Assembly: GCF_028561275.1 (NCBI RefSeq)
Contig: NZ_JAQQTF010000002.1
Location: forward strand, 528,812 to 592,811
Source: Aureisphaera galaxeae
Lineage (GTDB): Bacteria; Bacteroidota; Bacteroidia; Flavobacteriales; Flavobacteriaceae
Length of the DNA stretch: 64,000 bases
Direction: 5' to 3'
Shown: positions 1 to 64,000 of the stretch, piece by piece
Numbering within the stretch: position 1 is the stretch's first letter
How the letters are laid out: each line of letters begins with the position of its first letter
Program-made: the position numbers and the translations under genes
The notes under the pieces: generated by a model
Seen by the model: only the letters and a program-made list of their open reading frames with translations
What the model was told of the DNA's origin: nothing
Database searches by the model: none

Positions 1-544
1 AGTAGTTGTTGAACAAATCCGTGTGTTTAAGGAAGGCATTAATGGTAAAAAGTCCGCCGTAGGAGTGCCCCACCAATGTCCTATAATCTAACGTGGGGAA
101 CGTAGCGTCTATATAGGGGATGAGTTCATCTTTTAAAAACTGAATGAATTTATCCGCCTCGCCGGACTCTCCTCTAAAAGGAAACCCTCTTCTATGTGTA
201 ACCTTTGAAGTCGTTAAATCCCGGTTTCTATTTTCTCTGTTCGAAATACCGACGACAATCATGGACGGTATCCAGGCGGGGGAGTTGTGATTTAATGTAG
301 CGGCGATAGCATCAAAATGCATACGCCCATCTAGAAGGTATAACACTGGGTATTCCACGCCTTCTTCAAGATTACCACCATTGGGGAGTTGAATCCAGAA
401 CGTTCGATTCTCATTCAGCACCTGAGAATGAATACTGTCCTTTACTCCAAATTGAAACAGAAATTCAGTTTCCGTTGAGCTTTGAGAACTTGCACCAATG
501 GAAATAAAAAGTGCGAGAATGCAAAAAATGTGTTTGTTATTCAT
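1..544 (-). CDS. Secreted alpha/beta-hydrolase esterase (IroE/esterase D-like), C-terminus cut by window edge
   Basis: The minus strand reads open from an ATG at 544 to the left edge, about 181 codons. The first 20 or so residues form a Sec signal peptide (MNNKHIFCILALFISIGASS), so the protein is exported. A core segment reads PVLYLLDGRMHFDA, then MIVVGISNRENRNRD, then VGHSYGGLF at about residue 157. This is the GxSxGG nucleophile elbow of the PF00756 putative-esterase family (siderophore esterase IroE, esterase D, antigen 85). The catalytic Asp and His would lie beyond the window. The family hydrolyses carboxylic esters of sugars, siderophores or glutathione adducts; the substrate cannot be told here. 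The gene stands alone upstream of the M56 gene, whose stop lies 105 bp away. Confidence 0.8.
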   Translation of the reverse strand, partial: MNNKHIFCILALFISIGASSQSSTETEFLFQFGVKDSIHSQVLNENRTFWIQLPNGGNLEEGVEYPVLYLLDGRMHFDAIAATLNHNSPAWIPSMIVVGISNRENRNRDLTTSKVTHRRGFPFRGESGEADKFIQFLKDELIPYIDATFPTLDYRTLVGHSYGGLFTINAFLKHTDLFNNY

Positions 545-649
545 GTCGATAAACTGCTTTTATATGTGCAAAAATCCCATAGTTATCCTAGTGTTTGTTC
601 CTTACAGGGAACACCACTTATAAATAACTATAGGGATTGTTCAATTAGA

Positions 650-2068
650 TTATTCTACATCAAAGACGATGGGAAGATGGTACGAAACCGTTACAGCTTT
701 TCCTTGGTGCTGTCCGGGTTCGAAGAGGGGAAGATTAGATACAACCCTAATGGATTCCTTCTCCAATGTAGGGTGGGGAGCTCTAGCTCTTACATCAGTA
801 ACTTTTCCTTGGGTGTTGATCATGAACTGTACAGAAATCCGTTGGCGACCCACCAATCCAAGGTCCTTGCCTATATCTGCATTAAAGTTGGACGCTACAT
901 ATTGCATCATTTTCTCTGAAAAGCATTTTTTTGCTGCTGCGGCATCCTCTATACCCTCGCATCCTGGGAATGTGGGCACTTTGTGTATAACACCAAACGG
1001 AATGGCCGCCTTGTCTTTTACGTCATCGAATTCCTCCACATGTACTCCTTTAGGATTGGTAAGGACATAGAGTATTTTAAGGGCTTCTTCTTCCTCTGGG
1101 GTCATGCTTCCTTTGGCTGCAATAGATTCCTTTAGTTCTGCTATTTTCTGCATTATTTCACTTTGGGATTTGCTTTCTAGGTCTGCCGTTTCATTCGCTT
1201 GGCCAGATGTATCCTGGGTGCAGGAGGTATAAAGCAGGATACCGCCAACAAGAGGTATAAGGAGCAAGTACTTCAATTTTAGGCGCTTTTTAGAATTTGA
1301 TTTCTGTAACATTGTGAATCGTTTTTTGATTAATGAATGATTGAAAAATGTATTGATGAATGTTATATTTTCTGTTCCGAATACTTGAGACAAAAGTCCC
1401 CCATAGTATTCTTTCTTCCCTTTTTTCTTGGCAACAGAGGCATCGGCAGTGTATTCTTGTAAGGTTGCCATTCTTTTTTGATACAGGTAAACCATCGGGT
1501 TGAACCAAAACACCATACGCAGTACTTCAAAAAAGAGTAGGTCCCAAGTATGATATTGATTCACATGCACTCGTTCATGCAGTAATATGTGTTCCCGTTG
1601 TTGGGCGGAAATGCTTTCCCCAATGAATATGTTGTTAAGGAATGTAAAGGCGCAATCTCTTTCAGGCAAAACGATGAGATTGAAACCGTCATGTTTGGTT
1701 ACATCTCCAGTTCTTTTCAGGGTGTGGATTCTCCAAAGTTTTTTAATAAAAAACACGAGGGTCAGAAATATTCCAAAAACCCACACCAACATGGGGATAT
1801 TGAGAGCTTCTGACGTTTCCGTATTCGGAATATCTGTTACCGCTAATCCGTCCCCGATAACAATCTCGGGCAATTGGAAAAGGTATTGCTCGGGCATGGC
1901 TTCCCTGAAAAGGTCGATCTCGACAAAGGGGAGTGCCATAGCCAAAAGAGGAGTGATTAGGAGGTAAGCCCTGTTCGCATCAAAGAAGGTCTCCCTCCCA
2001 AGGAACAGGTCATAGGCCAAGAGGAAAATCCCTTGGAACACCAATACTTCTAAAAAATACACTGTCAT
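650..2068 (-). CDS. M56 (BlaR1-like) membrane metallopeptidase with TonB-like C-terminal domain
   Basis: 472 aa. The N-terminal third has several membrane segments (roughly residues 5-25, 35-50, 92-110). The zinc-protease signature HERVH is at residues 164-168, followed by a hydrophobic FWFNPMVY stretch, the order seen in BlaR1/MecR1 M56 sensors. A further TM lies near residue 270. The outer part ends in a domain of about 105 residues with a VPTFPGCEG start and a TonB-C-like fold pattern, common in flavobacterial M56 proteins in place of a penicillin-binding sensor. It is translationally coupled to the BlaI gene (ATGA overlap at 2065-2068). By analogy, signal sensing activates the cytoplasmic protease and inactivates the BlaI repressor. 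No beta-lactamase gene is adjacent, so the stimulus and targets are unknown. Confidence 0.85.
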   Translation of the reverse strand: MTVYFLEVLVFQGIFLLAYDLFLGRETFFDANRAYLLITPLLAMALPFVEIDLFREAMPEQYLFQLPEIVIGDGLAVTDIPNTETSEALNIPMLVWVFGIFLTLVFFIKKLWRIHTLKRTGDVTKHDGFNLIVLPERDCAFTFLNNIFIGESISAQQREHILLHERVHVNQYHTWDLLFFEVLRMVFWFNPMVYLYQKRMATLQEYTADASVAKKKGKKEYYGGLLSQVFGTENITFINTFFNHSLIKKRFTMLQKSNSKKRLKLKYLLLIPLVGGILLYTSCTQDTSGQANETADLESKSQSEIMQKIAELKESIAAKGSMTPEEEEALKILYVLTNPKGVHVEEFDDVKDKAAIPFGVIHKVPTFPGCEGIEDAAAAKKCFSEKMMQYVASNFNADIGKDLGLVGRQRISVQFMINTQGKVTDVRARAPHPTLEKESIRVVSNLPLFEPGQHQGKAVTVSYHLPIVFDVE

Positions 2069-2427
2069 TTTTCTTTCTTGTTTATTTCCTTGAGAATGGA
2101 TTCTAGTTCATTAACACCGATATCATTATTCTTCATAAAAAAAGAGACCATGCTCTTAAAGGAACCGTCAAAGTAGTTCTTTACCAATTTGTTCACCGAT
2201 TGGTGGCTGTATTCCTGCTTTTCGACCACAGGGAAATAGATATGTCCACGTCCTTCCTTTCGGTAGCTTACGAAGCCTTTGCTTTCTAATATTCGTATGA
2301 TGGTGGATACGGTATTGTTTGCGGGTCTTGGCTCAGGGAAATGACTAACAATAGTAGCCACATTGGCTTCTTCGAGATCCCATAAGATCTGCATGATTTC
2401 CTCTTCTGCTTTGGTGAGCTGTTTCAT
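2065..2427 (-). CDS. BlaI/MecI/CopY family transcriptional repressor
   Basis: 120 aa, the normal length of the family. The N-terminal winged helix has the typical LTKAEEEIMQILWDLEEA opening and a recognition segment PRPANNTVSTIIRILESKGFV. The C-terminal half is the dimerisation helix bundle that is the cleavage target in BlaI/MecI. It lies first in a two-gene operon with the M56 protease and is probably autoregulated: two 14-bp dyads sit just upstream, next to a TATATTTG -7 element. Confidence 0.9.
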   Translation of the reverse strand: MKQLTKAEEEIMQILWDLEEANVATIVSHFPEPRPANNTVSTIIRILESKGFVSYRKEGRGHIYFPVVEKQEYSHQSVNKLVKNYFDGSFKSMVSFFMKNNDIGVNELESILKEINKKEK

Positions 2428-2448
2428 TTTAATGATTTATTTCACACA

Positions 2449-2488
2449 CAAATATAACTAAACATTTAGTTTAAACTAATTTTTTAGT
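2449..2488 (-). promoter_or_regulatory. Promoter and two dyad operators of the BlaI/M56 operon
   Basis: On the minus strand TATATTTG (CAAATATA at 2449-2456) matches the Bacteroidota -7 element TAnnTTTG. Directly upstream are two 14-bp dyads with the same design. ACTAAACATTTAGT at 2457-2470 is perfect with a 2-nt spacer, and ACTAATTTTTTAGT at 2475-2488 has one mismatch. Their centres are 18 bp apart. They cover the -33 region, so a bound repressor would block transcription. They differ from the TACA-N2-TGTA boxes of the second BlaI gene. Confidence 0.6.
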
Positions 2489-2678
2489 CAAAAAGATGAA
2501 AACATGCCATAAAGTGTTGAAAGGCCGAGGGGATTCTCTTCCTTTGTTTTTGTTAAAGCTATTTTTTAAAAATTTAAAATCATCTGTATGTCAGAATATT
2601 AGAAAAGCACACTTGTTAAATTTTTAAAAACTTTCAGGAGGTTTTCGCAGTCTGTTGTTTTAATTTCAAATACCGCCT

Positions 2679-4253
2679 ATGAAAAAAAACCGCCTACAAA
2701 TCGCCCTGACCATCGCTGCACTTATCATTGGTGCATTTTCTATCTCCAAAGCTATTTCCCTTTCGGAAACCCGAATGGATTTTAATGGAGAATCCCTTTT
2801 TACCGTAACCAACAAATACTATTACAAAACCCAGGAAAACGGAGCCAAAATAAAATGGTTCATTCCTCAAAGCAACAACAGACAACAAATATCTAAAGCA
2901 GCCCTCCCCAAAACGATGAATACCACGGCATCCCGGGAACCATTTAATGATAACGTTTTGGGAGAGTGGCTCACAAGCGAGTCCAACACCTATGGTGAGT
3001 TGGAACATAGTTTCACTTTCACGGGAAAATCGAAGCATTATGCATTACCCAAGCAGTTCGATACGGCCCCTGCTACTTATCACCAATTCTTAGTCGCTAC
3101 CGATTTTGTGCAAGTACATCACCCTAGGATAGCCCAATTGGCAAAGGACCTTACCCAGGAAGCTTCCAATGACAAGACTAAGCTTGAAAAGATGTATGCT
3201 TATGTAGCTAACATTCCAACCGCCCCGATACGAACACGTACCGATGCTGTATCCGTTTTAGACAGAAAGAGCGCATCATGCAATGGAAAGAGCCGATTGT
3301 TTTTGGCTTTGACCCGAAACTTGGGTATGCCCTCACGACTGAAAGGAGGCATTGTATTAGAAAATACCAGTAAGCGTACATCTCATGTTTGGGTCGAAGT
3401 TTTTATCAATGGACAATGGGTTCCTTTCGATACAACAAATAACCATTTTGCCTATTTACCAGCGCATTATTTGGAAATCTATCAAGGAGATGAAGCATTG
3501 CTTTCCCGATCTACCGATATGGAGTTCGACTATACCTACGATATTCAGGAAGAATCTACCGTTCAGTTTATGGGAATGGCATTTCAGAATGTAGAAGACG
3601 CTACCCCTTTTTCACTAGTGCCTTTGGTAAAGCACAAATTGATTTCAGAAAAGAATCTTTTTCTGTTGCTCATGCTACCTTTGGGAGGGTTTTTCGTAGC
3701 CTTTTTACGAAATGTAGTTGGGCTGCGAACGTTCGGGGTGTTCCTTCCTGTACTCATTGCCTTTTCCCTTTTCGAAACAGGTTATGGATTGGGATTGCTA
3801 CTGTTCCTATTTCTTATTTTCTTGGTGGGAGCCGTATCCAGACCTTTTCAGAGTATCGGACTGTTGCATACGCCTAAACTTGTCATTTCCCTAAGTGTTA
3901 TGGTGGTCATCATGCTGTTGGGAAGTTATTTGGGATGGGCTACACAAACCCCGTGGCTATCGGCCTTAACCTTTTTCCCCATCATCATCCTAACGATTTC
4001 GGCAGAGAAGTTTTCCAATCTTATCGTTGAAGATGGTTTCGGAAAGGCCAGTGGCATTCTCTTTCAGACCCTTATAGCCGTAAGTTTTTGCTATCTCATT
4101 CTTTCCGTAAAGTCCTTGGGCGCTGTGCTCATGCTATTCCCCGAAGTCATCCTGTTTATTATCCTAGGATCCATTTTACTGGGACGCTATGTAGGGTTCC
4201 GTTGGACAGAACTGATACGCTTTAAGCCCTTGTTGGATTTCAAAACGATTTAA
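2679..4253 (+). CDS. UUP1-family membrane protein: exported transglutaminase-like domain plus 7TM domain
   Basis: 524 aa. A signal anchor lies at residues 8-28, then a soluble region with a transglutaminase-like core. The possible catalytic triad is intact: Cys201 in SASCNGKSRLF, His236 in TSHVWVEVF and Asp251 in WVPFDTTNNH. From about residue 325 on there are seven hydrophobic segments ending near residue 510, the 7TM module found C-terminal to such transglutaminases (UUP1 family, PF14402-like). The gene starts an operon with an ATP-grasp ligase (1-bp gap) and a beta-barrel protein. The family is known to co-occur with glutamate-ligase-like ATP-grasp enzymes, which suggests peptide-bond or isopeptide chemistry at the envelope; the substrate is not established from sequence. 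Confidence 0.85.
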   Translation: MKKNRLQIALTIAALIIGAFSISKAISLSETRMDFNGESLFTVTNKYYYKTQENGAKIKWFIPQSNNRQQISKAALPKTMNTTASREPFNDNVLGEWLTSESNTYGELEHSFTFTGKSKHYALPKQFDTAPATYHQFLVATDFVQVHHPRIAQLAKDLTQEASNDKTKLEKMYAYVANIPTAPIRTRTDAVSVLDRKSASCNGKSRLFLALTRNLGMPSRLKGGIVLENTSKRTSHVWVEVFINGQWVPFDTTNNHFAYLPAHYLEIYQGDEALLSRSTDMEFDYTYDIQEESTVQFMGMAFQNVEDATPFSLVPLVKHKLISEKNLFLLLMLPLGGFFVAFLRNVVGLRTFGVFLPVLIAFSLFETGYGLGLLLFLFLIFLVGAVSRPFQSIGLLHTPKLVISLSVMVVIMLLGSYLGWATQTPWLSALTFFPIIILTISAEKFSNLIVEDGFGKASGILFQTLIAVSFCYLILSVKSLGAVLMLFPEVILFIILGSILLGRYVGFRWTELIRFKPLLDFKTI

Positions 4254-4254
4254 G

Positions 4255-5148
4255 ATGTTTTATAAGCTTTTTCAAATACAAAACCCCAAAGGGGTCATGG
4301 GAATTAACCGCCGCAATTTAGAGCTGGTGTACCGTCATAATCATAGAAAACATTACCGTTTGGCAGATGATAAAGTGCTTACGAAACAGCTTTTGGAAGC
4401 ACACAAAATTGCTACGGCAACTACCTATGCAGTGATTCGGAAAACGGGAAACATAAAGAGAAAATGGGAGCAATGTAAGCAGTATGATGCCGTGGCTATT
4501 AAACCCGCCAATGGCTGTGGAGGCGACGGGATTAAAATCCTAAAGAAGGACAGTGAAGGGAACTTTAGATCTGGGGGAAGGGTTTGGACCGACACTGAAG
4601 TGTATAAACACATTACCAGCATCGTTTCAGGATTCTTTTCCATGAACTCTTTAGACAGTTGCCTTATCGAAAAATGCATTGTGCCCCATCCATTCTTTGC
4701 CGAAATATACAATGCCGGGGTTCCGGATTTTAGAGTGATAACATTGAAAGGAACCCCAATTATGGCGATGCTTCGTATGCCCACTTCAGAGAGCGATGGA
4801 AAGGCGAATTTACACCAGAAAGGAGTGGGCATCGGCATCCATATGGGAAAAGGGGTTCTTACCCAGGTATACGATGGAAAAAGATATACGCACCATCATC
4901 CCGATAATCCCAATCCGGTATACGGAAAGGAGATTCCGTACTGGGAAGAGATATTGACACTATCCGAAAAAACAGCGGAAATATTTCCGCTGGACTATTT
5001 AGGAATCGACATTGTGATTGATGAGGCTGAAGGCCCGCAGATCATGGAAGTAAACGTTCGCCCCGGATTGGGGATTCAACTAGTGAATCGCTGCGGGCTT
5101 CAGCAATCTATCAATGAAAACCTAATAACCTCAAACCTACTATCATGA
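4255..5148 (+). CDS. ATP-grasp ligase, alpha-L-glutamate ligase-like / sugar-transfer-associated ATP-grasp family
   Basis: 297 aa, cytosolic, no signal. It opens with NPKGVMGINRRNLELVYRHN, typical of the alpha-L-glutamate ligase-like family associated with UUP1 proteins. ATP-grasp features follow: VAIKPANGCGGDGI (lysine and glycine-rich loop near residue 85), a family IEKCIVPHP segment, and the metal-binding end IMEVNVRPGLGIQLVN, with Glu and Asn as Mg ligands. Enzymes of this superfamily activate a carboxylate with ATP and couple it to an amine. It follows the UUP1 gene after one base and its stop overlaps the start of the next gene by 4 bp (ATGA), so the three are made together. Confidence 0.85.
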   Translation: MFYKLFQIQNPKGVMGINRRNLELVYRHNHRKHYRLADDKVLTKQLLEAHKIATATTYAVIRKTGNIKRKWEQCKQYDAVAIKPANGCGGDGIKILKKDSEGNFRSGGRVWTDTEVYKHITSIVSGFFSMNSLDSCLIEKCIVPHPFFAEIYNAGVPDFRVITLKGTPIMAMLRMPTSESDGKANLHQKGVGIGIHMGKGVLTQVYDGKRYTHHHPDNPNPVYGKEIPYWEEILTLSEKTAEIFPLDYLGIDIVIDEAEGPQIMEVNVRPGLGIQLVNRCGLQQSINENLITSNLLS

Positions 5149-6272
5149 AAAAAATCATCACCCTTGCCCTAATTGTGGGCCTGCCTTTCGTTCTAGCAGC
5201 CCAAACCGAACAAAAGTGGGAACTGGAAACCCAAGGAGGATATGAATACAACTATTTTAAAAGTCCGGATCAACTCATACGCGATGAGGTTCTTTTGGAA
5301 GCCGATAGTTTAATTTCGAGCAGTGCCTTTCAGGATGTGAGAGCTTCGTACCGATTAAAAAAGGAGTGGGGATACCATGGCTTTTCGCTATACGCATCGC
5401 CGGAAGCGCGGATTTTTTACGATCAAACAGACGATTCGTATTGGCAAGCACGTATCCGGGCCAATTACAGCTATAAGTGGACCCGAAAGCTGAAGTTTTT
5501 GGCCGAAGTTTCCTTTAAACGCATGAATCGTGAAGGATTGGACGGCGCCCAAGATGTCCTCATCAATCCTTTGGGGTACACCAATTATGGAGTGGCAGCA
5601 GGAGTGGAGGGGCGTTGGCTAAAGCGGAACAAGACAACATTGGAGGTATTCTATAATTTCAGAAATTTCGATGCATTTGGTATTCGTGACCTTCAGTTCG
5701 ATGAAAAAGGAGTGACGCTTAGTAGTGTCCAGTCTTTCAAGCCGAATGAATTGAAACATCGCTTCGGAATTTCGGGAACCTACAAGCAACGATTGTACGA
5801 CACTTTCAATGCTTCTAACGAGGTGCCTAATGGCGAAAGGGATTGGCGTTATTTAAGGGGAAATGTATTTTATGAATTTCCGATAAGTAAAGCTGTGGAG
5901 GTAGTACCAAGTTATCAAATAAGTATACGAACGGATGTGCTCGAAGAACGATCCGGATTTACCCAATACGGTCCCAAGTTGGCTTTGAGAGTGACTACCC
6001 CCAGAACCAAGATAAGAGGGTCCTTTTCTTATTTAACAAGGGATTATAGGACATTGGAAGCACGGGACAATGAAGGATTAATTGGTGAAAAAATTAAATA
6101 CGAATATGCCAATTTCAACCTCTCCTTGGAGCATTCTTTAGGAAATAATCTATACGCTACTCTCTCTGCTTACAGTAGGGTACGCACAACCAATTACACC
6201 GATTTGGAAGCGCGTTCCTTTAGGGGTTATACAAATCAGTATGTGGGTATTGGATTTAGCTGGCAGTTGTAA
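5145..6272 (+). CDS. Predicted outer-membrane beta-barrel protein of the UUP1/ATP-grasp operon
   Basis: 375 aa. A Sec signal peptide (MKKIITLALIVGLPFVLAAQ) is followed by alternating amphipathic strands with many Tyr, Arg and Phe (YEYNYF, GVAAGVEGRW, RIRANYSYKW). The protein ends in YVGIGFSWQL, the aromatic last strand expected for BAM insertion. I do not recognise a named family. Coupling to the ATP-grasp gene (ATGA overlap) suggests an outer-membrane component of the same system. In proteobacterial versions of this gene set the usual partner is a retropepsin-like protease, which is absent here. Confidence 0.65.
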   Translation: MKKIITLALIVGLPFVLAAQTEQKWELETQGGYEYNYFKSPDQLIRDEVLLEADSLISSSAFQDVRASYRLKKEWGYHGFSLYASPEARIFYDQTDDSYWQARIRANYSYKWTRKLKFLAEVSFKRMNREGLDGAQDVLINPLGYTNYGVAAGVEGRWLKRNKTTLEVFYNFRNFDAFGIRDLQFDEKGVTLSSVQSFKPNELKHRFGISGTYKQRLYDTFNASNEVPNGERDWRYLRGNVFYEFPISKAVEVVPSYQISIRTDVLEERSGFTQYGPKLALRVTTPRTKIRGSFSYLTRDYRTLEARDNEGLIGEKIKYEYANFNLSLEHSLGNNLYATLSAYSRVRTTNYTDLEARSFRGYTNQYVGIGFSWQL

Positions 6273-6451
6273 TGATTTGCCAGATAACAGAGCGAAACCC
6301 CGTCACAATTATGGAATCGCTTCAGGGCTCGCATTTTAATCGTTCACCGATGAAGTAATTATTACCTGTTTCGATGCGATTTTCTATTTCAGTAGCATTT
6401 TTTGAAATGAATTTTCTAATTAAGAAATTAATAGCTGACGCCGTATCATTT

Positions 6452-8473
6452 TCAATTTTTGATAACTTTTCCCGTAAATACCTTTTGGCTTTTGGAATCT
6501 ACCAACTTGAGGATATAAATGCCATCTGGAAATCGGGAAATATCTACTTGGAAGTTGTCTAATTCATCCTTATTGAGAGTATTGGCATACATTAATCCAC
6601 GACTCATACTATAAATCTCAACTCTAAAATCGGATATGATTTCTTCCTTAAGTGAAATGGTAAACAGCCCTTTCGAAGGGTTTGGGAAAACACTCAATTC
6701 AATAGCATTGGTATCCTCTTCATAACGGGAGCTTAATCTTGGTTCATGCTTCTTAACCAAAGCTTGGTTAGATCCCTTTAGGGATGGAATACATCCTACG
6801 GATGTAGCACTCAATACAGAACCTATTTGAGCATGAAACCCCGGCAAAAATGTTAGTTCACTAGCATTGTACGAGGCCTCTGCACCTGAAAAAAGAGTAT
6901 TGGTGGCAGTGATTGATCCCGATGCTTCTTGGAAGTCCGTTTCGCCTGAAAGAACATCATCTGTTATGGTTACATCTACTGGGCAATTGCCACTCCCAAG
7001 GGTATACGGAGAGGTATAGGACAATGCGTTACCGCTCCTATTGTCGGTCCAAACAGGATAAACACGGCCTCCTCTGGCCGATATACCCAAGTAATCCCCC
7101 ATATATCCTCCAGCTAATCCTTGGATAGGTGCCGGTGTAAAAGAAACATCGCTTACCCTGAACTCGTCCCAGGTTTGGCCTCCATCCGTAGAATTGGCGA
7201 CCCAAGTCTCCAAGTCGGTGCCGCCAACGTTCCGATCGTCATAAAAAATTACACTCAGATTACCTGTAACAGGGTCGCAGGTGATCCACGGGAAATACTG
7301 AACATTGCCCAGAGGATCTTGGTTTACCCTACTGGGGATGGACCACGTGTTGCCATTGTCTTGAGAGGAAATCATATAGATACTAATATCGTTTCCTGCT
7401 TTGGCGGCTGGCTTTTTCCCATTGATTGCCGGTGAGCCATTATTGGCCCAAACAAGGTATATAGTACCGTTATTTGGTCCTCCACTAAGATCCACCGTCA
7501 TTACGGGAAAAGAATTGGTCCGCATAAATTTACTGTGAACAGGAGGGAACGCTCCTGGAACCCATCGTATTCCTTGAATGTTATTTAGAATACGAGTAGC
7601 AGGTTCGAAGCTTACACCCCCATCTGTAGACCGGGAAAAACCAATGGCGGTTTCCTTTGTTGTTTCCGGACTGGTATCATCATAGATAGCCCAAACAACA
7701 TAGACTTCCCCATTGGGTCCTGTTTGGATATTTACGCCATGATTTGAAAATAATGCTTGTACATTATTACTTATACTTATTGGAGGGGTCCATGAGATAC
7801 CATTATCTGTAGATTTGGAAAACTCAATCTGTCCATCGTTAATGCCATTGAAGTTTGTCCAAGCACTGTATGTATTACCTAGAAATGGACTTGTTGCAGT
7901 ATTGTCAACCCATAAATGGTTTTTATCCAGTTTCCCAATGTCGGTAGCAACGCTGCTTGGAGTCCAAGTAGCACCATTATCGTATGAAATAGATACACCT
8001 TGGTTAAAACCTTCTTCGGTAATATACCCAACATAACTGGTTCCATTATTACTAATGGCTGCAGCTGGATCACTAATACTTTCGGGAACTCCATTTTCAT
8101 CACCTATCCACGTTACTCCACCATCGAAGGAAAACAGTGCGTTTGTGCCGAGTCTCGTACTTCCTATTGTAGAATTATTTGCGTTTAAAACGGATTGATT
8201 GTCATCGGGATTAACGAATACGGAATTTTCACTTTGAGTAATGCCTTTGCCCGTAAGTAAAACGATGTCTGGGGAATCCATCATTCTATTCTTTTCTCCT
8301 ACGTAAATGGGAGGTTTGGGAGGAGTGTCTGGATTGAAAGGGATGACTCCTTGTTCCGCTTTTTCCTTCCAATATCTCCAATTGTCAATTCTATAATCAA
8401 CTTTTTCCTGACTATATAAACTGTGAACTGAAAGGAGTTGTGCTATAATAATTAAGAAAATATACCTTTTCAT
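6452..8473 (-). CDS. Secreted Asp-box (sialidase/BNR-like) protein with T9SS type A sorting domain
   Basis: 673 aa. A signal peptide MKRYIFLIIIAQLLSVHSLY is followed by a beta-propeller region with at least six Asp-box repeats (FSFDGGVTW, SYDNGATW, STDNGISW, STDGGVSF, SQDNGNTW, STDGGQTW). A segment around residues 495-550 (FSGAEASYNASELTFLPGFHA) resembles the 3-coathanger stack domain common in Bacteroidota surface proteins. The last 75 residues (SVFPNPSKGLFTISL to GKVIKN) are a T9SS type A sorting domain. I see no sialidase Arg triad or FRIP motif that would prove enzymatic activity, so it may be a binding or adhesion propeller. It follows the upstream gene on the same strand by 5 bp and is probably cotranscribed with it. 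Confidence 0.8.
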   Translation of the reverse strand: MKRYIFLIIIAQLLSVHSLYSQEKVDYRIDNWRYWKEKAEQGVIPFNPDTPPKPPIYVGEKNRMMDSPDIVLLTGKGITQSENSVFVNPDDNQSVLNANNSTIGSTRLGTNALFSFDGGVTWIGDENGVPESISDPAAAISNNGTSYVGYITEEGFNQGVSISYDNGATWTPSSVATDIGKLDKNHLWVDNTATSPFLGNTYSAWTNFNGINDGQIEFSKSTDNGISWTPPISISNNVQALFSNHGVNIQTGPNGEVYVVWAIYDDTSPETTKETAIGFSRSTDGGVSFEPATRILNNIQGIRWVPGAFPPVHSKFMRTNSFPVMTVDLSGGPNNGTIYLVWANNGSPAINGKKPAAKAGNDISIYMISSQDNGNTWSIPSRVNQDPLGNVQYFPWITCDPVTGNLSVIFYDDRNVGGTDLETWVANSTDGGQTWDEFRVSDVSFTPAPIQGLAGGYMGDYLGISARGGRVYPVWTDNRSGNALSYTSPYTLGSGNCPVDVTITDDVLSGETDFQEASGSITATNTLFSGAEASYNASELTFLPGFHAQIGSVLSATSVGCIPSLKGSNQALVKKHEPRLSSRYEEDTNAIELSVFPNPSKGLFTISLKEEIISDFRVEIYSMSRGLMYANTLNKDELDNFQVDISRFPDGIYILKLVDSKSQKVFTGKVIKN

Positions 8474-8478
8474 AACCT

Positions 8479-9489
8479 CTAGTTTTTATGGTTATTGGTA
8501 TTTTCAGCTTTTAAGGCTTCCAAGTCTTCATTTAGTTGGATAACATAAAGGGTTAACTCCTCCACCTTTTCCAAAAGTTTGGCATTCATCTCACTTACAT
8601 TGTATCCTTCTTTGGCCACGGTTTCGGCAGAAGGCATGTTTGGTAAATGCCCAAGGGTTTTAATTTCTTTTTCCAATTGGGAAAGTGGGAGCAGAGAATA
8701 GGTTTCTTCAAAAACATAGTCAGGCCAATTGGCATAGGTTTCTATCTTTAACTCCTCACCAATGATCTTTCCTTTTACAGAAAGCGCATATCCGGGTTCA
8801 ATGATTTCGTATCCTCCAACACCTAAGGCTCCCGTAACTTCCATTTTTGGGCCTTCTACCACAACACCGGCATCAAAATCCCCACCGAAGTTTATCTTGA
8901 GTAACGATTGATTGGTGGTCGTCACTTCCGGAACCAAAGCTTTTTTCCAAACTAGGTCGCCAGCACCGAACCTACGCATTTGTAAGTCACCCGAATTCTG
9001 TCTTAGCTTAAAACCGCCATTACCTAGGTTTCCATTTACATCTAACCTCTTTTCAGGGGTAGTCGTTCCAATCCCAATTTTACCGTCATTGGTAATACGC
9101 ATCCGTTCATTTATCTGGGCGCTGGTAGTAAGATCGGACATGGTTCCAAATAATATATTTCCATCTCCTCCTCGAATGGAAAAGTCACCAGCAGCGGCAG
9201 TCGTAAAAAACTGACCGGAAGCCGTAGCCAATCCAAAACTCGGACGATAAAGCAATTCTAGATCAGATACTTCAGAAGAAAGATGATCTTGAGAAAAAAT
9301 AATACTAGGAGCAACACCAGAAAATAAAGCCTGATCTCCACTAGGGCTATGTACATGCAATTGCTTTCTGGGCGTGTTGGTTCCCAAACCAACATCCCCG
9401 CTCGCAGGAACTGTGTTTTGGGCTTGAATCATTGAAGGGATACATAAAGATCCCATAAAAAGGGCTATAATTAATATTTTATTTTTCAT
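8479..9489 (-). CDS. Secreted tail-fibre-like protein with C-terminal coiled coil (S74 chaperone-like region)
   Basis: 336 aa with a signal peptide (MKNKILIIALFMGSLCIPSM, cleavage near QAQ). It carries repeats of the form GLGTNTPRKQLHV and KIGIGTTTPEKRLDVNG, found in bacteroidotal secreted tail-fibre-like proteins. The end (HLPNMPSAETVAKEGYNVSEMN, then a heptad-rich helix LLEKVEELTLYVIQL) resembles the region next to endosialidase-type intramolecular chaperones. No T9SS domain is visible. It is first in a two-gene unit with the Asp-box protein. The resemblance to phage fibres does not imply a prophage: there are no other phage genes. Confidence 0.65.
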   Translation of the reverse strand: MKNKILIIALFMGSLCIPSMIQAQNTVPASGDVGLGTNTPRKQLHVHSPSGDQALFSGVAPSIIFSQDHLSSEVSDLELLYRPSFGLATASGQFFTTAAAGDFSIRGGDGNILFGTMSDLTTSAQINERMRITNDGKIGIGTTTPEKRLDVNGNLGNGGFKLRQNSGDLQMRRFGAGDLVWKKALVPEVTTTNQSLLKINFGGDFDAGVVVEGPKMEVTGALGVGGYEIIEPGYALSVKGKIIGEELKIETYANWPDYVFEETYSLLPLSQLEKEIKTLGHLPNMPSAETVAKEGYNVSEMNAKLLEKVEELTLYVIQLNEDLEALKAENTNNHKN

Positions 9490-9883
9490 AGAATTAAAAT
9501 TTAGAATTGATAAAATGTGTATTGAACAATTTGAATAAATGCTATGGCTTATTACGTATAAAGGAGCTCCATTCCATAGAATTTAAATTTGGAAAATGAA
9601 GGTGCACGACTTCTTAATCCATTTCGAAAGTAGGCCTAAAAAGTAAGCGTAAAAAGGAAGTATTTATCAGTTTTATAAAATTGATGCCCCATAAAATTTG
9701 GGATTTAGTAAGTTCAATTGGAAATGGACTAAGTATCGCCAAAATGAAATTTAATAAACTGATAATCAGTATTCTGATTTAGAATATTCTCACTCAATTT
9801 TATGAAATTGACAGTCACTCTTTTTGTCAAATGCTATGTGAACAATTACTTTTATTTCTGTTTAACTTAAATCGCATTTTACT
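9490..9883. other. Divergent intergenic region, 394 bp
   Basis: AT-rich spacer between the outward-reading tail-fibre-like gene and the T9SS-protein gene. It must hold both promoters, but I find no convincing TTTG...TAnnTTTG pair, strong dyad, RNA gene or ORF in it. Confidence 0.4.
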
Positions 9884-10705
9884 ATGAAAAAGATCTTTTT
9901 TCTACTATCGTTTTTTTCCCTTTTTAATTTGAGTGGTTTTGCCAATCCTTCAGATTTTTATGCCTTTTCACCCCATCCTCATTATGGTCATATTGAGATT
10001 GTGGTTTCAGATGTTCCGGGAGGAGAACAGGATGTCTCCATGACGGTGAATAACCTTCCTCCTCAAATTTCACAAACGGATTATGTCATCTTTCATGTTA
10101 TCGTACAAAACAATAGTATCGCTTGTACGCCAGAATTCAACTTAGACATGATCCAATCATCGGGTTGGCATGTTAATGTGTCTACTTGTAACGAATATCG
10201 CGGGGGATTGGGCGGCGTAGTTATTCCACCTGTGTGTACAAGTGGTACACAGACATTCACTTTTCAGCAACTTACGCTTCCCGTAGATGGGCCAGCCAAT
10301 CTTTTAACAGGAGGGGCCAATGCGTTCGATTTTGACCTTTTCGAGCAATCTAGCGGGAAATGGCTAGCCTCTTCAGTTCTAAATTTGAACATTTCCGTGC
10401 CTAGCCAAGATCCCCTACGTCATTGTAATACGGGAAGATTGGTAGCGGAAACTTCAAAGAAAATAAGTATATACCCCAACCCTTTCACCGATACCGTACG
10501 ATTTGATGTGAGCAACCAAAAATTCTCATCTTCGGTACTTTTGGAAATCTACAATAACAAAGGAATTCTATCGGATTCCAAAATCTACAGGGGAAAGCAA
10601 TTACAAGAGTTGGAGTATCAAAATAATGGGTTGCGTTCTGGTGTGTATTATTATAAAATTATTTCCCAGGATCAAGTGATTAATGGAACCCTGATACGCA
10701 AGTAA
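9884..10705 (+). CDS. Secreted protein with T9SS type A sorting domain, function unknown
   Basis: 273 aa. A signal peptide (MKKIFFLLSFFSLFNLSGFA) leads a roughly 165-residue domain of no recognised family with three to four Cys (IACTPEFN, VSTCNEYRG, PPVCTSG) that could form disulphides. The C-terminal 75 residues (KISIYPNPFTDTVRFDV to INGTLIRK) are a type A sorting domain, so the protein should be exported across the outer membrane by T9SS and anchored or released. It stands alone; its stop abuts the stop of the converging regulator gene with no base between. Confidence 0.75.
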   Translation: MKKIFFLLSFFSLFNLSGFANPSDFYAFSPHPHYGHIEIVVSDVPGGEQDVSMTVNNLPPQISQTDYVIFHVIVQNNSIACTPEFNLDMIQSSGWHVNVSTCNEYRGGLGGVVIPPVCTSGTQTFTFQQLTLPVDGPANLLTGGANAFDFDLFEQSSGKWLASSVLNLNISVPSQDPLRHCNTGRLVAETSKKISIYPNPFTDTVRFDVSNQKFSSSVLLEIYNNKGILSDSKIYRGKQLQELEYQNNGLRSGVYYYKIISQDQVINGTLIRK

Positions 10706-12460
10706 TTAAGGTTCTTTGCTGCATTGTTTTATGTAATAGGACAGGCTTAGTTGGGTGTGCTTTTTAAACGCCGAGTTTAAGGTATTCACACTTTTATACC
10801 CCGTTTCCTCTGCAATAGCCTTAATGGTGTACATACGGAAACGGGGATTTTCTTTTACTTGGTCCATGACAAAGGCAATTCGAAGTTCATTAATGTATTC
10901 CTTAAAGGTTTTTTGCTTGTAGGAGTTAATGATTTTGGATAGGTAAGAGGTGTTCGTTTTTAGCTTCGTTGCGGTTTTGTGCAAACTGCAGTCGGTTTTC
11001 AGGAAGAACTGCCTCTCTTCCAGTTTTTGCAATTGCATAAGTATTTTATGGGCCTTTTCGTCGGATATGATGCTGTTGGGTGCAGTAGGTTCCTTCTTTT
11101 CATCTTGCATTTTCTCCATGAGCAGACGGAATTTCTTCCGGTTACGGGAAAGATTGTAGCGATAGAAAGAAAAGGAGCCCAGGAGAGAAGCCAATAAGAT
11201 GAAAATGAATATTCTGGTTCGTTTCAGCCGTGCCGATTTTGTCTCATTATCGGTTATGAGCTGTTCATTGGTTTCGGTAAGATCTTCGTTAATTAGGTCA
11301 CGAGTTAATACATTTTCCTTGTGAATGGAATCGGTAATTTTGATGCGAAGCGAACTGTACTTCAAAACTTCTTGGTTGTCATTCAATCGCCTTGCCAAAT
11401 CCACCGCCAAATCGCAGATTTCAATAAAAACATCGGAATACACATTTTCTTCCGCATGGGAAACTGCATTTCCCAAAGTCGATAAGGCTTGATCATAGTT
11501 TTTCTGCCCCTTAAGAGCTTCTGCCATAAAGAGATGAATGTGAAAATAAATATGACTCTTGGTAATGTTCTCATTTTGGAAGATTTCCTTGGCCACTTCA
11601 TGGTGGTCTAAGGCAATATCGTAATCCCCTTGATCTGAATACGCCTTACCCATACCCGATAATAGCATAGCGCGATCCCTAAAGGCATTCTCCATTCCAA
11701 ATTCGGCAATCTTATGCAACCCTTCTTTGTAATACTGTATGGCTTTTTCGGTATCGCCCAATTCCCGGTGGCAAATTCCCAGTACGTTCAATGCATTGAT
11801 GTAAGATCCTTTGTAGGCATCAATTTGTTGGTATCCTTCAGATTTTAATAGTGTCAATACTTGATGGTAAATGTCGATCCCTTCTTTAAACTGCTTCAGC
11901 TCCTTCCTTACATGACCAATGGCTTGTAGCGAATAAATTTCTTCTTCCTTCAAGTTGGATTCCCTAGCGGTTTTAAGGGCTTGCAAATAGGAGGAAAGTG
12001 CACTTTCATAGTTGCCTTGTTCAAACTCCGAATTTCCCCTTAGAATACGCGTTCTCGATATCTTTTTGGGATCACCTATGTTATGGGCGGCTACTAGTGC
12101 CGAGTCTGCGTATTGGGTGGCAATATGAAATTCGGATTTTGTATGATGATAGTAGAGGCCCGATAGATAATGAGCGTTATAGATGATGGTATCGTTCTTC
12201 GATGTTTTCCCACGCTGTAGATAAAGCTGATTATAATTTGAAAACGAAGTGGAGGTATCGCTCAAACGTTTAAAAAGGAACATTTTGGCTCCATCCGCGG
12301 ATCCCTTGAGCATTAAATTTCGCTTTTCTTCCTCCGAAGTAGGCACTTGAGTATCCGATTGTCCATATAATTGTTTACTCGACCAAAAGAAAAGAAAGCC
12401 AACAACCGCCAAACATCTATATCGATATAGCTTGGAAGGTTTGGGGATGAATGTCTTCAA
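10706..12460 (-). CDS. Membrane-tethered TPR sensor with C-terminal AraC-type DNA-binding domain
   Basis: 584 aa. An N-terminal hydrophobic segment (about residues 14-33) is followed by some 330 residues of tetratricopeptide repeats (for example GNSEFEQGNYESALSSYLQAL, LGDTEKAIQYYKEGL, YSDQGDYDIALDHHEVA). A single TM helix (IFIFILLASLLGSFSFY, about residues 418-435) comes next, then an AraC/XylS-type pair of helix-turn-helices (LHKTATKLKTNTSYLSKIIN and IKAIAEETGYKSVNTLNSAF). This order is common for flavobacterial one-component regulators that sense a periplasmic signal and bind DNA inside. The target genes are not evident. Confidence 0.85.
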   Translation of the reverse strand: MKTFIPKPSKLYRYRCLAVVGFLFFWSSKQLYGQSDTQVPTSEEEKRNLMLKGSADGAKMFLFKRLSDTSTSFSNYNQLYLQRGKTSKNDTIIYNAHYLSGLYYHHTKSEFHIATQYADSALVAAHNIGDPKKISRTRILRGNSEFEQGNYESALSSYLQALKTARESNLKEEEIYSLQAIGHVRKELKQFKEGIDIYHQVLTLLKSEGYQQIDAYKGSYINALNVLGICHRELGDTEKAIQYYKEGLHKIAEFGMENAFRDRAMLLSGMGKAYSDQGDYDIALDHHEVAKEIFQNENITKSHIYFHIHLFMAEALKGQKNYDQALSTLGNAVSHAEENVYSDVFIEICDLAVDLARRLNDNQEVLKYSSLRIKITDSIHKENVLTRDLINEDLTETNEQLITDNETKSARLKRTRIFIFILLASLLGSFSFYRYNLSRNRKKFRLLMEKMQDEKKEPTAPNSIISDEKAHKILMQLQKLEERQFFLKTDCSLHKTATKLKTNTSYLSKIINSYKQKTFKEYINELRIAFVMDQVKENPRFRMYTIKAIAEETGYKSVNTLNSAFKKHTQLSLSYYIKQCSKEP

Positions 12461-12558
12461 AATGGTATACTTAGGGTTAGTGGGAGAAAGTAGGCGAGCA
12501 CTTTCTACTGTTGTTAAAGATACTTAACACTGTTGAATTTTAATCCCACTTTTTGCTT

Positions 12559-14172
12559 CTACTCGTTATTCGCTTTCAATAAACTAACAGAAATGGTCGC
12601 ATAATCGGTATTCGGGAATTTTCTGAATTGATCCATATCGGGCGTTAGACCCGCTTCGCGAATCAATTCAAGAAACTCGTCGATTTCGATAATGTACTGA
12701 TCGGAATAGCCGTGGGTAAGATCATAGGCCGTGGCCGAAGTTTTTCCAACGTTAGCAGCAGCCAGTTCCGGTTTTACGGTGTGTAGTTCTATCAACAGCA
12801 GTCCAAATTTGCCTACATAAGGAGTCCATTTTTCGATATGCTCTTTAAAGGATTCGGCCACCAGATTGTTGTCAATTCTTTTGCCTTTGTAAGCATAGGC
12901 TCCGGTGGACGCCGTAACCCTAGATGGGCTACTGTGTGGATCCTCCCAAATACGGTTATGATCCAGAAAGGACCGTACATTCAGTAAGTCCTCTAATTGA
13001 ATGTCGTAATTTTCCTTTAAGTCTTGGGCCAACAACTTCGGATTTCCGATATCGCCCCAAATGATCTTAGCCCATATATCGGCCTGAATGAGTCGGGTTC
13101 GGGCCACTTTTAGAGCTGCTTTGTTGTAGTCTACTCCAATGATCTGTAATGGATATTCATCTAAAAGGGTGCCTCTTAGGGTTCTATTTTCAATTACCGA
13201 AAAAAGATGCTGAAGAAAGGCTCCATTACCGCAGCCCATATCCAAAAGACCCTTGGGTTGCTCGTTGATGGGCTTATTGAAAAGATCAATGATAATTTCA
13301 TCCACCACCTTAAAGTAGGAACTATGCGCACCACCACTTCCCCAGATATTCATTTCACGATCTACATGGATTTCGTCCGATCCACTACTGCTTTGCAGGA
13401 TCAATGGATTTCCAAAAATTAAATCATCTAATTTCCGGAGGGTAGGGATATAGGAAACCGTGACACCGTAGGCACTGGCGCGTTTGGCAAAGAACAATCC
13501 GAAATCGGTGAAGGCGTAGGAACCATTTTTCATGGTAAACCAACCCATCTCAGCAAGTATTTGCAGCAATCTATCGAAGTCTTCATAGTTTTCATGGAAT
13601 TCTTCTGGTCTAAATCTAGATTCCATGAAATATTTGTGAAACATACCTCCCATACCCAAGTGAACAGCTGTAGGGCCAACGATAATTCCTGCGATATGAG
13701 TTAAAATCTGCTCTTGAATGCTTTTATGAAGTCCATTTTCGGATAAAGTAATCCCGAAATTCGATTTGTATCTTTTGTAAATGCTTTCCAGCTTCACAAA
13801 GGGTTCTATTTCAAATTTTCGCGGATGGTAGTGCTCCGACATTTTCATCAGGTCCGTCACATCTTCATAGAGATGAAAATGACTGAAGGCTATCCCTGAT
13901 CGTTCATTTATTTTGTAGTGAACCGAGCCCGTTGTATTGTCCACATGATGGTCCAGCCATCCTTGCGAACACAGACCTCTTAGTGCAATGTTCAGATATC
14001 CTTCATTGGCTTTGAATCTAGTCGAGAGGTCTTGTAAGGTTGTTTCTTTGTTTTCCAGTAAATAATCGGTTACTCCATGTTTTAGTAGGGTATAAGCGGT
14101 TGGCGCGATTACGATGCCGTCTAGGTGACGGAACAGTTTACCTCGTAAGGTTGCTTTTTGATCTGAATTCAT
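12559..14172 (-). CDS. Class I SAM-dependent methyltransferase, possibly AprA-related, with duplicated N-terminal helical domain
   Basis: 537 aa, no signal. Residues 1-75 and about 150-250 look like two copies of a helical/winged-helix unit: HLDGIVIAPTAYTLLKHGV and HIAGIIVGPTAVHLGMGGM are clearly related. The Rossmann methyltransferase follows with motif I LLDMGCGNGAFLQ at about residue 310, then IIGVDYNKAALKVA and AKIIWGDIGNP. A segment VRSFLDHNR and an end YVGKFGLLLIELHTV recall, as far as I remember, the starter-unit methyltransferase domain of apratoxin synthesis (AprA). I cannot confirm this by alignment. Substrate unknown. It is a single gene, not in a biosynthetic cluster. Confidence 0.7.
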   Translation of the reverse strand: MNSDQKATLRGKLFRHLDGIVIAPTAYTLLKHGVTDYLLENKETTLQDLSTRFKANEGYLNIALRGLCSQGWLDHHVDNTTGSVHYKINERSGIAFSHFHLYEDVTDLMKMSEHYHPRKFEIEPFVKLESIYKRYKSNFGITLSENGLHKSIQEQILTHIAGIIVGPTAVHLGMGGMFHKYFMESRFRPEEFHENYEDFDRLLQILAEMGWFTMKNGSYAFTDFGLFFAKRASAYGVTVSYIPTLRKLDDLIFGNPLILQSSSGSDEIHVDREMNIWGSGGAHSSYFKVVDEIIIDLFNKPINEQPKGLLDMGCGNGAFLQHLFSVIENRTLRGTLLDEYPLQIIGVDYNKAALKVARTRLIQADIWAKIIWGDIGNPKLLAQDLKENYDIQLEDLLNVRSFLDHNRIWEDPHSSPSRVTASTGAYAYKGKRIDNNLVAESFKEHIEKWTPYVGKFGLLLIELHTVKPELAAANVGKTSATAYDLTHGYSDQYIIEIDEFLELIREAGLTPDMDQFRKFPNTDYATISVSLLKANNE

Positions 14173-14329
14173 AGGAATTGAAATAGCTACAACGGTCTTG
14201 AATATTAAACGTACGTTTTTAATGAACGATTTTTGCTTGAGGAGATGCTTGTATAAATGTACTATAAATTTAACTCCATTAGCCTCCGTTTCTTCAAAAT
14301 TTGTACATTCGGTATTAGGAAACAGTGGT

Positions 14330-14818
14330 ATGCGACAGGCTTTTTTATGGATTACGTTGGTTACTTTAAGTTCCTGTCAGTGGTTTGACACCGAAAAAAT
14401 CTCATCGGAAACTTTTTACGAAGAAGAATTGAAGGCCATTGATTGGGAAGACGTAGATCAGTACCCCACCTTCAAGGACTGTGACCATATTACCGAAAAG
14501 GAAGCACAAAAGCAATGTTTCGAAACCACCTTGGCGACTCCTATTTATCGTACCATTTCTTCAAAAAAACTGGTAACCCATCACGACCTTAACGATACGG
14601 TTTGGGTGCGTTTCAGTATTACTAAAGAAGGGGCTTTTTCCAACGTAGAAACGGAGATGGACAGTGCATTGCAAGTACAGATTCCCTTATTGGAGTCTTG
14701 GATTCGCCAAAGTATGGATTCCCTGCCGAAAATGGCTCCGGCTTACAAAAGAGGCATACCCGTAGAGACCCGTTTTGGATTGCCTATTGTCGTAAAGACC
14801 GAGAAGGCTAAAGGTTGA
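14330..14818 (+). CDS. Small lipoprotein with TonB-like C-terminal domain
   Basis: 162 aa from ATG 14330. An upstream ATG at 14198 adds 44 residues that are not signal-like, whereas MRQAFLWITLVTLSSC is a clear lipoprotein signal with lipobox LSSC, so I choose the internal start. The rest (DCDHITEKEAQKQCF, VWVRFSITKEGAFSNV, then a final ETRFGLPIVV) resembles the TonB-C-like domain seen at the end of M56 proteins such as the one ending at 650. Likely a periplasmic envelope protein of unknown role. Its last 11 bp overlap the end of the convergent gene. Confidence 0.65.
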   Translation: MRQAFLWITLVTLSSCQWFDTEKISSETFYEEELKAIDWEDVDQYPTFKDCDHITEKEAQKQCFETTLATPIYRTISSKKLVTHHDLNDTVWVRFSITKEGAFSNVETEMDSALQVQIPLLESWIRQSMDSLPKMAPAYKRGIPVETRFGLPIVVKTEKAKG

Positions 14819-15683
14819 ATTTGTATCCTACTACGAAATCCATAGGGAACTCCCCATTGTCATTTAAATTTAAAGCTAGGATATCGTAATATCCTAGGGT
14901 GATGTATCCTTTTCCAATAGGAATATCGGCTCCTATTCCGAAGGAAAAAGGTGCTTGGAATTCCCCACCCGACTTCGTAAAAGTCTCCACAGTATCGGGA
15001 TTGCTGTCGGGATCTGGAATGTTGGGCGATATGTATACGTAGTCCGCAATCTTGGTGTTCACGAATATATCTACCACATCGGTATACACGAACTTAAAGC
15101 GGTAGTTGAATGAAAATTGTGAAGAGTTTACATCGTAGTCGCTAGAAGCCACTATCTGACGGAATTGAAACAACAGACTGTGCCTTTTTAATCCGGCTTC
15201 ATCTATAAGCTCAAAATCAACACCAAATTGAGGAAGCAGTGTATTATCAGGATTCGGGATATAAGGATAATTGGTCATCCCTGCAAAACCACCCAACCGT
15301 GCTTTAAGCACTACTTTTTGTTCTTCCATATAAAAGGTTGGGTCCACTGCTCGGTTATAAGCAATATAGAACCGGCGTAAGCTGGGAAGGGTTAGGTTTA
15401 CTTTATTATCCGTTAAGGTAGGATGATTGGAAGTTTGTTCGGCAAGTACCGTCTTGTACTCTTCCTGATACTCTTTATTTACCCTCGTATTTTTGAGCTC
15501 TTGGATGTCGTCCCCTTTTTTGGAGAAGTATCGGTATTCCCCATCTATGATATTCCATAGTAGGGTGAGCTCTCCTTCTACTTCAACATTTAGGGAATAG
15601 CCATTACCATCTATTTCATATACTTGCTGGCCAAAAAGCCCTAAAGAAATGAAAAGGGCAAGGAGTAAGGGAAAGCGCTTCAT
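14808..15683 (-). CDS. Exported protein, probably outer-membrane beta-barrel, unknown function
   Basis: 291 aa. Signal peptide MKRFPLLLALFISLGLFGQQ, then a mixed N-terminal region with charged residues (to about residue 100). Amphipathic strands follow, such as FSFNYRFKFVYTDVVDIFV and FSFGIGADIPIGKGYITLGYYDI, ending in FVVGYKFNL, a typical aromatic terminal beta-strand. No named family recognised. Same strand as the glycosyltransferase pair upstream (47-bp gap) and possibly cotranscribed. Confidence 0.6.
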   Translation of the reverse strand: MKRFPLLLALFISLGLFGQQVYEIDGNGYSLNVEVEGELTLLWNIIDGEYRYFSKKGDDIQELKNTRVNKEYQEEYKTVLAEQTSNHPTLTDNKVNLTLPSLRRFYIAYNRAVDPTFYMEEQKVVLKARLGGFAGMTNYPYIPNPDNTLLPQFGVDFELIDEAGLKRHSLLFQFRQIVASSDYDVNSSQFSFNYRFKFVYTDVVDIFVNTKIADYVYISPNIPDPDSNPDTVETFTKSGGEFQAPFSFGIGADIPIGKGYITLGYYDILALNLNDNGEFPMDFVVGYKFNL

Positions 15684-15730
15684 AACTAAAGATTTGGATT
15701 AGTTAAAGGTAAAAAAATAATTGAAACCCC

Positions 15731-16855
15731 TTATTTGCTGTGGGTTCGGTCTTTCCAAGTATAGGGGCCTCCCAAGCTTCCAAAAACCACACTCATAATG
15801 ATAAACGGATAGGTGAGTACGGATACAAAGGAGGGGAAGAACGACAATCGTTTTTTAAAGAAACGCGCCATGGTCGTAAGCGCCAATACATCCAACACCA
15901 GCTTCAGGAGCATAAATGAAACGTATGCGGAACCTGTCTTGGGAAAGAAGGAAAACCCTAATAAGGAAACCAAAAAAAGAAAATTGGCAAAGAAGACGAT
16001 TACACCGATTACCTTTACCCATGTATTTTTTTGTTCCGAAATTTTAGAAGCCCAACGGATACGTTGTTGAATGGCCTTGCCCCAGGTCCCTTCGGGATCG
16101 GTCATGACGCTGGCATCATGATACTTGAGAAACCGAATACCTTTTGGATTCACCTTTTGCACTTTTTCCAACAAAAAGACATCGTCTCCGCTGGCAATAT
16201 GGTCGTTACCCTCGTATCCCTGTACTTCTTCAAATATTTCTTTTGTATAGGCCAGGTTGGCACCGTTATTCAACAAGGGGGTTTTCCAACCAAAACTCCC
16301 CATGGCGACCAATTGAAGGCTAAGTCCGTCCAGTACCTGAAATTGTCCCAATACCGAAGCCCCATTTCTGTATTGTACCGGACCACAAACCATTTGGGGC
16401 TGGGATGCTTCGATGCATTGGTTAAAATGCTGAAGCCACATTTGGGGAACGAGACAATCGGCATCGGTAGTTAGGATCCAGTCGAATTTGGCTTTTTCAA
16501 TTCCCAATCGGAGCGCATCTTTTTTTGGGGAGCCAGAGGTTCTTTTGTTTTGAAGAATCCTGAAGTTGAACTTTACCTCTCTTCGGGATGCATAAAGCAG
16601 TTCCTCTCCATTGTCATCAGAATCATCGTTTATGAATAACACTTCATAAAAATCCTTTGGGTAGTCAAGTCGGGAAAGGGATCCCAATAATTCGGGGATG
16701 TTTTTGGCTTCGTTTCTAAAGGGGATAATGATGGAAAACCGAGTTTGGGGCGGTGTTTTCTTGGGCTCGGTATTCGGTAGCTTATAAAAGCCTCTAATAA
16801 GCCACAACAGGGTGATTAGATACAGGAGGATTCCAATAAATAAAACAAGCGTCAT
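15731..16855 (-). CDS. Membrane-bound family 2 glycosyltransferase
   Basis: 374 aa. A short N-terminal TM (LVLFIGILLYLITLLWLIRGF) is followed by a GT-A fold: FSIIIPFRNEAKNIPELLGSL, FINDDSDDNG, the DxD-type TTDADC near residue 133, and the acceptor motif QRIRWASK near residue 265 (QxxRW type). Two or three C-terminal TM segments follow. Such enzymes transfer a sugar from a nucleotide or lipid-linked donor at the inner membrane. Its start overlaps the stop of the flippase-like gene by 4 bp, suggesting a joint role in envelope glycolipid or polysaccharide assembly. Confidence 0.85.
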   Translation of the reverse strand: MTLVLFIGILLYLITLLWLIRGFYKLPNTEPKKTPPQTRFSIIIPFRNEAKNIPELLGSLSRLDYPKDFYEVLFINDDSDDNGEELLYASRREVKFNFRILQNKRTSGSPKKDALRLGIEKAKFDWILTTDADCLVPQMWLQHFNQCIEASQPQMVCGPVQYRNGASVLGQFQVLDGLSLQLVAMGSFGWKTPLLNNGANLAYTKEIFEEVQGYEGNDHIASGDDVFLLEKVQKVNPKGIRFLKYHDASVMTDPEGTWGKAIQQRIRWASKISEQKNTWVKVIGVIVFFANFLFLVSLLGFSFFPKTGSAYVSFMLLKLVLDVLALTTMARFFKKRLSFFPSFVSVLTYPFIIMSVVFGSLGGPYTWKDRTHSK

Positions 16856-17793
16856 GAGGATTTGTAGGTTAGGACGTAGGGGCTACCCCAAAGGGCAGGT
16901 ACGACAAAATTGAACAGCCAAGAAGTCATAACAGCACATACTACGGTAATTTCGTCTACGCCTACCAGCGAAAAAAGCCAGATGGCTACACCACCCCGAA
17001 TGATGACGTCTAAAATAAGGAACGAGGGGATGATAGAAACAAACAAGTACATAACAAAAATAAGAGGCATAGCAGTTCTTATATCTAGGGCTGCATTAAA
17101 ATAGTTAAGCATTACAAAGAATAGCGATCCGAAAATAGAGTAACGCAAAACGGAAAACAAGAGTGTTTTAAGTTTCACGGAAATAGGGAAACTTTTATAG
17201 TACCTCATGATATTTCCAAAGGTAAGGCCTTTTAATAGTAACTCCCTCTCTTTCAGTAAATAACCTGCTGTTACTAGGCCCATTAGCCCTATTAGGGATA
17301 GTAGTATTTTAGTAAGGGAAAAGGAGATGAATTCCCATCGAAATAGCGCTGCAAGGCCGATTATTCCTACAAATAGCGTCACGAACATCTGATTTAGATT
17401 CGAATAGAGCGTAAGTAGTAATACTCTTTTGCGCTTTTTCCTTTCAAAAAAGTAGGCCTTTGCACCGTATTCCCCTATACGATTTGGGGTTGCCAAGGAT
17501 ACGGTAAAGGCGGCCAAACTTTGCTTTGTAGCTTCACCAAACGAGAGCCGCTCTAAGGTGTTGGCCAAGGAGTGCCATTTCCATATTTCAAAAAACCAAT
17601 TTCCGGCGGCAAGCCCTAAAAAAAGAAGGAAAGGTGTCCATGGTTTCTGGGAAAGAATGGAGGTAAATTGAGACAGCGAAAGACTCTCATTTCTTGAAAA
17701 TTTCAAATATATATACGTGAAAGTGATGCATAAAATCAAAACTTTTAGGGCAATCAAGCCATAATGCTTAGCTTTGTTGGAGAGGGCTGCCAT
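16852..17793 (-). CDS. Lysylphosphatidylglycerol synthase TM-region / AglD-like (UPF0104) membrane protein
   Basis: 313 aa with about seven to eight hydrophobic helices and the family segment ATPNRIGEYGAKAYFF near residue 110, diagnostic of the UPF0104/LPG-synthase transmembrane family. The soluble aminoacyl-transferase domain of MprF is absent, so it is not a lysyl-PG synthase. The stand-alone TM region is usually linked with glycosyltransferases and may flip lipid-linked intermediates. It is coupled to the GT2 gene (ATGA overlap) and diverges from ruvC. Confidence 0.8.
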   Translation of the reverse strand: MAALSNKAKHYGLIALKVLILCITFTYIYLKFSRNESLSLSQFTSILSQKPWTPFLLFLGLAAGNWFFEIWKWHSLANTLERLSFGEATKQSLAAFTVSLATPNRIGEYGAKAYFFERKKRKRVLLLTLYSNLNQMFVTLFVGIIGLAALFRWEFISFSLTKILLSLIGLMGLVTAGYLLKERELLLKGLTFGNIMRYYKSFPISVKLKTLLFSVLRYSIFGSLFFVMLNYFNAALDIRTAMPLIFVMYLFVSIIPSFLILDVIIRGGVAIWLFSLVGVDEITVVCAVMTSWLFNFVVPALWGSPYVLTYKSS

Positions 17794-17833
17794 GGGTAGC
17801 TAAAGTAGTGAAACGCACGAAAATTAAGACGGA

Positions 17834-18388
17834 GTGGCTTCAGAAAAAATCATACTTGGCATAGATCCCGGAACGACCATCATGGGGTTTGGACTCATAA
17901 AGGTTATTGGGAAGAAGATGGAGTTTCTCCAGCTGCACGAATTGCAATTGTCCAAATACGATGATCATTACGTGCGCCTAAAACACATTTTTGAACGTAC
18001 CGTCCATCTTATCGATACCTATCATCCCGATGAGATTGCCATCGAAGCGCCCTTTTTCGGTAAGAATGTACAATCCATGCTCAAGTTGGGTCGTGCACAA
18101 GGAGTGGCTATGGCGGCCGGATTGTCCCGGGAAGTTCCCATTACCGAATATTCCCCCAAAAAAATAAAAATGGCTATTACTGGTAATGGAAATGCCAGCA
18201 AAGAACAAGTAGCCAAAATGCTGCAGAGTGTCTTGGGGATAAAGGAGCTTCCCAAGAATCTGGATAGTACCGATGGACTCGCCGCGGCAGTATGCCACTT
18301 TTACAATGCAGGTAGGATAGATGTTGGCAAAAGTTACAGTGGTTGGGCCGCCTTCGTAAAACAAAATGAAGACCGGATTAAGAAGTAA
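17834..18388 (+). CDS. ruvC: Crossover junction endodeoxyribonuclease RuvC
   Basis: 184 aa, starting with GTG. The first acidic residue lies in ILGIDPGTTIMGFG, the second in DEIAIEAPFFGKNVQSMLKLGRAQG, and the last acidic patch in LDSTDGLAAAVCHFYN. These are the RNase H-fold catalytic carboxylates of RuvC, which resolves Holliday junctions with RuvAB. The length is normal for Bacteroidota RuvC. It heads a same-strand series with the DUF3667 gene and hemW. Confidence 0.95.
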   Translation: MASEKIILGIDPGTTIMGFGLIKVIGKKMEFLQLHELQLSKYDDHYVRLKHIFERTVHLIDTYHPDEIAIEAPFFGKNVQSMLKLGRAQGVAMAAGLSREVPITEYSPKKIKMAITGNGNASKEQVAKMLQSVLGIKELPKNLDSTDGLAAAVCHFYNAGRIDVGKSYSGWAAFVKQNEDRIKK

Positions 18389-18401
18389 TCAATTGTAGGA
18401 T

Positions 18402-19133
18402 TTGGAGACTTCCCAAACATATTGTCGGAATTGCGAAACTCCTTTAGAACAAGCGTATTGTTCCCAATGCGGTCAGCGAGCTGCTGTGCATAAAGTTACG
18501 TTCAAAGAAACCTTTAGTGATGTGGCTTCTGGATTGTTTTCGTTCGAAGCCCCATTTTGGAGAACCTTAAAACTATTGTTCGTAAATCCTGGGCGGCTTT
18601 TTAGGGAATACCTTGCGGGAAAGAGGAAATCTTACTTTAAGCCAGTTTCCTTTTTCATCCTCCTTACCGTAGCCCACCTATTGATACGATCTTTATTGGA
18701 TTACGATCCCATGGGTGATATTCCCGATGACCCCAATGCAAGAGTCAATTTATTTCGGGAAGCGGGACAGTTCATGGTGCAGCACATTAACAATATCCTT
18801 TTTGTGTTTGTCTTTACGCTCTCCTTGTTCATGAAACTGTTTTTCTATAAGAAGTATAGCTGGGCCGAGTACATGGCCATAGCGTTCTACTTGGTAGGGA
18901 TTTATATCTTTTTGGGTACTATACATCAATTTTTCCTAAAATTTTTAGATTCTAAGATGCAGTTCCTTACCATGGTTATTATGTTGCTTTATTTTGTCTA
19001 TGCGATGATTTCCTTATTTCAAAAAAAGAAGTTTTTGGTTGGATTTCAGGCGCTTTGTGCATACGTCTTTGGAACTATTTTTTATGTAATTCTGGGCTTT
19101 GGGTTGGCATTGCTGATCGTTTATTTCTCCTAA
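18402..19133 (+). CDS. DUF3667 membrane protein with N-terminal zinc ribbon
   Basis: 243 aa read from a TTG at 18402, preceded by a GTAGGA ribosome-binding-like stretch; no ATG is available near the conserved N-terminus. Two CxxC pairs (CRNCETPLEQAYCSQC) form a probable zinc ribbon. The DUF3667 signature (VTFKETFSDVASGLFSFEAPFWRTLK, GRLFREYLAGKRKSYFKPV) is followed by four to five TM helices. Function unknown across the family. It lies between ruvC and hemW with tiny gaps. Confidence 0.8.
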   Translation: METSQTYCRNCETPLEQAYCSQCGQRAAVHKVTFKETFSDVASGLFSFEAPFWRTLKLLFVNPGRLFREYLAGKRKSYFKPVSFFILLTVAHLLIRSLLDYDPMGDIPDDPNARVNLFREAGQFMVQHINNILFVFVFTLSLFMKLFFYKKYSWAEYMAIAFYLVGIYIFLGTIHQFFLKFLDSKMQFLTMVIMLLYFVYAMISLFQKKKFLVGFQALCAYVFGTIFYVILGFGLALLIVYFS

Positions 19134-19134
19134 T

Positions 19135-20265
19135 ATGGCAGGTATCTACTTACATATCCCCTTCTGCAAACAAGCCTGTCATTACTGTGACTTTCACTTC
19201 TCCACTTCGCTGAAAAAAAAGGAGGCACTGGTAAATGCCCTTTGCAAAGAGTTGATCTTACGAAAAGAGGAGCTATCGGATACGGTACAAACCATATATT
19301 TTGGCGGTGGAACACCCTCTCTGCTTTCGACCAAGGAGTTGAATAAGATTTTTAAAACCATTTACGACCACTATACCGTTTCGGAAACTGCAGAAATCAC
19401 CTTGGAAGCCAATCCCGACGACCTTACCGAAGAATATGTGGTGCAATTGTCCCGAGGGCTCATTAATCGTTTGAGTATTGGCGTACAATCGTTTTTTGAA
19501 GAAGATTTAAAATTGATGAACCGTGCCCATAATGTGCAAGAAGCCGTTCAATGCATTGCGTATGCCAAGGATTTCTTTGAAAATATAAGCATCGATCTCA
19601 TTTATGGAATTCCCGGGATGACCGATGAGCGTTGGTTGAAGAACCTTCGAAAAGCAATGGATTTGGATATTCCACACCTTTCTTGCTATGCCCTAACGGT
19701 AGAGCCTAAAACGGCATTGAAGTCCTTTATTGAAAAAGGGCTTGTCGACCCTGTCGATGATGAGATGGCACAGGCCCATCATGCACAATTGATAGCACAT
19801 ACCGAACAGGGAGGATATGCGAATTACGAATTTTCCAATTTCGGAAAGCCAGGATTCGAGTCACAGAACAATATGGCGTATTGGATGGGAAAACCCTATT
19901 TGGGTATTGGCCCTTCCGCGCATAGCTACGATGGGAACGTCCGAGCCTGGAATGTGGCTAACAATATAAAGTACATTAAAGAAATTGAGGAAGGCAACCT
20001 TCCGCAAGAAAGGGAATCCCTTACGACAAAGGATAAGTACAATGAATATGTAATGACCCGACTACGAACGCAAAATGGTATTCGTTTGAGTGAGGTACAA
20101 GACGAATTCGGAAGCATTTACAAGGACTATCTTATGCAGCAGGCAACGGCCCATCTTAGGGATGACTTGCTTATTTTAGAAGGAGACCGCATGCACGTAA
20201 CCAAGAAGGGAAAGTTCTTAAGCGATGGGATAGCGAGCGATTTATTCATGTTACAACTAGGATAA
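19135..20265 (+). CDS. hemW: HemW-type radical SAM heme chaperone
   Basis: 376 aa. The opening is YLHIPFCKQACHYCDFHFS with the radical-SAM CxxxCxxC cluster motif, then TIYFGGGTPSLL and SIGVQSFFEEDLKLMNRAH, as in HemW/HemN-like proteins. The C-terminal domain is shortened relative to HemN and carries the NMAYWMGKPYLGIGPSAHSY segment. HemW inserts heme into respiratory enzymes; true coproporphyrinogen oxidase activity is unlikely because the N-terminal HemN extension is absent. The start follows the DUF3667 stop by one base, and the next gene starts immediately after its stop. Confidence 0.92.
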   Translation: MAGIYLHIPFCKQACHYCDFHFSTSLKKKEALVNALCKELILRKEELSDTVQTIYFGGGTPSLLSTKELNKIFKTIYDHYTVSETAEITLEANPDDLTEEYVVQLSRGLINRLSIGVQSFFEEDLKLMNRAHNVQEAVQCIAYAKDFFENISIDLIYGIPGMTDERWLKNLRKAMDLDIPHLSCYALTVEPKTALKSFIEKGLVDPVDDEMAQAHHAQLIAHTEQGGYANYEFSNFGKPGFESQNNMAYWMGKPYLGIGPSAHSYDGNVRAWNVANNIKYIKEIEEGNLPQERESLTTKDKYNEYVMTRLRTQNGIRLSEVQDEFGSIYKDYLMQQATAHLRDDLLILEGDRMHVTKKGKFLSDGIASDLFMLQLG

Positions 20266-21051
20266 ATGAAAGCAAAGTACGATCGTATAGGAGAGGGATA
20301 TAATGCTACACGCAAAGCAGATCCTTATCTTTTTTCAAGACTACTAACGCATTTGAACCCAGATCCGGATGGAAGGTATTTGGATGTAGGATGTGGTACT
20401 GGGAATTACACTAAAGAATTCGACAAGCGAGGTTTTGCTTTTACAGGAATGGATCCCTCCCGTCAAATGTTAGATGAGGCCAAAAATGGAGAAAACGAGG
20501 TGCAATGGGTACAGGGAAGTGCCGATTCCTTACCTTTTGCCGATGCCTTTTTCGATGGAGTCGTAGCCACACTTACCCTGCATCATTGGGGCGATCTTAG
20601 ACCTGGATTTCAGGAAGTGTACAGGGTGTTGAAACCGGGAACCAAATGGGTGATCTTTACCTCAGATCCCGTGCAAATGTCCCATTATTGGCTATGCCAT
20701 TACTTTCCAGAATTAATGCGCAAGGGTATCGAGCAAATGCCAAAAATTAAAACCATTACCCAAACCCTAACCGAAGTTGGGTTTACAGGAATTACTTCTG
20801 AATTATACTCTGTGCAGGAAGACCTTCAGGATTTGTTTCTCTATTCTGGGAAACATCAACCAGAACGATACTTCGATAAAGACCTTAGAAGGGGGATTTC
20901 TACTTTTTCAGATCTGGCCAACGCTTCCGAAGTGAGCGCGGGACTCGCACAACTTCGTAAGGACATAGATTCCGGGAAAATAGAGGAGGTAATTCGAGAA
21001 TGGGAATATGACGGAGGTGACTATATTTATCTCATTGCTAACAAGGAATAA
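20266..21051 (+). CDS. Class I SAM-dependent methyltransferase (UbiE/Methyltransf_11 type)
   Basis: 261 aa. Motif I is YLDVGCGTGNYTKEF near residue 40, then FTGMDPSRQMLDEA (motif II acidic position), VQGSADSLPFADAFFDGVVATLTLHHW (motifs III-IV) and VLKPGTKWVIF. These are the hallmarks of Methyltransf_11 small-molecule methylases. The substrate is not determinable. ATG directly follows the hemW stop, so the two are cotranslated, but no functional link is obvious. Confidence 0.85.
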   Translation: MKAKYDRIGEGYNATRKADPYLFSRLLTHLNPDPDGRYLDVGCGTGNYTKEFDKRGFAFTGMDPSRQMLDEAKNGENEVQWVQGSADSLPFADAFFDGVVATLTLHHWGDLRPGFQEVYRVLKPGTKWVIFTSDPVQMSHYWLCHYFPELMRKGIEQMPKIKTITQTLTEVGFTGITSELYSVQEDLQDLFLYSGKHQPERYFDKDLRRGISTFSDLANASEVSAGLAQLRKDIDSGKIEEVIREWEYDGGDYIYLIANKE

Positions 21052-21066
21052 TACTATATTGCAGGA

Positions 21067-21813
21067 GTGAAAACGATAGTTCATATACACGATACCCCTT
21101 ACGAAGTGGATCTTTCCAATCCGCTGGATATTTCCATTCCCTTACAAGCGGCTCCCGAAAATCCAAACGCATGGTATGTGGACGCGCCGGTCATAAAACC
21201 AGTGGAAATGGAAGGTTGGGTAGGAAAAGTAAGTGAAGGGGCTTCGGTCAATTTTAACGACATCTATTTCAACCCACATGCCCATGGCACTCATACGGAA
21301 TGTGTGGGGCATATCACGGAGGAGTTTTATTCCGTGAACCGCGCATTAACCCATTTTTTCTTTTTGGCAGAGGTGATTTCAGTAACTCCAGAAGAAAGGG
21401 GAGCCGATGAGGTGATCACTTTAGAAAATGTTCAAAAACTTCTTGATGGAAAGACGCCAGAAGCCTTGGTCATTCGCACGCTACCCAATCCTACTTCAAA
21501 AAAAGAGAAACAGTATTCCCACAGCAATTGGCCGTATCTCGAAGAGGCATTGGCAAGGTATCTCTGTGAAATAGGGATGCAACATTTATTGATCGACCTA
21601 CCTTCGGTGGACAAGGAAAAAGATGAAGGACAATTATTGGCTCACAAAGCCTTTTGGAATTATCCCACTGCCATACGTCATGAGGCCACTATTACTGAAT
21701 TCATTTACGTGCCCGAAGCGATAGAAGATGGATCTTATTTACTGAATCTTCAGATTGCCTCTTTCGAAAATGATGCCACTCCCAGCAAACCTGTGCTGTA
21801 CCAAATAAAATAG
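21067..21813 (+). CDS. Cyclase family protein (kynurenine formamidase-like metal hydrolase)
   Basis: 248 aa from GTG at 21067. The metal site HAHGTHTECVGH near residue 76 matches the HxGTHxDxxxH pattern of the cyclase superfamily, which contains kynurenine formamidase KynB and isatin hydrolase. The family uses divalent metal to hydrolyse amide or lactam bonds. No other kynurenine-pathway gene is nearby, so a specific substrate cannot be assigned. It sits in a run of closely spaced plus-strand genes (15 bp after the methyltransferase, 2 bp before DUF4260). Confidence 0.8.
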   Translation: MKTIVHIHDTPYEVDLSNPLDISIPLQAAPENPNAWYVDAPVIKPVEMEGWVGKVSEGASVNFNDIYFNPHAHGTHTECVGHITEEFYSVNRALTHFFFLAEVISVTPEERGADEVITLENVQKLLDGKTPEALVIRTLPNPTSKKEKQYSHSNWPYLEEALARYLCEIGMQHLLIDLPSVDKEKDEGQLLAHKAFWNYPTAIRHEATITEFIYVPEAIEDGSYLLNLQIASFENDATPSKPVLYQIK

Positions 21814-21815
21814 TT

Positions 21816-22172
21816 ATGAAAACAACCCTCAAATTGGAAGAACTCGCCCAATTCGGATTGGGCATTGCCCTTTTCTCCACCCTGGACTATGCCTGGTGGT
21901 GGTTCTTGGTGCTGTTTTTGGCACCGGATATAGGAATGCTAGGATATTTGGTGAATACCAAAGTAGGAGCTACACTTTACAACCTGTTTCACCATAAAGG
22001 AATTGCCATTGCTTTTATTTTGTTGGGAATGTTTTACTTGGGAGATTTGTATACCCTAATAGGAACCATTTTATTTGCACATGCCGCCTTTGATCGGGCT
22101 TTGGGCTACGGCTTGAAATACCCCGATAGCTTTCACAGCACCCACTTAGGCCGTATTGGAAGAGAAGAATGA
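21816..22172 (+). CDS. DUF4260 small membrane protein
   Basis: 118 aa, with three hydrophobic segments and the family features LFLAPDIGMLGYL, GATLYNLFHHKG and FAHAAFDRALGYGLKYPDSFHSTHLG. DUF4260 proteins are small four-helix membrane proteins of unknown function. It overlaps the next gene by 4 bp (ATGA at 22169). Confidence 0.8.
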   Translation: MKTTLKLEELAQFGLGIALFSTLDYAWWWFLVLFLAPDIGMLGYLVNTKVGATLYNLFHHKGIAIAFILLGMFYLGDLYTLIGTILFAHAAFDRALGYGLKYPDSFHSTHLGRIGREE

Positions 22173-23107
22173 GAAAAGCTGCCCTCATAGTATGCCTCGT
22201 ATTTTTTTGTGCCCCCTTATCCATAGCCCAAGACTATGAAGGGGTGGATGCAACGATCGAGTTGTATCCCAAACGATTCAAGTCGGCAGAAGAACTTTCA
22301 TCCTTTATTAGTCGGGACTTTCAGATGGAGGAGGAAAAAGTCAGGGCCATTTATACATGGATCATTCAAAATGTGGCCTACGAACCCGACGAATACAAAA
22401 AGTTCAATTTTAATTTCAAAAACTATCGGGAACGAAACCAAAAAGAGGAAAAGACCCGAAAAAAAGTGATTGCGAGAACCCTTCAGGAAGGAATCGCTGT
22501 ATGCGAAGGATATGCTATGCTGTTCGAACGCCTTTGCGAATTGCAGGGAATCTCTAATTATTTGGTGCGCGGTGATATAAAAACCCATTTTAACGATATA
22601 GGCCGTCCTTTCAGAAAAACCCATATGTGGAATGTGGCATACATAGATGGCAAGCCGTATCTTTTCGATCCCACTTGGGGCGCTGGGAAGTACCGGGAAA
22701 AATTTATAAAAGAACCTTCGTACTTTTACTACAAAACGCCCCCCGAGCTTTTTATAAACACCCATTATCCGCACCAAGGAGAAGATACGTTCATAGATCC
22801 GGGATTTTCTAAGCAAGATTTTGCGAACATGCCATTTATCATCTCCCACGATGTAACATTGCAGCAATTGAACAGACAAAAAGAAGGAGTAATTTCCTCT
22901 CAAGTGGACGACGGAACCATACCGTTTAGCATACAAGTAAATGATGTAGAACGTGTTTCGTATTCCTATACCTTGGGCAAGGAAGTAAAGGAAGCAGAAA
23001 TCTCTAAAGGGGATACGTTAGATTTTTCCATTCCCATAGAGTTGGGTAGTGAAAACCTTTTGATTTATTTTAACGACAAACCCGCTTTGGGCTACAAAAT
23101 CAAGTAA
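22169..23107 (+). CDS. Exported transglutaminase-like protein
   Basis: 312 aa with signal peptide MRKAALIVCLVFFCAPLSIAQ. The transglutaminase core has Cys in IAVCEGYAMLF (about residue 112), His in THMWNVAYI and Asp in YLFDPTWGAG, a complete Cys-His-Asp triad. A C-terminal domain of about 90 residues with beta character follows. Secreted proteins of this kind are usually peptidases or peptidoglycan-associated amidases; the substrate is unknown. It is a second transglutaminase-fold protein in the window, distinct from the 7TM one at 2679. Confidence 0.8.
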   Translation: MRKAALIVCLVFFCAPLSIAQDYEGVDATIELYPKRFKSAEELSSFISRDFQMEEEKVRAIYTWIIQNVAYEPDEYKKFNFNFKNYRERNQKEEKTRKKVIARTLQEGIAVCEGYAMLFERLCELQGISNYLVRGDIKTHFNDIGRPFRKTHMWNVAYIDGKPYLFDPTWGAGKYREKFIKEPSYFYYKTPPELFINTHYPHQGEDTFIDPGFSKQDFANMPFIISHDVTLQQLNRQKEGVISSQVDDGTIPFSIQVNDVERVSYSYTLGKEVKEAEISKGDTLDFSIPIELGSENLLIYFNDKPALGYKIK

Positions 23108-23108
23108 A

Positions 23109-23468
23109 ATGCATATTGAAGAATTCCGGGACTATTGCCTAGCCAAGAAAGGCGTTACAGAATCCTTTCCTTTCGATGAACATACATTGGTTTTTAAGGT
23201 AATGGGCAAGATGTTTGCCGTTTCCGGATTGGAACGCACTCCGGCTCAAGCCAACCTAAAATGCGATCCCGAACGGTCCGAAGAACTTAGAGCCGAATAT
23301 GATGGGCTCATTATTCCGGGATGGCATATGAACAAGCATCATTGGAATACGGTCATGATAGAAAGCAATCTTCCACATACGCTCATATTCGAACTTATCG
23401 ATCATTCCTACGATCTTATTGTGAGCAAGCTTCCCAAAAAAGTAAAAGCAGAATTAGAAAATTTATAG
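23109..23468 (+). CDS. MmcQ/YjbR family protein
   Basis: 119 aa. The opening IEEFRDYCLAKKGVTESFPFDEHTLVFKVMGKMFA and the later YDGLIIPGWHMNKHHWNTV are the YjbR/MmcQ (double-wing DNA-binding-like) signatures. Cytosolic, function not established, although the fold has been suggested to bind DNA. It directly precedes the MutS homologue (the next start is adjacent to this stop). Confidence 0.88.
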   Translation: MHIEEFRDYCLAKKGVTESFPFDEHTLVFKVMGKMFAVSGLERTPAQANLKCDPERSEELRAEYDGLIIPGWHMNKHHWNTVMIESNLPHTLIFELIDHSYDLIVSKLPKKVKAELENL

Positions 23469-25253
23469 ATGAAGTCCAAACGGGAGCTACGCGAGTTTTA
23501 CCAAGCAGAACACCAAAAGAATCAGGAGGCCGCAGATGCCTTAAAGAAGAAAGTATTGTATTCGAGTGCCTTGAGGTTTTCGGTATTCTTGCTGGTTGTC
23601 TTTCTCTGTTATGTGAATTGGGGGCAACCCGAAACAATTCTCATTTCACTCCTAGTGGGTGCCATCGCATTTATTTGGCTTATACGACGCCATGACGGTC
23701 TTAAGAAAAAGCGAGCCTATCGCAAGGCCATTGTTGAGATCAATAAAAGGGAATTGTCGATTCTGGAGGGAAATTTCCATACGCAACCCGAAGGGAATGA
23801 ATACAAAAATCCCGAGCACTTTTACAGTCAGGATATTGATTTGTTTGGACGGGGTTCCTTTTACCAATACCTGAATAGAACTGCTTTGGAAAGTGGATCC
23901 AAACGGTTAGCAGGGATACTCACGGCCAATGAATGTTCCGAAATTCCAACGAAACAGGAAGCCATTAAGGAACTCAAGGATATTCCACAATGGCGACAAC
24001 AATTTTCTGCATTGGCTTCCTTGGTTAAGGTGGAAGTGAAGGCCGAGAGGGTAGTACGTTGGTTAGATGAATACGAAGGCTTCGTCCCGAAACGATTTAA
24101 GGTCTTATCCGTATTCTTTTCTGTAATCTCATTAGTGTTGATAGCACTTTTCTTTACGAGTAATATATCGGGGACCATCGTAACCGTCTGGTTTTTCTTA
24201 GGACTGGGTATTATTGGGATGTTCCTGAAGAAAATAAATAAACTGGTTTCGGATACTTCTCAAATTCAAACCACTTTCGAGCAGTTTTACCAACTTTTAG
24301 AGAAGATCGAAGGACAGGAGTTTTCTTCGGAATTGCTGAAAACAAAAAAGGAAAGCATCATCAACAACACCGAAAGAGCCTCTTCCATTTTAAAGCGTTT
24401 TTCGAAGTTACTGGATGCATTGGACCAGCGAAGCAATATGATTGTAGGGATTTTTGCCAATGGATTCCTACTGCGGGATCTTTGGGTAGCTCGTAATATC
24501 GAACAGTGGATACGCGAGCACCACGAAGAAGTGGGGAAATGGTTCGAGGTCATTTCCTTTTTCGATGCCCATAACAGTTTGGGGAACTATGCCTTTAACC
24601 ATCCCAAACATACCTTTCCCACGATTGAGGAAGACAAGGAAGTATTGCACAGCGAAAAAGCCTGTCACCCGCTTATTCGTGAAGAGGTGGCTGTGGCGAA
24701 TGACTTCAAAATTGACAAGGAACAATTCTACATCATCACGGGAGCGAATATGGCTGGAAAGAGTACCTTTTTACGCACCGTTGCGCTGCAAATTGTCATG
24801 GCCAATGTAGGTTTACCCATTTGTGCCGAGTCGTCGCGTTATACACCCATAAAGCTAATTACGAGCATGCGCACTACCGATAGTCTTACCAAAGATGAGT
24901 CGTATTTCTTTAGCGAATTAAAACGACTTAAATACATCGTAGATCATATACAAACCAATCGTTATTTTATTATTCTGGATGAAATCCTGAAGGGCACCAA
25001 CAGTACCGACAAGGCCATAGGATCCCGTAAGTTCGTGGACAAATTAGTGCGATCGCATTCTACAGGAATCATTGCTACCCATGACCTCAGTCTTTGTGAA
25101 GCTGCCGATTCCTTGGAGCAGGTGGAGAATTACTATTTCGATGCTGTGATCAAGGATGACGAGCTCTTTTTCGATTATATGCTGAGAAAGGGCATCTGTC
25201 AGAACATGAATGCTTCCTTTTTACTTAGGAATATGGGTATTGTGGACGACTAA
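23469..25253 (+). CDS. Membrane-anchored MutS-family ATPase
   Basis: 594 aa. Two TM helices at about residues 32-75 and two more near residues 205-250 flank the middle of the protein. A MutS core/lever-like helical region (about 270-410) follows, then the MutS ATPase: Walker A ITGANMAGKSTFLRT near residue 424, TSMRTTDSLTKDESYFFSELKRL, Walker B IILDEILKGTNSTDK near residue 502 and TGIIATHDLSL. The mismatch-recognition domain with its Phe-x-Glu motif and the connector are missing, so it is not classical MutS. Membrane-anchored MutS-related proteins occur in Bacteroidota without a known role. It is coupled to the YjbR gene and converges on the AraC gene with a 4-bp overlap. Confidence 0.85.
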   Translation: MKSKRELREFYQAEHQKNQEAADALKKKVLYSSALRFSVFLLVVFLCYVNWGQPETILISLLVGAIAFIWLIRRHDGLKKKRAYRKAIVEINKRELSILEGNFHTQPEGNEYKNPEHFYSQDIDLFGRGSFYQYLNRTALESGSKRLAGILTANECSEIPTKQEAIKELKDIPQWRQQFSALASLVKVEVKAERVVRWLDEYEGFVPKRFKVLSVFFSVISLVLIALFFTSNISGTIVTVWFFLGLGIIGMFLKKINKLVSDTSQIQTTFEQFYQLLEKIEGQEFSSELLKTKKESIINNTERASSILKRFSKLLDALDQRSNMIVGIFANGFLLRDLWVARNIEQWIREHHEEVGKWFEVISFFDAHNSLGNYAFNHPKHTFPTIEEDKEVLHSEKACHPLIREEVAVANDFKIDKEQFYIITGANMAGKSTFLRTVALQIVMANVGLPICAESSRYTPIKLITSMRTTDSLTKDESYFFSELKRLKYIVDHIQTNRYFIILDEILKGTNSTDKAIGSRKFVDKLVRSHSTGIIATHDLSLCEAADSLEQVENYYFDAVIKDDELFFDYMLRKGICQNMNASFLLRNMGIVDD

Positions 25254-26107
25254 CGCACAATCTTACTTCGATATTGAAAAGGGGTTTCCCTTATGAGTCC
25301 CTTAAAGATTCTGTTGAAATTTGAAATATTACGGAAGCCACTTTGTTCGGCTACTTCGGCCACGCTCATTTCCGGTTGTTCCTTCAACAATTTGCAGGCC
25401 TCTTCCACCCGAATCTCATTCAGGAAGGACATATAGGTTTTACGGGTTCGGTTTTTGAAGTACTTACAGAACGCATTTGGGGTCATGGCCGCTTCCTTTG
25501 CAATGGCATCCAAAGTGATCTTATCCCTAAAATGTTCCATAGTGTATTGAAAAACGGCGTTCATTCGTTGTCCTTCGTTGTCTGTGTATTTAGTGGGGCC
25601 GTCACTGGTGTAGAAAGAGGACAGGACTTCATATTTACCCGCGTTCACACGTTTCAGTAGTTGAAGGAACAATAGGAATCGGTCCAGTTTTGAAGCCTTT
25701 TGAAGGGATTCAAAAATATCGATGATCCCTTTCGATGGTTGGGTGATCTTAAAACCATTTTCCGCCTTCCGAAAAAAGGAAATGAGCGATTTCAATTCTT
25801 CAATCTTGAAAAACTCGGAACCAAAGGAATCTGGGGTAAAAAACACGGAAAGCATATGGCATTGCCCATGTCCTTCGGAATTGTTCTTAAAAACGTGCGG
25901 CAAATTTCCACCCAAAACAACCACGTCACCAGTTTCGAATCGATTGAGTGTATCCCCAACAATCAAAGAGCCCTTTCCCTGTTTTATGTAGCTTATCTGA
26001 AATTCTTCATGCTGGTGTAACAGCCCGTAGAACGTGTCTGTCAAGTCCTCCTGTAGAAGGATGGTATCCTTGCCAGACTTCACAATAGTAAATGGTAAAA
26101 CTTTCAT
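25250..26107 (-). CDS. AraC-family regulator, probable controller of the hydroxyproline/collagen-residue operon
   Basis: 285 aa from the ATG at 26107. The frame extends to a TTG at 26128, but the family-like start is MKVLPFTIVKSG. Residues 1-120 are a cupin sensor (LLHQHEEFQISYIKQGKGSLIVGD, GDVVVLGGNLPHVF). The C-terminal 100 residues are two helix-turn-helices (ITLDAIAKEAAMTPNAFCKYFK and SVAEVAEQSGFRNISNFNRIF). It is divergent from the hydroxyproline operon across 129 bp that contain a long inverted repeat, the usual layout for a substrate-responsive AraC activator. A likely ligand is a hydroxyproline pathway compound, by inference only. Confidence 0.88.
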   Translation of the reverse strand: MKVLPFTIVKSGKDTILLQEDLTDTFYGLLHQHEEFQISYIKQGKGSLIVGDTLNRFETGDVVVLGGNLPHVFKNNSEGHGQCHMLSVFFTPDSFGSEFFKIEELKSLISFFRKAENGFKITQPSKGIIDIFESLQKASKLDRFLLFLQLLKRVNAGKYEVLSSFYTSDGPTKYTDNEGQRMNAVFQYTMEHFRDKITLDAIAKEAAMTPNAFCKYFKNRTRKTYMSFLNEIRVEEACKLLKEQPEMSVAEVAEQSGFRNISNFNRIFKGLIRETPFQYRSKIVR

Positions 26108-26118
26108 TTTTGTTGAAA

Positions 26119-26181
26119 TATTATTCAAATATCATGAATATTATGCGAATTATAGCAAAATAGTATCATAATTGAATAATA
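26119..26181. promoter_or_regulatory. Inverted-repeat operator candidate between the AraC gene and the hydroxyproline operon
   Basis: Two arms TATTATTCAA (26119-26128) and TTGAATAATA (26172-26181) are perfect 10-bp reverse complements. Read in the same orientation the match extends to 15 of 17 bases (TATTATTCAAwTATsAT). They frame 43 bp in the divergent intergenic region and are good AraC-dimer sites. A weaker copy (12 of 17) lies at 46354-46370 ahead of the second operon. Confidence 0.5.
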
Positions 26182-26210
26182 CATCATTATCAGCACATGC
26201 CATTATCCTA

Positions 26211-26218
26211 TACTTTTG
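26211..26218 (+). promoter_or_regulatory. -7 promoter element of the hydroxyproline operon
   Basis: TACTTTTG matches TAnnTTTG and ends 18 bp before the ATG at 26237. No good TTTG is present 17-23 bp upstream, which would fit a promoter that depends on an activator such as the divergent AraC protein. Confidence 0.4.
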
Positions 26219-26236
26219 AAGTAAAATTTTATCCTT

Positions 26237-27151
26237 ATGAAATTCGAATGGAAAGGCGTTATGCCAGCAGTGACTACGAAGTTCACCAATGAAGATACCT
26301 TAGATATCCCGTTGTTCCTTCATAATATAGATGCCCAAGTGGACGCAGGTGCCCATGGGATCGTTTTGGGAGGTACTTTGGGAGAAGCCAGTACCCTCGA
26401 AGATGACGAAAAACGCATCCTAACTCGGGAGACGGTGCAAAGGGTGAACGGTAAGGTTCCTGTTATGATGAACATTGCCGAACAAACCACGAAAGGAGCC
26501 ATTGCAGCGGCCCAAAAAGCCGAAGAGGATGGAGCATCTGGACTTATGATGTTGCCGCCTATGCGTTATAAGGCTGGAGATCGTGAAACCGTGGAGTATT
26601 TTAAGGCAGTAGCCAATAATACCTCATTACCTATTATGGTATATAACAATCCTGTTGATTACAAGATTGAAGTTACCTTAGATATGTTCGAAGAATTATT
26701 GAAGTGCGACAATATCGAAGCCGTAAAGGAATCTACTCGGGACATCTCTAACGTAACCCGAATTAAAAACACCTTTGGGGATCGCCTTAAAATCATGTGC
26801 GGGGTAGATACTTTGGCATTAGAAAGTCTATTGATGGGTGCCGATGGTTGGATTGCAGGCCTGGTATGTGCATTTCCCAGAGAAACTGTAGCCATTTACG
26901 AATTGCAAAAGGCCGGTAGGATACAGGAAGCCGTTGCTATTTACCGTTGGTTCCTTCCCTTGTTGGAGTTGGATATTAACCCTAAATTAGTACAGAACAT
27001 TAAACTGGCCGAAGTCGCTACGGAACTAGGATCCGAAACCGTTCGTGCGCCTAGATTACCTCTAGTTGGAAAAGAACGCGAGCATGTTTTGGCCGTGATA
27101 GAAGAAGGATTAAAAACAAGACCACAATTACCCAATTATAAGAATCTATAA
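26237..27151 (+). CDS. DapA/DHDPS-superfamily enzyme, probable 1-pyrroline-4-hydroxy-2-carboxylate deaminase
   Basis: 304 aa TIM-barrel. The Schiff-base lysine is in IEAVKESTRDISN (near residue 165) and the conserved Tyr in LPIMVYNNPVDYKIEV. GTLGEASTL replaces the GTTGE of dihydrodipicolinate synthase. The neighbours are the hydroxyproline 2-epimerase, a D-amino-acid-type oxidoreductase and a semialdehyde dehydrogenase. The fitting role is therefore deamination of 1-pyrroline-4-hydroxy-2-carboxylate to 2-oxoglutarate semialdehyde, third step of trans-4-hydroxyproline breakdown (LhpC/HypD type). Lysine-pathway DapA is a less likely alternative. First gene of the operon; its stop shares one base with the next start. 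Confidence 0.8.
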   Translation: MKFEWKGVMPAVTTKFTNEDTLDIPLFLHNIDAQVDAGAHGIVLGGTLGEASTLEDDEKRILTRETVQRVNGKVPVMMNIAEQTTKGAIAAAQKAEEDGASGLMMLPPMRYKAGDRETVEYFKAVANNTSLPIMVYNNPVDYKIEVTLDMFEELLKCDNIEAVKESTRDISNVTRIKNTFGDRLKIMCGVDTLALESLLMGADGWIAGLVCAFPRETVAIYELQKAGRIQEAVAIYRWFLPLLELDINPKLVQNIKLAEVATELGSETVRAPRLPLVGKEREHVLAVIEEGLKTRPQLPNYKNL

Positions 27152-27420
27152 TGTTAGAAATACGACCCACATGCGAGCATTGCAATAAAGCGCTTCCCTA
27201 TGATAGTGAAGAGGCTAGGATTTGCACCTTCGAATGCACCTACTGTGCCGATTGCGCAGAAAACATTTTAAAAGGTGTTTGCCCTAATTGCGGGGGGAAT
27301 TTTGAGAAACGCCCCATTAGACCAGCACGTCTTTTGGAGAAATACCCCGTGTCCGAAAAAGTCGTATACAAACCCGTGGATGTGGAAGCCCATCTTGAAC
27401 GAATAAAAAATACAGAATGA
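27151..27420 (+). CDS. DUF1272 cysteine-rich small protein
   Basis: 89 aa. Eight Cys in pairs (CEHCNKAL, CTFECTYCADC, GVCPNCGG) suggest two zinc-binding knuckles; LEIRPTCEHCNKALP is the DUF1272 opening. Function unknown in the family. It is tightly embedded: TAATG overlap with the deaminase gene before it and ATGA overlap with the dehydrogenase gene after it. It must be made together with the hydroxyproline enzymes and could be a metal or assembly factor for them. Confidence 0.85.
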   Translation: MLEIRPTCEHCNKALPYDSEEARICTFECTYCADCAENILKGVCPNCGGNFEKRPIRPARLLEKYPVSEKVVYKPVDVEAHLERIKNTE

Positions 27421-28937
27421 CAGGAAAGAACTATATAGGATTTCAATTGAGTGCCAAAGGGGAAACCACCTATCGCACCTTTAATCCCAAAACCAATACG
27501 GAAAACTCGGCGCTGTTTACTGAGGCCAACGATCATGAAATCGAAAGTGCAGTAGCGTTGGCAGCCGAGGCCTTTCCGGTGTTTAAGAACTTACCGGGAG
27601 CCAAAAGAGCGGCATTTTTACGTGCCATAGCCGACGAAATTTTGGCGCTGGATGATACACTGGTGCAAACCTATTGTAACGAAACAGGATTACCCGAGGG
27701 CCGAGCAAAAGGTGAGCGCGGTCGAACGGTAGGACAACTCCGTATGTTTGCCGATCTCATAGAAACAGAAGATTGGAGACAACCTACAATCGATACTGCA
27801 ATTCCAGACCGACAACCCATGCCGAAACCAGATTTACGTCAGTTTCTTATCCCTCTAGGCCCAGTCGTGGTGTTTGGAGCGAGTAATTTTCCGTTGGCCT
27901 ATTCTACGGCAGGCGGGGATACGGCCAGTGCTTTGGCAGCAGGATGCCCAGTCATAGTAAAATCGCACCCAATGCATGCCGGAACAGGTGAGTTGGTGGC
28001 TTCGGCCATCGCAAAGGCCGCCGAAAAAACAGGAATGCCCAATGGAGTATTCTCAAACCTAAATAGTGCTGGAATTGAGGTGGGACAAAAATTGGTACAA
28101 CATCCAAAAGTGAAGGCGGTTGGATTTACAGGAAGTATCCGAGGTGGGCGTGCTCTGTTCGATTTGGCTGGTCAACGCGAAGAACCCATACCTGTATTCG
28201 CGGAAATGGGAAGTATTAATCCTGTGGTGATCACTTCCAACGCTCTAAAAAATAGAAGTGCTGAGATCGCGTCGACCTATGCAAGTTCCATTACCTTGGG
28301 AACCGGACAATTCTGCACCAATCCCGGATTAATCCTTGGGATTGAAAGTCCCGAACTTTCACAATTTGTAGAAGATTTAGGAAGCAAAACCAGTGAAATC
28401 GATGCCCAGTGCATGTTGCATCCCAACATTCACCAAGCCTACGAGGCAAATGGAGCAGCCGTGTCCAGTCAGGCGAACACCGAAGTAGTAGCGGTACACG
28501 ACGGACCCGTTTCAGAAAATTATGCCCAATCCAAGATTACAACAACTTCGGGAGCGGCTTTTCTTCAAAATAAGAAGCTTCACACCGAAGTGTTTGGTCC
28601 TTTTTCATTGGTAGTTCAGTGCAAGGATGAATCTGAATTGTTGCGGGTGATTTCTGGATTGGAAGGTCAGTTGACGGGAACCATCATTGCAGAGCCGGAT
28701 GAATACAGGCAATTAGAACCCGTTATCGATACGCTTCAGGATCGTGTAGGGCGCATTATCTTTAATGGCGTGCCGACAGGTGTTGAGGTGTGCGATGCCA
28801 TGACGCATGGGGGGCCTTATCCAGCGAGTACGGACAGTCGCTTTACAGCAGTGGGGAATCACTCAATCAAGCGCTGGGCACGACCTTTTAGCTATCAGGA
28901 CTTCCCTGAAGAATTACTGCCCTCGTTCCTAAAATAA
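27417..28937 (+). CDS. NAD(P)-dependent aldehyde dehydrogenase, probable 2-oxoglutarate semialdehyde dehydrogenase
   Basis: 506 aa. ALDH landmarks are FGASNFPLAYSTAGGDTASALAA (cofactor and oxyanion Asn), VGFTGSIRGGRALFDLA, the general-base Glu in VFAEMGSINPVV, and the nucleophile Cys in LGTGQFCTNPGL near residue 300. The motifs match the ketoglutarate semialdehyde dehydrogenase branch, which oxidises 2-oxoglutarate semialdehyde to 2-oxoglutarate at the end of the trans-4-hydroxyproline route. Because 2-aminoadipate semialdehyde from hydroxylysine would also need oxidising, and no other ALDH is in the locus, it may serve both, which is inference. Confidence 0.88.
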   Translation: MTGKNYIGFQLSAKGETTYRTFNPKTNTENSALFTEANDHEIESAVALAAEAFPVFKNLPGAKRAAFLRAIADEILALDDTLVQTYCNETGLPEGRAKGERGRTVGQLRMFADLIETEDWRQPTIDTAIPDRQPMPKPDLRQFLIPLGPVVVFGASNFPLAYSTAGGDTASALAAGCPVIVKSHPMHAGTGELVASAIAKAAEKTGMPNGVFSNLNSAGIEVGQKLVQHPKVKAVGFTGSIRGGRALFDLAGQREEPIPVFAEMGSINPVVITSNALKNRSAEIASTYASSITLGTGQFCTNPGLILGIESPELSQFVEDLGSKTSEIDAQCMLHPNIHQAYEANGAAVSSQANTEVVAVHDGPVSENYAQSKITTTSGAAFLQNKKLHTEVFGPFSLVVQCKDESELLRVISGLEGQLTGTIIAEPDEYRQLEPVIDTLQDRVGRIIFNGVPTGVEVCDAMTHGGPYPASTDSRFTAVGNHSIKRWARPFSYQDFPEELLPSFLK

Positions 28938-28942
28938 ACGGT

Positions 28943-30664
28943 ATGATACGTTCCTTATTCATATTGGCTTTCTGTTTCTTGGGTACTCAGTTAGTGGCTC
29001 AGAGTACTTCAGAACAGTTGGCCACCATCATCAAAACGGTTGAAGAACACGAAGGATACGACACCAAGAAACATCCCATGGGTTTGTTTACCCGTGCCTA
29101 TTTTAAAGCGGAAGCAGATTTTGCCAAATCCCAATTGGAGGAATTAAAATCCATAGCAGCGAACGAACTTTCGGAAACTGAATCTATCTCTTTGGAAATG
29201 CTGAAGTTCCTCCTACAAGATCGAATTCATTATTACGAATTCGATAGATATTTGAACCCTTTGTTGTCCGATTCTGGTTTCCATGCAGGTTTTCCTTATA
29301 TGGTGCGACCCTTGGCCAACTATAAGCAGGTTATTTCGTATTTGAATAAGCTGAATGCCATTCCGGAAGTGGTGGATAATTACCTGCCCTTACTTCGTGA
29401 AGGTTTGGAAAAGGGAATGTCACAGCCCCGTGTGATTTTTAAGGGATACGAATCCAGCTACGATTCGCACATTGTAGATAATTACGAAGACAGTTTCTTC
29501 TACGGACCTTTCAGGAGTCTACCAGAATCCCTTTCCGAGACACAAAAGGATTCCGTCTTAACGGCCGCAAAAGAGGTTATTTCGGAAAAAGTGGTGCCTC
29601 AATTTAGGAGAATCAAGAAATTCTTCGAAGAAGAGTACCTTCCTAAGACTAGGACGACTATCGGGGTTTCCGAAACACCAAACGGGCGCGACTATTATCA
29701 GAATAGAATCAATTACTACACGACCAGTACCCAGTATTCGGCAGATGATATTCACCAAATAGGTTTGGGCGAAGTGGCCCGCATTAAAAAGGAAATGCAT
29801 AAGATTATTGAGGAATTGGAGTTTGAAGGCAGCTTTGCCGATTTCCTGAAATTTCTCCGAACCGATCCTCAGTTCTATGTAGATACTCCAGAAGCATTAC
29901 TGATGCACGCCCGGGATATGGCCAAGCGAGCCGATGCCCAATTGCCTAAATTTTTCAAAACCTTACCGAGGAAACCCTATGGGGTCGCTCCTGTGCCTGA
30001 TGCCATAGCGCCCAAGTATACCGGAGGACGCTATATTGGAACTAGTAAAAACAGCACCGATCCGGGATATTATTGGGTGAATACCTATGACCTTCCTAGC
30101 CGACCTTTATACACACTGCCTGCATTAACCGTGCATGAAGCGGTCCCTGGACATCATTTACAAGGAAGCCTTAATAACGAACTGGGCGATAGTATCCCTC
30201 AATTCAGAAAAAACACCTATTTGTCGGCTTACGGAGAAGGATGGGGATTGTACACCGAATACCTAGCCGCCGAGATGGGAATGTACACTACGCCCTATGA
30301 ACGATTCGGGCAACTCACCTATGAAATGTGGCGTGCCTGCCGATTGGTTGTAGACACAGGCATTCATGCCAAAGGCTGGACTCGGGAGCAAGTGGTAGAT
30401 TTTATGGCTTCCAATACGGCACTTTCCTTACATGAGGTAAATACTGAAACTGACCGTTATATTTCTTGGCCGGGACAAGCCTTATCCTATAAGATTGGGG
30501 AACTTAAAATACGGGAACTCCGAAAAAAGGCAGAAAAGGAATTAGGAGCTAAGTTCGATATTCGAGAGTTTCACGAGGTGATTTTGGAACAAGGAACCGT
30601 GACACTCTCCATTTTGGAACGACGTATTAATGCATATATCGAAAAAACAAAGAATGGGTCGTAG
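28943..30664 (+). CDS. Exported DUF885 family metallopeptidase-like protein
   Basis: 573 aa with signal peptide MIRSLFILAFCFLGTQLVAQ. The DUF885 zinc motif VHEAVPGHHLQGSL is near residue 400, with a downstream Glu in YGEGWGLYTEYLA. The family is a helical gluzincin-like fold of presumed peptidase activity. Placed inside the hydroxyproline operon (5 bp after the dehydrogenase, 11-bp overlap with the epimerase), it probably trims Hyp/Pro-containing peptides in the periplasm. Confidence 0.85.
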   Translation: MIRSLFILAFCFLGTQLVAQSTSEQLATIIKTVEEHEGYDTKKHPMGLFTRAYFKAEADFAKSQLEELKSIAANELSETESISLEMLKFLLQDRIHYYEFDRYLNPLLSDSGFHAGFPYMVRPLANYKQVISYLNKLNAIPEVVDNYLPLLREGLEKGMSQPRVIFKGYESSYDSHIVDNYEDSFFYGPFRSLPESLSETQKDSVLTAAKEVISEKVVPQFRRIKKFFEEEYLPKTRTTIGVSETPNGRDYYQNRINYYTTSTQYSADDIHQIGLGEVARIKKEMHKIIEELEFEGSFADFLKFLRTDPQFYVDTPEALLMHARDMAKRADAQLPKFFKTLPRKPYGVAPVPDAIAPKYTGGRYIGTSKNSTDPGYYWVNTYDLPSRPLYTLPALTVHEAVPGHHLQGSLNNELGDSIPQFRKNTYLSAYGEGWGLYTEYLAAEMGMYTTPYERFGQLTYEMWRACRLVVDTGIHAKGWTREQVVDFMASNTALSLHEVNTETDRYISWPGQALSYKIGELKIRELRKKAEKELGAKFDIREFHEVILEQGTVTLSILERRINAYIEKTKNGS

Positions 30665-31664
30665 TATATTTCATTGCATAGACGGCCACACATGTGGAAA
30701 CCCTGTTCGAGTGGTGACCACGGGACATCCTCCCTTGAAAGGGAAGTCCATGAGCGAAAAGCGACAACATTTTTTAAAGGAATACGATTGGATTAGAAAG
30801 GGGCTTATGTACGAACCCCGAGGCCACGATATGATGAGTGGCAGTTTCTTTTTCGAGCCCCAATTTCCCGAAAATGACTTCGGAATACTCTTTATTGAAA
30901 CCTCAGGATGCCTGCCTATGTGTGGGCACGGAACGATTGGAGCGATCACCATTGCCATAGAAGAAGATTTGATACAGCCCAAAACCCCGGGAAAGATCCG
31001 AATGGAAACCCCAGCTGGTTTGGTCCAAATTGAATATGAGGAGAACAACGGAAAGGTGGCTTGGGTAAAATTAAAAAATGTAGCGTCCTATTTGGCGGCC
31101 GAAGGCCTCACGGTAGAATGCCCGGAATTGGGCGAAATCACTTTCGATGTTGCCTATGGCGGAAACTTCTATGCCATTGTAGATCCCCAAGAAAATTTCA
31201 GTGGGATTCAGGATTATACAGCCAGTAAACTCATTCAATTCTCTCAAGTGGTACGAAAACGGATCAATGAAAAGTATCCCGATTACTTCATCCATCCAGA
31301 AGACGAAACCATTCGGGATGTGAGTCATATGGAATGGACGGGAACCCCTATTCACGAGACTTCTACAGCTAGAAATGCCGTTTTTTATGGCGATAAGGCC
31401 ATCGACCGCTCTCCATGTGGCACGGGAACTTCGGCACGTATGGCACAATTACATGCCAAGGGAAAACTGAAAATGGGAGAGCCTTTTATCCATGAAAGTT
31501 TTATAGGTTCTACCTTTGAAGGATGTATAGAAGCAGAAACTGAAATCGGAGGTAAGAAAGCCATCATCCCATCCATAAAGGGCTGGGCCAAGGTGTATGG
31601 TTATAATAGTATTACCATCGATCCGGATGATGATCCGTATGCCTATGGATTTCAAGTAATTTAA
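30654..31664 (+). CDS. 4-hydroxyproline 2-epimerase (proline racemase family, Cys/Cys type)
   Basis: 336 aa from ATG 30654, chosen because HCIDGHTCGNPVRVV begins directly after; an ATG at 30630 would overlap the previous gene more. Both catalytic bases are present: Cys90 in LPMCGHGTIGA and Cys255 in RSPCGTGTSARMAQL. The Cys/Cys pair marks racemases and epimerases. In this operon it should convert trans-4-hydroxy-L-proline to cis-4-hydroxy-D-proline, the first step. The paralogue at 44271-45341 has Cys/Thr and a different job. Confidence 0.9.
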   Translation: MGRSIFHCIDGHTCGNPVRVVTTGHPPLKGKSMSEKRQHFLKEYDWIRKGLMYEPRGHDMMSGSFFFEPQFPENDFGILFIETSGCLPMCGHGTIGAITIAIEEDLIQPKTPGKIRMETPAGLVQIEYEENNGKVAWVKLKNVASYLAAEGLTVECPELGEITFDVAYGGNFYAIVDPQENFSGIQDYTASKLIQFSQVVRKRINEKYPDYFIHPEDETIRDVSHMEWTGTPIHETSTARNAVFYGDKAIDRSPCGTGTSARMAQLHAKGKLKMGEPFIHESFIGSTFEGCIEAETEIGGKKAIIPSIKGWAKVYGYNSITIDPDDDPYAYGFQVI

Positions 31665-31737
31665 GGAAGTCGATTAAACGGTTAAACAACTCAACATCTA
31701 AACATAACATCTCATTAAAAAAACACAAAGCATTAAG

Positions 31738-31766
31738 TCATTCACTCATTAATTCATTAAATCATT
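31738..31766 (+). repeat. Four TCATT units at exact 8-bp period before a TTG start
   Basis: TCATT occurs at 31738, 31746, 31754 and 31762, each 8 bp apart, giving a short imperfect tandem repeat (TCATTCAC, TCATTAAT, TCATTAAA, TCATTGAA). The last unit runs into the TTG start codon of the oxidoreductase at 31765. Confidence 0.6.
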
Positions 31767-33009
31767 GAAAAGAGTAATAGTCATCGGCGGCGGCATAATA
31801 GGACTTTGTTCGGCCTACTATCTTCGAAAGGAAGGCCATGAGGTGATTGTGATCGATAAGTCCAAAATGAATGGCGGTGCCTCGTACGTAAATGCCGGAT
31901 ATATTACACCGAGCCATATCATTCCACTTTCTGCTCCTGGGATGATTACCAAAGGACTAAAATGGATGCTGAATCCGTCAAGCCCCTTTTACGTGAAACC
32001 CCGAATGGATATGGAGTTCTTGAAATGGGGTTGGGCGTTTAAGAAGTCGGCTAAGAAGGAGAAGGTAAACAGGGCCATTCCCATTATAAAGGATATCAAT
32101 TTGTTTAGTCGTGAGCTCTATGAAGAAATGAAGACTTCCGATGAATTCAACTTTCACTACGAGCGGAACGGATTGCTAATGCTATGCAAAACCGAAAAGG
32201 CACTCGAAGAAGAATGGGAGGTAGGGAAAAAGGCTATTTCTACAGGATTGAATGTAGTTGAGTTGAACAAAGAACAAACCCAAAAGTACGAACCCGATAT
32301 TGACTTGGATATCATAGGATCCGTCTACTTCGATTGCGATGCTCACATGACACCTTCAGAATTCATGGGGAATATGAAGGCGTATTTGGAAAAAATTGGG
32401 GTCCAATTTTGCCTGGAAGAAGAAGTGAAGGATATTGAAGTCTCCGAGGGAAAAATATCTGAAGTAATCACTTCAAAACAAAAAATTTCTTGTGAAGAGG
32501 TCGTTCTAGCCGCAGGTGCCTGGAGTCCTATGCTCGTGAAGAAATTGGGATTGAAAATTCCAATTCAGGCAGGTAAAGGATACAGAATCAATGTAGAGCG
32601 AACCACAGGAATTAAAACACCTGCTATTTTGGTCGAGGCCAAAGTCGCCGTAACGCCTATGAGCGGCTTTACCCGATTTGCAGGAACCATGGAGATCGGT
32701 AGTATAAATCACAAGATTAGTCCAGTACGGGTAAATGCCATTGCCCAAGCCGCTTCTCAATACTACTCGGGAGTAGAGATTACCCAAGAAGAAAAGGAAA
32801 ATGCAGCTTGCGGACTTCGTCCATGCACACCCGATGGTCTTCCTTTCATTGGACGTTCCTCAAAATGTGATAACTTAACGGTGGCTACAGGCCATGCAAT
32901 GATGGGATGGAGTTTAGGTCCTGCAACGGGCAAATTGGTTTCTGAAATTATTTCAGAAAAGAAGCTCTCCATGCCCATAGACGCGTTTCACCCCGACAGA
33001 AGTTATTGA
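31765..33009 (+). CDS. FAD-dependent D-amino-acid dehydrogenase, probable cis-4-hydroxy-D-proline dehydrogenase
   Basis: 414 aa from TTG. The dinucleotide-binding motif VIVIGGGIIGLCSAYYLRKEG is at the N-terminus, and the C-terminal FAD contact is TGHAMMGWSLGPATGKLVSE, as in the DadA/glycine-oxidase DAO family. ACGLRPCTPDGLPFIG is also typical. After the epimerase, the expected reaction is oxidation of cis-4-hydroxy-D-proline to 1-pyrroline-4-hydroxy-2-carboxylate. A 100-bp gap separates it from the epimerase. Start at TTG is dictated by the conserved MKRVIVIGGG; no in-frame ATG lies just upstream. Confidence 0.85.
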   Translation: MKRVIVIGGGIIGLCSAYYLRKEGHEVIVIDKSKMNGGASYVNAGYITPSHIIPLSAPGMITKGLKWMLNPSSPFYVKPRMDMEFLKWGWAFKKSAKKEKVNRAIPIIKDINLFSRELYEEMKTSDEFNFHYERNGLLMLCKTEKALEEEWEVGKKAISTGLNVVELNKEQTQKYEPDIDLDIIGSVYFDCDAHMTPSEFMGNMKAYLEKIGVQFCLEEEVKDIEVSEGKISEVITSKQKISCEEVVLAAGAWSPMLVKKLGLKIPIQAGKGYRINVERTTGIKTPAILVEAKVAVTPMSGFTRFAGTMEIGSINHKISPVRVNAIAQAASQYYSGVEITQEEKENAACGLRPCTPDGLPFIGRSSKCDNLTVATGHAMMGWSLGPATGKLVSEIISEKKLSMPIDAFHPDRSY

Positions 33010-33010
33010 T

Positions 33011-34309
33011 ATGAGATACCCGAAAATCCCTAATTCGTTGTTCCAAAATAATCGTGAAGCCTTCACAGCAAGAATGAAGGATAATACCATTGCCATTCTT
33101 GCCTCTAACGATGTAAAACATACCAATACGGATGACGTAATGGGTTTTGCCCAAAACAACGACCTCTTTTACCTTTCGGGGATCGATCAAGAAAATACGA
33201 CTTTGGTTTTGTATCCCGATGCGCACAAACCCGAAAATCGTGTCATTCTTTTTATTCAAGAAGGTAATGCACATTCCAAACAATGGGACGGAGAGAAATT
33301 GACGAAAGAGGGAGCGACAGATATTTCCGGAATTAAAAGGGTGGAATGGCAAAGTGATTTCGAAAAAGTGCTGCAATACATGGCTTTCGAAGCTGATGGG
33401 CTCTATCTAGGACACAATGAACACAAAAAACGTGTGACCAAAGATCAGCAAACGAAGCAGGATCGGATGATTGCTTGGTGCAAGCAGAAGTATCCCTTGC
33501 ATGAGTATCATAGGGCCGCCAAAATAACGCGGGAATTGCGCCCGGTGAAATCACAAGTGGAAATTGACCTCATTCAAAAGGCGGTCGATATCAGTGTTGC
33601 TTCTTTCGATCGTGTGTTGAAGAACTGCAAACCTGGCATAAAGGAATATGAATTGGAAGCGGAGCTTACCTATAACTTGGTAAAATCCGGTGCTACCAGA
33701 CATGCTTTTAAGCCCATAGTTGCTTCCGGAAAGAATGCCTGCGTATTGCACTACAATGAGAATAGCGCCATTTGCCAAGATGGAGACATGATCCTGATGG
33801 ATTTCGGCGTGTGCTATGCCAATTACAATAGCGATACCACGAGATGTTTTCCCGTAAGCGGAACCTTTTCACCGCGCCAAAAGGAAGTATATGCTGCAGT
33901 ACTTCACTGTTTACAAGAAGGAAGCAAGTTGTTGCAAGTGGGAACCCTTCCTGAGGATTATGAGAAGGAGATGGCCCAATTGGTAGAAGCACAATTGATT
34001 CAATTGGGATTGCTTTCTGAATCTGAGGTGAAGACCCAAGATCCCGATACTCCTCTATACAAGAAATACTTCATGCACGGCACGGCTCATTACATTGGGT
34101 TGGATGTACACGACGTGGGATTGTACAATCGCCCCTTCGAAGCTGGGATGGTCCTTACCTGCGAACCTGGCATTTACATTCCCGAAGAAGGGATTGGTTG
34201 TCGGTTAGAAAATGACTACCTCATTACTGCCGACGCTAACATCAACTTATCGGCAGCCATGCCCATAGAGATCGATGAGATCGAAGCTATAATGCGCCAA
34301 AATACGTAG
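33011..34309 (+). CDS. pepP: Xaa-Pro aminopeptidase (aminopeptidase P, M24B)
   Basis: 432 aa. N-terminal creatinase-like domain, then the pita-bread catalytic domain with all five metal ligands: Asp in ILMDFGVCY, Asp in YNSDTTRCF, His in HGTAHYIGLDVHD, Glu in CEPGIYIPEEG and Glu in CRLENDYLI. It removes the N-terminal residue from X-Pro peptides, a bond other peptidases leave; collagen peptides are rich in it. Cytosolic, no signal. Last gene of the plus operon, one base after the oxidoreductase; its stop nearly abuts the convergent S37 gene. Confidence 0.92.
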   Translation: MRYPKIPNSLFQNNREAFTARMKDNTIAILASNDVKHTNTDDVMGFAQNNDLFYLSGIDQENTTLVLYPDAHKPENRVILFIQEGNAHSKQWDGEKLTKEGATDISGIKRVEWQSDFEKVLQYMAFEADGLYLGHNEHKKRVTKDQQTKQDRMIAWCKQKYPLHEYHRAAKITRELRPVKSQVEIDLIQKAVDISVASFDRVLKNCKPGIKEYELEAELTYNLVKSGATRHAFKPIVASGKNACVLHYNENSAICQDGDMILMDFGVCYANYNSDTTRCFPVSGTFSPRQKEVYAAVLHCLQEGSKLLQVGTLPEDYEKEMAQLVEAQLIQLGLLSESEVKTQDPDTPLYKKYFMHGTAHYIGLDVHDVGLYNRPFEAGMVLTCEPGIYIPEEGIGCRLENDYLITADANINLSAAMPIEIDEIEAIMRQNT

Positions 34310-34310
34310 G

Positions 34311-35621
34311 CTATTTCAACCAACTATCTATAATGCTATAGATTCTCACTCGGTCTTCTTCGGAAAAGGTTTTTATCCGAGTAGTATGGTCTCCTTTTTC
34401 CTTTACGAATTTGTAGAGTTCCCGTTTTTCCGCACCATTCACTAAGTCTACCGCAGTGGCGCTCCATGCATCGTATTCACCATAGATAAATAGCATTTTC
34501 TCTGCCGAAGTGTCCAAAAACGATTTGATTTCCTGCATGGGCTTTAGGTTGTATTCCTTGGTGATTCCATCGGGAAAAGCCCAGTCGAATTTCAGCACTT
34601 CCTCGGTACCCATGTATTCTTTGAAAGGTGCCGTTTCATAGCCGTAGATGCCTTGTTCGGTAAGGGCTGCCCAGAAATAAGGCTGTAGACTCTCTACCGA
34701 TTTCGATTCGAAGAAGCCGTAGCCTACTACATCGATGAGGTGTTTGTAGATCTCAGCCGGAGTCGCATTACTGCTTGGTATGCTAGAAGTCTTGGCACCC
34801 CATTGCCAAAAGGCGAAGGAATATTCAAGAATACTATAATCGAGTGCATTTTCTTCCCCAAATTCCCACGACATTCCTCTTTCCTTAGCTGTGTCCTTTA
34901 GTATTTGCAATAGTGCTCCTCGGTTCTGAAAACACAGTTCCTGAAATGCCTTGATTTGGGTTCTTTCTTCGGCGGTTCCCACATTAGCCAAGAAGGAATA
35001 TACACGTGGATCTTCTCTTTGATAATTCAGTGGACCTACATAACAAACGGAAGCATCTACATTGTTGGGAAAGTACCTACGATGTGCCATGGTGGTTTGG
35101 CAACCTTTGGAGATTCCCGTGGTAATAAACTTGGCATTTGGGTAAATTGCCTTTCTAATGGCATTTATGATGATGGCTTGGTCCTTCGCGGCATTTTCTA
35201 CCGTAAGGGTATTCCAATCTATTTCCTTAGGTCTCGAATAATTGAAATATCTGTGCTCTACCGTGAGCTGGTTTCCCCGATAATGATTGGCCAGTTCCCC
35301 TGCCTTTTCACTAAAAATGCCATATCCCTGCAATTCCACAAAAACTGGTAGACTCTCATTTTCAAACCCCAAATATACTTTTTGAAGAAAGGTGCCTTTA
35401 CTGGCATCATTATGATCTACGGGTTGCTTAAACCAGATTTCATAGTTCTCGTCGAAATGGCTAATAGCTTCGCGTTTTTCGATGCGGACCACATTATCTA
35501 TGGAAGCAATCTTTTCGAAAGTGGATTTAGGGGTAATGAGAGTATCTACTTTCTGCGTAGTTCCACAACCTACTACCAACAGAAAGAGTAAGGCTGGTAG
35601 AATGTATTTAAGTCTTGACAT
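34311..35621 (-). CDS. Lipoprotein of the S37 (PS-10) prolyl tripeptidyl aminopeptidase-like family
   Basis: 436 aa. Lipoprotein signal MSRLKYILPALLFLLVVGC. The alpha/beta-hydrolase part has FVELQGYGIFSEKAGEL, TVEHRYFNYSRP, and the nucleophile elbow TTGISKGCQTTMAHRRYFP near residue 170 (GxSKG). These features are shared with Streptomyces tripeptidyl aminopeptidases of S37 that favour proline-rich N-termini. Asp in FIYGEYDAWSA and His in KGDHTTRI complete a Ser-Asp-His triad. Likely releases short peptides from Pro-rich or collagen fragments at the envelope. It lies 33 bp after the DUF4440 gene, last in the minus operon. Confidence 0.75.
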   Translation of the reverse strand: MSRLKYILPALLFLLVVGCGTTQKVDTLITPKSTFEKIASIDNVVRIEKREAISHFDENYEIWFKQPVDHNDASKGTFLQKVYLGFENESLPVFVELQGYGIFSEKAGELANHYRGNQLTVEHRYFNYSRPKEIDWNTLTVENAAKDQAIIINAIRKAIYPNAKFITTGISKGCQTTMAHRRYFPNNVDASVCYVGPLNYQREDPRVYSFLANVGTAEERTQIKAFQELCFQNRGALLQILKDTAKERGMSWEFGEENALDYSILEYSFAFWQWGAKTSSIPSSNATPAEIYKHLIDVVGYGFFESKSVESLQPYFWAALTEQGIYGYETAPFKEYMGTEEVLKFDWAFPDGITKEYNLKPMQEIKSFLDTSAEKMLFIYGEYDAWSATAVDLVNGAEKRELYKFVKEKGDHTTRIKTFSEEDRVRIYSIIDSWLK

Positions 35622-35654
35622 GTTGATCTAGTTTAATGAGGTTTTAATTGTAGT

Positions 35655-42245
<6,591 letters not shown>

Positions 42246-42249
<4 letters not shown>

Positions 42250-44267
42250 TCTTCTTGGGTTAGTAACATGATTAGATGTGCGGCACTCCAACTGAAATTT
42301 TTGGCATAAAGGCCTTCACCCGTTAGGGGATGATAATTTTCCCGAATGGGAACTCCCTTTTCCATAAGACCGGAAGCACCTGCTATAATGGTCTTTGTAG
42401 CATTATCCGCTTCTTCCTGAAAGCCGTAATTTCTGAGTCCTTTTACTCCAAAATAGGCCTGATCCAACCAATTGGGGCCTCTCCAATAGCCTTTTAACGG
42501 ATTGAACTTTTCATGATCTGCACTCATGGTCTGAAAAGGAACCTTGGTAAAGAACTTACTTGTGTCCATCATTTTCTCTTTAACAGCTTCCGCTTGTTCT
42601 TGTGTGGCAGCTTTGGCCCAAAGGGCCGTCCAACCTTCACTTCCTTCTCCTTTTATGAATTCGGTTCCTTCTAAGTTGGTGTCGTAAAACCACCCATCTA
42701 CGGCATCGTAAAATTGACGTTGAATCCGTTCTTTTAACGCTTCAGCTTCCTTTCTCAGTCCCTCGGCATCATCCAATTTATCTAAGGCCTCCGCTAAGTT
42801 CGCAAGAAATAGTTTCTCCGCATACAAATAGGCATTAAGATCTACACTTTCTTGATTCATGGAATAGGCCTGTGGCCCATTTTTCAGCATCTCTGTGTTG
42901 TCGAAACGAATGGCATTGTCCATACCGCTTTCCCATTTGGCAGCTATCAGGCTTCCATCGGTAGAGCCGTATTCGCAGATGCCATCTTGGTCGTGATCCC
43001 TTTCGCGATACCACCATTCGTGATAATTTTTCAGTTTGGGATACATTCGGCCTACGAACTCTAAGTCTTGATCATTTTCAAAAACCTTGGCTACAGCCCA
43101 TGCAGCGAGTGGAGGCTTGGTATCCCTATAATTGTGATTCTCGATCAAAGTATCTCGAAACACACAATCGGCCACGAAACCATTTTCATTTTGAAAATCG
43201 AACATGAGTTCAATCTGTTCCTTGGCAAGGCGATTGTCATACTGAGAGAGTCCAACAGCGTGTTTCCACGAGTCCCAGGACCAAAACCCATTGAACCATT
43301 TGTAGTGGTAACTGGGAAAGAGTCCTTCGTGTTTGATTTCCCCAGCGGGGATTCGCCAATTATTCTGAAGGGTGAGTTGGGCTTTGGCAAGCACTTGTTT
43401 GTAGATAGAATCTTTAAAATTGGGTCGTAACTGCTTAGTCAATTTCGAAAGCTGGTCGTCTTTTTCTTTTTCCCTAGCGTTCAATACCGAATCGAAGGAA
43501 ATATTACTAAGCAATTGCTTTTCCTCTTCCCAAGAATATTCAGGAAAGATAAAGGAGACCGAAATTGTAATTTTTTTGTGCTCCCATGGTTTTATTTCCG
43601 CCTCAGGAACATCAATAGCAAAGGAAGTCTCTCCAAGCATACGCGTATTGGTATGCTGTTCATGCACGGTAATGTAAGCAATAGCGGGACCGTTTGTAGA
43701 GATGATTTGAATGCCATCTTCAAAGGGTATTGGAATGAGTCCTATGGAAAATAGATCGCTCTGTATAGAAAAATAGAGAGGGAGTTTTTGTTCGGTTCTA
43801 TTTACGATTTTGGTTTCTATCAAAGCCGTATGCCCAGAAAGAAAAACCAATTTTTGATCTACGGAAAGGGAGTCGTTTTTATATTTGGTTGCTAAATGAC
43901 TACTGAAGCTCTTTTGATTAAGTCGGTCTTTCTCCCAATCTATAAGGTTTTTGCCACCACTTCCAGATAGGATGGTTTTTAATAGGGATTTACTGGACCA
44001 GATACCATTTTGCTGGGTCATCAAGAATGGGCCTGAAAATCCACCTGAAGGTGAGAGGCTATCTTGAAGTCCAAAGGCGAACCAAGCACCTTGGTCGGAA
44101 AACATAAGCCCGTTTTTGTCCATAGAGTCCTTGGGCGTGATTCTATAGTCCAAAACATTCTTGCTCAAACGTAAATGATCGAAAGAAGGGGTTTTGGAAT
44201 CTTCTCTTTTCTCTTGACAACTTACTAAGATGCCAAAGACTATAATTATGCAAATAATATGCTTCAT
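42246..44267 (-). CDS. GH63-type alpha-glucosidase lipoprotein (YgjK/trehalase-like (alpha/alpha)6 barrel)
   Basis: 673 aa. Lipoprotein signal MKHIICIIIVFGILVSCQ (LVSC). An N-terminal beta-sandwich is followed from about residue 290 by the (alpha/alpha)6 barrel: WFNGFWSWDSWKHAVGL, the catalytic-acid region KWESGMDNAIRFDN near residue 446, and a base-carrying PIRENYHPLTGEGLYAKNFSWSAAH near 644. These motifs fit GH63, whose bacterial member YgjK, as I recall, favours alpha-glucosides including Glc-alpha-1,2-Gal. That disaccharide is the collagen glycan, which matches the neighbours (beta-galactosidase, hydroxylysine-kinase fusion). Three bases after the dehydratase gene and coupled to the fusion gene. 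Confidence 0.78.
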
Positions 44268-44270
44268 GGG

Positions 44271-45341
44271 CTACCTTAAAATAAATCCGTGTTTCATAGG
44301 GTCCTTTGGGTCAATAATAAAGGTGTGGTGTCCTGTGATATGGGCCGTGCCTTCTACTTGTGGAATTACTGCCTCAAAAGGCCCAAAAGTCGTTTCGGAT
44401 ACAACCGATCCATTAAAAACAGAGCCCGTAATACTTTCAATGCTCATGGTTTCGCCCAACGCAATTTCTTTTCTTGCCGAGTGAATCGCCATTCGGCCAG
44501 AAACCCCGGAACCCGTGGGGCAACGATCTACTTCACCTTCGGCAAAAATGCACACATTCTTACTGTCGTTTCCGTTGGGTTGTTTCGTATTGTCTACGAA
44601 GATGGTTCCGTACAAAAAGCTCAAATCCCTTTCCAAAGGATGGATGATATCCGTATCCCTTGCTGAAACGGCTCTCTTAATGTCCATTCCTGCCTTAATA
44701 AGATCATTATAGGATGAAGTGTCTAGATCGAAATCGAAAGAATTCTTGGCCATATCCACGTAGGCATAGTAAGCTCCGCCATAAGCTAGATCGTAGGTGA
44801 TGGTTTCCAACCCTGGGATTTCAATGGTTCGATCCAAAGCCAAAACAAAACTCGGAACACAATGAAATCGAACGCCAGAAACCTGTCCTTCTTTCACGAA
44901 GATATAAGAGAGGATTCTTCCACAGGGAGCATCTATTTTTAAGAGATTATCTCCCTCTTTCACATCGATCCATTGCATTTCAACAGCTAAGGTAGAAATG
45001 GCAATGATGGCATGGCCACACATGGTAGAATAGCCTTCGTTATGTAGGAAAAGAATACCAAAATCGCCTTCTTCATCGTTTGGAGGCACCAATAAACAGC
45101 CGTACATATCGGCATGGCCTCTCGGTTCGAGCATAAGGGCCGTTCGTAAGTGATCGTAGTTTTCTTTGCAATAGTTGCGATACTCTAATACCGAGTTGCC
45201 TTTCAGTTCTGGAAAGCCTTCCAAAATAACCCGCAAAGACTCACCTCCCGTATGCATGTCTATGGTCTTGATATGTAATCCGTCGGTTTTTATTTCCGAA
45301 AGATTAGATTGCATAATGTTCTCGTAGGTATTCTTAGGCAT
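44271..45341 (-). CDS. trans-3-hydroxy-L-proline dehydratase (proline racemase family, Cys/Thr type)
   Basis: 356 aa. Same fold as the epimerase at 30654, with Cys108 in STMCGHAIIA but Thr276 in RCPTGSGVSGRMAIH in place of the second Cys. A Cys/Thr pair with this spacing is the mark of trans-3-hydroxy-L-proline dehydratases such as human L3HYPDH. It should yield 1-pyrroline-2-carboxylate, the substrate of the reductase encoded directly upstream, whose stop it overlaps by 8 bp. An alternative start at 45314 is possible because the family usually begins near KTIDMHTGGE. Confidence 0.9.
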   Translation of the reverse strand: MPKNTYENIMQSNLSEIKTDGLHIKTIDMHTGGESLRVILEGFPELKGNSVLEYRNYCKENYDHLRTALMLEPRGHADMYGCLLVPPNDEEGDFGILFLHNEGYSTMCGHAIIAISTLAVEMQWIDVKEGDNLLKIDAPCGRILSYIFVKEGQVSGVRFHCVPSFVLALDRTIEIPGLETITYDLAYGGAYYAYVDMAKNSFDFDLDTSSYNDLIKAGMDIKRAVSARDTDIIHPLERDLSFLYGTIFVDNTKQPNGNDSKNVCIFAEGEVDRCPTGSGVSGRMAIHSARKEIALGETMSIESITGSVFNGSVVSETTFGPFEAVIPQVEGTAHITGHHTFIIDPKDPMKHGFILR

Positions 45342-46293
45342 GGGTCATTTTTTTGTAATAATAGTTGGCAGCGGCTAGATCTTCGATAGCGTGTCCTACT
45401 GATTTAAACAATGTGATTTCATCATCATGAGTTCTTCCTTCTTTTGCATTGGAACACAATTCGAAAAGGTCGCTTTGTATGGCTTCACGTTTCAGAATCC
45501 CGTTCTGCATGGGAATGACAATATCCCCACTTTCGTTCAATCCCTGATAGGTATCTACATGCACCGACGCCTTCTCTATAGTGACATCATCCGCTTCCCG
45601 CATATTCGGTTTGTAGGCTCCTACCAAATCTATGTGTTGTCCAGGTCTGAGATATTTTCCCAAAACCAATGGTGTGGCCGATAGGGTCGCGCAAGATATG
45701 ATGGACACTTCCGAAATCTTTTCTTCAATGGTTTGAATGGGTTCGGCTTGAATGCCTAGCGGTTTAAGTTTCTCACTCAGCGCTTCTGCCTTCTTGTAAT
45801 TTCTTCCCCAGAGGTACACCTGTTTTATATTGCGCACACTGGCATGTGCTTGAATTAAGTTAGAAGCAAGAGCTCCTGTTCCTATCATTAATAGGGAATC
45901 GGCATTTTTGTTCGATAGAAAAGTAGATGCCAATGCTGAAGCGGCGGCCGTACGTTTGGCCGTAAGGCTTTTGGCGTCTATGATGGCCTTCACCACACCC
46001 GTACTCGCCTCCATATGAATATAAACCCCCTGAACGGAAGGAAGCCCTACTTTATCATTGTCAGGATTTACGGTAACCACTTTTACCCCTGCACTTCCCG
46101 AAGGATCCCAAGCTGGCATGAGGAGAAGGGTCGTATCCTTATCGGAAGATGCGTTTTGAAAATCGTGATGGTGCCTTTTGGGAATGCTAATCCCCGATTG
46201 GGTAAAGTGCGACTTCAAGGCCTGAATTAAGGAAGGGAAATGGGTGTTCTCTTCAATAAAATGAGCGTCTATTTGAAGAAGGGATTGCATCAT
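45334..46293 (-). CDS. Ornithine cyclodeaminase/mu-crystallin family, probable 1-pyrroline-2-carboxylate reductase
   Basis: 319 aa. The opening region LLMPAWDPSGSAGVKVVTVNPDN, the NAD(P)-binding segment LMIGTGALASNLIQAHASV (GxGxxA) and the HIDLVGAYKPNMREADD stretch are typical of the ornithine cyclodeaminase/mu-crystallin family. Coupled to the trans-3-hydroxyproline dehydratase, it most likely reduces 1-pyrroline-2-carboxylate to L-proline (LhpI type). Two adjacent ATGs (46293, 46290) are available. Confidence 0.88.
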   Translation of the reverse strand: MMQSLLQIDAHFIEENTHFPSLIQALKSHFTQSGISIPKRHHHDFQNASSDKDTTLLLMPAWDPSGSAGVKVVTVNPDNDKVGLPSVQGVYIHMEASTGVVKAIIDAKSLTAKRTAAASALASTFLSNKNADSLLMIGTGALASNLIQAHASVRNIKQVYLWGRNYKKAEALSEKLKPLGIQAEPIQTIEEKISEVSIISCATLSATPLVLGKYLRPGQHIDLVGAYKPNMREADDVTIEKASVHVDTYQGLNESGDIVIPMQNGILKREAIQSDLFELCSNAKEGRTHDDEITLFKSVGHAIEDLAAANYYYKKMTHA

Positions 46294-46353
46294 TTCAAAA
46301 ATAAGTAAATCCCCAGATGTAATATCAGATTAATACGAATTCGTTAATAAAGT

Positions 46354-46370
46354 ACTATGAATGGATAATA
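46354..46370 (+). promoter_or_regulatory. Degenerate copy of the AraC operator half-site
   Basis: ACTATGAATGGATAATA matches the 17-bp half-site consensus ATsATAwTTGAATAATA at 12 positions. It lies in the 111 bp between the aldose epimerase and the pyrroline reductase gene, where a promoter of the minus operon would be. In AT-rich DNA this could be chance. Confidence 0.25.
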
Positions 46371-46404
46371 TGATATCAATTCTATGAAAATCCCTGAGTG
46401 AGTA

Positions 46405-47295
46405 TCATGTATTTCCATGCTCCAATTGAAGATGGAGGGAGCATTTAAAGGAAGACTGCGGATGTAGTATTTGCTTGCCCACACCGTTGTTAAAGCTATT
46501 CGCAATACAGGTCATAGGCTCGATGGCGATGGATTTTCTGTCGTCTGGAATGAACAGTTGGAGATACTCAAGTCCTTGGGTTGTTATGGAAAGATCGTAC
46601 TCCTTGGTTTTCAACCTTACTTCGGGTTGTAAAAGGTTGAATGCCGTATCCAGCTCCTTATTGTTTAAAGTAATAGAATTACGAACGATATCTTTGGCAT
46701 CTGTTGGGATCATTCGGCCATTGGTATGATATGTTTTGTTAGACGCGAATAGGATTTCGCTATGCTTATCTTCCATGGTGAAATAAGGGTGCCACCCCAG
46801 CCCAAAAGGAAACGACTTGTTGCCCAAATTGATTACGTGGAAGGATAGTGTCATTCCTTTTTCAGAAAACGCATAGCTCACCTCCATTTTAAAAGCGAAG
46901 GGGAAAGATCCGTTAGGGTTATGATCGTAGTCTAAATGTATTTGGGTATCCGTTACCGAAGAGACCGAAAAAGAGCAATTACTCACACATCCATGGATGG
47001 CGTTATTTCCGTCTGGGTCATTGATGGGTAAGGTGTAAGAAATGTCTTCATGTCTAAATGTACCATCCTCCAACCGATTGGGAAAAGGGAACAACAAACT
47101 GCTTGGATAGAACTTCTCATAATAGGCAATTCCCTCTTCCGATAAGGGGAAAGGAGTCATGATTTGAGTCCCGTCATGCACCCAATCCAATACACTTCCA
47201 CCCAAATGAGGGAATACCTTGTAGGACGCCTTGGCACTTTCAAAAACGTAATGAGAAAGTTTTGGGTTAGGATGTGAAATAAAATGGTGGGTCAT
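46405..47295 (-). CDS. Aldose 1-epimerase (galactose mutarotase-like)
   Basis: 296 aa beta-sandwich. Active-site residues: His in NNAIHGCVSN, His in FGLGWHPYF and Glu in SIAIEPMTCIANSFNNG, matching the aldose 1-epimerase family. It interconverts alpha and beta anomers of galactose or glucose. As the upstream neighbour of the GH63/GH2 operon it fits the handling of beta-galactose freed from hydroxylysine glycans. Cytosolic, no signal. 48 bp upstream lies the end of the DUF4407 gene. Confidence 0.88.
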   Translation of the reverse strand: MTHHFISHPNPKLSHYVFESAKASYKVFPHLGGSVLDWVHDGTQIMTPFPLSEEGIAYYEKFYPSSLLFPFPNRLEDGTFRHEDISYTLPINDPDGNNAIHGCVSNCSFSVSSVTDTQIHLDYDHNPNGSFPFAFKMEVSYAFSEKGMTLSFHVINLGNKSFPFGLGWHPYFTMEDKHSEILFASNKTYHTNGRMIPTDAKDIVRNSITLNNKELDTAFNLLQPEVRLKTKEYDLSITTQGLEYLQLFIPDDRKSIAIEPMTCIANSFNNGVGKQILHPQSSFKCSLHLQLEHGNT

Positions 47296-47343
47296 GTTTT
47301 AATTTAAACCCACCAAGTAACAAAAAAAATATGAGTTAAATCC

Positions 47344-48444
47344 CTAAAGGATACTTTGTTGCTTTTTGTAAAAGGCATTTGCCTGTTCCTGCATGAGCTG
47401 ACGTGCAATACGTCGCTTGTAATCGTACAATTCCTGCTCTTCGGCAATATCGGCGTACACTCGATTGTTTACGTCCCTATCGGTAGCCACCAATATTTCG
47501 CGTTGCACTTTTTGTTGTACGGTCCATGTTTGGATAGCACCTTCCTGCTCTGCCAATCTCAGATCGTAAGGTCCTTTGGGAGACAATAACTTGGCGAAAA
47601 TGGGCGAGGTTTCTATGGCTAGGAACAATAGGAAAATAAAGAAGGAAGGCAACCAAGGTAGTTTCCCCAAGGCATTTACACGAGCCATCAGTCCATCGAA
47701 TCCGTCAATGACAGGCTGGGTATCGGCTACTTTGGTTTCGTAGTCCGATGCCAATTGGGCTATTTGCGCTTCGGCAGCTTCAACTTTGGCTTTATTCTCC
47801 GTTCGCAATGCCTGCAGGGCAGCTAATTCGGAATCGTGCTTTTCCCGTTTCTCTTTGTAAACGGGCCCCTTGCCTACAATTTCGGTGCCTTTGCGTCCTT
47901 CGGCTTCGGCTATATAGGTTTCGTACAGGGTATTTACCTCTGTTTCTTTGGTAGCGACCTCGTTTTTCAGGTTATCTATTTCAGTATTTAGAGCTTCGAT
48001 GGCCGGCGTATACTGCATGGCCAATTGCTCCTGATTATCTAAGGTCATTTGGTTCTTTTCTTCCAAAAGGACCTGGTCTATTTCCTTTTCAAAAATCTTC
48101 AATTCCAAAGGTTTTGAAATTACAATGGCGATGATAATGGCTAGGAGAATTCGAGGGGATGCCTGTATGAGTTCATCGAAAAAATTATCTCTTTTCTTGA
48201 TGGTAGAAACAATGAATCTATCAAGATTAAAAATGAGCATTCCCCATATAATTCCGAAGAAAATAGAAGGTAAAAGGCTGTCGAATACAGTGTATAGGGC
48301 ATAAGAAGCTGCAATGGTAGCCATCACAGCGGTAAAGAATACAGTTGCCCCTATACCCGCATACTTGGTCTGTTCCCCGGAAGAGCACTCGTCGAGTATA
48401 TCGGTGTCGGCCCCGGAGCAAAAGATGAAAAATCGTTGTAACAT
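47344..48444 (-). CDS. DUF4407 membrane protein
   Basis: 366 aa. N-terminal region with three to four TM helices (FFTAVMATIAASYALYTV, FFGIIWGMLIFNLDRFIV, ILLAIIIAIVISKPLEL), then a coiled coil of about 120 residues rich in Glu, Lys and Ala (residues 125-245). Another TM (LPSFFIFLLFLAIETSPIF) and a charged tail follow. IFNLDRFIVSTIKK and the ISKPLELKIFEKEI segment are the DUF4407 signatures. Function unknown. Confidence 0.88.
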   Translation of the reverse strand: MLQRFFIFCSGADTDILDECSSGEQTKYAGIGATVFFTAVMATIAASYALYTVFDSLLPSIFFGIIWGMLIFNLDRFIVSTIKKRDNFFDELIQASPRILLAIIIAIVISKPLELKIFEKEIDQVLLEEKNQMTLDNQEQLAMQYTPAIEALNTEIDNLKNEVATKETEVNTLYETYIAEAEGRKGTEIVGKGPVYKEKREKHDSELAALQALRTENKAKVEAAEAQIAQLASDYETKVADTQPVIDGFDGLMARVNALGKLPWLPSFFIFLLFLAIETSPIFAKLLSPKGPYDLRLAEQEGAIQTWTVQQKVQREILVATDRDVNNRVYADIAEEQELYDYKRRIARQLMQEQANAFYKKQQSIL

Positions 48445-48505
48445 AACTAGTTGGATAAGGGATTGATGAGTTAGTTAGAACGTATTTAATTATGATTTGT
48501 TACAT

Positions 48506-48530
48506 AAAAAAGCCCCCAATTGTTGGGGGC
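48506..48530 (-). terminator. Rho-independent terminator of the second BlaI/M56 operon
   Basis: Stem GCCCCCAA (48512-48519) / TTGGGGGC (48523-48530) with a 3-nt loop; on the minus strand it is followed by six U (A-run 48506-48511). It lies 73 bp after the M56 stop at 48603 and upstream of the DUF4407 start, insulating the two. Confidence 0.85.
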
Positions 48531-48602
48531 CTCAGTATTTTGGGAAAAGATTGGCAATTTCAAAAAGAGAACAAACCCTTATCCTTCCCTAGCAACCTGT
48601 TT

Positions 48603-50675
48603 TTACTGCTTCTTGCTCCAGAAATGAACTTCGGGCTTTCCATCTTCGCCCTTAATAACGTTTACTGTTGCGATAGCGTCTACTTTTTTGGTCAATTCGA
48701 TCGCTTGATCTTTACTGATTTGCTTGTCATTGAGAAAGAAAGTGGCACCTTCAGAAATCGCCTGGGTTAAATCGATGAGCGGATCTTGTTGTATTTTATA
48801 GTCCGTCTTTATTTCATGGTTTGTTTTTACATCTACGTTTGTCGATACCTTGTGATTAAACTTGTACTTGGCATGAACAATGGGTTCTGTAGAAATTTTC
48901 ACCGTAGGTCGATCCGAATTGTATCCTATGGTTTGGATGTTAAGGTCCTCATTCTTTTCCAGGAGTGATATCGCCTTTGCAGAAGATATCTTCTTTCCTT
49001 CATAATAGAAGTTAGCATCTTTCTTTGCCATCGACTTAATGTGATCTAATGGGGACTCAGGAGTCGGTGGTGGCGGTGGTGGAGGGGGCATTTCTCCATC
49101 GGGAACGCCTTTTCTGAATTTAAATGTATTCTTGTCGCCTGATGGCGGAGGTGGCGGTGGCGGTGGAATATTTTCGTCCGGATCTGCTACCCACGAATTT
49201 GTTTTTGGTGGATCTGGAACCACTTTAGGCTCTTTGGCTCCCGGAGCTGGTGGCGCCGGTGGTGGCGGTGGAAGTTTCGGGAATGCTTGCGCATTGGCGC
49301 GCTGCTTTTTGCTCATTTTGGAGTAGAGGTACTCCATGCGCTCGATTTCTTCTTTAATAATGAACATATTGTCCTTGGGCATGTCATTGTACTTCTTTGC
49401 CAGGCGATTGTATTCTGCAACCTCCTTCGCAGTAGCCTTCTTTTGAACAGGATTTTTAGCATCATCGGAAACATTCAAAACCAGATTTTCTGCATAGGTA
49501 CCCGATGTACCTTCTTTATGTACTTTGCCTGGAATATGCATTTTCTTTATTCCATAGTCCTCAAGCGCCGCTTTTATATCGAAAATAAGTCCCATAGGAA
49601 GGGATCCATCTGCCGTAATTTGAGCGATGACGGTTTGTTGTCGTTGCGTTTTGGTAAGGTGTGGATTTATTTCCTTTAAGGTTACAGGAAGTTCTTTCAG
49701 TGATGATAATCGTTCGTTTACCAATAACTCTTTTTCCTCGTTTACAAAGATCCTTATGTTTTCGGCTTCAAAAGCATCGGCATTCGATATCTCATTTGCT
49801 GCAACAAAGGTGTTTTCCTTTTCCACTTGTTTGGTGGTACTAAATCCATAAACTAGTACAGCCAATAAAGGGATTACAACTAGACTTCGCACCCAAGTGC
49901 TAGTCTGTGATGTGTGTTTTCTCATGATTTTAATTCGTTTTTTGATGAATGAATAATTAATAGAGTTGGCCAGTGATGGCGAACAGGCATTTGATGAGAA
50001 TGCCAACAGGGTATTTTGGTAGGTCGAGGCATCGATACCGGTTTTCAACACCGCACGATCTGCCAAAAATTCGTGATTCAGTTTAATGCTATGACGTATG
50101 AAATGGAGTAGGGGATTGAACCAAAATACGACAAGTAGTAATTCTATAAATAGGACATCCAAGCTATGCCATTCCCGAGCATGTACTTCTTCGTGGTCCA
50201 GAACTTCCTTTGGGATTTCATTGGCTTCAAAGTTATTTCGGTTTAAGAATATATAACTTAAAAAGGTATGTGGGGTGGTTGGGGCCAACAACAACACATG
50301 GAATACATTTTTGTTTTTAAATCTGGGGTTTTTCCTGATTTTTCGAATCATGGAGAAAAGATTCCTTCCAAATTTTAAACCGAAGAAAAGCAGTCCAATA
50401 CCATAGATGATGCCCAAGGCTATACCCAAATAGTTGGGAGCTTTTTCGTGCGTTATCGAAATGGAAGCGTCTTCCGAGAAGGTGATTGTGTTCGCGAGAG
50501 GTGTAGCTTCAACATATTCCGTAAAGGTGATAAAGGGTATGGTAAAGGACAGTAAAATAATTCCTAAAAGATAGAATCGTTTCAGGGTGTGCATGCTTTC
50601 ACGTTCTAGAAAAAGCTTGTAGAAAGCATATAAAATCCCGAGGCATGCGGCCGATTTCAATAAATACATTTCCAT
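48603..50675 (-). CDS. M56 (BlaR1-like) membrane metallopeptidase with proline-rich linkers and duplicated C-terminal unit
   Basis: 690 aa. Membrane helices at about residues 5-20, 33-50, 82-102, the zinc motif HEEVH at 161-165 followed by FIELLLVVFWFNPLLHF, and another TM near 290. The long periplasmic part has two polyproline tracts (KLPPPPPAPPAPG, IPPPPPPPPS and a third in GEMPPPPPPPP). It ends in two related units (FYYEGKKISSAKAISLLEK and FFLNDKQISKDQAIELTKK). No penicillin-binding domain. It is a paralogue of the protein at 650-2068 but has a different sensor part. Two bp after the BlaI stop. Confidence 0.85.
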   Translation of the reverse strand: MEMYLLKSAACLGILYAFYKLFLERESMHTLKRFYLLGIILLSFTIPFITFTEYVEATPLANTITFSEDASISITHEKAPNYLGIALGIIYGIGLLFFGLKFGRNLFSMIRKIRKNPRFKNKNVFHVLLLAPTTPHTFLSYIFLNRNNFEANEIPKEVLDHEEVHAREWHSLDVLFIELLLVVFWFNPLLHFIRHSIKLNHEFLADRAVLKTGIDASTYQNTLLAFSSNACSPSLANSINYSFIKKRIKIMRKHTSQTSTWVRSLVVIPLLAVLVYGFSTTKQVEKENTFVAANEISNADAFEAENIRIFVNEEKELLVNERLSSLKELPVTLKEINPHLTKTQRQQTVIAQITADGSLPMGLIFDIKAALEDYGIKKMHIPGKVHKEGTSGTYAENLVLNVSDDAKNPVQKKATAKEVAEYNRLAKKYNDMPKDNMFIIKEEIERMEYLYSKMSKKQRANAQAFPKLPPPPPAPPAPGAKEPKVVPDPPKTNSWVADPDENIPPPPPPPPSGDKNTFKFRKGVPDGEMPPPPPPPPTPESPLDHIKSMAKKDANFYYEGKKISSAKAISLLEKNEDLNIQTIGYNSDRPTVKISTEPIVHAKYKFNHKVSTNVDVKTNHEIKTDYKIQQDPLIDLTQAISEGATFFLNDKQISKDQAIELTKKVDAIATVNVIKGEDGKPEVHFWSKKQ

Positions 50676-50677
50676 AC

Positions 50678-51043
50678 CTATTTCTTTTTAATTTGTTCGT
50701 CAATTAAGCTTCTAAGGTCTTCCAATTCTTCCTTGCTGAGGTCTGTGGCTTCCGTAAAGAAAGAAGCAAATTGCGAAGCACTGTCGTTGAAGAAATTCTT
50801 AATGAGACCATTTACGTGTCTAGAGAAATAATCCTTCTTTTTTACCAAAGGAAAGTACTCGCGCGAACGCCCCAATTGTTTGTAGTCTACAAACTTTTTG
50901 TCCTGCATACGCTTTAATAGGGTGGCAACCGTAGTGGTGGCAGGTCTGGGCTCTGGGTAACCCTCGATAAGATCCTTCATGAAGGCGCGCTTCTTTTTCC
51001 AGAGGATCTGCATGAGCTGTTCTTCGGCGTTCGATAATTGCAT
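50678..51043 (-). CDS. BlaI/MecI/CopY family transcriptional repressor
   Basis: 121 aa. The N-terminus LSNAEEQLMQILWKKKRAFMKDLIEGYPEPRPATTTVATLLKRMQDKKFVDYK is the BlaI winged helix, followed by the dimerisation helices. Autoregulation is strongly suggested by two perfect TACA-N2-TGTA Bla boxes 28 bp apart in the promoter. Paired with the downstream M56 protease. Confidence 0.92.
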   Translation of the reverse strand: MQLSNAEEQLMQILWKKKRAFMKDLIEGYPEPRPATTTVATLLKRMQDKKFVDYKQLGRSREYFPLVKKKDYFSRHVNGLIKNFFNDSASQFASFFTEATDLSKEELEDLRSLIDEQIKKK

Positions 51044-51070
51044 TTTCTTCTACGTTTTTAGAATTTACTC

Positions 51071-51108
51071 TACAAATGTAGAACAAATATTTTAATTCTA
51101 CAAATGTA
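51071..51108 (-). promoter_or_regulatory. Twin Bla-box operators overlapping the BlaI/M56 promoter
   Basis: TACAAATGTA occurs at 51071-51080 and 51099-51108, each inside CTACAAATGTAG. Read on the minus strand the proximal box contains the -7 element TACATTTG and the distal box the -33 TTTG, separated by 20 nt. Both RNA polymerase contacts therefore lie inside the two operators. Confidence 0.85.
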
Positions 51109-51136
51109 GAGGTAAAATTTATTGTTTTTAATCTGT

Positions 51137-51144
51137 TACCTTTG
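51137..51144 (+). promoter_or_regulatory. -7 element of the PhnA-like gene
   Basis: TACCTTTG fits TAnnTTTG and lies 17 bp before the ATG at 51162. The -33 TTTG is not evident at the usual distance. The divergent Bla boxes end 28 bp upstream, so some cross-control is conceivable. Confidence 0.4.
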
Positions 51145-51161
51145 CCGCAAATCCCAAATCC

Positions 51162-51737
51162 ATGAGTCTAGAGAGAGACCTGCTAAAGCGTGCCGAAAAT
51201 AGATGCGAACTCTGTGGAGCAGATGAATCCTTAGCACCTTATGAAGTTCCAAACTCCCCAAAAAGTGGGCTGGAGAATCATCTTTTGTCCTGCGGTACAT
51301 GCACCTCTCAATTCGATAGTGAAGTTCGTGACGCCAATCACTGGCGTTGTCTTAATGATAGTATGTGGAGTCAAGAGCCTGTTGTACAGGTCATGGCTTG
51401 GCGCATGCTCCATCGATTGAAGTCGGAAGGATGGCCGCAAGATCTTTTGGACATGATGTATTTGGATGAAGATACCCAGGCTTGGGCTGCCGCTGCTGGC
51501 GATGCAGAAGATAAGAGCAATGCTATCGTGCACAAAGATGCCAACGGAGCCATCCTGAAAGCCGGCGATAGCGTGGTCCTCATAAAAGACCTAAAAGTGA
51601 AAGGGTCTAGCATGGTGGCCAAACAAGGAACTGCGGTACGAAGAATATCCCTGGACCACGAAAACCCAGAATACATTGAAGGAAAAGTAGACGGTCAACA
51701 CATTGTGATCGTTACTAAATATGTTAAGAAATTATAG
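51162..51737 (+). CDS. PhnA-domain zinc-ribbon protein (YjdM-like)
   Basis: 191 aa. N-terminal zinc ribbon with CELCGADESLAPYEV and LLSCGTCTSQ. The C-terminal PhnA domain is KDANGAILKAGDSVVLIKDLKVKGSSMVAKQGT. The central part is longer than in E. coli YjdM, as is usual in Bacteroidota. Despite the name there is no evidence of phosphonate metabolism. Its stop abuts the stop of the converging membrane-protein gene. Confidence 0.88.
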   Translation: MSLERDLLKRAENRCELCGADESLAPYEVPNSPKSGLENHLLSCGTCTSQFDSEVRDANHWRCLNDSMWSQEPVVQVMAWRMLHRLKSEGWPQDLLDMMYLDEDTQAWAAAAGDAEDKSNAIVHKDANGAILKAGDSVVLIKDLKVKGSSMVAKQGTAVRRISLDHENPEYIEGKVDGQHIVIVTKYVKKL

Positions 51738-52244
51738 CTATTCCTTGGGAGTAAAGCTTCCGATGACTACTGAAATTGCCGCAGCCACTAGGCCACCAAT
51801 TAGAAGGAAATTACCATACGGCCAATGCAATATTTTGAGGGTGGCTCCAATAACGATACCCACACCAGCAATAACATAGAGTAATGTTTCCCAGATTTCA
51901 GTTTTCGACGATGTCCCTCCTACGTATTTCTCACTTACATAAGCGATAATTAAGAGAAGTAGGGATAATTGCATCAATCGTGTAAATACATATCCATAGT
52001 CCAAATGGAAGATGCGGAAACCATAATGCAGGGTTCCGAAAATGGCAAAGAATAGCTTAGCGTAATCTAAGAAGCCCTTCTTTCTTTTCTTTAGAAAATG
52101 GATAGGATATAAAATGAGAATACCCGCCAACCCGATGATCAGCAACTCAGGGGCATAGGTCAAATGCAACAGCTTGAATAAAATGCCGATAAGGGCAATG
52201 GCTGCAGCAATGCGCCAGGGTTGTTGAATTCGTAACCGAGACAT
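51738..52244 (-). CDS. Small membrane protein with GldL-like LKILHWP motif
   Basis: 168 aa with five or six hydrophobic helices. ATLKILHWPYGNFLLIGG near residue 135 and IGILFKLLHLTYAPELLIIG near residue 20 are two related units resembling the start of gliding-motility protein GldL. The C-terminal periplasmic part of GldL is missing, so it is not GldL itself. Function unknown. Four bp after the M20 gene on the same strand. Confidence 0.55.
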   Translation of the reverse strand: MSRLRIQQPWRIAAAIALIGILFKLLHLTYAPELLIIGLAGILILYPIHFLKKRKKGFLDYAKLFFAIFGTLHYGFRIFHLDYGYVFTRLMQLSLLLLIIAYVSEKYVGGTSSKTEIWETLLYVIAGVGIVIGATLKILHWPYGNFLLIGGLVAAAISVVIGSFTPKE

Positions 52245-52247
52245 GGC

Positions 52248-53636
52248 TTATTTGCTCATTTCGGTAAAATAATGATAGAACATAGGGATGGTTTCTATTC
52301 CTTTTAGGTAGTTCCAAATTCCGAAATGTTCATTGGGCGAATGGATGGCATCACTATCCAATCCGAAGCCCATTAAGATGGTTTTACTTTTCAATTCCTT
52401 TTCGAACAAAGCAACAATAGGAATACTTCCTCCACTGCGCTGCGGAATCGGCACTTTTCCGAAAGTAGCTTCATAGGCTTTGGAAGCCGCTTGGTATCCA
52501 ATGCTATCGATCGGTGTTACGTAAGCCTGTCCGCCGTGGTGCGGTGTCACTTTCACTGTAACTCCCTTGGGAGCGATGCTTTCAAAATGATTTTTGAACA
52601 ATTCGGTGATCTTCTCCCAGTTTTGGTCAGGAACCAAGCGCATGGAAATCTTTGCGTAGGCTTTACTTGCGATAACCGTTTTGGCACCTTCACCAGTATA
52701 ACCACCCCAAATTCCGTTTACGTCCAAGGTAGGTCGGATTGAGTTTCTTTCATTGGTGGTATATCCTTCTTCACCATACACATCTTCAATATCCAAGGCT
52801 TTTGTATACGCTTCTTTGCTGAAAGGGGCTTCGGCCATTTTAGCGCGCTCTTCGGTGGTGAGTTCTTCCACATCATCATAGAACCCGGGAATGGTAATGT
52901 GCTTATTGTCATCGTGAAGCGAGGCGATCATCTTAGTAAGCACATTGATAGGGTTTGCTACCGCACCACCATACAATCCGCTGTGTAAATCACGATTGGG
53001 TCCTGTTACTTCTACCTCTACATAGCTCAGTCCGCGAAGTCCCGTTGTAATGGATGGAATTTCCTTGGCAATCATTCCTGTATCACTGATAAGGATAACA
53101 TCATTGGCCAATTTTTCTTGGTTGCGCTCCACGAACCATCCCAAACTTTCACTTCCCACTTCTTCTTCCCCTTCGATCATGAATTTCACATTGCAGGGTA
53201 GCTGACCCGTAGAAGTCATATATTCCAATGCTTTTACGTGCATATACATTTGCCCCTTGTCGTCACAGCTTCCTCGGGCGAAAATAGCGCCATCGGGATG
53301 TAGCTCGGTCGACTTAATTACGGGTTCAAATGGTGGGCTATCCCAAAGGTCTAATGGATCGGGGGGTTGCACATCGTAGTGTCCATATACTAGAACAGTG
53401 GGTAAATCTGGATCAATTATTTTTTCTCCATAGACAATAGGATAGCCGGGGGTTTCACAGATTTCCACCTGATCGCAACCTGCTTTTTCTAGGCTTTCTT
53501 TGATCGCCTCCGAGGTTTTTATAACGTCATCTTTGTAGGCCGAATCGGCACTGATGGAAGGAATTTTGAGTAATTCGATAAGTTCATCGATAAATCGATC
53601 TTTATTCTGATCTACATAAGCTTTTGCGCTGTCCAT
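52248..53636 (-). CDS. M20/M25/M40 family dipeptidase
   Basis: 462 aa. Metal ligands and catalytic residues: VLVYGHYDVQPPDP (His and Asp), GSCDDKGQMYMH (Asp), MIEGEEEVGSESLGWFV (base Glu and ligand Glu) and HSPNEHFGI (final His). The dimerisation domain lies between, with GLRGLSYVEVEVTGPNRDLHSGLYGG. The family removes residues from dipeptides or acylated amino acids in the cytosol. No signal peptide. Confidence 0.92.
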   Translation of the reverse strand: MDSAKAYVDQNKDRFIDELIELLKIPSISADSAYKDDVIKTSEAIKESLEKAGCDQVEICETPGYPIVYGEKIIDPDLPTVLVYGHYDVQPPDPLDLWDSPPFEPVIKSTELHPDGAIFARGSCDDKGQMYMHVKALEYMTSTGQLPCNVKFMIEGEEEVGSESLGWFVERNQEKLANDVILISDTGMIAKEIPSITTGLRGLSYVEVEVTGPNRDLHSGLYGGAVANPINVLTKMIASLHDDNKHITIPGFYDDVEELTTEERAKMAEAPFSKEAYTKALDIEDVYGEEGYTTNERNSIRPTLDVNGIWGGYTGEGAKTVIASKAYAKISMRLVPDQNWEKITELFKNHFESIAPKGVTVKVTPHHGGQAYVTPIDSIGYQAASKAYEATFGKVPIPQRSGGSIPIVALFEKELKSKTILMGFGLDSDAIHSPNEHFGIWNYLKGIETIPMFYHYFTEMSK

Positions 53637-53713
53637 GAATCCTAGTGTTTGTAATGCTTGGTTATTGAAAGACGAAGGTACAATAAAGATGTAATTTTTG
53701 AAGAAAAGTTTGT

Positions 53714-53743
53714 TTGTTAATTATAAATCTTCCTTATATTTGC
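53714..53743 (+). promoter_or_regulatory. tRNA-Leu promoter
   Basis: TTTG at 53714-53717, 18-nt spacer, TATATTTG at 53736-53743: a full Bacteroidota housekeeping promoter about 10 bp ahead of the tRNA. Confidence 0.75.
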
Positions 53744-53752
53744 CCTCCCTAA

Positions 53753-53834
53753 GCGGATGTGGTGGAACTGGTAGACACGCTAGACTTAGGATCTAGTGCC
53801 GCAAGGCGTGGGGGTTCGACTCCCTTCATCCGCA
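53753..53834 (+). tRNA. tRNA-Leu (anticodon UAG)
   Basis: About 82 nt with a short variable arm stem (TGCCGCAAGGCG), as in class II leucine tRNAs. Acceptor GCGGATG pairs with CATCCGC and the discriminator is A. The anticodon stem CTAGA/TCTAG closes the loop CTTAGGA, giving anticodon TAG. The T-arm is GGGGGTTCGACTCCC. CCA is not encoded. The 5' end may be off by one base. Confidence 0.95.
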
Positions 53835-53835
53835 C

Positions 53836-53865
53836 AAAGCCTCTGAGAAATCAGGGGCTTTTTCT
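53836..53865 (+). terminator. Terminator after tRNA-Leu
   Basis: AAAGCC-T-CTGA / TCAG-G-GGCTTT stem with a GAAA tetraloop (53847-53850) followed by a T-run. Nearly identical to the terminator at 55177-55207. Confidence 0.85.
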
Positions 53866-53928
53866 TTGAATATATTTCAATTGAGAATGAAGGAATTTCA
53901 TTGAAGGGCGCATAAACCTGCCCTTAGC

Positions 53929-54158
53929 TGTCATGTTGAGCTTGTCGAAGCGGTTTGAGGTAACGAACCGGGCACCTCGATACATTTCTCGTTTCTCTCG
54001 AAACACTCGGCGTCCGGTTTTATGGAAAGGTCATCGAGTGATTTTCCGGACCCATGCGCCTGCCTGCCGCCCACCTATGCTAAAGCTTCGGCGACAGCAT
54101 ACAGGAAGGTGATCCGAAGGATTGTATCGAAGGGAAGGAAAATTGTATCGAGATGACA
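53929..54158. repeat. Palindromic interspersed-repeat-like element, about 230 bp, non-coding
   Basis: The ends form imperfect inverted repeats: TGTCATGTTGAG at 53929 and ATCGAGATGACA ending at 54158 (reverse complement TGTCATCTCGAT; 9 of 12 match). Inside are GC-richer stretches quite unlike the flanks, including a hairpin TATGCT...AGCATA (54076-54101). No ORF. The GTCAT...TCGA design recalls small interspersed repeats of flavobacterial intergenic regions. With the terminator at its left and only AT-rich sequence at its right, it accounts for most of the 450-bp gap between the tRNA and the lipoprotein gene. Confidence 0.55.
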
Positions 54159-54285
54159 TCTACCTTCAACTAAACAATTGACTTTCAATCCCCAAAAAAA
54201 TACACGAAATAAACAGGAAAAAACCCTTTCGGTTTTTCATTGAAATAATGCATTTTTGCGCTCCAAATTTCAAATACTTATTTTA

Positions 54286-55152
54286 ATGAAACGACTCCTT
54301 TTTCTATCCATCATCTTAACCGGATTCCTTTTTTCTTGCTCCAGCGATGACAATGGAGGTGAAACTGCTACAGACCCCGATCCCGATCCAGATCCGGTAC
54401 CACAAATTGCTTATGTAGATAAAATAGTGAGCACTTCCTCTAGCGGTAGTACTGAGCTACGATTTGTGTACGATGATGACAATAAATTGGTGAGAAACGA
54501 GACGGACGAATATTTCAGACAGTTCACCTATGAGGGTAATAACATCACTAAAATTGAAAGTGTCACATTGCCCAACACACCGTATTACACGATCGAATTC
54601 GACTACGATAGTTCAAGCAGAGTAATGGAAGTACGACGCACCAACCATCATAACGGAACGATATTTTTCATCACCTATGAATACAATACCGGTGGAAACA
54701 TTGGTAAGGTTTGTGTCTATTCCAATATGGATGATTATAATGCCGCAATTTGTGATCGATACTACGATTTCGCCTATGTAGGTGGAACCACCAATTATGC
54801 GGAGAAGACATTGTACCAGATTAATGGTGGTTTCCCAGATGTTCTGGAAGCTTCCACTTGGACCTACGATACAAACGAAAGCCCATACTTTGGAGAGGCC
54901 ATTAGTCGTATTCAGTTACCCTATGCTACCGATGGTACAGGGATGGATTGGGAATACCTTTACAATGATAACAATCCATTGAGCAAGTACATTTTCGACT
55001 TTATTTCCAATGAAAGTAAATTGAGAAGAGATTTTCAGTACCAATACAACGAAGAAGGTAAGCCGACTGAAAGAATCATTACCTCCTACGATATTTTTAC
55101 CGGAGAAGTTACTTCCGTGTTTACTCAAAACTTTAGCTACGTGTTGAGGTAA
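54286..55152 (+). CDS. Lipoprotein with YD-repeat-like (RHS-like) strands
   Basis: 288 aa from ATG 54286; an upstream in-frame ATG at 54256 adds 10 residues, but MKRLLFLSIILTGFLFSC is a clean lipoprotein signal. An acidic linker (TATDPDPDPDPVP) follows, then repeated strands such as LRFVYDDDNKLVRNET, FDYDSSSRVMEVRRT and YEYNTGGNIGKV that look like YD repeats of flavobacterial surface lipoproteins. Function unknown, surface exposure likely because of the acidic residues after the lipidated Cys. Ends at a bidirectional terminator. Confidence 0.75.
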   Translation: MKRLLFLSIILTGFLFSCSSDDNGGETATDPDPDPDPVPQIAYVDKIVSTSSSGSTELRFVYDDDNKLVRNETDEYFRQFTYEGNNITKIESVTLPNTPYYTIEFDYDSSSRVMEVRRTNHHNGTIFFITYEYNTGGNIGKVCVYSNMDDYNAAICDRYYDFAYVGGTTNYAEKTLYQINGGFPDVLEASTWTYDTNESPYFGEAISRIQLPYATDGTGMDWEYLYNDNNPLSKYIFDFISNESKLRRDFQYQYNEEGKPTERIITSYDIFTGEVTSVFTQNFSYVLR

Positions 55153-55176
55153 ATAATCATCCCGTATAATCATATG

Positions 55177-55207
55177 AAAAAGCCTCTGAGAGATCAGGGG
55201 CTTTTTT
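55177..55207. terminator. Bidirectional terminator between converging genes
   Basis: AAAAAGCC-T-CTGA (55177-55189), loop GAGA, TCAG-G-GGCTTTTTT (55194-55207). U-runs are available on both strands, serving the lipoprotein gene (+) and the phosphatidylserine decarboxylase homologue (-). Confidence 0.85.
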
Positions 55208-55216
55208 ATTTGTTTA

Positions 55217-56374
55217 CTAATCATTGTCTGGAACTTCGCTCAGCTTCCCAATCTGTTGCCCTTGCTTTACCCCTATGGCGCTAAAGGCCCCTTTCTGAAA
55301 GATGAGTAAGACCGTAGATCCGCCATAGGCAAAATGTCCTACTTTGTCACCTTTATGAATCAGTTTCGGTTGGGTGTCGCTTACCTTTTTTAGATGGTCT
55401 TCGAAAACCACGGATCCAATGGTCTGAAGTCCGATCGGAATCATCCCGATATAACCAAACTTCTCTGTTTTTATAACCAAATACCCATGCCGGAAGTTTT
55501 CGAAAACACTGTAGTCTTTATTGTAAGCCACATTCCCGTTGTTGATCATATCCGGAATGTCGGGCATCCCAAATAACCGGTCCCCAACATCTTCATTGGC
55601 TTCGACCACGATACCTGAAGCAGGCGAATGGTAATGATGGTAGTTGTCGGGTTTCAGAAAAACTGCCAATGCCGTTCCACCGACGAATTTTTCGGCGTAC
55701 TTAGAATTACCCAATAGAGAGTTAAGGTTTAACGTCATCCTTCCTTTGGTAGGGATTTGGGTGTCCAGTTTTAGGTCGTTATTGATCATGTTCATGACCC
55801 CATCGGCCGGAGATACCAATACCGAAGGATCATCGATGTCATCAATTTTCCGTGCGCCCGGTTTTAACTCACGGGTAAAGAATTCGTTGAAAGAAGCATA
55901 GCCATGTAACGGAGCCACAAAATCCTCATGACCTAGCGATTCGTCTTCCAGCCAAGTGGCAATCCCCTTGGCAGAAGCGGGACTGTCCATGTATTTTCCG
56001 CGTTCCTCAATAAAACGCAAAGACCAACTGTAGCCCGGTTCTTCTAGAATGAATTTCATCCCAGCCGGATTGTGATAATAGAGCATGGAGAATTCTAGGA
56101 TCTTGTCCAATCCATTTTTAGTGTTCGGTAGGAAATAAAACCACTCATTCATAAAATCATACAAGTCGTTAATGTCTTTGTTACGCCAGGGATTCGCAGT
56201 GCCATCGGGCATATCCTGAAGGTTGGCGAACATATCTTTTACGACCTTCTGAAAGGAGGAGTTGGCATTGTAAATCTCCTTAAGCTCTTTTACAGGAGGT
56301 GAATCCGTTTGGGAAAAGGAGGCGAAACCCATGAACAAAAGAACGAAAAGAGAAGTGAGGATTTTGCGTTTCAT
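55217..56374 (-). CDS. Secreted phosphatidylserine decarboxylase family protein
   Basis: 385 aa. A Sec signal peptide (MKRKILTSLFVLLFMGFASF) precedes the PSD domain: FFTRELKPGARKID, Asp in VSPADGVMNMI near residue 188, His in NYHHYHSPASG near 247, and the self-cleavage site YGGSTVLLIF near 352, which corresponds to LGST. The Asp-His-Ser triad needed for autoproteolysis to a pyruvoyl enzyme is present. Housekeeping PSD is an inner-membrane cytosol-facing enzyme; an exported form is unusual, and it may act on other amino acids or periplasmic phospholipid. No phosphatidylserine synthase gene is adjacent. Confidence 0.8.
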   Translation of the reverse strand: MKRKILTSLFVLLFMGFASFSQTDSPPVKELKEIYNANSSFQKVVKDMFANLQDMPDGTANPWRNKDINDLYDFMNEWFYFLPNTKNGLDKILEFSMLYYHNPAGMKFILEEPGYSWSLRFIEERGKYMDSPASAKGIATWLEDESLGHEDFVAPLHGYASFNEFFTRELKPGARKIDDIDDPSVLVSPADGVMNMINNDLKLDTQIPTKGRMTLNLNSLLGNSKYAEKFVGGTALAVFLKPDNYHHYHSPASGIVVEANEDVGDRLFGMPDIPDMINNGNVAYNKDYSVFENFRHGYLVIKTEKFGYIGMIPIGLQTIGSVVFEDHLKKVSDTQPKLIHKGDKVGHFAYGGSTVLLIFQKGAFSAIGVKQGQQIGKLSEVPDND

Positions 56375-56412
56375 AAGGGTTGGTTTTAGGTTTGTTAATG
56401 GTGGTTTAAAGG

Positions 56413-56823
56413 TTATTTCGAAAGAATCCGGTACATGCCAGGTGCATTGCCCGGCCTAGGCCGGTATCCCAACTTTCTGTAAAAATCGCTAGTGCCCTTT
56501 GCGGCCATAAGGCCTATGAAGGCGTATCCTTTCGCATTGTCATTTAAGAATTCTTCAATGGCTTCCATCATGAATTTTCCGATGTACTTTCCCTGATGAT
56601 CTGGATGTACAATCATATCCTGAATGTAAAAGTACAGGGTTCCGTCGCCAATGACTCGGCCCATTCCTATAAAATCCGTTCCTAAATAGACAGATACCGA
56701 AAACAAATCATTTTTCAAGGCTTCGGCCACCTGATCATCGGGTAGTTGCTCCCAAGACGTAGTACCACGAAGTGACTGATACTCGGCTACGGTGAGTGTG
56801 TTGGTAGTGATTCGATAGTCCAT
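56413..56823 (-). CDS. GNAT family N-acetyltransferase
   Basis: 136 aa from ATG 56823. The frame is open to 57030, but the upstream part runs through the HxlR gene and has no GNAT similarity. Motif A is IQDMIVHPDHQGKYIGKFMMEA (acetyl-CoA pyrophosphate loop), and the end FYRKLGYRPRPGNAPGMYRI is typical. Substrate unknown. Divergent from the HxlR gene and possibly its target. Confidence 0.88.
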   Translation of the reverse strand: MDYRITTNTLTVAEYQSLRGTTSWEQLPDDQVAEALKNDLFSVSVYLGTDFIGMGRVIGDGTLYFYIQDMIVHPDHQGKYIGKFMMEAIEEFLNDNAKGYAFIGLMAAKGTSDFYRKLGYRPRPGNAPGMYRILSK

Positions 56824-56847
56824 TTTGGATAAAAGATTGATATTCAG

Positions 56848-56898
56848 TTTGCAAGATACTACGTTTTTTGTAGTTTTGCTACTAAATATGTAGCAAAA
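56848..56898 (+). promoter_or_regulatory. Promoter and dyad operator of the HxlR gene
   Basis: TTTG (56848-56851), 19-nt spacer, TAGTTTTG (56871-56878) is a complete promoter. A perfect 9-bp inverted repeat TTTTGCTAC (56874-56882) / GTAGCAAAA (56890-56898) covers the -7 element and start site and ends one base before the ATG. A further CTAC...GTAG dyad lies at 56859-56873. Likely an autoregulatory site. Confidence 0.65.
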
Positions 56899-56899
56899 A

Positions 56900-57229
56900 A
56901 TGAATCTACCCGTTCCAGGAAAACCGGTCCGCGGTTCAAAAACAGGACAACCCGTAATGGCTTTATTGGATCTTCTGGGCCGTAATTGGTCCATGGGGAT
57001 TATTTGGCATCTGTACAGTGGTCCCAGCACGTTTAGAAAACTTCAGGATTATTGCGAATCCATTTCGCCCACTACCCTGAACAAACGTCTTAAAGAATTG
57101 AGGGAGTCCCATCTTATCGAAAGAACCCTTGAAGGATATGCCCTGACCCAAGACGGAAAGGAACTTTATGAATTGATCGAGCCCCTTGGAGGATGGGCAC
57201 GGAACACCTGGGCCAAGAATTTCGATTGA
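56900..57229 (+). CDS. HxlR-family winged-helix transcriptional regulator
   Basis: 109 aa. LLGRNWSMGIIWHLYSGPSTFRKLQ, ISPTTLNKRLKELRESHLIER and GYALTQDGKELYELIEPLGGWA are the HxlR/MarR-like winged helix with wing and terminal helix. No conserved N-terminal Cys of the redox or aldehyde-sensing type is obvious. It probably controls its own promoter and the divergent GNAT gene. Confidence 0.9.
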   Translation: MNLPVPGKPVRGSKTGQPVMALLDLLGRNWSMGIIWHLYSGPSTFRKLQDYCESISPTTLNKRLKELRESHLIERTLEGYALTQDGKELYELIEPLGGWARNTWAKNFD

Positions 57230-57248
57230 AATGATAATAGAGGAGAAG

Positions 57249-57797
57249 ATGAGAACGATACAAAAACCGAAAGTAGGGGAATACCCAGCGTACTCAAGCA
57301 TTTACATGGACCTGCTGGAGGACGACGGCAATGTTCTGAATCATTTGTGGAACAATTTCTTGAGGATCAAAGAGTACATCTACGCTCTTCCCGAAGCCAT
57401 GCTTACGTATCGATATGCCCCCAAGAAGTGGACCATCAAAGAAATACTTGTGCATATCATCGACGATGAGCGCATCTTCAGTTATAGGGCCTTACGCTAC
57501 GCGCGAAATGACCAGACTCCGTTACATGGGTTCGAACAAGATGACTATGCCGAACATTCCGAAGCCAATGAGCGGAGTTTGGATAGTATTTTCGATGAAT
57601 ACGAAACCGTTCGGAAGGCTACCATTTCCTTATTTAAATATTTACCCGAAGATAGTTTTATGCGATCGGGTAATGGGATCGACTCCGACGGAAGTGTTGT
57701 AAACGAACGCACTGTGAGAGGACTGGCCTATCACATTGCAGGACACGAATTGCGACACTTCAATATTATTAAGGAGCGATATGTAAATGAGGCGTGA
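57249..57797 (+). CDS. DinB-family protein
   Basis: 182 aa from ATG 57249, preceded by a strong AGGAG; an in-frame ATG at 57231 would follow the HxlR stop by one base and is also possible. Four-helix bundle with RYAPKKWTIKEILVHIIDDERIFSYRALRYAR and YHIAGHELRHFNIIKERY. The three metal-binding His of DinB-like proteins are plausible (HIIDDE, HIAGHELRH). Likely a metal-dependent thiol or small-molecule transferase of unknown substrate. Cotranscribed with the HxlR gene. Confidence 0.85.
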   Translation: MRTIQKPKVGEYPAYSSIYMDLLEDDGNVLNHLWNNFLRIKEYIYALPEAMLTYRYAPKKWTIKEILVHIIDDERIFSYRALRYARNDQTPLHGFEQDDYAEHSEANERSLDSIFDEYETVRKATISLFKYLPEDSFMRSGNGIDSDGSVVNERTVRGLAYHIAGHELRHFNIIKERYVNEA

Positions 57798-57800
57798 TCG

Positions 57801-58811
57801 TTAGTCATACTTTGCAACCGCCGCCTCTAATTTCTTCTTAATCCTATTTCGCAATAATCGCGGCTTTAGTACTTCGATGGATTCCCCAAACCCCAGAATA
57901 AGGCGTTCCAATTCATAATTAATATGCACCCGAAGCTTTACAGTAACACTTCGATCTTCAAATTCTTCCACAATTTCCTGGGAGGCATGAAAGGGTTTGG
58001 TAATTACGTAGGGCGCGTTGCTGCGATCCACCTTCAGTAAAATTTCCTGAATGTGTTCATCGCCCAATACGGTTACGCCCACCGTGTTTTTGTAATACTC
58101 GTCCCCATTGAATTCAATATCCAAATAGGGAATGGAAAGGTCATAATCGATCGAGACAATACGGTCCAAGGCTAAGTTCCGAATAGGTTTTTTCTCCGAA
58201 CTTTTACCAATAAGGAACCAGCGGTTATTGAATTCCTTCAGAATCAAGGGGTGAAAAACAAACTCCGAAGCTTCCCGCGCTTTAAAGGATTGGTAGGTAA
58301 GCCGCAATACCATTTTCTTTACAATGGCTTGGTACAAAACATCCAAATGCTCGAGCCCTTTAAGCCCGTCATTTTTGTCTAGATGAATGATAGGTGCCTG
58401 ATGTGTTTTTTCGGTATAGACCTTGTCTTCCAATCGTTGAATGATACCGCCCAATTCCGAAAAGAGCGAAAAATCCTTGAATTGTTTCAGCATTTCCACC
58501 GTTTCCGAAAGTACGTTCATATCGTTTTCGGTCAAGGGAATGTCGGTAATAGAATAATCGGGGTCGGCATAGCGATAGTACTTGCGCTCGTACACTTCGA
58601 TAGGGGCATTATATCCCAATTTATCGCTGCGCATCATTTGTAGATCCAATTGAACCGTACGTTTGCTCACATTTATTTCCCGCCCTTCGTATTCGTAAAG
58701 TGCATCGGAACAGGCTTCAATGAGATCATCCAAAGTCCACTGTCGGTAAGGGTTTTGCAAGCATTTATCGATGGTTTTATATCGGATAAGTGCGTTTTTG
58801 TTTAAGGCCAT
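57801..58811 (-). CDS. WYL-domain transcriptional regulator, probable controller of the RNA-repair genes
   Basis: 336 aa. The N-terminal winged helix (YRQWTLDDLIEACSDALYEYEG, VSKRTVQLDLQMMRSDKLGY) is followed by a WYL ligand-binding domain (LRLTYQSFKAREASEFVFHPLILKEFNNRWFLIGKS) and a WCX end (VTVKLRVHINYELERLILGFGESIEVL). WYL proteins respond to nucleic-acid or nucleotide ligands and often govern DNA damage and defence loci. It is divergent from the exonuclease gene, with one copy of the shared 19-bp operator between them. Confidence 0.9.
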   Translation of the reverse strand: MALNKNALIRYKTIDKCLQNPYRQWTLDDLIEACSDALYEYEGREINVSKRTVQLDLQMMRSDKLGYNAPIEVYERKYYRYADPDYSITDIPLTENDMNVLSETVEMLKQFKDFSLFSELGGIIQRLEDKVYTEKTHQAPIIHLDKNDGLKGLEHLDVLYQAIVKKMVLRLTYQSFKAREASEFVFHPLILKEFNNRWFLIGKSSEKKPIRNLALDRIVSIDYDLSIPYLDIEFNGDEYYKNTVGVTVLGDEHIQEILLKVDRSNAPYVITKPFHASQEIVEEFEDRSVTVKLRVHINYELERLILGFGESIEVLKPRLLRNRIKKKLEAAVAKYD

Positions 58812-58841
58812 TAGTTGAAAAATTTATACGAATATACAAAG

Positions 58842-58860
58842 TGCGTAAAAACATTGCGTA
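58842..58860 (+). promoter_or_regulatory. RNA-repair regulon operator, copy 1 (exonuclease / WYL gene)
   Basis: TGCGTAAAAACATTGCGTA: consensus TRCGYAA-N5-TTGCGYA. A -7-like GATTCTTG begins 13 nt after its TTG (58870-58877). It lies 31 bp from the WYL start and 88 bp from the exonuclease start. Confidence 0.7.
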
Positions 58861-58947
58861 CTTAATTTCGATTCTTGCGGTAGTTCTTTTACATAGGTTG
58901 TGCGTGGCTTCATCTAAAACCAATTATTAATTATTTAAAAATCAGAA

Positions 58948-59502
58948 ATGATGAAAACAACCGAGAAAATCCTAGTGGTAGACTTAGAAGCTACCTGCTG
59001 GGAAAATGATGGCGAATACCAACGTCTCCATAGTGAGATCATAGAAATTGGTATTTGCGAATTGGATGTTCGCTCTGGCGAGTTGTCCAAAAACAAGGGG
59101 ATTCTTGTAATTCCCGAACGTTCCACGATCAGCCCTTTCTGCACAGAACTCACTTCGATCACTCCAAAAATGATCGAGGAAGATGGAATCCCATTTGCGG
59201 ATGCCGTTGAGATCTTGGAGAAAGAATATCAATCCTCCCACTACACTTGGGCAAGTTACGGTGCTTATGACCGCAACAAGTTCCAAGAACAATGCAGGGA
59301 ACACGGTGTGGATTATCCTTTTGGAAATCAGCACATCAATGTGAAGGAGGCCTTTCGGGCTGCTTCCGGATTGAGGCGAAGTGTGGGCATGAAGCGCGCC
59401 CTAAAACATCTTAAGATGCCCCTTAACGGGACCCATCACAGAGGTGTGGACGACGCGTACAACATTGCCAACATTCTTTATTGGTGTATCCAAAACACCT
59501 AA
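58948..59502 (+). CDS. ERI-1/KapD-like 3'-5' exonuclease (DEDDh)
   Basis: 184 aa. Exo I VVDLEATCWEN (Asp and Glu), Exo II ASYGAYDRNKF (Asp), Exo III THHRGVDDAYNIANIL (His and Asp) give the DEDDh set. The spacing matches ERI-1/KapD-type RNA exonucleases rather than DNA polymerase epsilon subunits. Divergent from the WYL regulator and first of the genes sharing its operator, so it probably trims RNA ends for repair or decay. Ends with a terminator. Confidence 0.88.
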   Translation: MMKTTEKILVVDLEATCWENDGEYQRLHSEIIEIGICELDVRSGELSKNKGILVIPERSTISPFCTELTSITPKMIEEDGIPFADAVEILEKEYQSSHYTWASYGAYDRNKFQEQCREHGVDYPFGNQHINVKEAFRAASGLRRSVGMKRALKHLKMPLNGTHHRGVDDAYNIANILYWCIQNT

Positions 59503-59523
59503 GGATGTAAAAATGCAATGTGG

Positions 59524-59548
59524 ATTAGCCGAAGGGCTAATTTTTTTT
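59524..59548 (+). terminator. Rho-independent terminator of the exonuclease gene
   Basis: ATTAGCC (59524-59530), GAAG loop, GGCTAAT (59535-59541), followed by an eight-base T-run. Confidence 0.88.
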
Positions 59549-59565
59549 GCCCAATTTTTAGCCAT

Positions 59566-60654
59566 CTACTTTTTATTTATTGAATTCAAAACCTTAATCC
59601 CATGCTTGTTGTTGGGGTTCAGTGCTACAGATTTCGCGTAGTTGATCCTTGCATTTACGGTATCTCCAATGGCTAAATAGGTTTCACCCAAACTATCGAA
59701 TAAATTGGAGTCGGAAGGAAACTGAACGGTTCCCATTTTAAATACTTCGATGGCATCTTCAAAACGTTCATAGCTTATCAATTCATAGCCAAAGGTGTTC
59801 ACTTCGGCCGCTAGTTTCTTCTGAAATTGACCTTCAGAAAAATCCTTGTAATCGCCATACAGACTATTCAATTTTTCAATATCAGTATCCAAGATGGTTT
59901 CGCGCAGGTTCTTGAACATTTCCTGCTCTTGCGATAGTGGAGGGGAAAACCAATCCTGAGGCACATCGAGGTTGGCTTCGATTCTATGGATCTCGTTTTC
60001 GGATAAAATTTTGTCACCCGATCTATCTTGCGATTTAAAGGACATCATGATTCCAGCGACAGGGCGGTAATCATATCGGCGTTCGAAAATTTCTATCGTT
60101 TTACCTTCTCCATGATAAGGAGCATTTCCAATACTGATGGATTCCATCAAAGTTTCCACATCGAAAAAATAGTTGCCCACCCAACCATCGGGTTTGCGCA
60201 ATTCTAAATGATAGACCTCATAACCTTTAATGGTTGTGATTCCCTTGAATGTGGCTGAATAGCCTTTTACCTTATAATCGATATAGGCTTTTTCAAAGGT
60301 AGATGCGTTTTTCAAGGCTCTTGCGGGTTCTCCTACCACCCGAACCGGAATTTTCGAACTGTATTCCCAAGCGGCTCCATCGAACCCTTCGCAATACCCA
60401 AAGGTTCCTTTTTCTTCATCGTAATTGGTGGTAATCCGGATGAAATTGGGTCGTTTTCGGTCGAAACGGTGCAGGGATTTATAATTCCCTTCCTCATAGG
60501 TCATAAAAAAGGTAAGGGTGTGAATGGCCTTGTAGGCTTCGTATCCGCCTAAAGCTTCCAAGTGGGCTTCAATAAGTTCATCGGCTGTGTCGATAGAGTT
60601 ATTGCAACTAAGGAAAATGAGGCTTGCGAAGAGGAGTATCACTAGGTTTTTCAT
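59566..60654 (-). CDS. Lipoprotein with outer-membrane-lipoprotein-sorting-like domain and TPR end
   Basis: 362 aa. Lipoprotein signal MKNLVILLFASLIFLSCNN. Residues 20-245 resemble the LolA/RseB-like half-barrel seen in many flavobacterial lipoproteins (LEALGGYEAYKAIHTLTFFM, GFDGAAWEYSS, GVMSFKSQD-like strands). The last 110 residues contain a degenerate TPR pair (ERFEDAIEVFKMGTVQFP, FDSLGETYLAIGDTVNARINY). No defined role. It sits inside the RNA-repair region but on the opposite strand and is probably unrelated. Confidence 0.65.
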   Translation of the reverse strand: MKNLVILLFASLIFLSCNNSIDTADELIEAHLEALGGYEAYKAIHTLTFFMTYEEGNYKSLHRFDRKRPNFIRITTNYDEEKGTFGYCEGFDGAAWEYSSKIPVRVVGEPARALKNASTFEKAYIDYKVKGYSATFKGITTIKGYEVYHLELRKPDGWVGNYFFDVETLMESISIGNAPYHGEGKTIEIFERRYDYRPVAGIMMSFKSQDRSGDKILSENEIHRIEANLDVPQDWFSPPLSQEQEMFKNLRETILDTDIEKLNSLYGDYKDFSEGQFQKKLAAEVNTFGYELISYERFEDAIEVFKMGTVQFPSDSNLFDSLGETYLAIGDTVNARINYAKSVALNPNNKHGIKVLNSINKK

Positions 60655-60737
60655 GGTTGTATTGTTTTGGTCTATGGTTCATAAGGTCATTAGCCTTAAT
60701 GACCTTGAAATAGTGGAAAGGTTACATTTTTATTGAG

Positions 60738-60756
60738 TGCGCAAAACAATTGCGTA
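60738..60756 (+). promoter_or_regulatory. RNA-repair regulon operator, copy 2 (nucleotidyltransferase genes)
   Basis: TGCGCAAAACAATTGCGTA, 6 of 7 arm bases pairing. The -7-like CACCTTTG (60766-60773) begins 13 nt after the TTG, leaving a leader of about a dozen nt before the ATG at 60792. Confidence 0.75.
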
Positions 60757-60791
60757 GTGGTGTTTCACCTTTGAACCATAAATCAGAAATC

Positions 60792-61523
60792 ATGGAAAAG
60801 CGACTATTGGAAATAGAAAAAAACAGCGGGGTAGACATATTTTTTGCCTGCGAATCGGGCAGTCGGGCTTGGGGTTTTGCCTCACCCGATAGTGATTTCG
60901 ACGTACGCTTTATCTATACCCACTCCATAGAATGGTATATGGGAGTTTCGGAAAAGAGAGACACCATAGACCTTATGGATGGCGACTTCGATGCCGTAGG
61001 ATGGGAGCTTAGAAAGCAATTGCGTCTTATGAAGAAGTCGAATGTGCCTGCTTTGGAGCATCTATTTTCTCCAATCATATACAAGGAGGACGAGAGTCTT
61101 GGGGAGTTGAGGGAGATAGGATTGGAATGCTTCTCATCCATAGCGTGCATGTACCACTATTTGAGTATGAGTTTGAAGTATCTCGAAAAATTGGAAGGGG
61201 ATACAATGCGACTCAAGGATGTATTCTATGCCCTTCGCACAGGTTTGGCCGGTGCTTGGATATTGGAATACAAGAGTATGCCACCTGTGGTTTTTTCTGA
61301 AATGTTGTCTTTGACTCCAGATCCCGTTTCCGATGAGATACGTAACCTTATGAACCTAAAGGCAACCAAAAATGAAAGTTATAGGCATTCCCGAAACGAA
61401 TTGGTATTGGATTTTTTGACCGAAACCATAGCAAGGAACAAGGAGTATGCAAAGTCCTTGCCTTCGGGAAAACCTGATAGTGAAAGAATAGATCATTACC
61501 TATATAAAACAGTGATGTCATGA
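60792..61523 (+). CDS. YcgL/RlaP-type nucleotidyltransferase
   Basis: 243 aa from ATG 60792; the frame opens at 60750 inside the operator, so the internal start is preferred. Pol beta-type motif FACESGSRAWGFASPDSDFDVRFIY: GS followed by DxD. The C-terminal helical part is YHYLSMSLKYLEKLEGD and KDVFYALRTGLAGAWILE. This is COG3541-type nucleotidyltransferase; relatives often sit beside RtcB (RlaP). Probably adds nucleotides or AMP to RNA or protein. The next gene overlaps by 4 bp (ATGA). Confidence 0.85.
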   Translation: MEKRLLEIEKNSGVDIFFACESGSRAWGFASPDSDFDVRFIYTHSIEWYMGVSEKRDTIDLMDGDFDAVGWELRKQLRLMKKSNVPALEHLFSPIIYKEDESLGELREIGLECFSSIACMYHYLSMSLKYLEKLEGDTMRLKDVFYALRTGLAGAWILEYKSMPPVVFSEMLSLTPDPVSDEIRNLMNLKATKNESYRHSRNELVLDFLTETIARNKEYAKSLPSGKPDSERIDHYLYKTVMS

Positions 61524-62575
61524 AAACCTTGTCAGCATTGAAGGCCTCCAAGGCCATTATATTTGAATGTGTAAGCGGTAGTCGCGCCTATGGCTTGGCT
61601 ACCGCCACAAGCGATACAGATGTTCGTGGGGTTTTTATCCTTCCGAAGGAACAGTACTATTCCATGGACTATGTGGGGCAGATAAACAATGAGACGAATG
61701 ATATCGTCTATTACGAACTGAAGAAATTCATGGAATTATTGGCTAAGAACAATCCCAATATCATGGAAATGCTCAATGTGCCCGAGGACTGTGTTCGTTA
61801 TAAGCATCCGTTGTTCGATAAGCTGAAAAGTGAATTCTTTTTGTCTCAACTGTGCAAGGACACCTTTGCCAATTATGCCTTTACGCAAATAAAGAAGGCG
61901 AGAGGATTGAACAAAAAGATCATGAATCCGGTGGAGAAGGAGCGAAAGTCCGTATTGGATTTCTGCTATGTGCGGGTGGAGAAGGATTCTTTTCCGTTAA
62001 CCACCTTTTTGAAAGATCGAGCATGGAATGCAAAGGATCTCGGTTTGGCCCGTATCACTCATATGAAGGATTGTTTCAATCTTTTTCATTATTCCGATCA
62101 TGGGTATCAGGGTGTGGCACGGGACGGAGCCAACGATGTGTGTTTAAGTTCTATTCCCAAAGGAGAGAAACCCGTGGCCTTGCTGTATTTCAACAAAGAT
62201 GGATATTCTTCCTATTGCAAGAAGTACAAGGAATATTGGACCTGGGTGGCCAAGCGGAACGAAGAACGCTACAAGAACAATGTAGCCAATGAAAAGAATT
62301 ACGATGCCAAGAATATGATGCACACCTTTCGGTTGTTGCATATGGCGAAGGAAATAGGATTGGAGGGAAAGATACATGTCCGTAGACCCGATCGTAATTT
62401 CTTACTGAAGATAAAGAATGCTGAATTTGAATACGATGATTTGGTAGCACGAGCCGAAGGGCTGAAAGATGCTTTAGAAAGCATCTATGAAAACTCGGGT
62501 TTAAAAACCGCACCGAATCGCGAAGAAGTGAATGCCTTACTGGCATCCCTTCGATCCGAATTCTATAAAAACTGA
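61520..62575 (+). CDS. Second YcgL/RlaP-type nucleotidyltransferase
   Basis: 351 aa. Motif ECVSGSRAYGLATATSDTDVRGVFILP, again GS and DxD, then NDIVYYELKKFMELLAKNNPNIMEMLNVPEDC, characteristic of the family. It is about 100 residues longer than its upstream partner, having a C-terminal helical extension with YDAKNMMHTFRLLHMAKEI. The two are distinct paralogues with different sizes, suggesting two separate steps or substrates. Coupled by ATGA overlap; rtcB follows after 135 bp with its own operator. Confidence 0.87.
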   Translation: MKTLSALKASKAIIFECVSGSRAYGLATATSDTDVRGVFILPKEQYYSMDYVGQINNETNDIVYYELKKFMELLAKNNPNIMEMLNVPEDCVRYKHPLFDKLKSEFFLSQLCKDTFANYAFTQIKKARGLNKKIMNPVEKERKSVLDFCYVRVEKDSFPLTTFLKDRAWNAKDLGLARITHMKDCFNLFHYSDHGYQGVARDGANDVCLSSIPKGEKPVALLYFNKDGYSSYCKKYKEYWTWVAKRNEERYKNNVANEKNYDAKNMMHTFRLLHMAKEIGLEGKIHVRRPDRNFLLKIKNAEFEYDDLVARAEGLKDALESIYENSGLKTAPNREEVNALLASLRSEFYKN

Positions 62576-62587
62576 AAATAATTTAAC

Positions 62588-62606
62588 TACGCAAGATAAT
62601 TGCGCA
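62588..62606 (+). promoter_or_regulatory. RNA-repair regulon operator, copy 3 (rtcB)
   Basis: TACGCAAGATAATTGCGCA, 6 of 7 arm bases pairing. AACCTTTG (62616-62623) begins 13 nt after the TTG, exactly as in copy 2. Confidence 0.75.
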
Positions 62607-62638
62607 ATAGGTAAGAACCTTTGTGTAGGTATCATTTA

Positions 62639-64000
<1,362 letters not shown>

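What the first reader, a model, noticed from the sequence alone, without database searches (positions are those of the whole stretch)
25250..47295. Two converging operons form a collagen-residue catabolic island
One 22-kb stretch carries enzymes for every modified residue of collagen. For 4-hydroxyproline there are the epimerase, FAD dehydrogenase, deaminase and semialdehyde dehydrogenase. For 3-hydroxyproline there are the dehydratase and reductase. For glycosylated hydroxylysine there are GH63, GH2 and the kinase/phospholyase fusion. Three proline-tolerant or peptidase-like proteins (pepP, S37, DUF885) complete it. Motifs are seen in the sequence; pathway knowledge for 4-Hyp and 3-Hyp is established; combining all three, with hydroxylysine included, is inference. 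I do not know of a described bacterial system with all branches in one locus. No transporter is encoded in it.
Basis: partly seen in the sequence, partly recalled or inferred. Interest (0 to 1): 0.9.

Follow-up and report, generated by a model that had tools for sequence, protein, structure and literature searches.

The report
Bacterial gene island for eating collagen
A marine bacterium packs into one 22-kb stretch the predicted enzymes to strip the sugars from collagen's hydroxylysine and to break down hydroxylysine and two kinds of hydroxyproline, and relatives carry the same parts in mix-and-match combinations.

Summary
Two convergent operons (1 bp between facing stop codons) encode enzymes for trans-4-Hyp, trans-3-Hyp and, by inference, Glc-Gal-hydroxylysine.

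Gene context supports hydroxylysine as the fusion's substrate. In 149 family genomes (one per genus), 15 of 16 with this GH63 also carry the full-length fusion, 14 of them within 5 kb (Fisher p=1.8e-10, ancestry ignored). The fusion lies within 20 kb of the 4-Hyp epimerase in 16 genomes. Six of 149 hold all four marker genes within 12-36 kb.

A second lineage of the fusion, in Flavobacterium and Sinorhizobium meliloti, stands with a GH63-clan glucosidase and a different beta-galactosidase (GH42).

The GH63 model's best structural match is E. coli YgjK bound to Glc-alpha-1,2-Gal, the collagen disaccharide.

Nothing here is experimental. The lyase domain cannot be told from human ethanolamine-phosphate lyase by sequence, and 24 of 53 full-length loci examined show neither context. 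A paper argues that Hyp clusters serve peptide antibiotics rather than collagen.

Verdict: well-supported prediction; new variant of catabolic island; interest 0.78.

The parts
25250..26128 (-). AraC-family regulator, divergent from the 4-Hyp operon; likely its activator (inferred)
   Evidence: PF12833 + cupin; same place beside the 4-Hyp operon in L048, L053, L054, L056
26237..27151 (+). [quoted passage not shown]
   Evidence: PF00701 6.6e-57; only superfamily level, PDB hits are DHDPS-family; role by context
27417..28937 (+). Aldehyde dehydrogenase, predicted alpha-ketoglutarate semialdehyde dehydrogenase
   Evidence: PF00171; best NCBIfam 2,5-dioxovalerate dehydrogenase 130.4 bits, below cut-off 750
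28943..30664 (+). DUF885 protein with signal-peptide-like N terminus and an HEAVPGHH stretch; putative metallopeptidase
   Evidence: PF05960 6.5e-165; PDB 3o0y lipoprotein; motif read; peptidase role inferred
30630..31664 (+). trans-4-hydroxy-L-proline 2-epimerase (Cys/Cys)
   Evidence: NF010578 569.8 bits over cut-off 376; motifs MCGHGT and SPCGTGT
31765..33009 (+). FAD-dependent D-amino-acid dehydrogenase family, predicted cis-4-hydroxy-D-proline dehydrogenase
   Evidence: PF01266; below NCBIfam cut-offs in the rows shown; role by context
33011..34309 (+). M24 Xaa-Pro aminopeptidase (PepP-like)
   Evidence: PF00557 + PF05195
34311..35621 (-). S37-family serine peptidase, lipoprotein-like N terminus
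   Evidence: PF05576 9e-43; sequence
35655..36086 (-). Small DUF4440 lipoprotein-like protein, frequent companion, role unknown
   Evidence: PF14534; homologs in 15 of 40 fetched loci
36083..39226 (-). GH2 LacZ-type beta-galactosidase, lipoprotein-like; predicted to remove Gal from Gal-Hyl
   Evidence: NF052611 1011 bits over cut-off 999
39223..42291 (-). Fusion: APH-type kinase (about 40-265) + M23 metallopeptidase domain (about 453-550) + class III PLP domain (about 595-1017); predicted hydroxylysine kinase / 5-phosphohydroxylysine phospholyase; likely start ATG at 42249
   Evidence: Pfam; NCBIfam PRK06148 'hypothetical protein' 1151 bits over 1128; best PDB hit human ethanolamine-phosphate phospho-lyase 6tor; conserved residues; start
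42246..44267 (-). GH63 alpha-glucosidase, lipoprotein-like; [quoted passage not shown]
   Evidence: PF22422, PF03200; best fold match YgjK + Glc-alpha-1,2-Gal, 3w7w
44271..45341 (-). [quoted passage not shown]
   Evidence: NF045511 best family, 371 bits, below its cut-off 540; MCGHAI / CPTGSG motifs; PDB 6r76 ('proline racemase') and 7qpo (T3Hyp dehydratase)
45334..46293 (-). Delta1-pyrroline-2-carboxylate reductase (OCD family)
   Evidence: NF004793 386.1 bits over cut-off 322
46405..47295 (-). Aldose 1-epimerase, perhaps for the released glucose/galactose
   Evidence: PF01263 5e-39; 111 bp upstream of ocd

Best explanation
The island lets the bacterium use the residues that mark collagen. 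Exported lipoproteins GH63 and GH2 remove glucose and then galactose from Glc-alpha-1,2-Gal-beta-hydroxylysine peptides. DUF885, S37 and PepP peptidases trim proline-rich peptides. In the cytosol the fusion phosphorylates hydroxylysine with its kinase domain and eliminates ammonia and phosphate from 5-phosphohydroxylysine with its PLP domain, giving 2-aminoadipate 6-semialdehyde. That is oxidised by a piperideine-6-carboxylate/aminoadipate-semialdehyde dehydrogenase encoded elsewhere in the genome. The plus-strand operon turns trans-4-Hyp into 2-oxoglutarate; t3hyp dehydratase plus the OCD reductase turn trans-3-Hyp into proline. Shown here: genes, order, motifs, conserved catalytic residues, recurrent linkage. 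Inferred: every substrate of GH63, GH2 and the fusion, the cell location, and co-regulation.
For: Family content. GH63 and full-length fusion: 15 genomes with both, 19 fusion only, 1 GH63 only, 114 neither of 149; 14 of the 15 within 5 kb, the other 13 kb away. Second, partly overlapping sample of 395 phylum genomes: 6 of 11 GH63 genomes have a fusion, all six within 4 kb, p=9e-4; four of the six are one genus with the shorter fusion. Fusion and 4-Hyp epimerase: 29/5/54/61, p=4.6e-5, 16 within 20 kb. A clade of shorter fusions (L064-L070): 0 of 7 loci with GH or Hyp genes, versus 24 of 33 (window included) for the full-length fusion in the family sample. In the Flavobacterium locus scanned (L132) a GH42 stands between GH63 and the fusion in place of a GH2. 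S. meliloti has fusion + sugar ABC transporter + MGH1/GH63-clan glucosidase + GH42. Galactokinase, galT, aldose epimerase and an SSS symporter lie near GH63-fusion-GH2 in 4-6 of 40 loci; galactokinase, galT and the symporter were identified by Pfam on one representative each. GH63 model best fit: YgjK with 2-O-alpha-glucosyl-galactose, TMq 0.86. The own genome holds the next enzyme (NF050084, 831.3 bits over 730) and a galactokinase-signature gene.
Against: No activity data. The lyase domain's conserved residues do not separate it from human ETNPPL or A1RDF1; no PHYKPL or HYKK sequence was on hand. 9 of 33 full-length fusion loci in the family sample, and 15 of the 20 fetched from the phylum sample (of 37 full-length hits there), show no GH or Hyp genes near by; these labels rest on similarity to window genes and missed the S. 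meliloti glycosidases, so they undercount, and some stretches end at contig ends. Part of the linkage is inherited synteny: DUF4407, seemingly unrelated, recurs in 12 of 40 loci. Relative G096 keeps the whole island except the fusion. Two of the six genomes with all four markers (G059, G148) show no GH2 in the stretch fetched. No U32 collagenase in the genome; the M9 search is inconclusive because its controls were silent. GH63 is only 27% identical to YgjK.
Confidence: 0.82

Rival explanations
1. The fusion acts on another amino alcohol (ethanolamine or aminopropanol): kinase plus phospholyase, unrelated to hydroxylysine, and sits near the Hyp and glycosidase genes by hitchhiking.
For: AT domain's best solved relative is human ethanolamine-phosphate phospho-lyase; the kinase fold resembles homoserine, amicoumacin and aminopropanol kinases; no residue separates it from ETNPPL; 24 of 53 full-length loci show neither context.
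Against: It does not explain why GH63 + beta-galactosidase (GH2 or GH42) recur beside it in two parts of its tree, nor the link with 3-Hyp and 4-Hyp genes.
Confidence: 0.08
2. GH63 and GH2 serve another alpha-glucosyl-galactoside (algal, lipid or exopolysaccharide), and the island is a mixed locus.
For: GH63-clan members include mannosylglycerate and glucosylglycerate hydrolases; 16 of 80 GH63 loci have neither fusion nor GH2 within 6 kb (some of these loci end at contig ends).
Against: 48 of 80 GH63 loci have a fusion match within 6 kb, which points to an aglycone with hydroxyl and amino groups; YgjK with Glc-alpha-1,2-Gal is the best structural match.
Confidence: 0.07
3. The hydroxyproline operons serve plant extensins or peptide antibiotics, and their joining with the hydroxylysine genes is accidental.
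For: PMC5144071 (section 10 read) proposes peptide antibiotics rather than collagen as the source of free hydroxyprolines for bacterial Hyp clusters; 54 of 83 genomes with the epimerase lack the full-length fusion.
Against: Hyp-fusion proximity recurs also in a distant family (f30) where the fusion is about 40% identical (L087, L091, L093); parsimony needs at least 13 changes of Hyp context on the tree.
Confidence: 0.03

Closest known systems
Bacterial L-hydroxyproline gene clusters (PMC5144071; passages and section 10 read)
   Same: 4-Hyp pathway genes, with 3-Hyp genes often included
   Different: No hydroxylysine or glycan genes are mentioned in the passages read; those clusters carry ABC transporters
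Animal hydroxylysine pathway HYKK + PHYKPL (Veiga-da-Cunha 2012, content recalled; paper not held; cited in passages of PMC8154272 and PMC5200902)
   Same: APH-type kinase plus class III PLP phospholyase; bacterial fusions are recalled as having led to the animal enzymes
   Different: Here the two are fused with an M23 domain between them, and sit in an operon with glycosidases and Hyp genes
PGGHG, animal GH65 glucosidase for Glc-Gal-Hyl (described in PMC8626586, passages read)
   Same: Same predicted substrate and bond, Glc-alpha-1,2-Gal
   Different: Different glycoside hydrolase family (GH63), lipoprotein-like
E. coli YgjK (GH63)
   Same: Fold, aligned catalytic glutamate, a solved complex with Glc-alpha-1,2-Gal
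   Different: 27% identity; its gene context was not examined here
Sinorhizobium meliloti locus (CP050561, L179)
   Same: Trifunctional fusion with alpha-glucosidase of the GH63/MGH1 clan and a beta-galactosidase
   Different: GH42 instead of GH2, ABC transporters, no Hyp gene named among the 31 annotated features read; annotated without this function

Membership tests
trans-4-hydroxyproline catabolic cluster (epimerase route) | 4-Hyp epimerase with two catalytic Cys | tested here: met
   NF010578 over cut-off; Cys/Cys motifs (the meaning of the motif is recalled)
trans-4-hydroxyproline catabolic cluster (epimerase route) | D-Hyp dehydrogenase, DHDPS-family deaminase, KGSA dehydrogenase specific for the pathway | tested here: inconclusive
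   Right superfamilies, below the NCBIfam cut-offs shown
trans-3-hydroxyproline pathway | Delta1-pyrroline-2-carboxylate reductase | tested here: met
   NF004793 over cut-off
trans-3-hydroxyproline pathway | Cys/Thr dehydratase | tested here: inconclusive
   Cys/Thr motifs present (meaning recalled) and dehydratase is the best family, but 371 bits is below its cut-off 540
Hydroxylysine kinase / 5-phosphohydroxylysine phospholyase | APH kinase with catalytic Asp and PLP phospholyase fold with Schiff-base Lys | tested here: met
   D218, D240, D243, K863, D833, Q836 in 88 of 88 fusion rows, at least four genomes entered twice; residue roles recalled
Hydroxylysine kinase / 5-phosphohydroxylysine phospholyase | Activity on hydroxylysine rather than ethanolamine | not testable with these tools
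   Sequence does not discriminate; genomic context only
GH63 | YgjK-like fold with conserved carboxylates | tested here: met
   TMq 0.86 to YgjK; D332, D450, E643 invariant in 22 of 22 and 16 of 16 aligned
[quoted passage not shown]
   Suggested by the ligand of 3w7w
Bacteroidota polysaccharide utilization locus | SusC/SusD pair in the locus | tested here: not met
   None among the 15 genes of the island; such genes lie beside GH63-fusion in relatives, e.g. L047 (TonB-dependent receptor and SusD) and L132 (SusD)

The most novel reading that the evidence does not exclude
The M23 domain inside the cytosolic fusion is an active metallopeptidase of the glycyl-endopeptidase (lysostaphin/LytM) type that clips hydroxylysine out of Gly-X-Hyl peptides. 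One polypeptide would then cut the peptide, phosphorylate the freed hydroxylysine and eliminate ammonia and phosphate. Support: its zinc and catalytic residues (roles recalled) are kept in 85-86 of 88 fusion rows; the profile's PDB matches include lysostaphin and LytM glycyl-glycine endopeptidases among other M23 proteins; every third residue of collagen is glycine. Against: shorter fusions beside GH63 in Flavobacterium do without it (by length).
Probability: 0.2. Interest if true: 0.85.

Novelty: new variant of a known kind. Interest (0 to 1): 0.78.

Why it matters
It would be a bacterial route for the glycosylated hydroxylysine of collagen, the most abundant animal protein; the full-length fusion is in 34 of 149 sampled genera of the family. 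It gives a testable substrate to three poorly assigned sets of genes: the APH-M23-aminotransferase fusions (NCBIfam 'hypothetical protein'; annotated as class III aminotransferases on plasmids where annotated), a GH63 subfamily, and a Sinorhizobium plasmid locus. It bears on a point in print: whether bacterial hydroxyproline clusters serve collagen or peptide antibiotics (PMC5144071 argued for antibiotics). Physical linkage to hydroxylysine-glycan genes favours collagen in these bacteria.

Tried and rejected
Looked for residues in the lyase domain that separate collagen-linked fusions from ETNPPL and A1RDF1: none; of the seven columns listed, five agree with both references, and all set apart the L064-L070 clade instead. 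Kinase domain alone against PDB by sequence: no hit; the fold search gave homoserine kinase and other APH kinases, not decisive. Collagenases: U32 absent; M9 no hit but uninformative controls. A lysine-aminomutase neighbour (weak KamC hit of the MutS-like gene at 23469-25253) was followed up and rejected: the genes scanned from 14808 to 23468 look unrelated. Literature: ten searches listed no paper on a bacterial hydroxylysine kinase/lyase or a bacterial glycosidase for the hydroxylysine disaccharide; PMC8626586 mentions only the animal enzyme for it in the passages seen; PMC4113996, a neighbourhood study of proline racemases, does not hold the word hydroxylysine. First genome search (hopene cyclase family) served only to place the window. 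VIA-align was not run (library busy).

Dropped before counts: of 58 genomes hit, 34 were counted as full-length fusion (G037 is cut by a contig end), 21 as the shorter form, and G033, G062, G079 (half or fragments) as neither; 40 loci were fetched for context (32 full-length, G033, 7 of the shorter form), not G037, 14 shorter, G062, G079. From the phylum sample 20 of 37 full-length hits were fetched.

Full report
WHAT IS THERE. The window is part of a 4.6-Mb genome. Its family is probably Flavobacteriaceae: contigs of same-family genomes G148, G083 and G057 have the lengths of records titled Flavobacteriaceae (inference). Between 25250 and 47295 there are 15 genes. A plus-strand set (DHDPS-family, ALDH, DUF885, 4-Hyp epimerase, FAD dehydrogenase, PepP) meets head-on, with 1 bp between stop codons, a tightly packed minus-strand set (OCD reductase, Cys/Thr proline-racemase family dehydratase, GH63, fusion, GH2, DUF4440, S37), with an aldose epimerase 111 bp upstream of the latter and an AraC regulator divergent from the former. 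GH63, GH2, S37 and DUF4440 begin with lipoprotein-like signal peptides and DUF885 with a signal peptide (read; no predictor was run).

THE FUSION. Pfam sees an APH kinase, an M23 metallopeptidase and a class III aminotransferase domain. The C-terminal domain's best solved relative is human ethanolamine-phosphate phospho-lyase (6tor, E 1.4e-136), then A1RDF1 phospholyase (5g4i). The N-terminal 592 residues model well (pLDDT 89.6) and the kinase resembles homoserine kinase, amicoumacin kinase and the microcompartment aminopropanol kinase. In 88 full-length fusion rows (at least four genomes entered under two loci) the kinase residues D218, D240 and D243 and the PLP residues K863, D833 and Q836 are kept in all 88; H216 in 82; D221 in 83; the M23 ligand and catalytic residues in 85-86 (roles recalled).

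WHY HYDROXYLYSINE. The lyase sequence alone does not decide, so I used context. In 149 genomes of the family, one per genus, the full-length fusion occurs in 34, this GH63 in 16, the 4-Hyp epimerase in 83 and the Cys/Thr type in 20 (split by identity: 58% and more versus 37% and less). Fusion with GH63: 15 both, 19 and 1 alone, 114 neither, Fisher p=1.8e-10; 14 of 15 within 5 kb, the last (G006, a 39% GH63) 13 kb away. Fusion with epimerase: 29/5/54/61, p=4.6e-5, 16 within 20 kb. Fusion with 3-Hyp dehydratase type: 15/19/5/110, p=9.6e-8, 8 within 20 kb. These tests ignore shared ancestry. Six genomes (G000, G059, G077, G082, G083, G148) have all four markers within 12 to 36 kb (coordinates); G059 and G148 show no GH2 in the 20 kb fetched. 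Elsewhere the modules separate: GH2-fusion-GH63 without Hyp genes (L034, L041, L047, L050, L052), or fusion with the 4-Hyp operon and no glycosidases (for example L037, L044, L053, L054, L057, L062). In relative G096 the same island exists in the same order without the fusion; a shorter fusion lies on another contig.

REPEATS IN OTHER LINEAGES. In 395 phylum genomes (G000 and a few others shared with the first sample) a fusion match is in 50 and GH63 in 11; 6 have both, all within 4 kb, p=9e-4; four of the six are one genus (g128) with the shorter fusion. In three genomes of a distant family (f30) a fusion 39-44% identical follows the deaminase-, epimerase- and FAD-dehydrogenase-like genes (L087, L091, L093). 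Among the best 80 GH63 loci of named GTDB genomes, 48 have a fusion and 48 a GH2 within 6 kb, 32 both, 16 neither. In 12 of these (11 titled Flavobacterium) the fusion is short (765-798 aa, so by length without M23) and a 710-737-aa gene stands between it and GH63; the one scanned (L132) is a GH42 beta-galactosidase, with a SusD gene upstream of GH63. In Sinorhizobium meliloti a 40% identical trifunctional protein is followed by a sugar ABC transporter, a GH63/MGH1-clan glucosidase (annotated amylo-alpha-1,6-glucosidase), a substrate-binding-domain protein (perhaps a LacI-type regulator) and a GH42 beta-galactosidase. In the 10 plasmid records whose rows I compared by eye, including one Ensifer adhaerens, glucosidase and fusion lie about 4.3-4.4 kb apart. 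Of three full-length plasmid contexts opened, one has this trio (S. meliloti), one does not (Shinella) and one has no annotation (Ochrobactrum). On a quick tree of 72 lyase domains (SH-aLRT only, many open forks) the Flavobacterium and Sinorhizobium proteins group together (92), with human ETNPPL beside them (86), apart from the window's clade; the shorter proteins of other members of the window's family (L064-L070) form a third clade (100) in which 0 of 7 loci hold a glycosidase or Hyp gene, against 24 of 33 for the full-length ones in the family sample, window included. The context labels rest on similarity to window genes: they missed the S. meliloti glycosidases. So alpha-glucosidase, beta-galactosidase and amino-alcohol kinase/lyase have come together with different beta-galactosidases in two parts of the fusion's tree: the shared logic is an aminated, hydroxylated aglycone under Glc-Gal. 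Hydroxylysine of collagen is the known one (established knowledge; PMC8626586 passages).

GH63. The model (pLDDT 90.3) best matches E. coli YgjK, first of all the entry with 2-O-alpha-D-glucopyranosyl-alpha-D-galactopyranose bound (3w7w, TMq 0.86, 27% identity). That is the collagen disaccharide. I had recalled such an entry before the search (note); YgjK entries with other ligands score almost the same. E643 falls at YgjK 727, the residue mutated in that entry, by counting back from the aligned end given; D332 probably corresponds to D324 of entry 5ca3 (read from the printed alignment of a permuted copy). Both are invariant in 22 of 22. Processing glucosidase I, another alpha-1,2-glucosidase (passage), comes further down the list.

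DOWNSTREAM. The genome has one dehydrogenase over the cut-off for piperideine-6-carboxylate/aminoadipate semialdehyde (831.3 versus 730 bits; 1 of 14 control genomes passes it) and a galactokinase-signature gene, both on other contigs.

AGAINST. No biochemistry; 9 of 33 family loci and 15 of 20 phylum loci show neither context; some neighbours (DUF4407, M56) recur by synteny alone; no recognised U32 collagenase, so the cell may live on peptides made by others. PMC5144071 argues that Hyp clusters reflect peptide antibiotics; the hydroxylysine module is what makes collagen the better reading here.

VERDICT. Observation confirmed, interpretation supported, mechanism likely (0.82), no experimental proof. 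The parts belong to known families and the animal pathway is known; the bacterial assembly, its GH63, and the M23-containing fusion in this role were not found described in the searches listed.

Noticed in passing
window 39223-42291, residues about 453-550: M23 zinc-peptidase domain with conserved ligands inside a metabolic enzyme that shows no signal peptide; unexplained role.
   Followed up: partly
L064-L070: A separate clade of shorter APH-aminotransferase fusions in the same family with no collagen-type neighbours; three of them (L065, L068, L070) share neighbour genes (clusters c35-c39). Substrate unknown.
   Followed up: partly
L179:13470-25669 (Sinorhizobium meliloti): Fusion, sugar ABC transporter, GH63/MGH1-clan glucosidase and GH42 in a row: candidate Glc-Gal-hydroxylysine locus in a plant symbiont.
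   Followed up: partly
window 12559-14172: AprA MT2-like methyltransferase (PF23525, 1.5e-115), a family recalled as named after the apratoxin pathway.
   Followed up: no
window 23469-25253: MutS-like ATPase with a weak match to KamC; neighbours unrelated to lysine metabolism.
   Followed up: yes
window 47344-51043: DUF4407 protein, M56 sensor and BlaI-type repressor; DUF4407 and M56 relatives recur next to the fusion in several relatives.
   Followed up: partly
L162, L164, L170, L171: Marinifilum, Marinifilaceae and Ancylomarina loci place a 3-Hyp-dehydratase-like gene, S37 and (L162 scanned) a C69 dipeptidase beside GH2-GH63 without a fusion in the stretch held.
   Followed up: no
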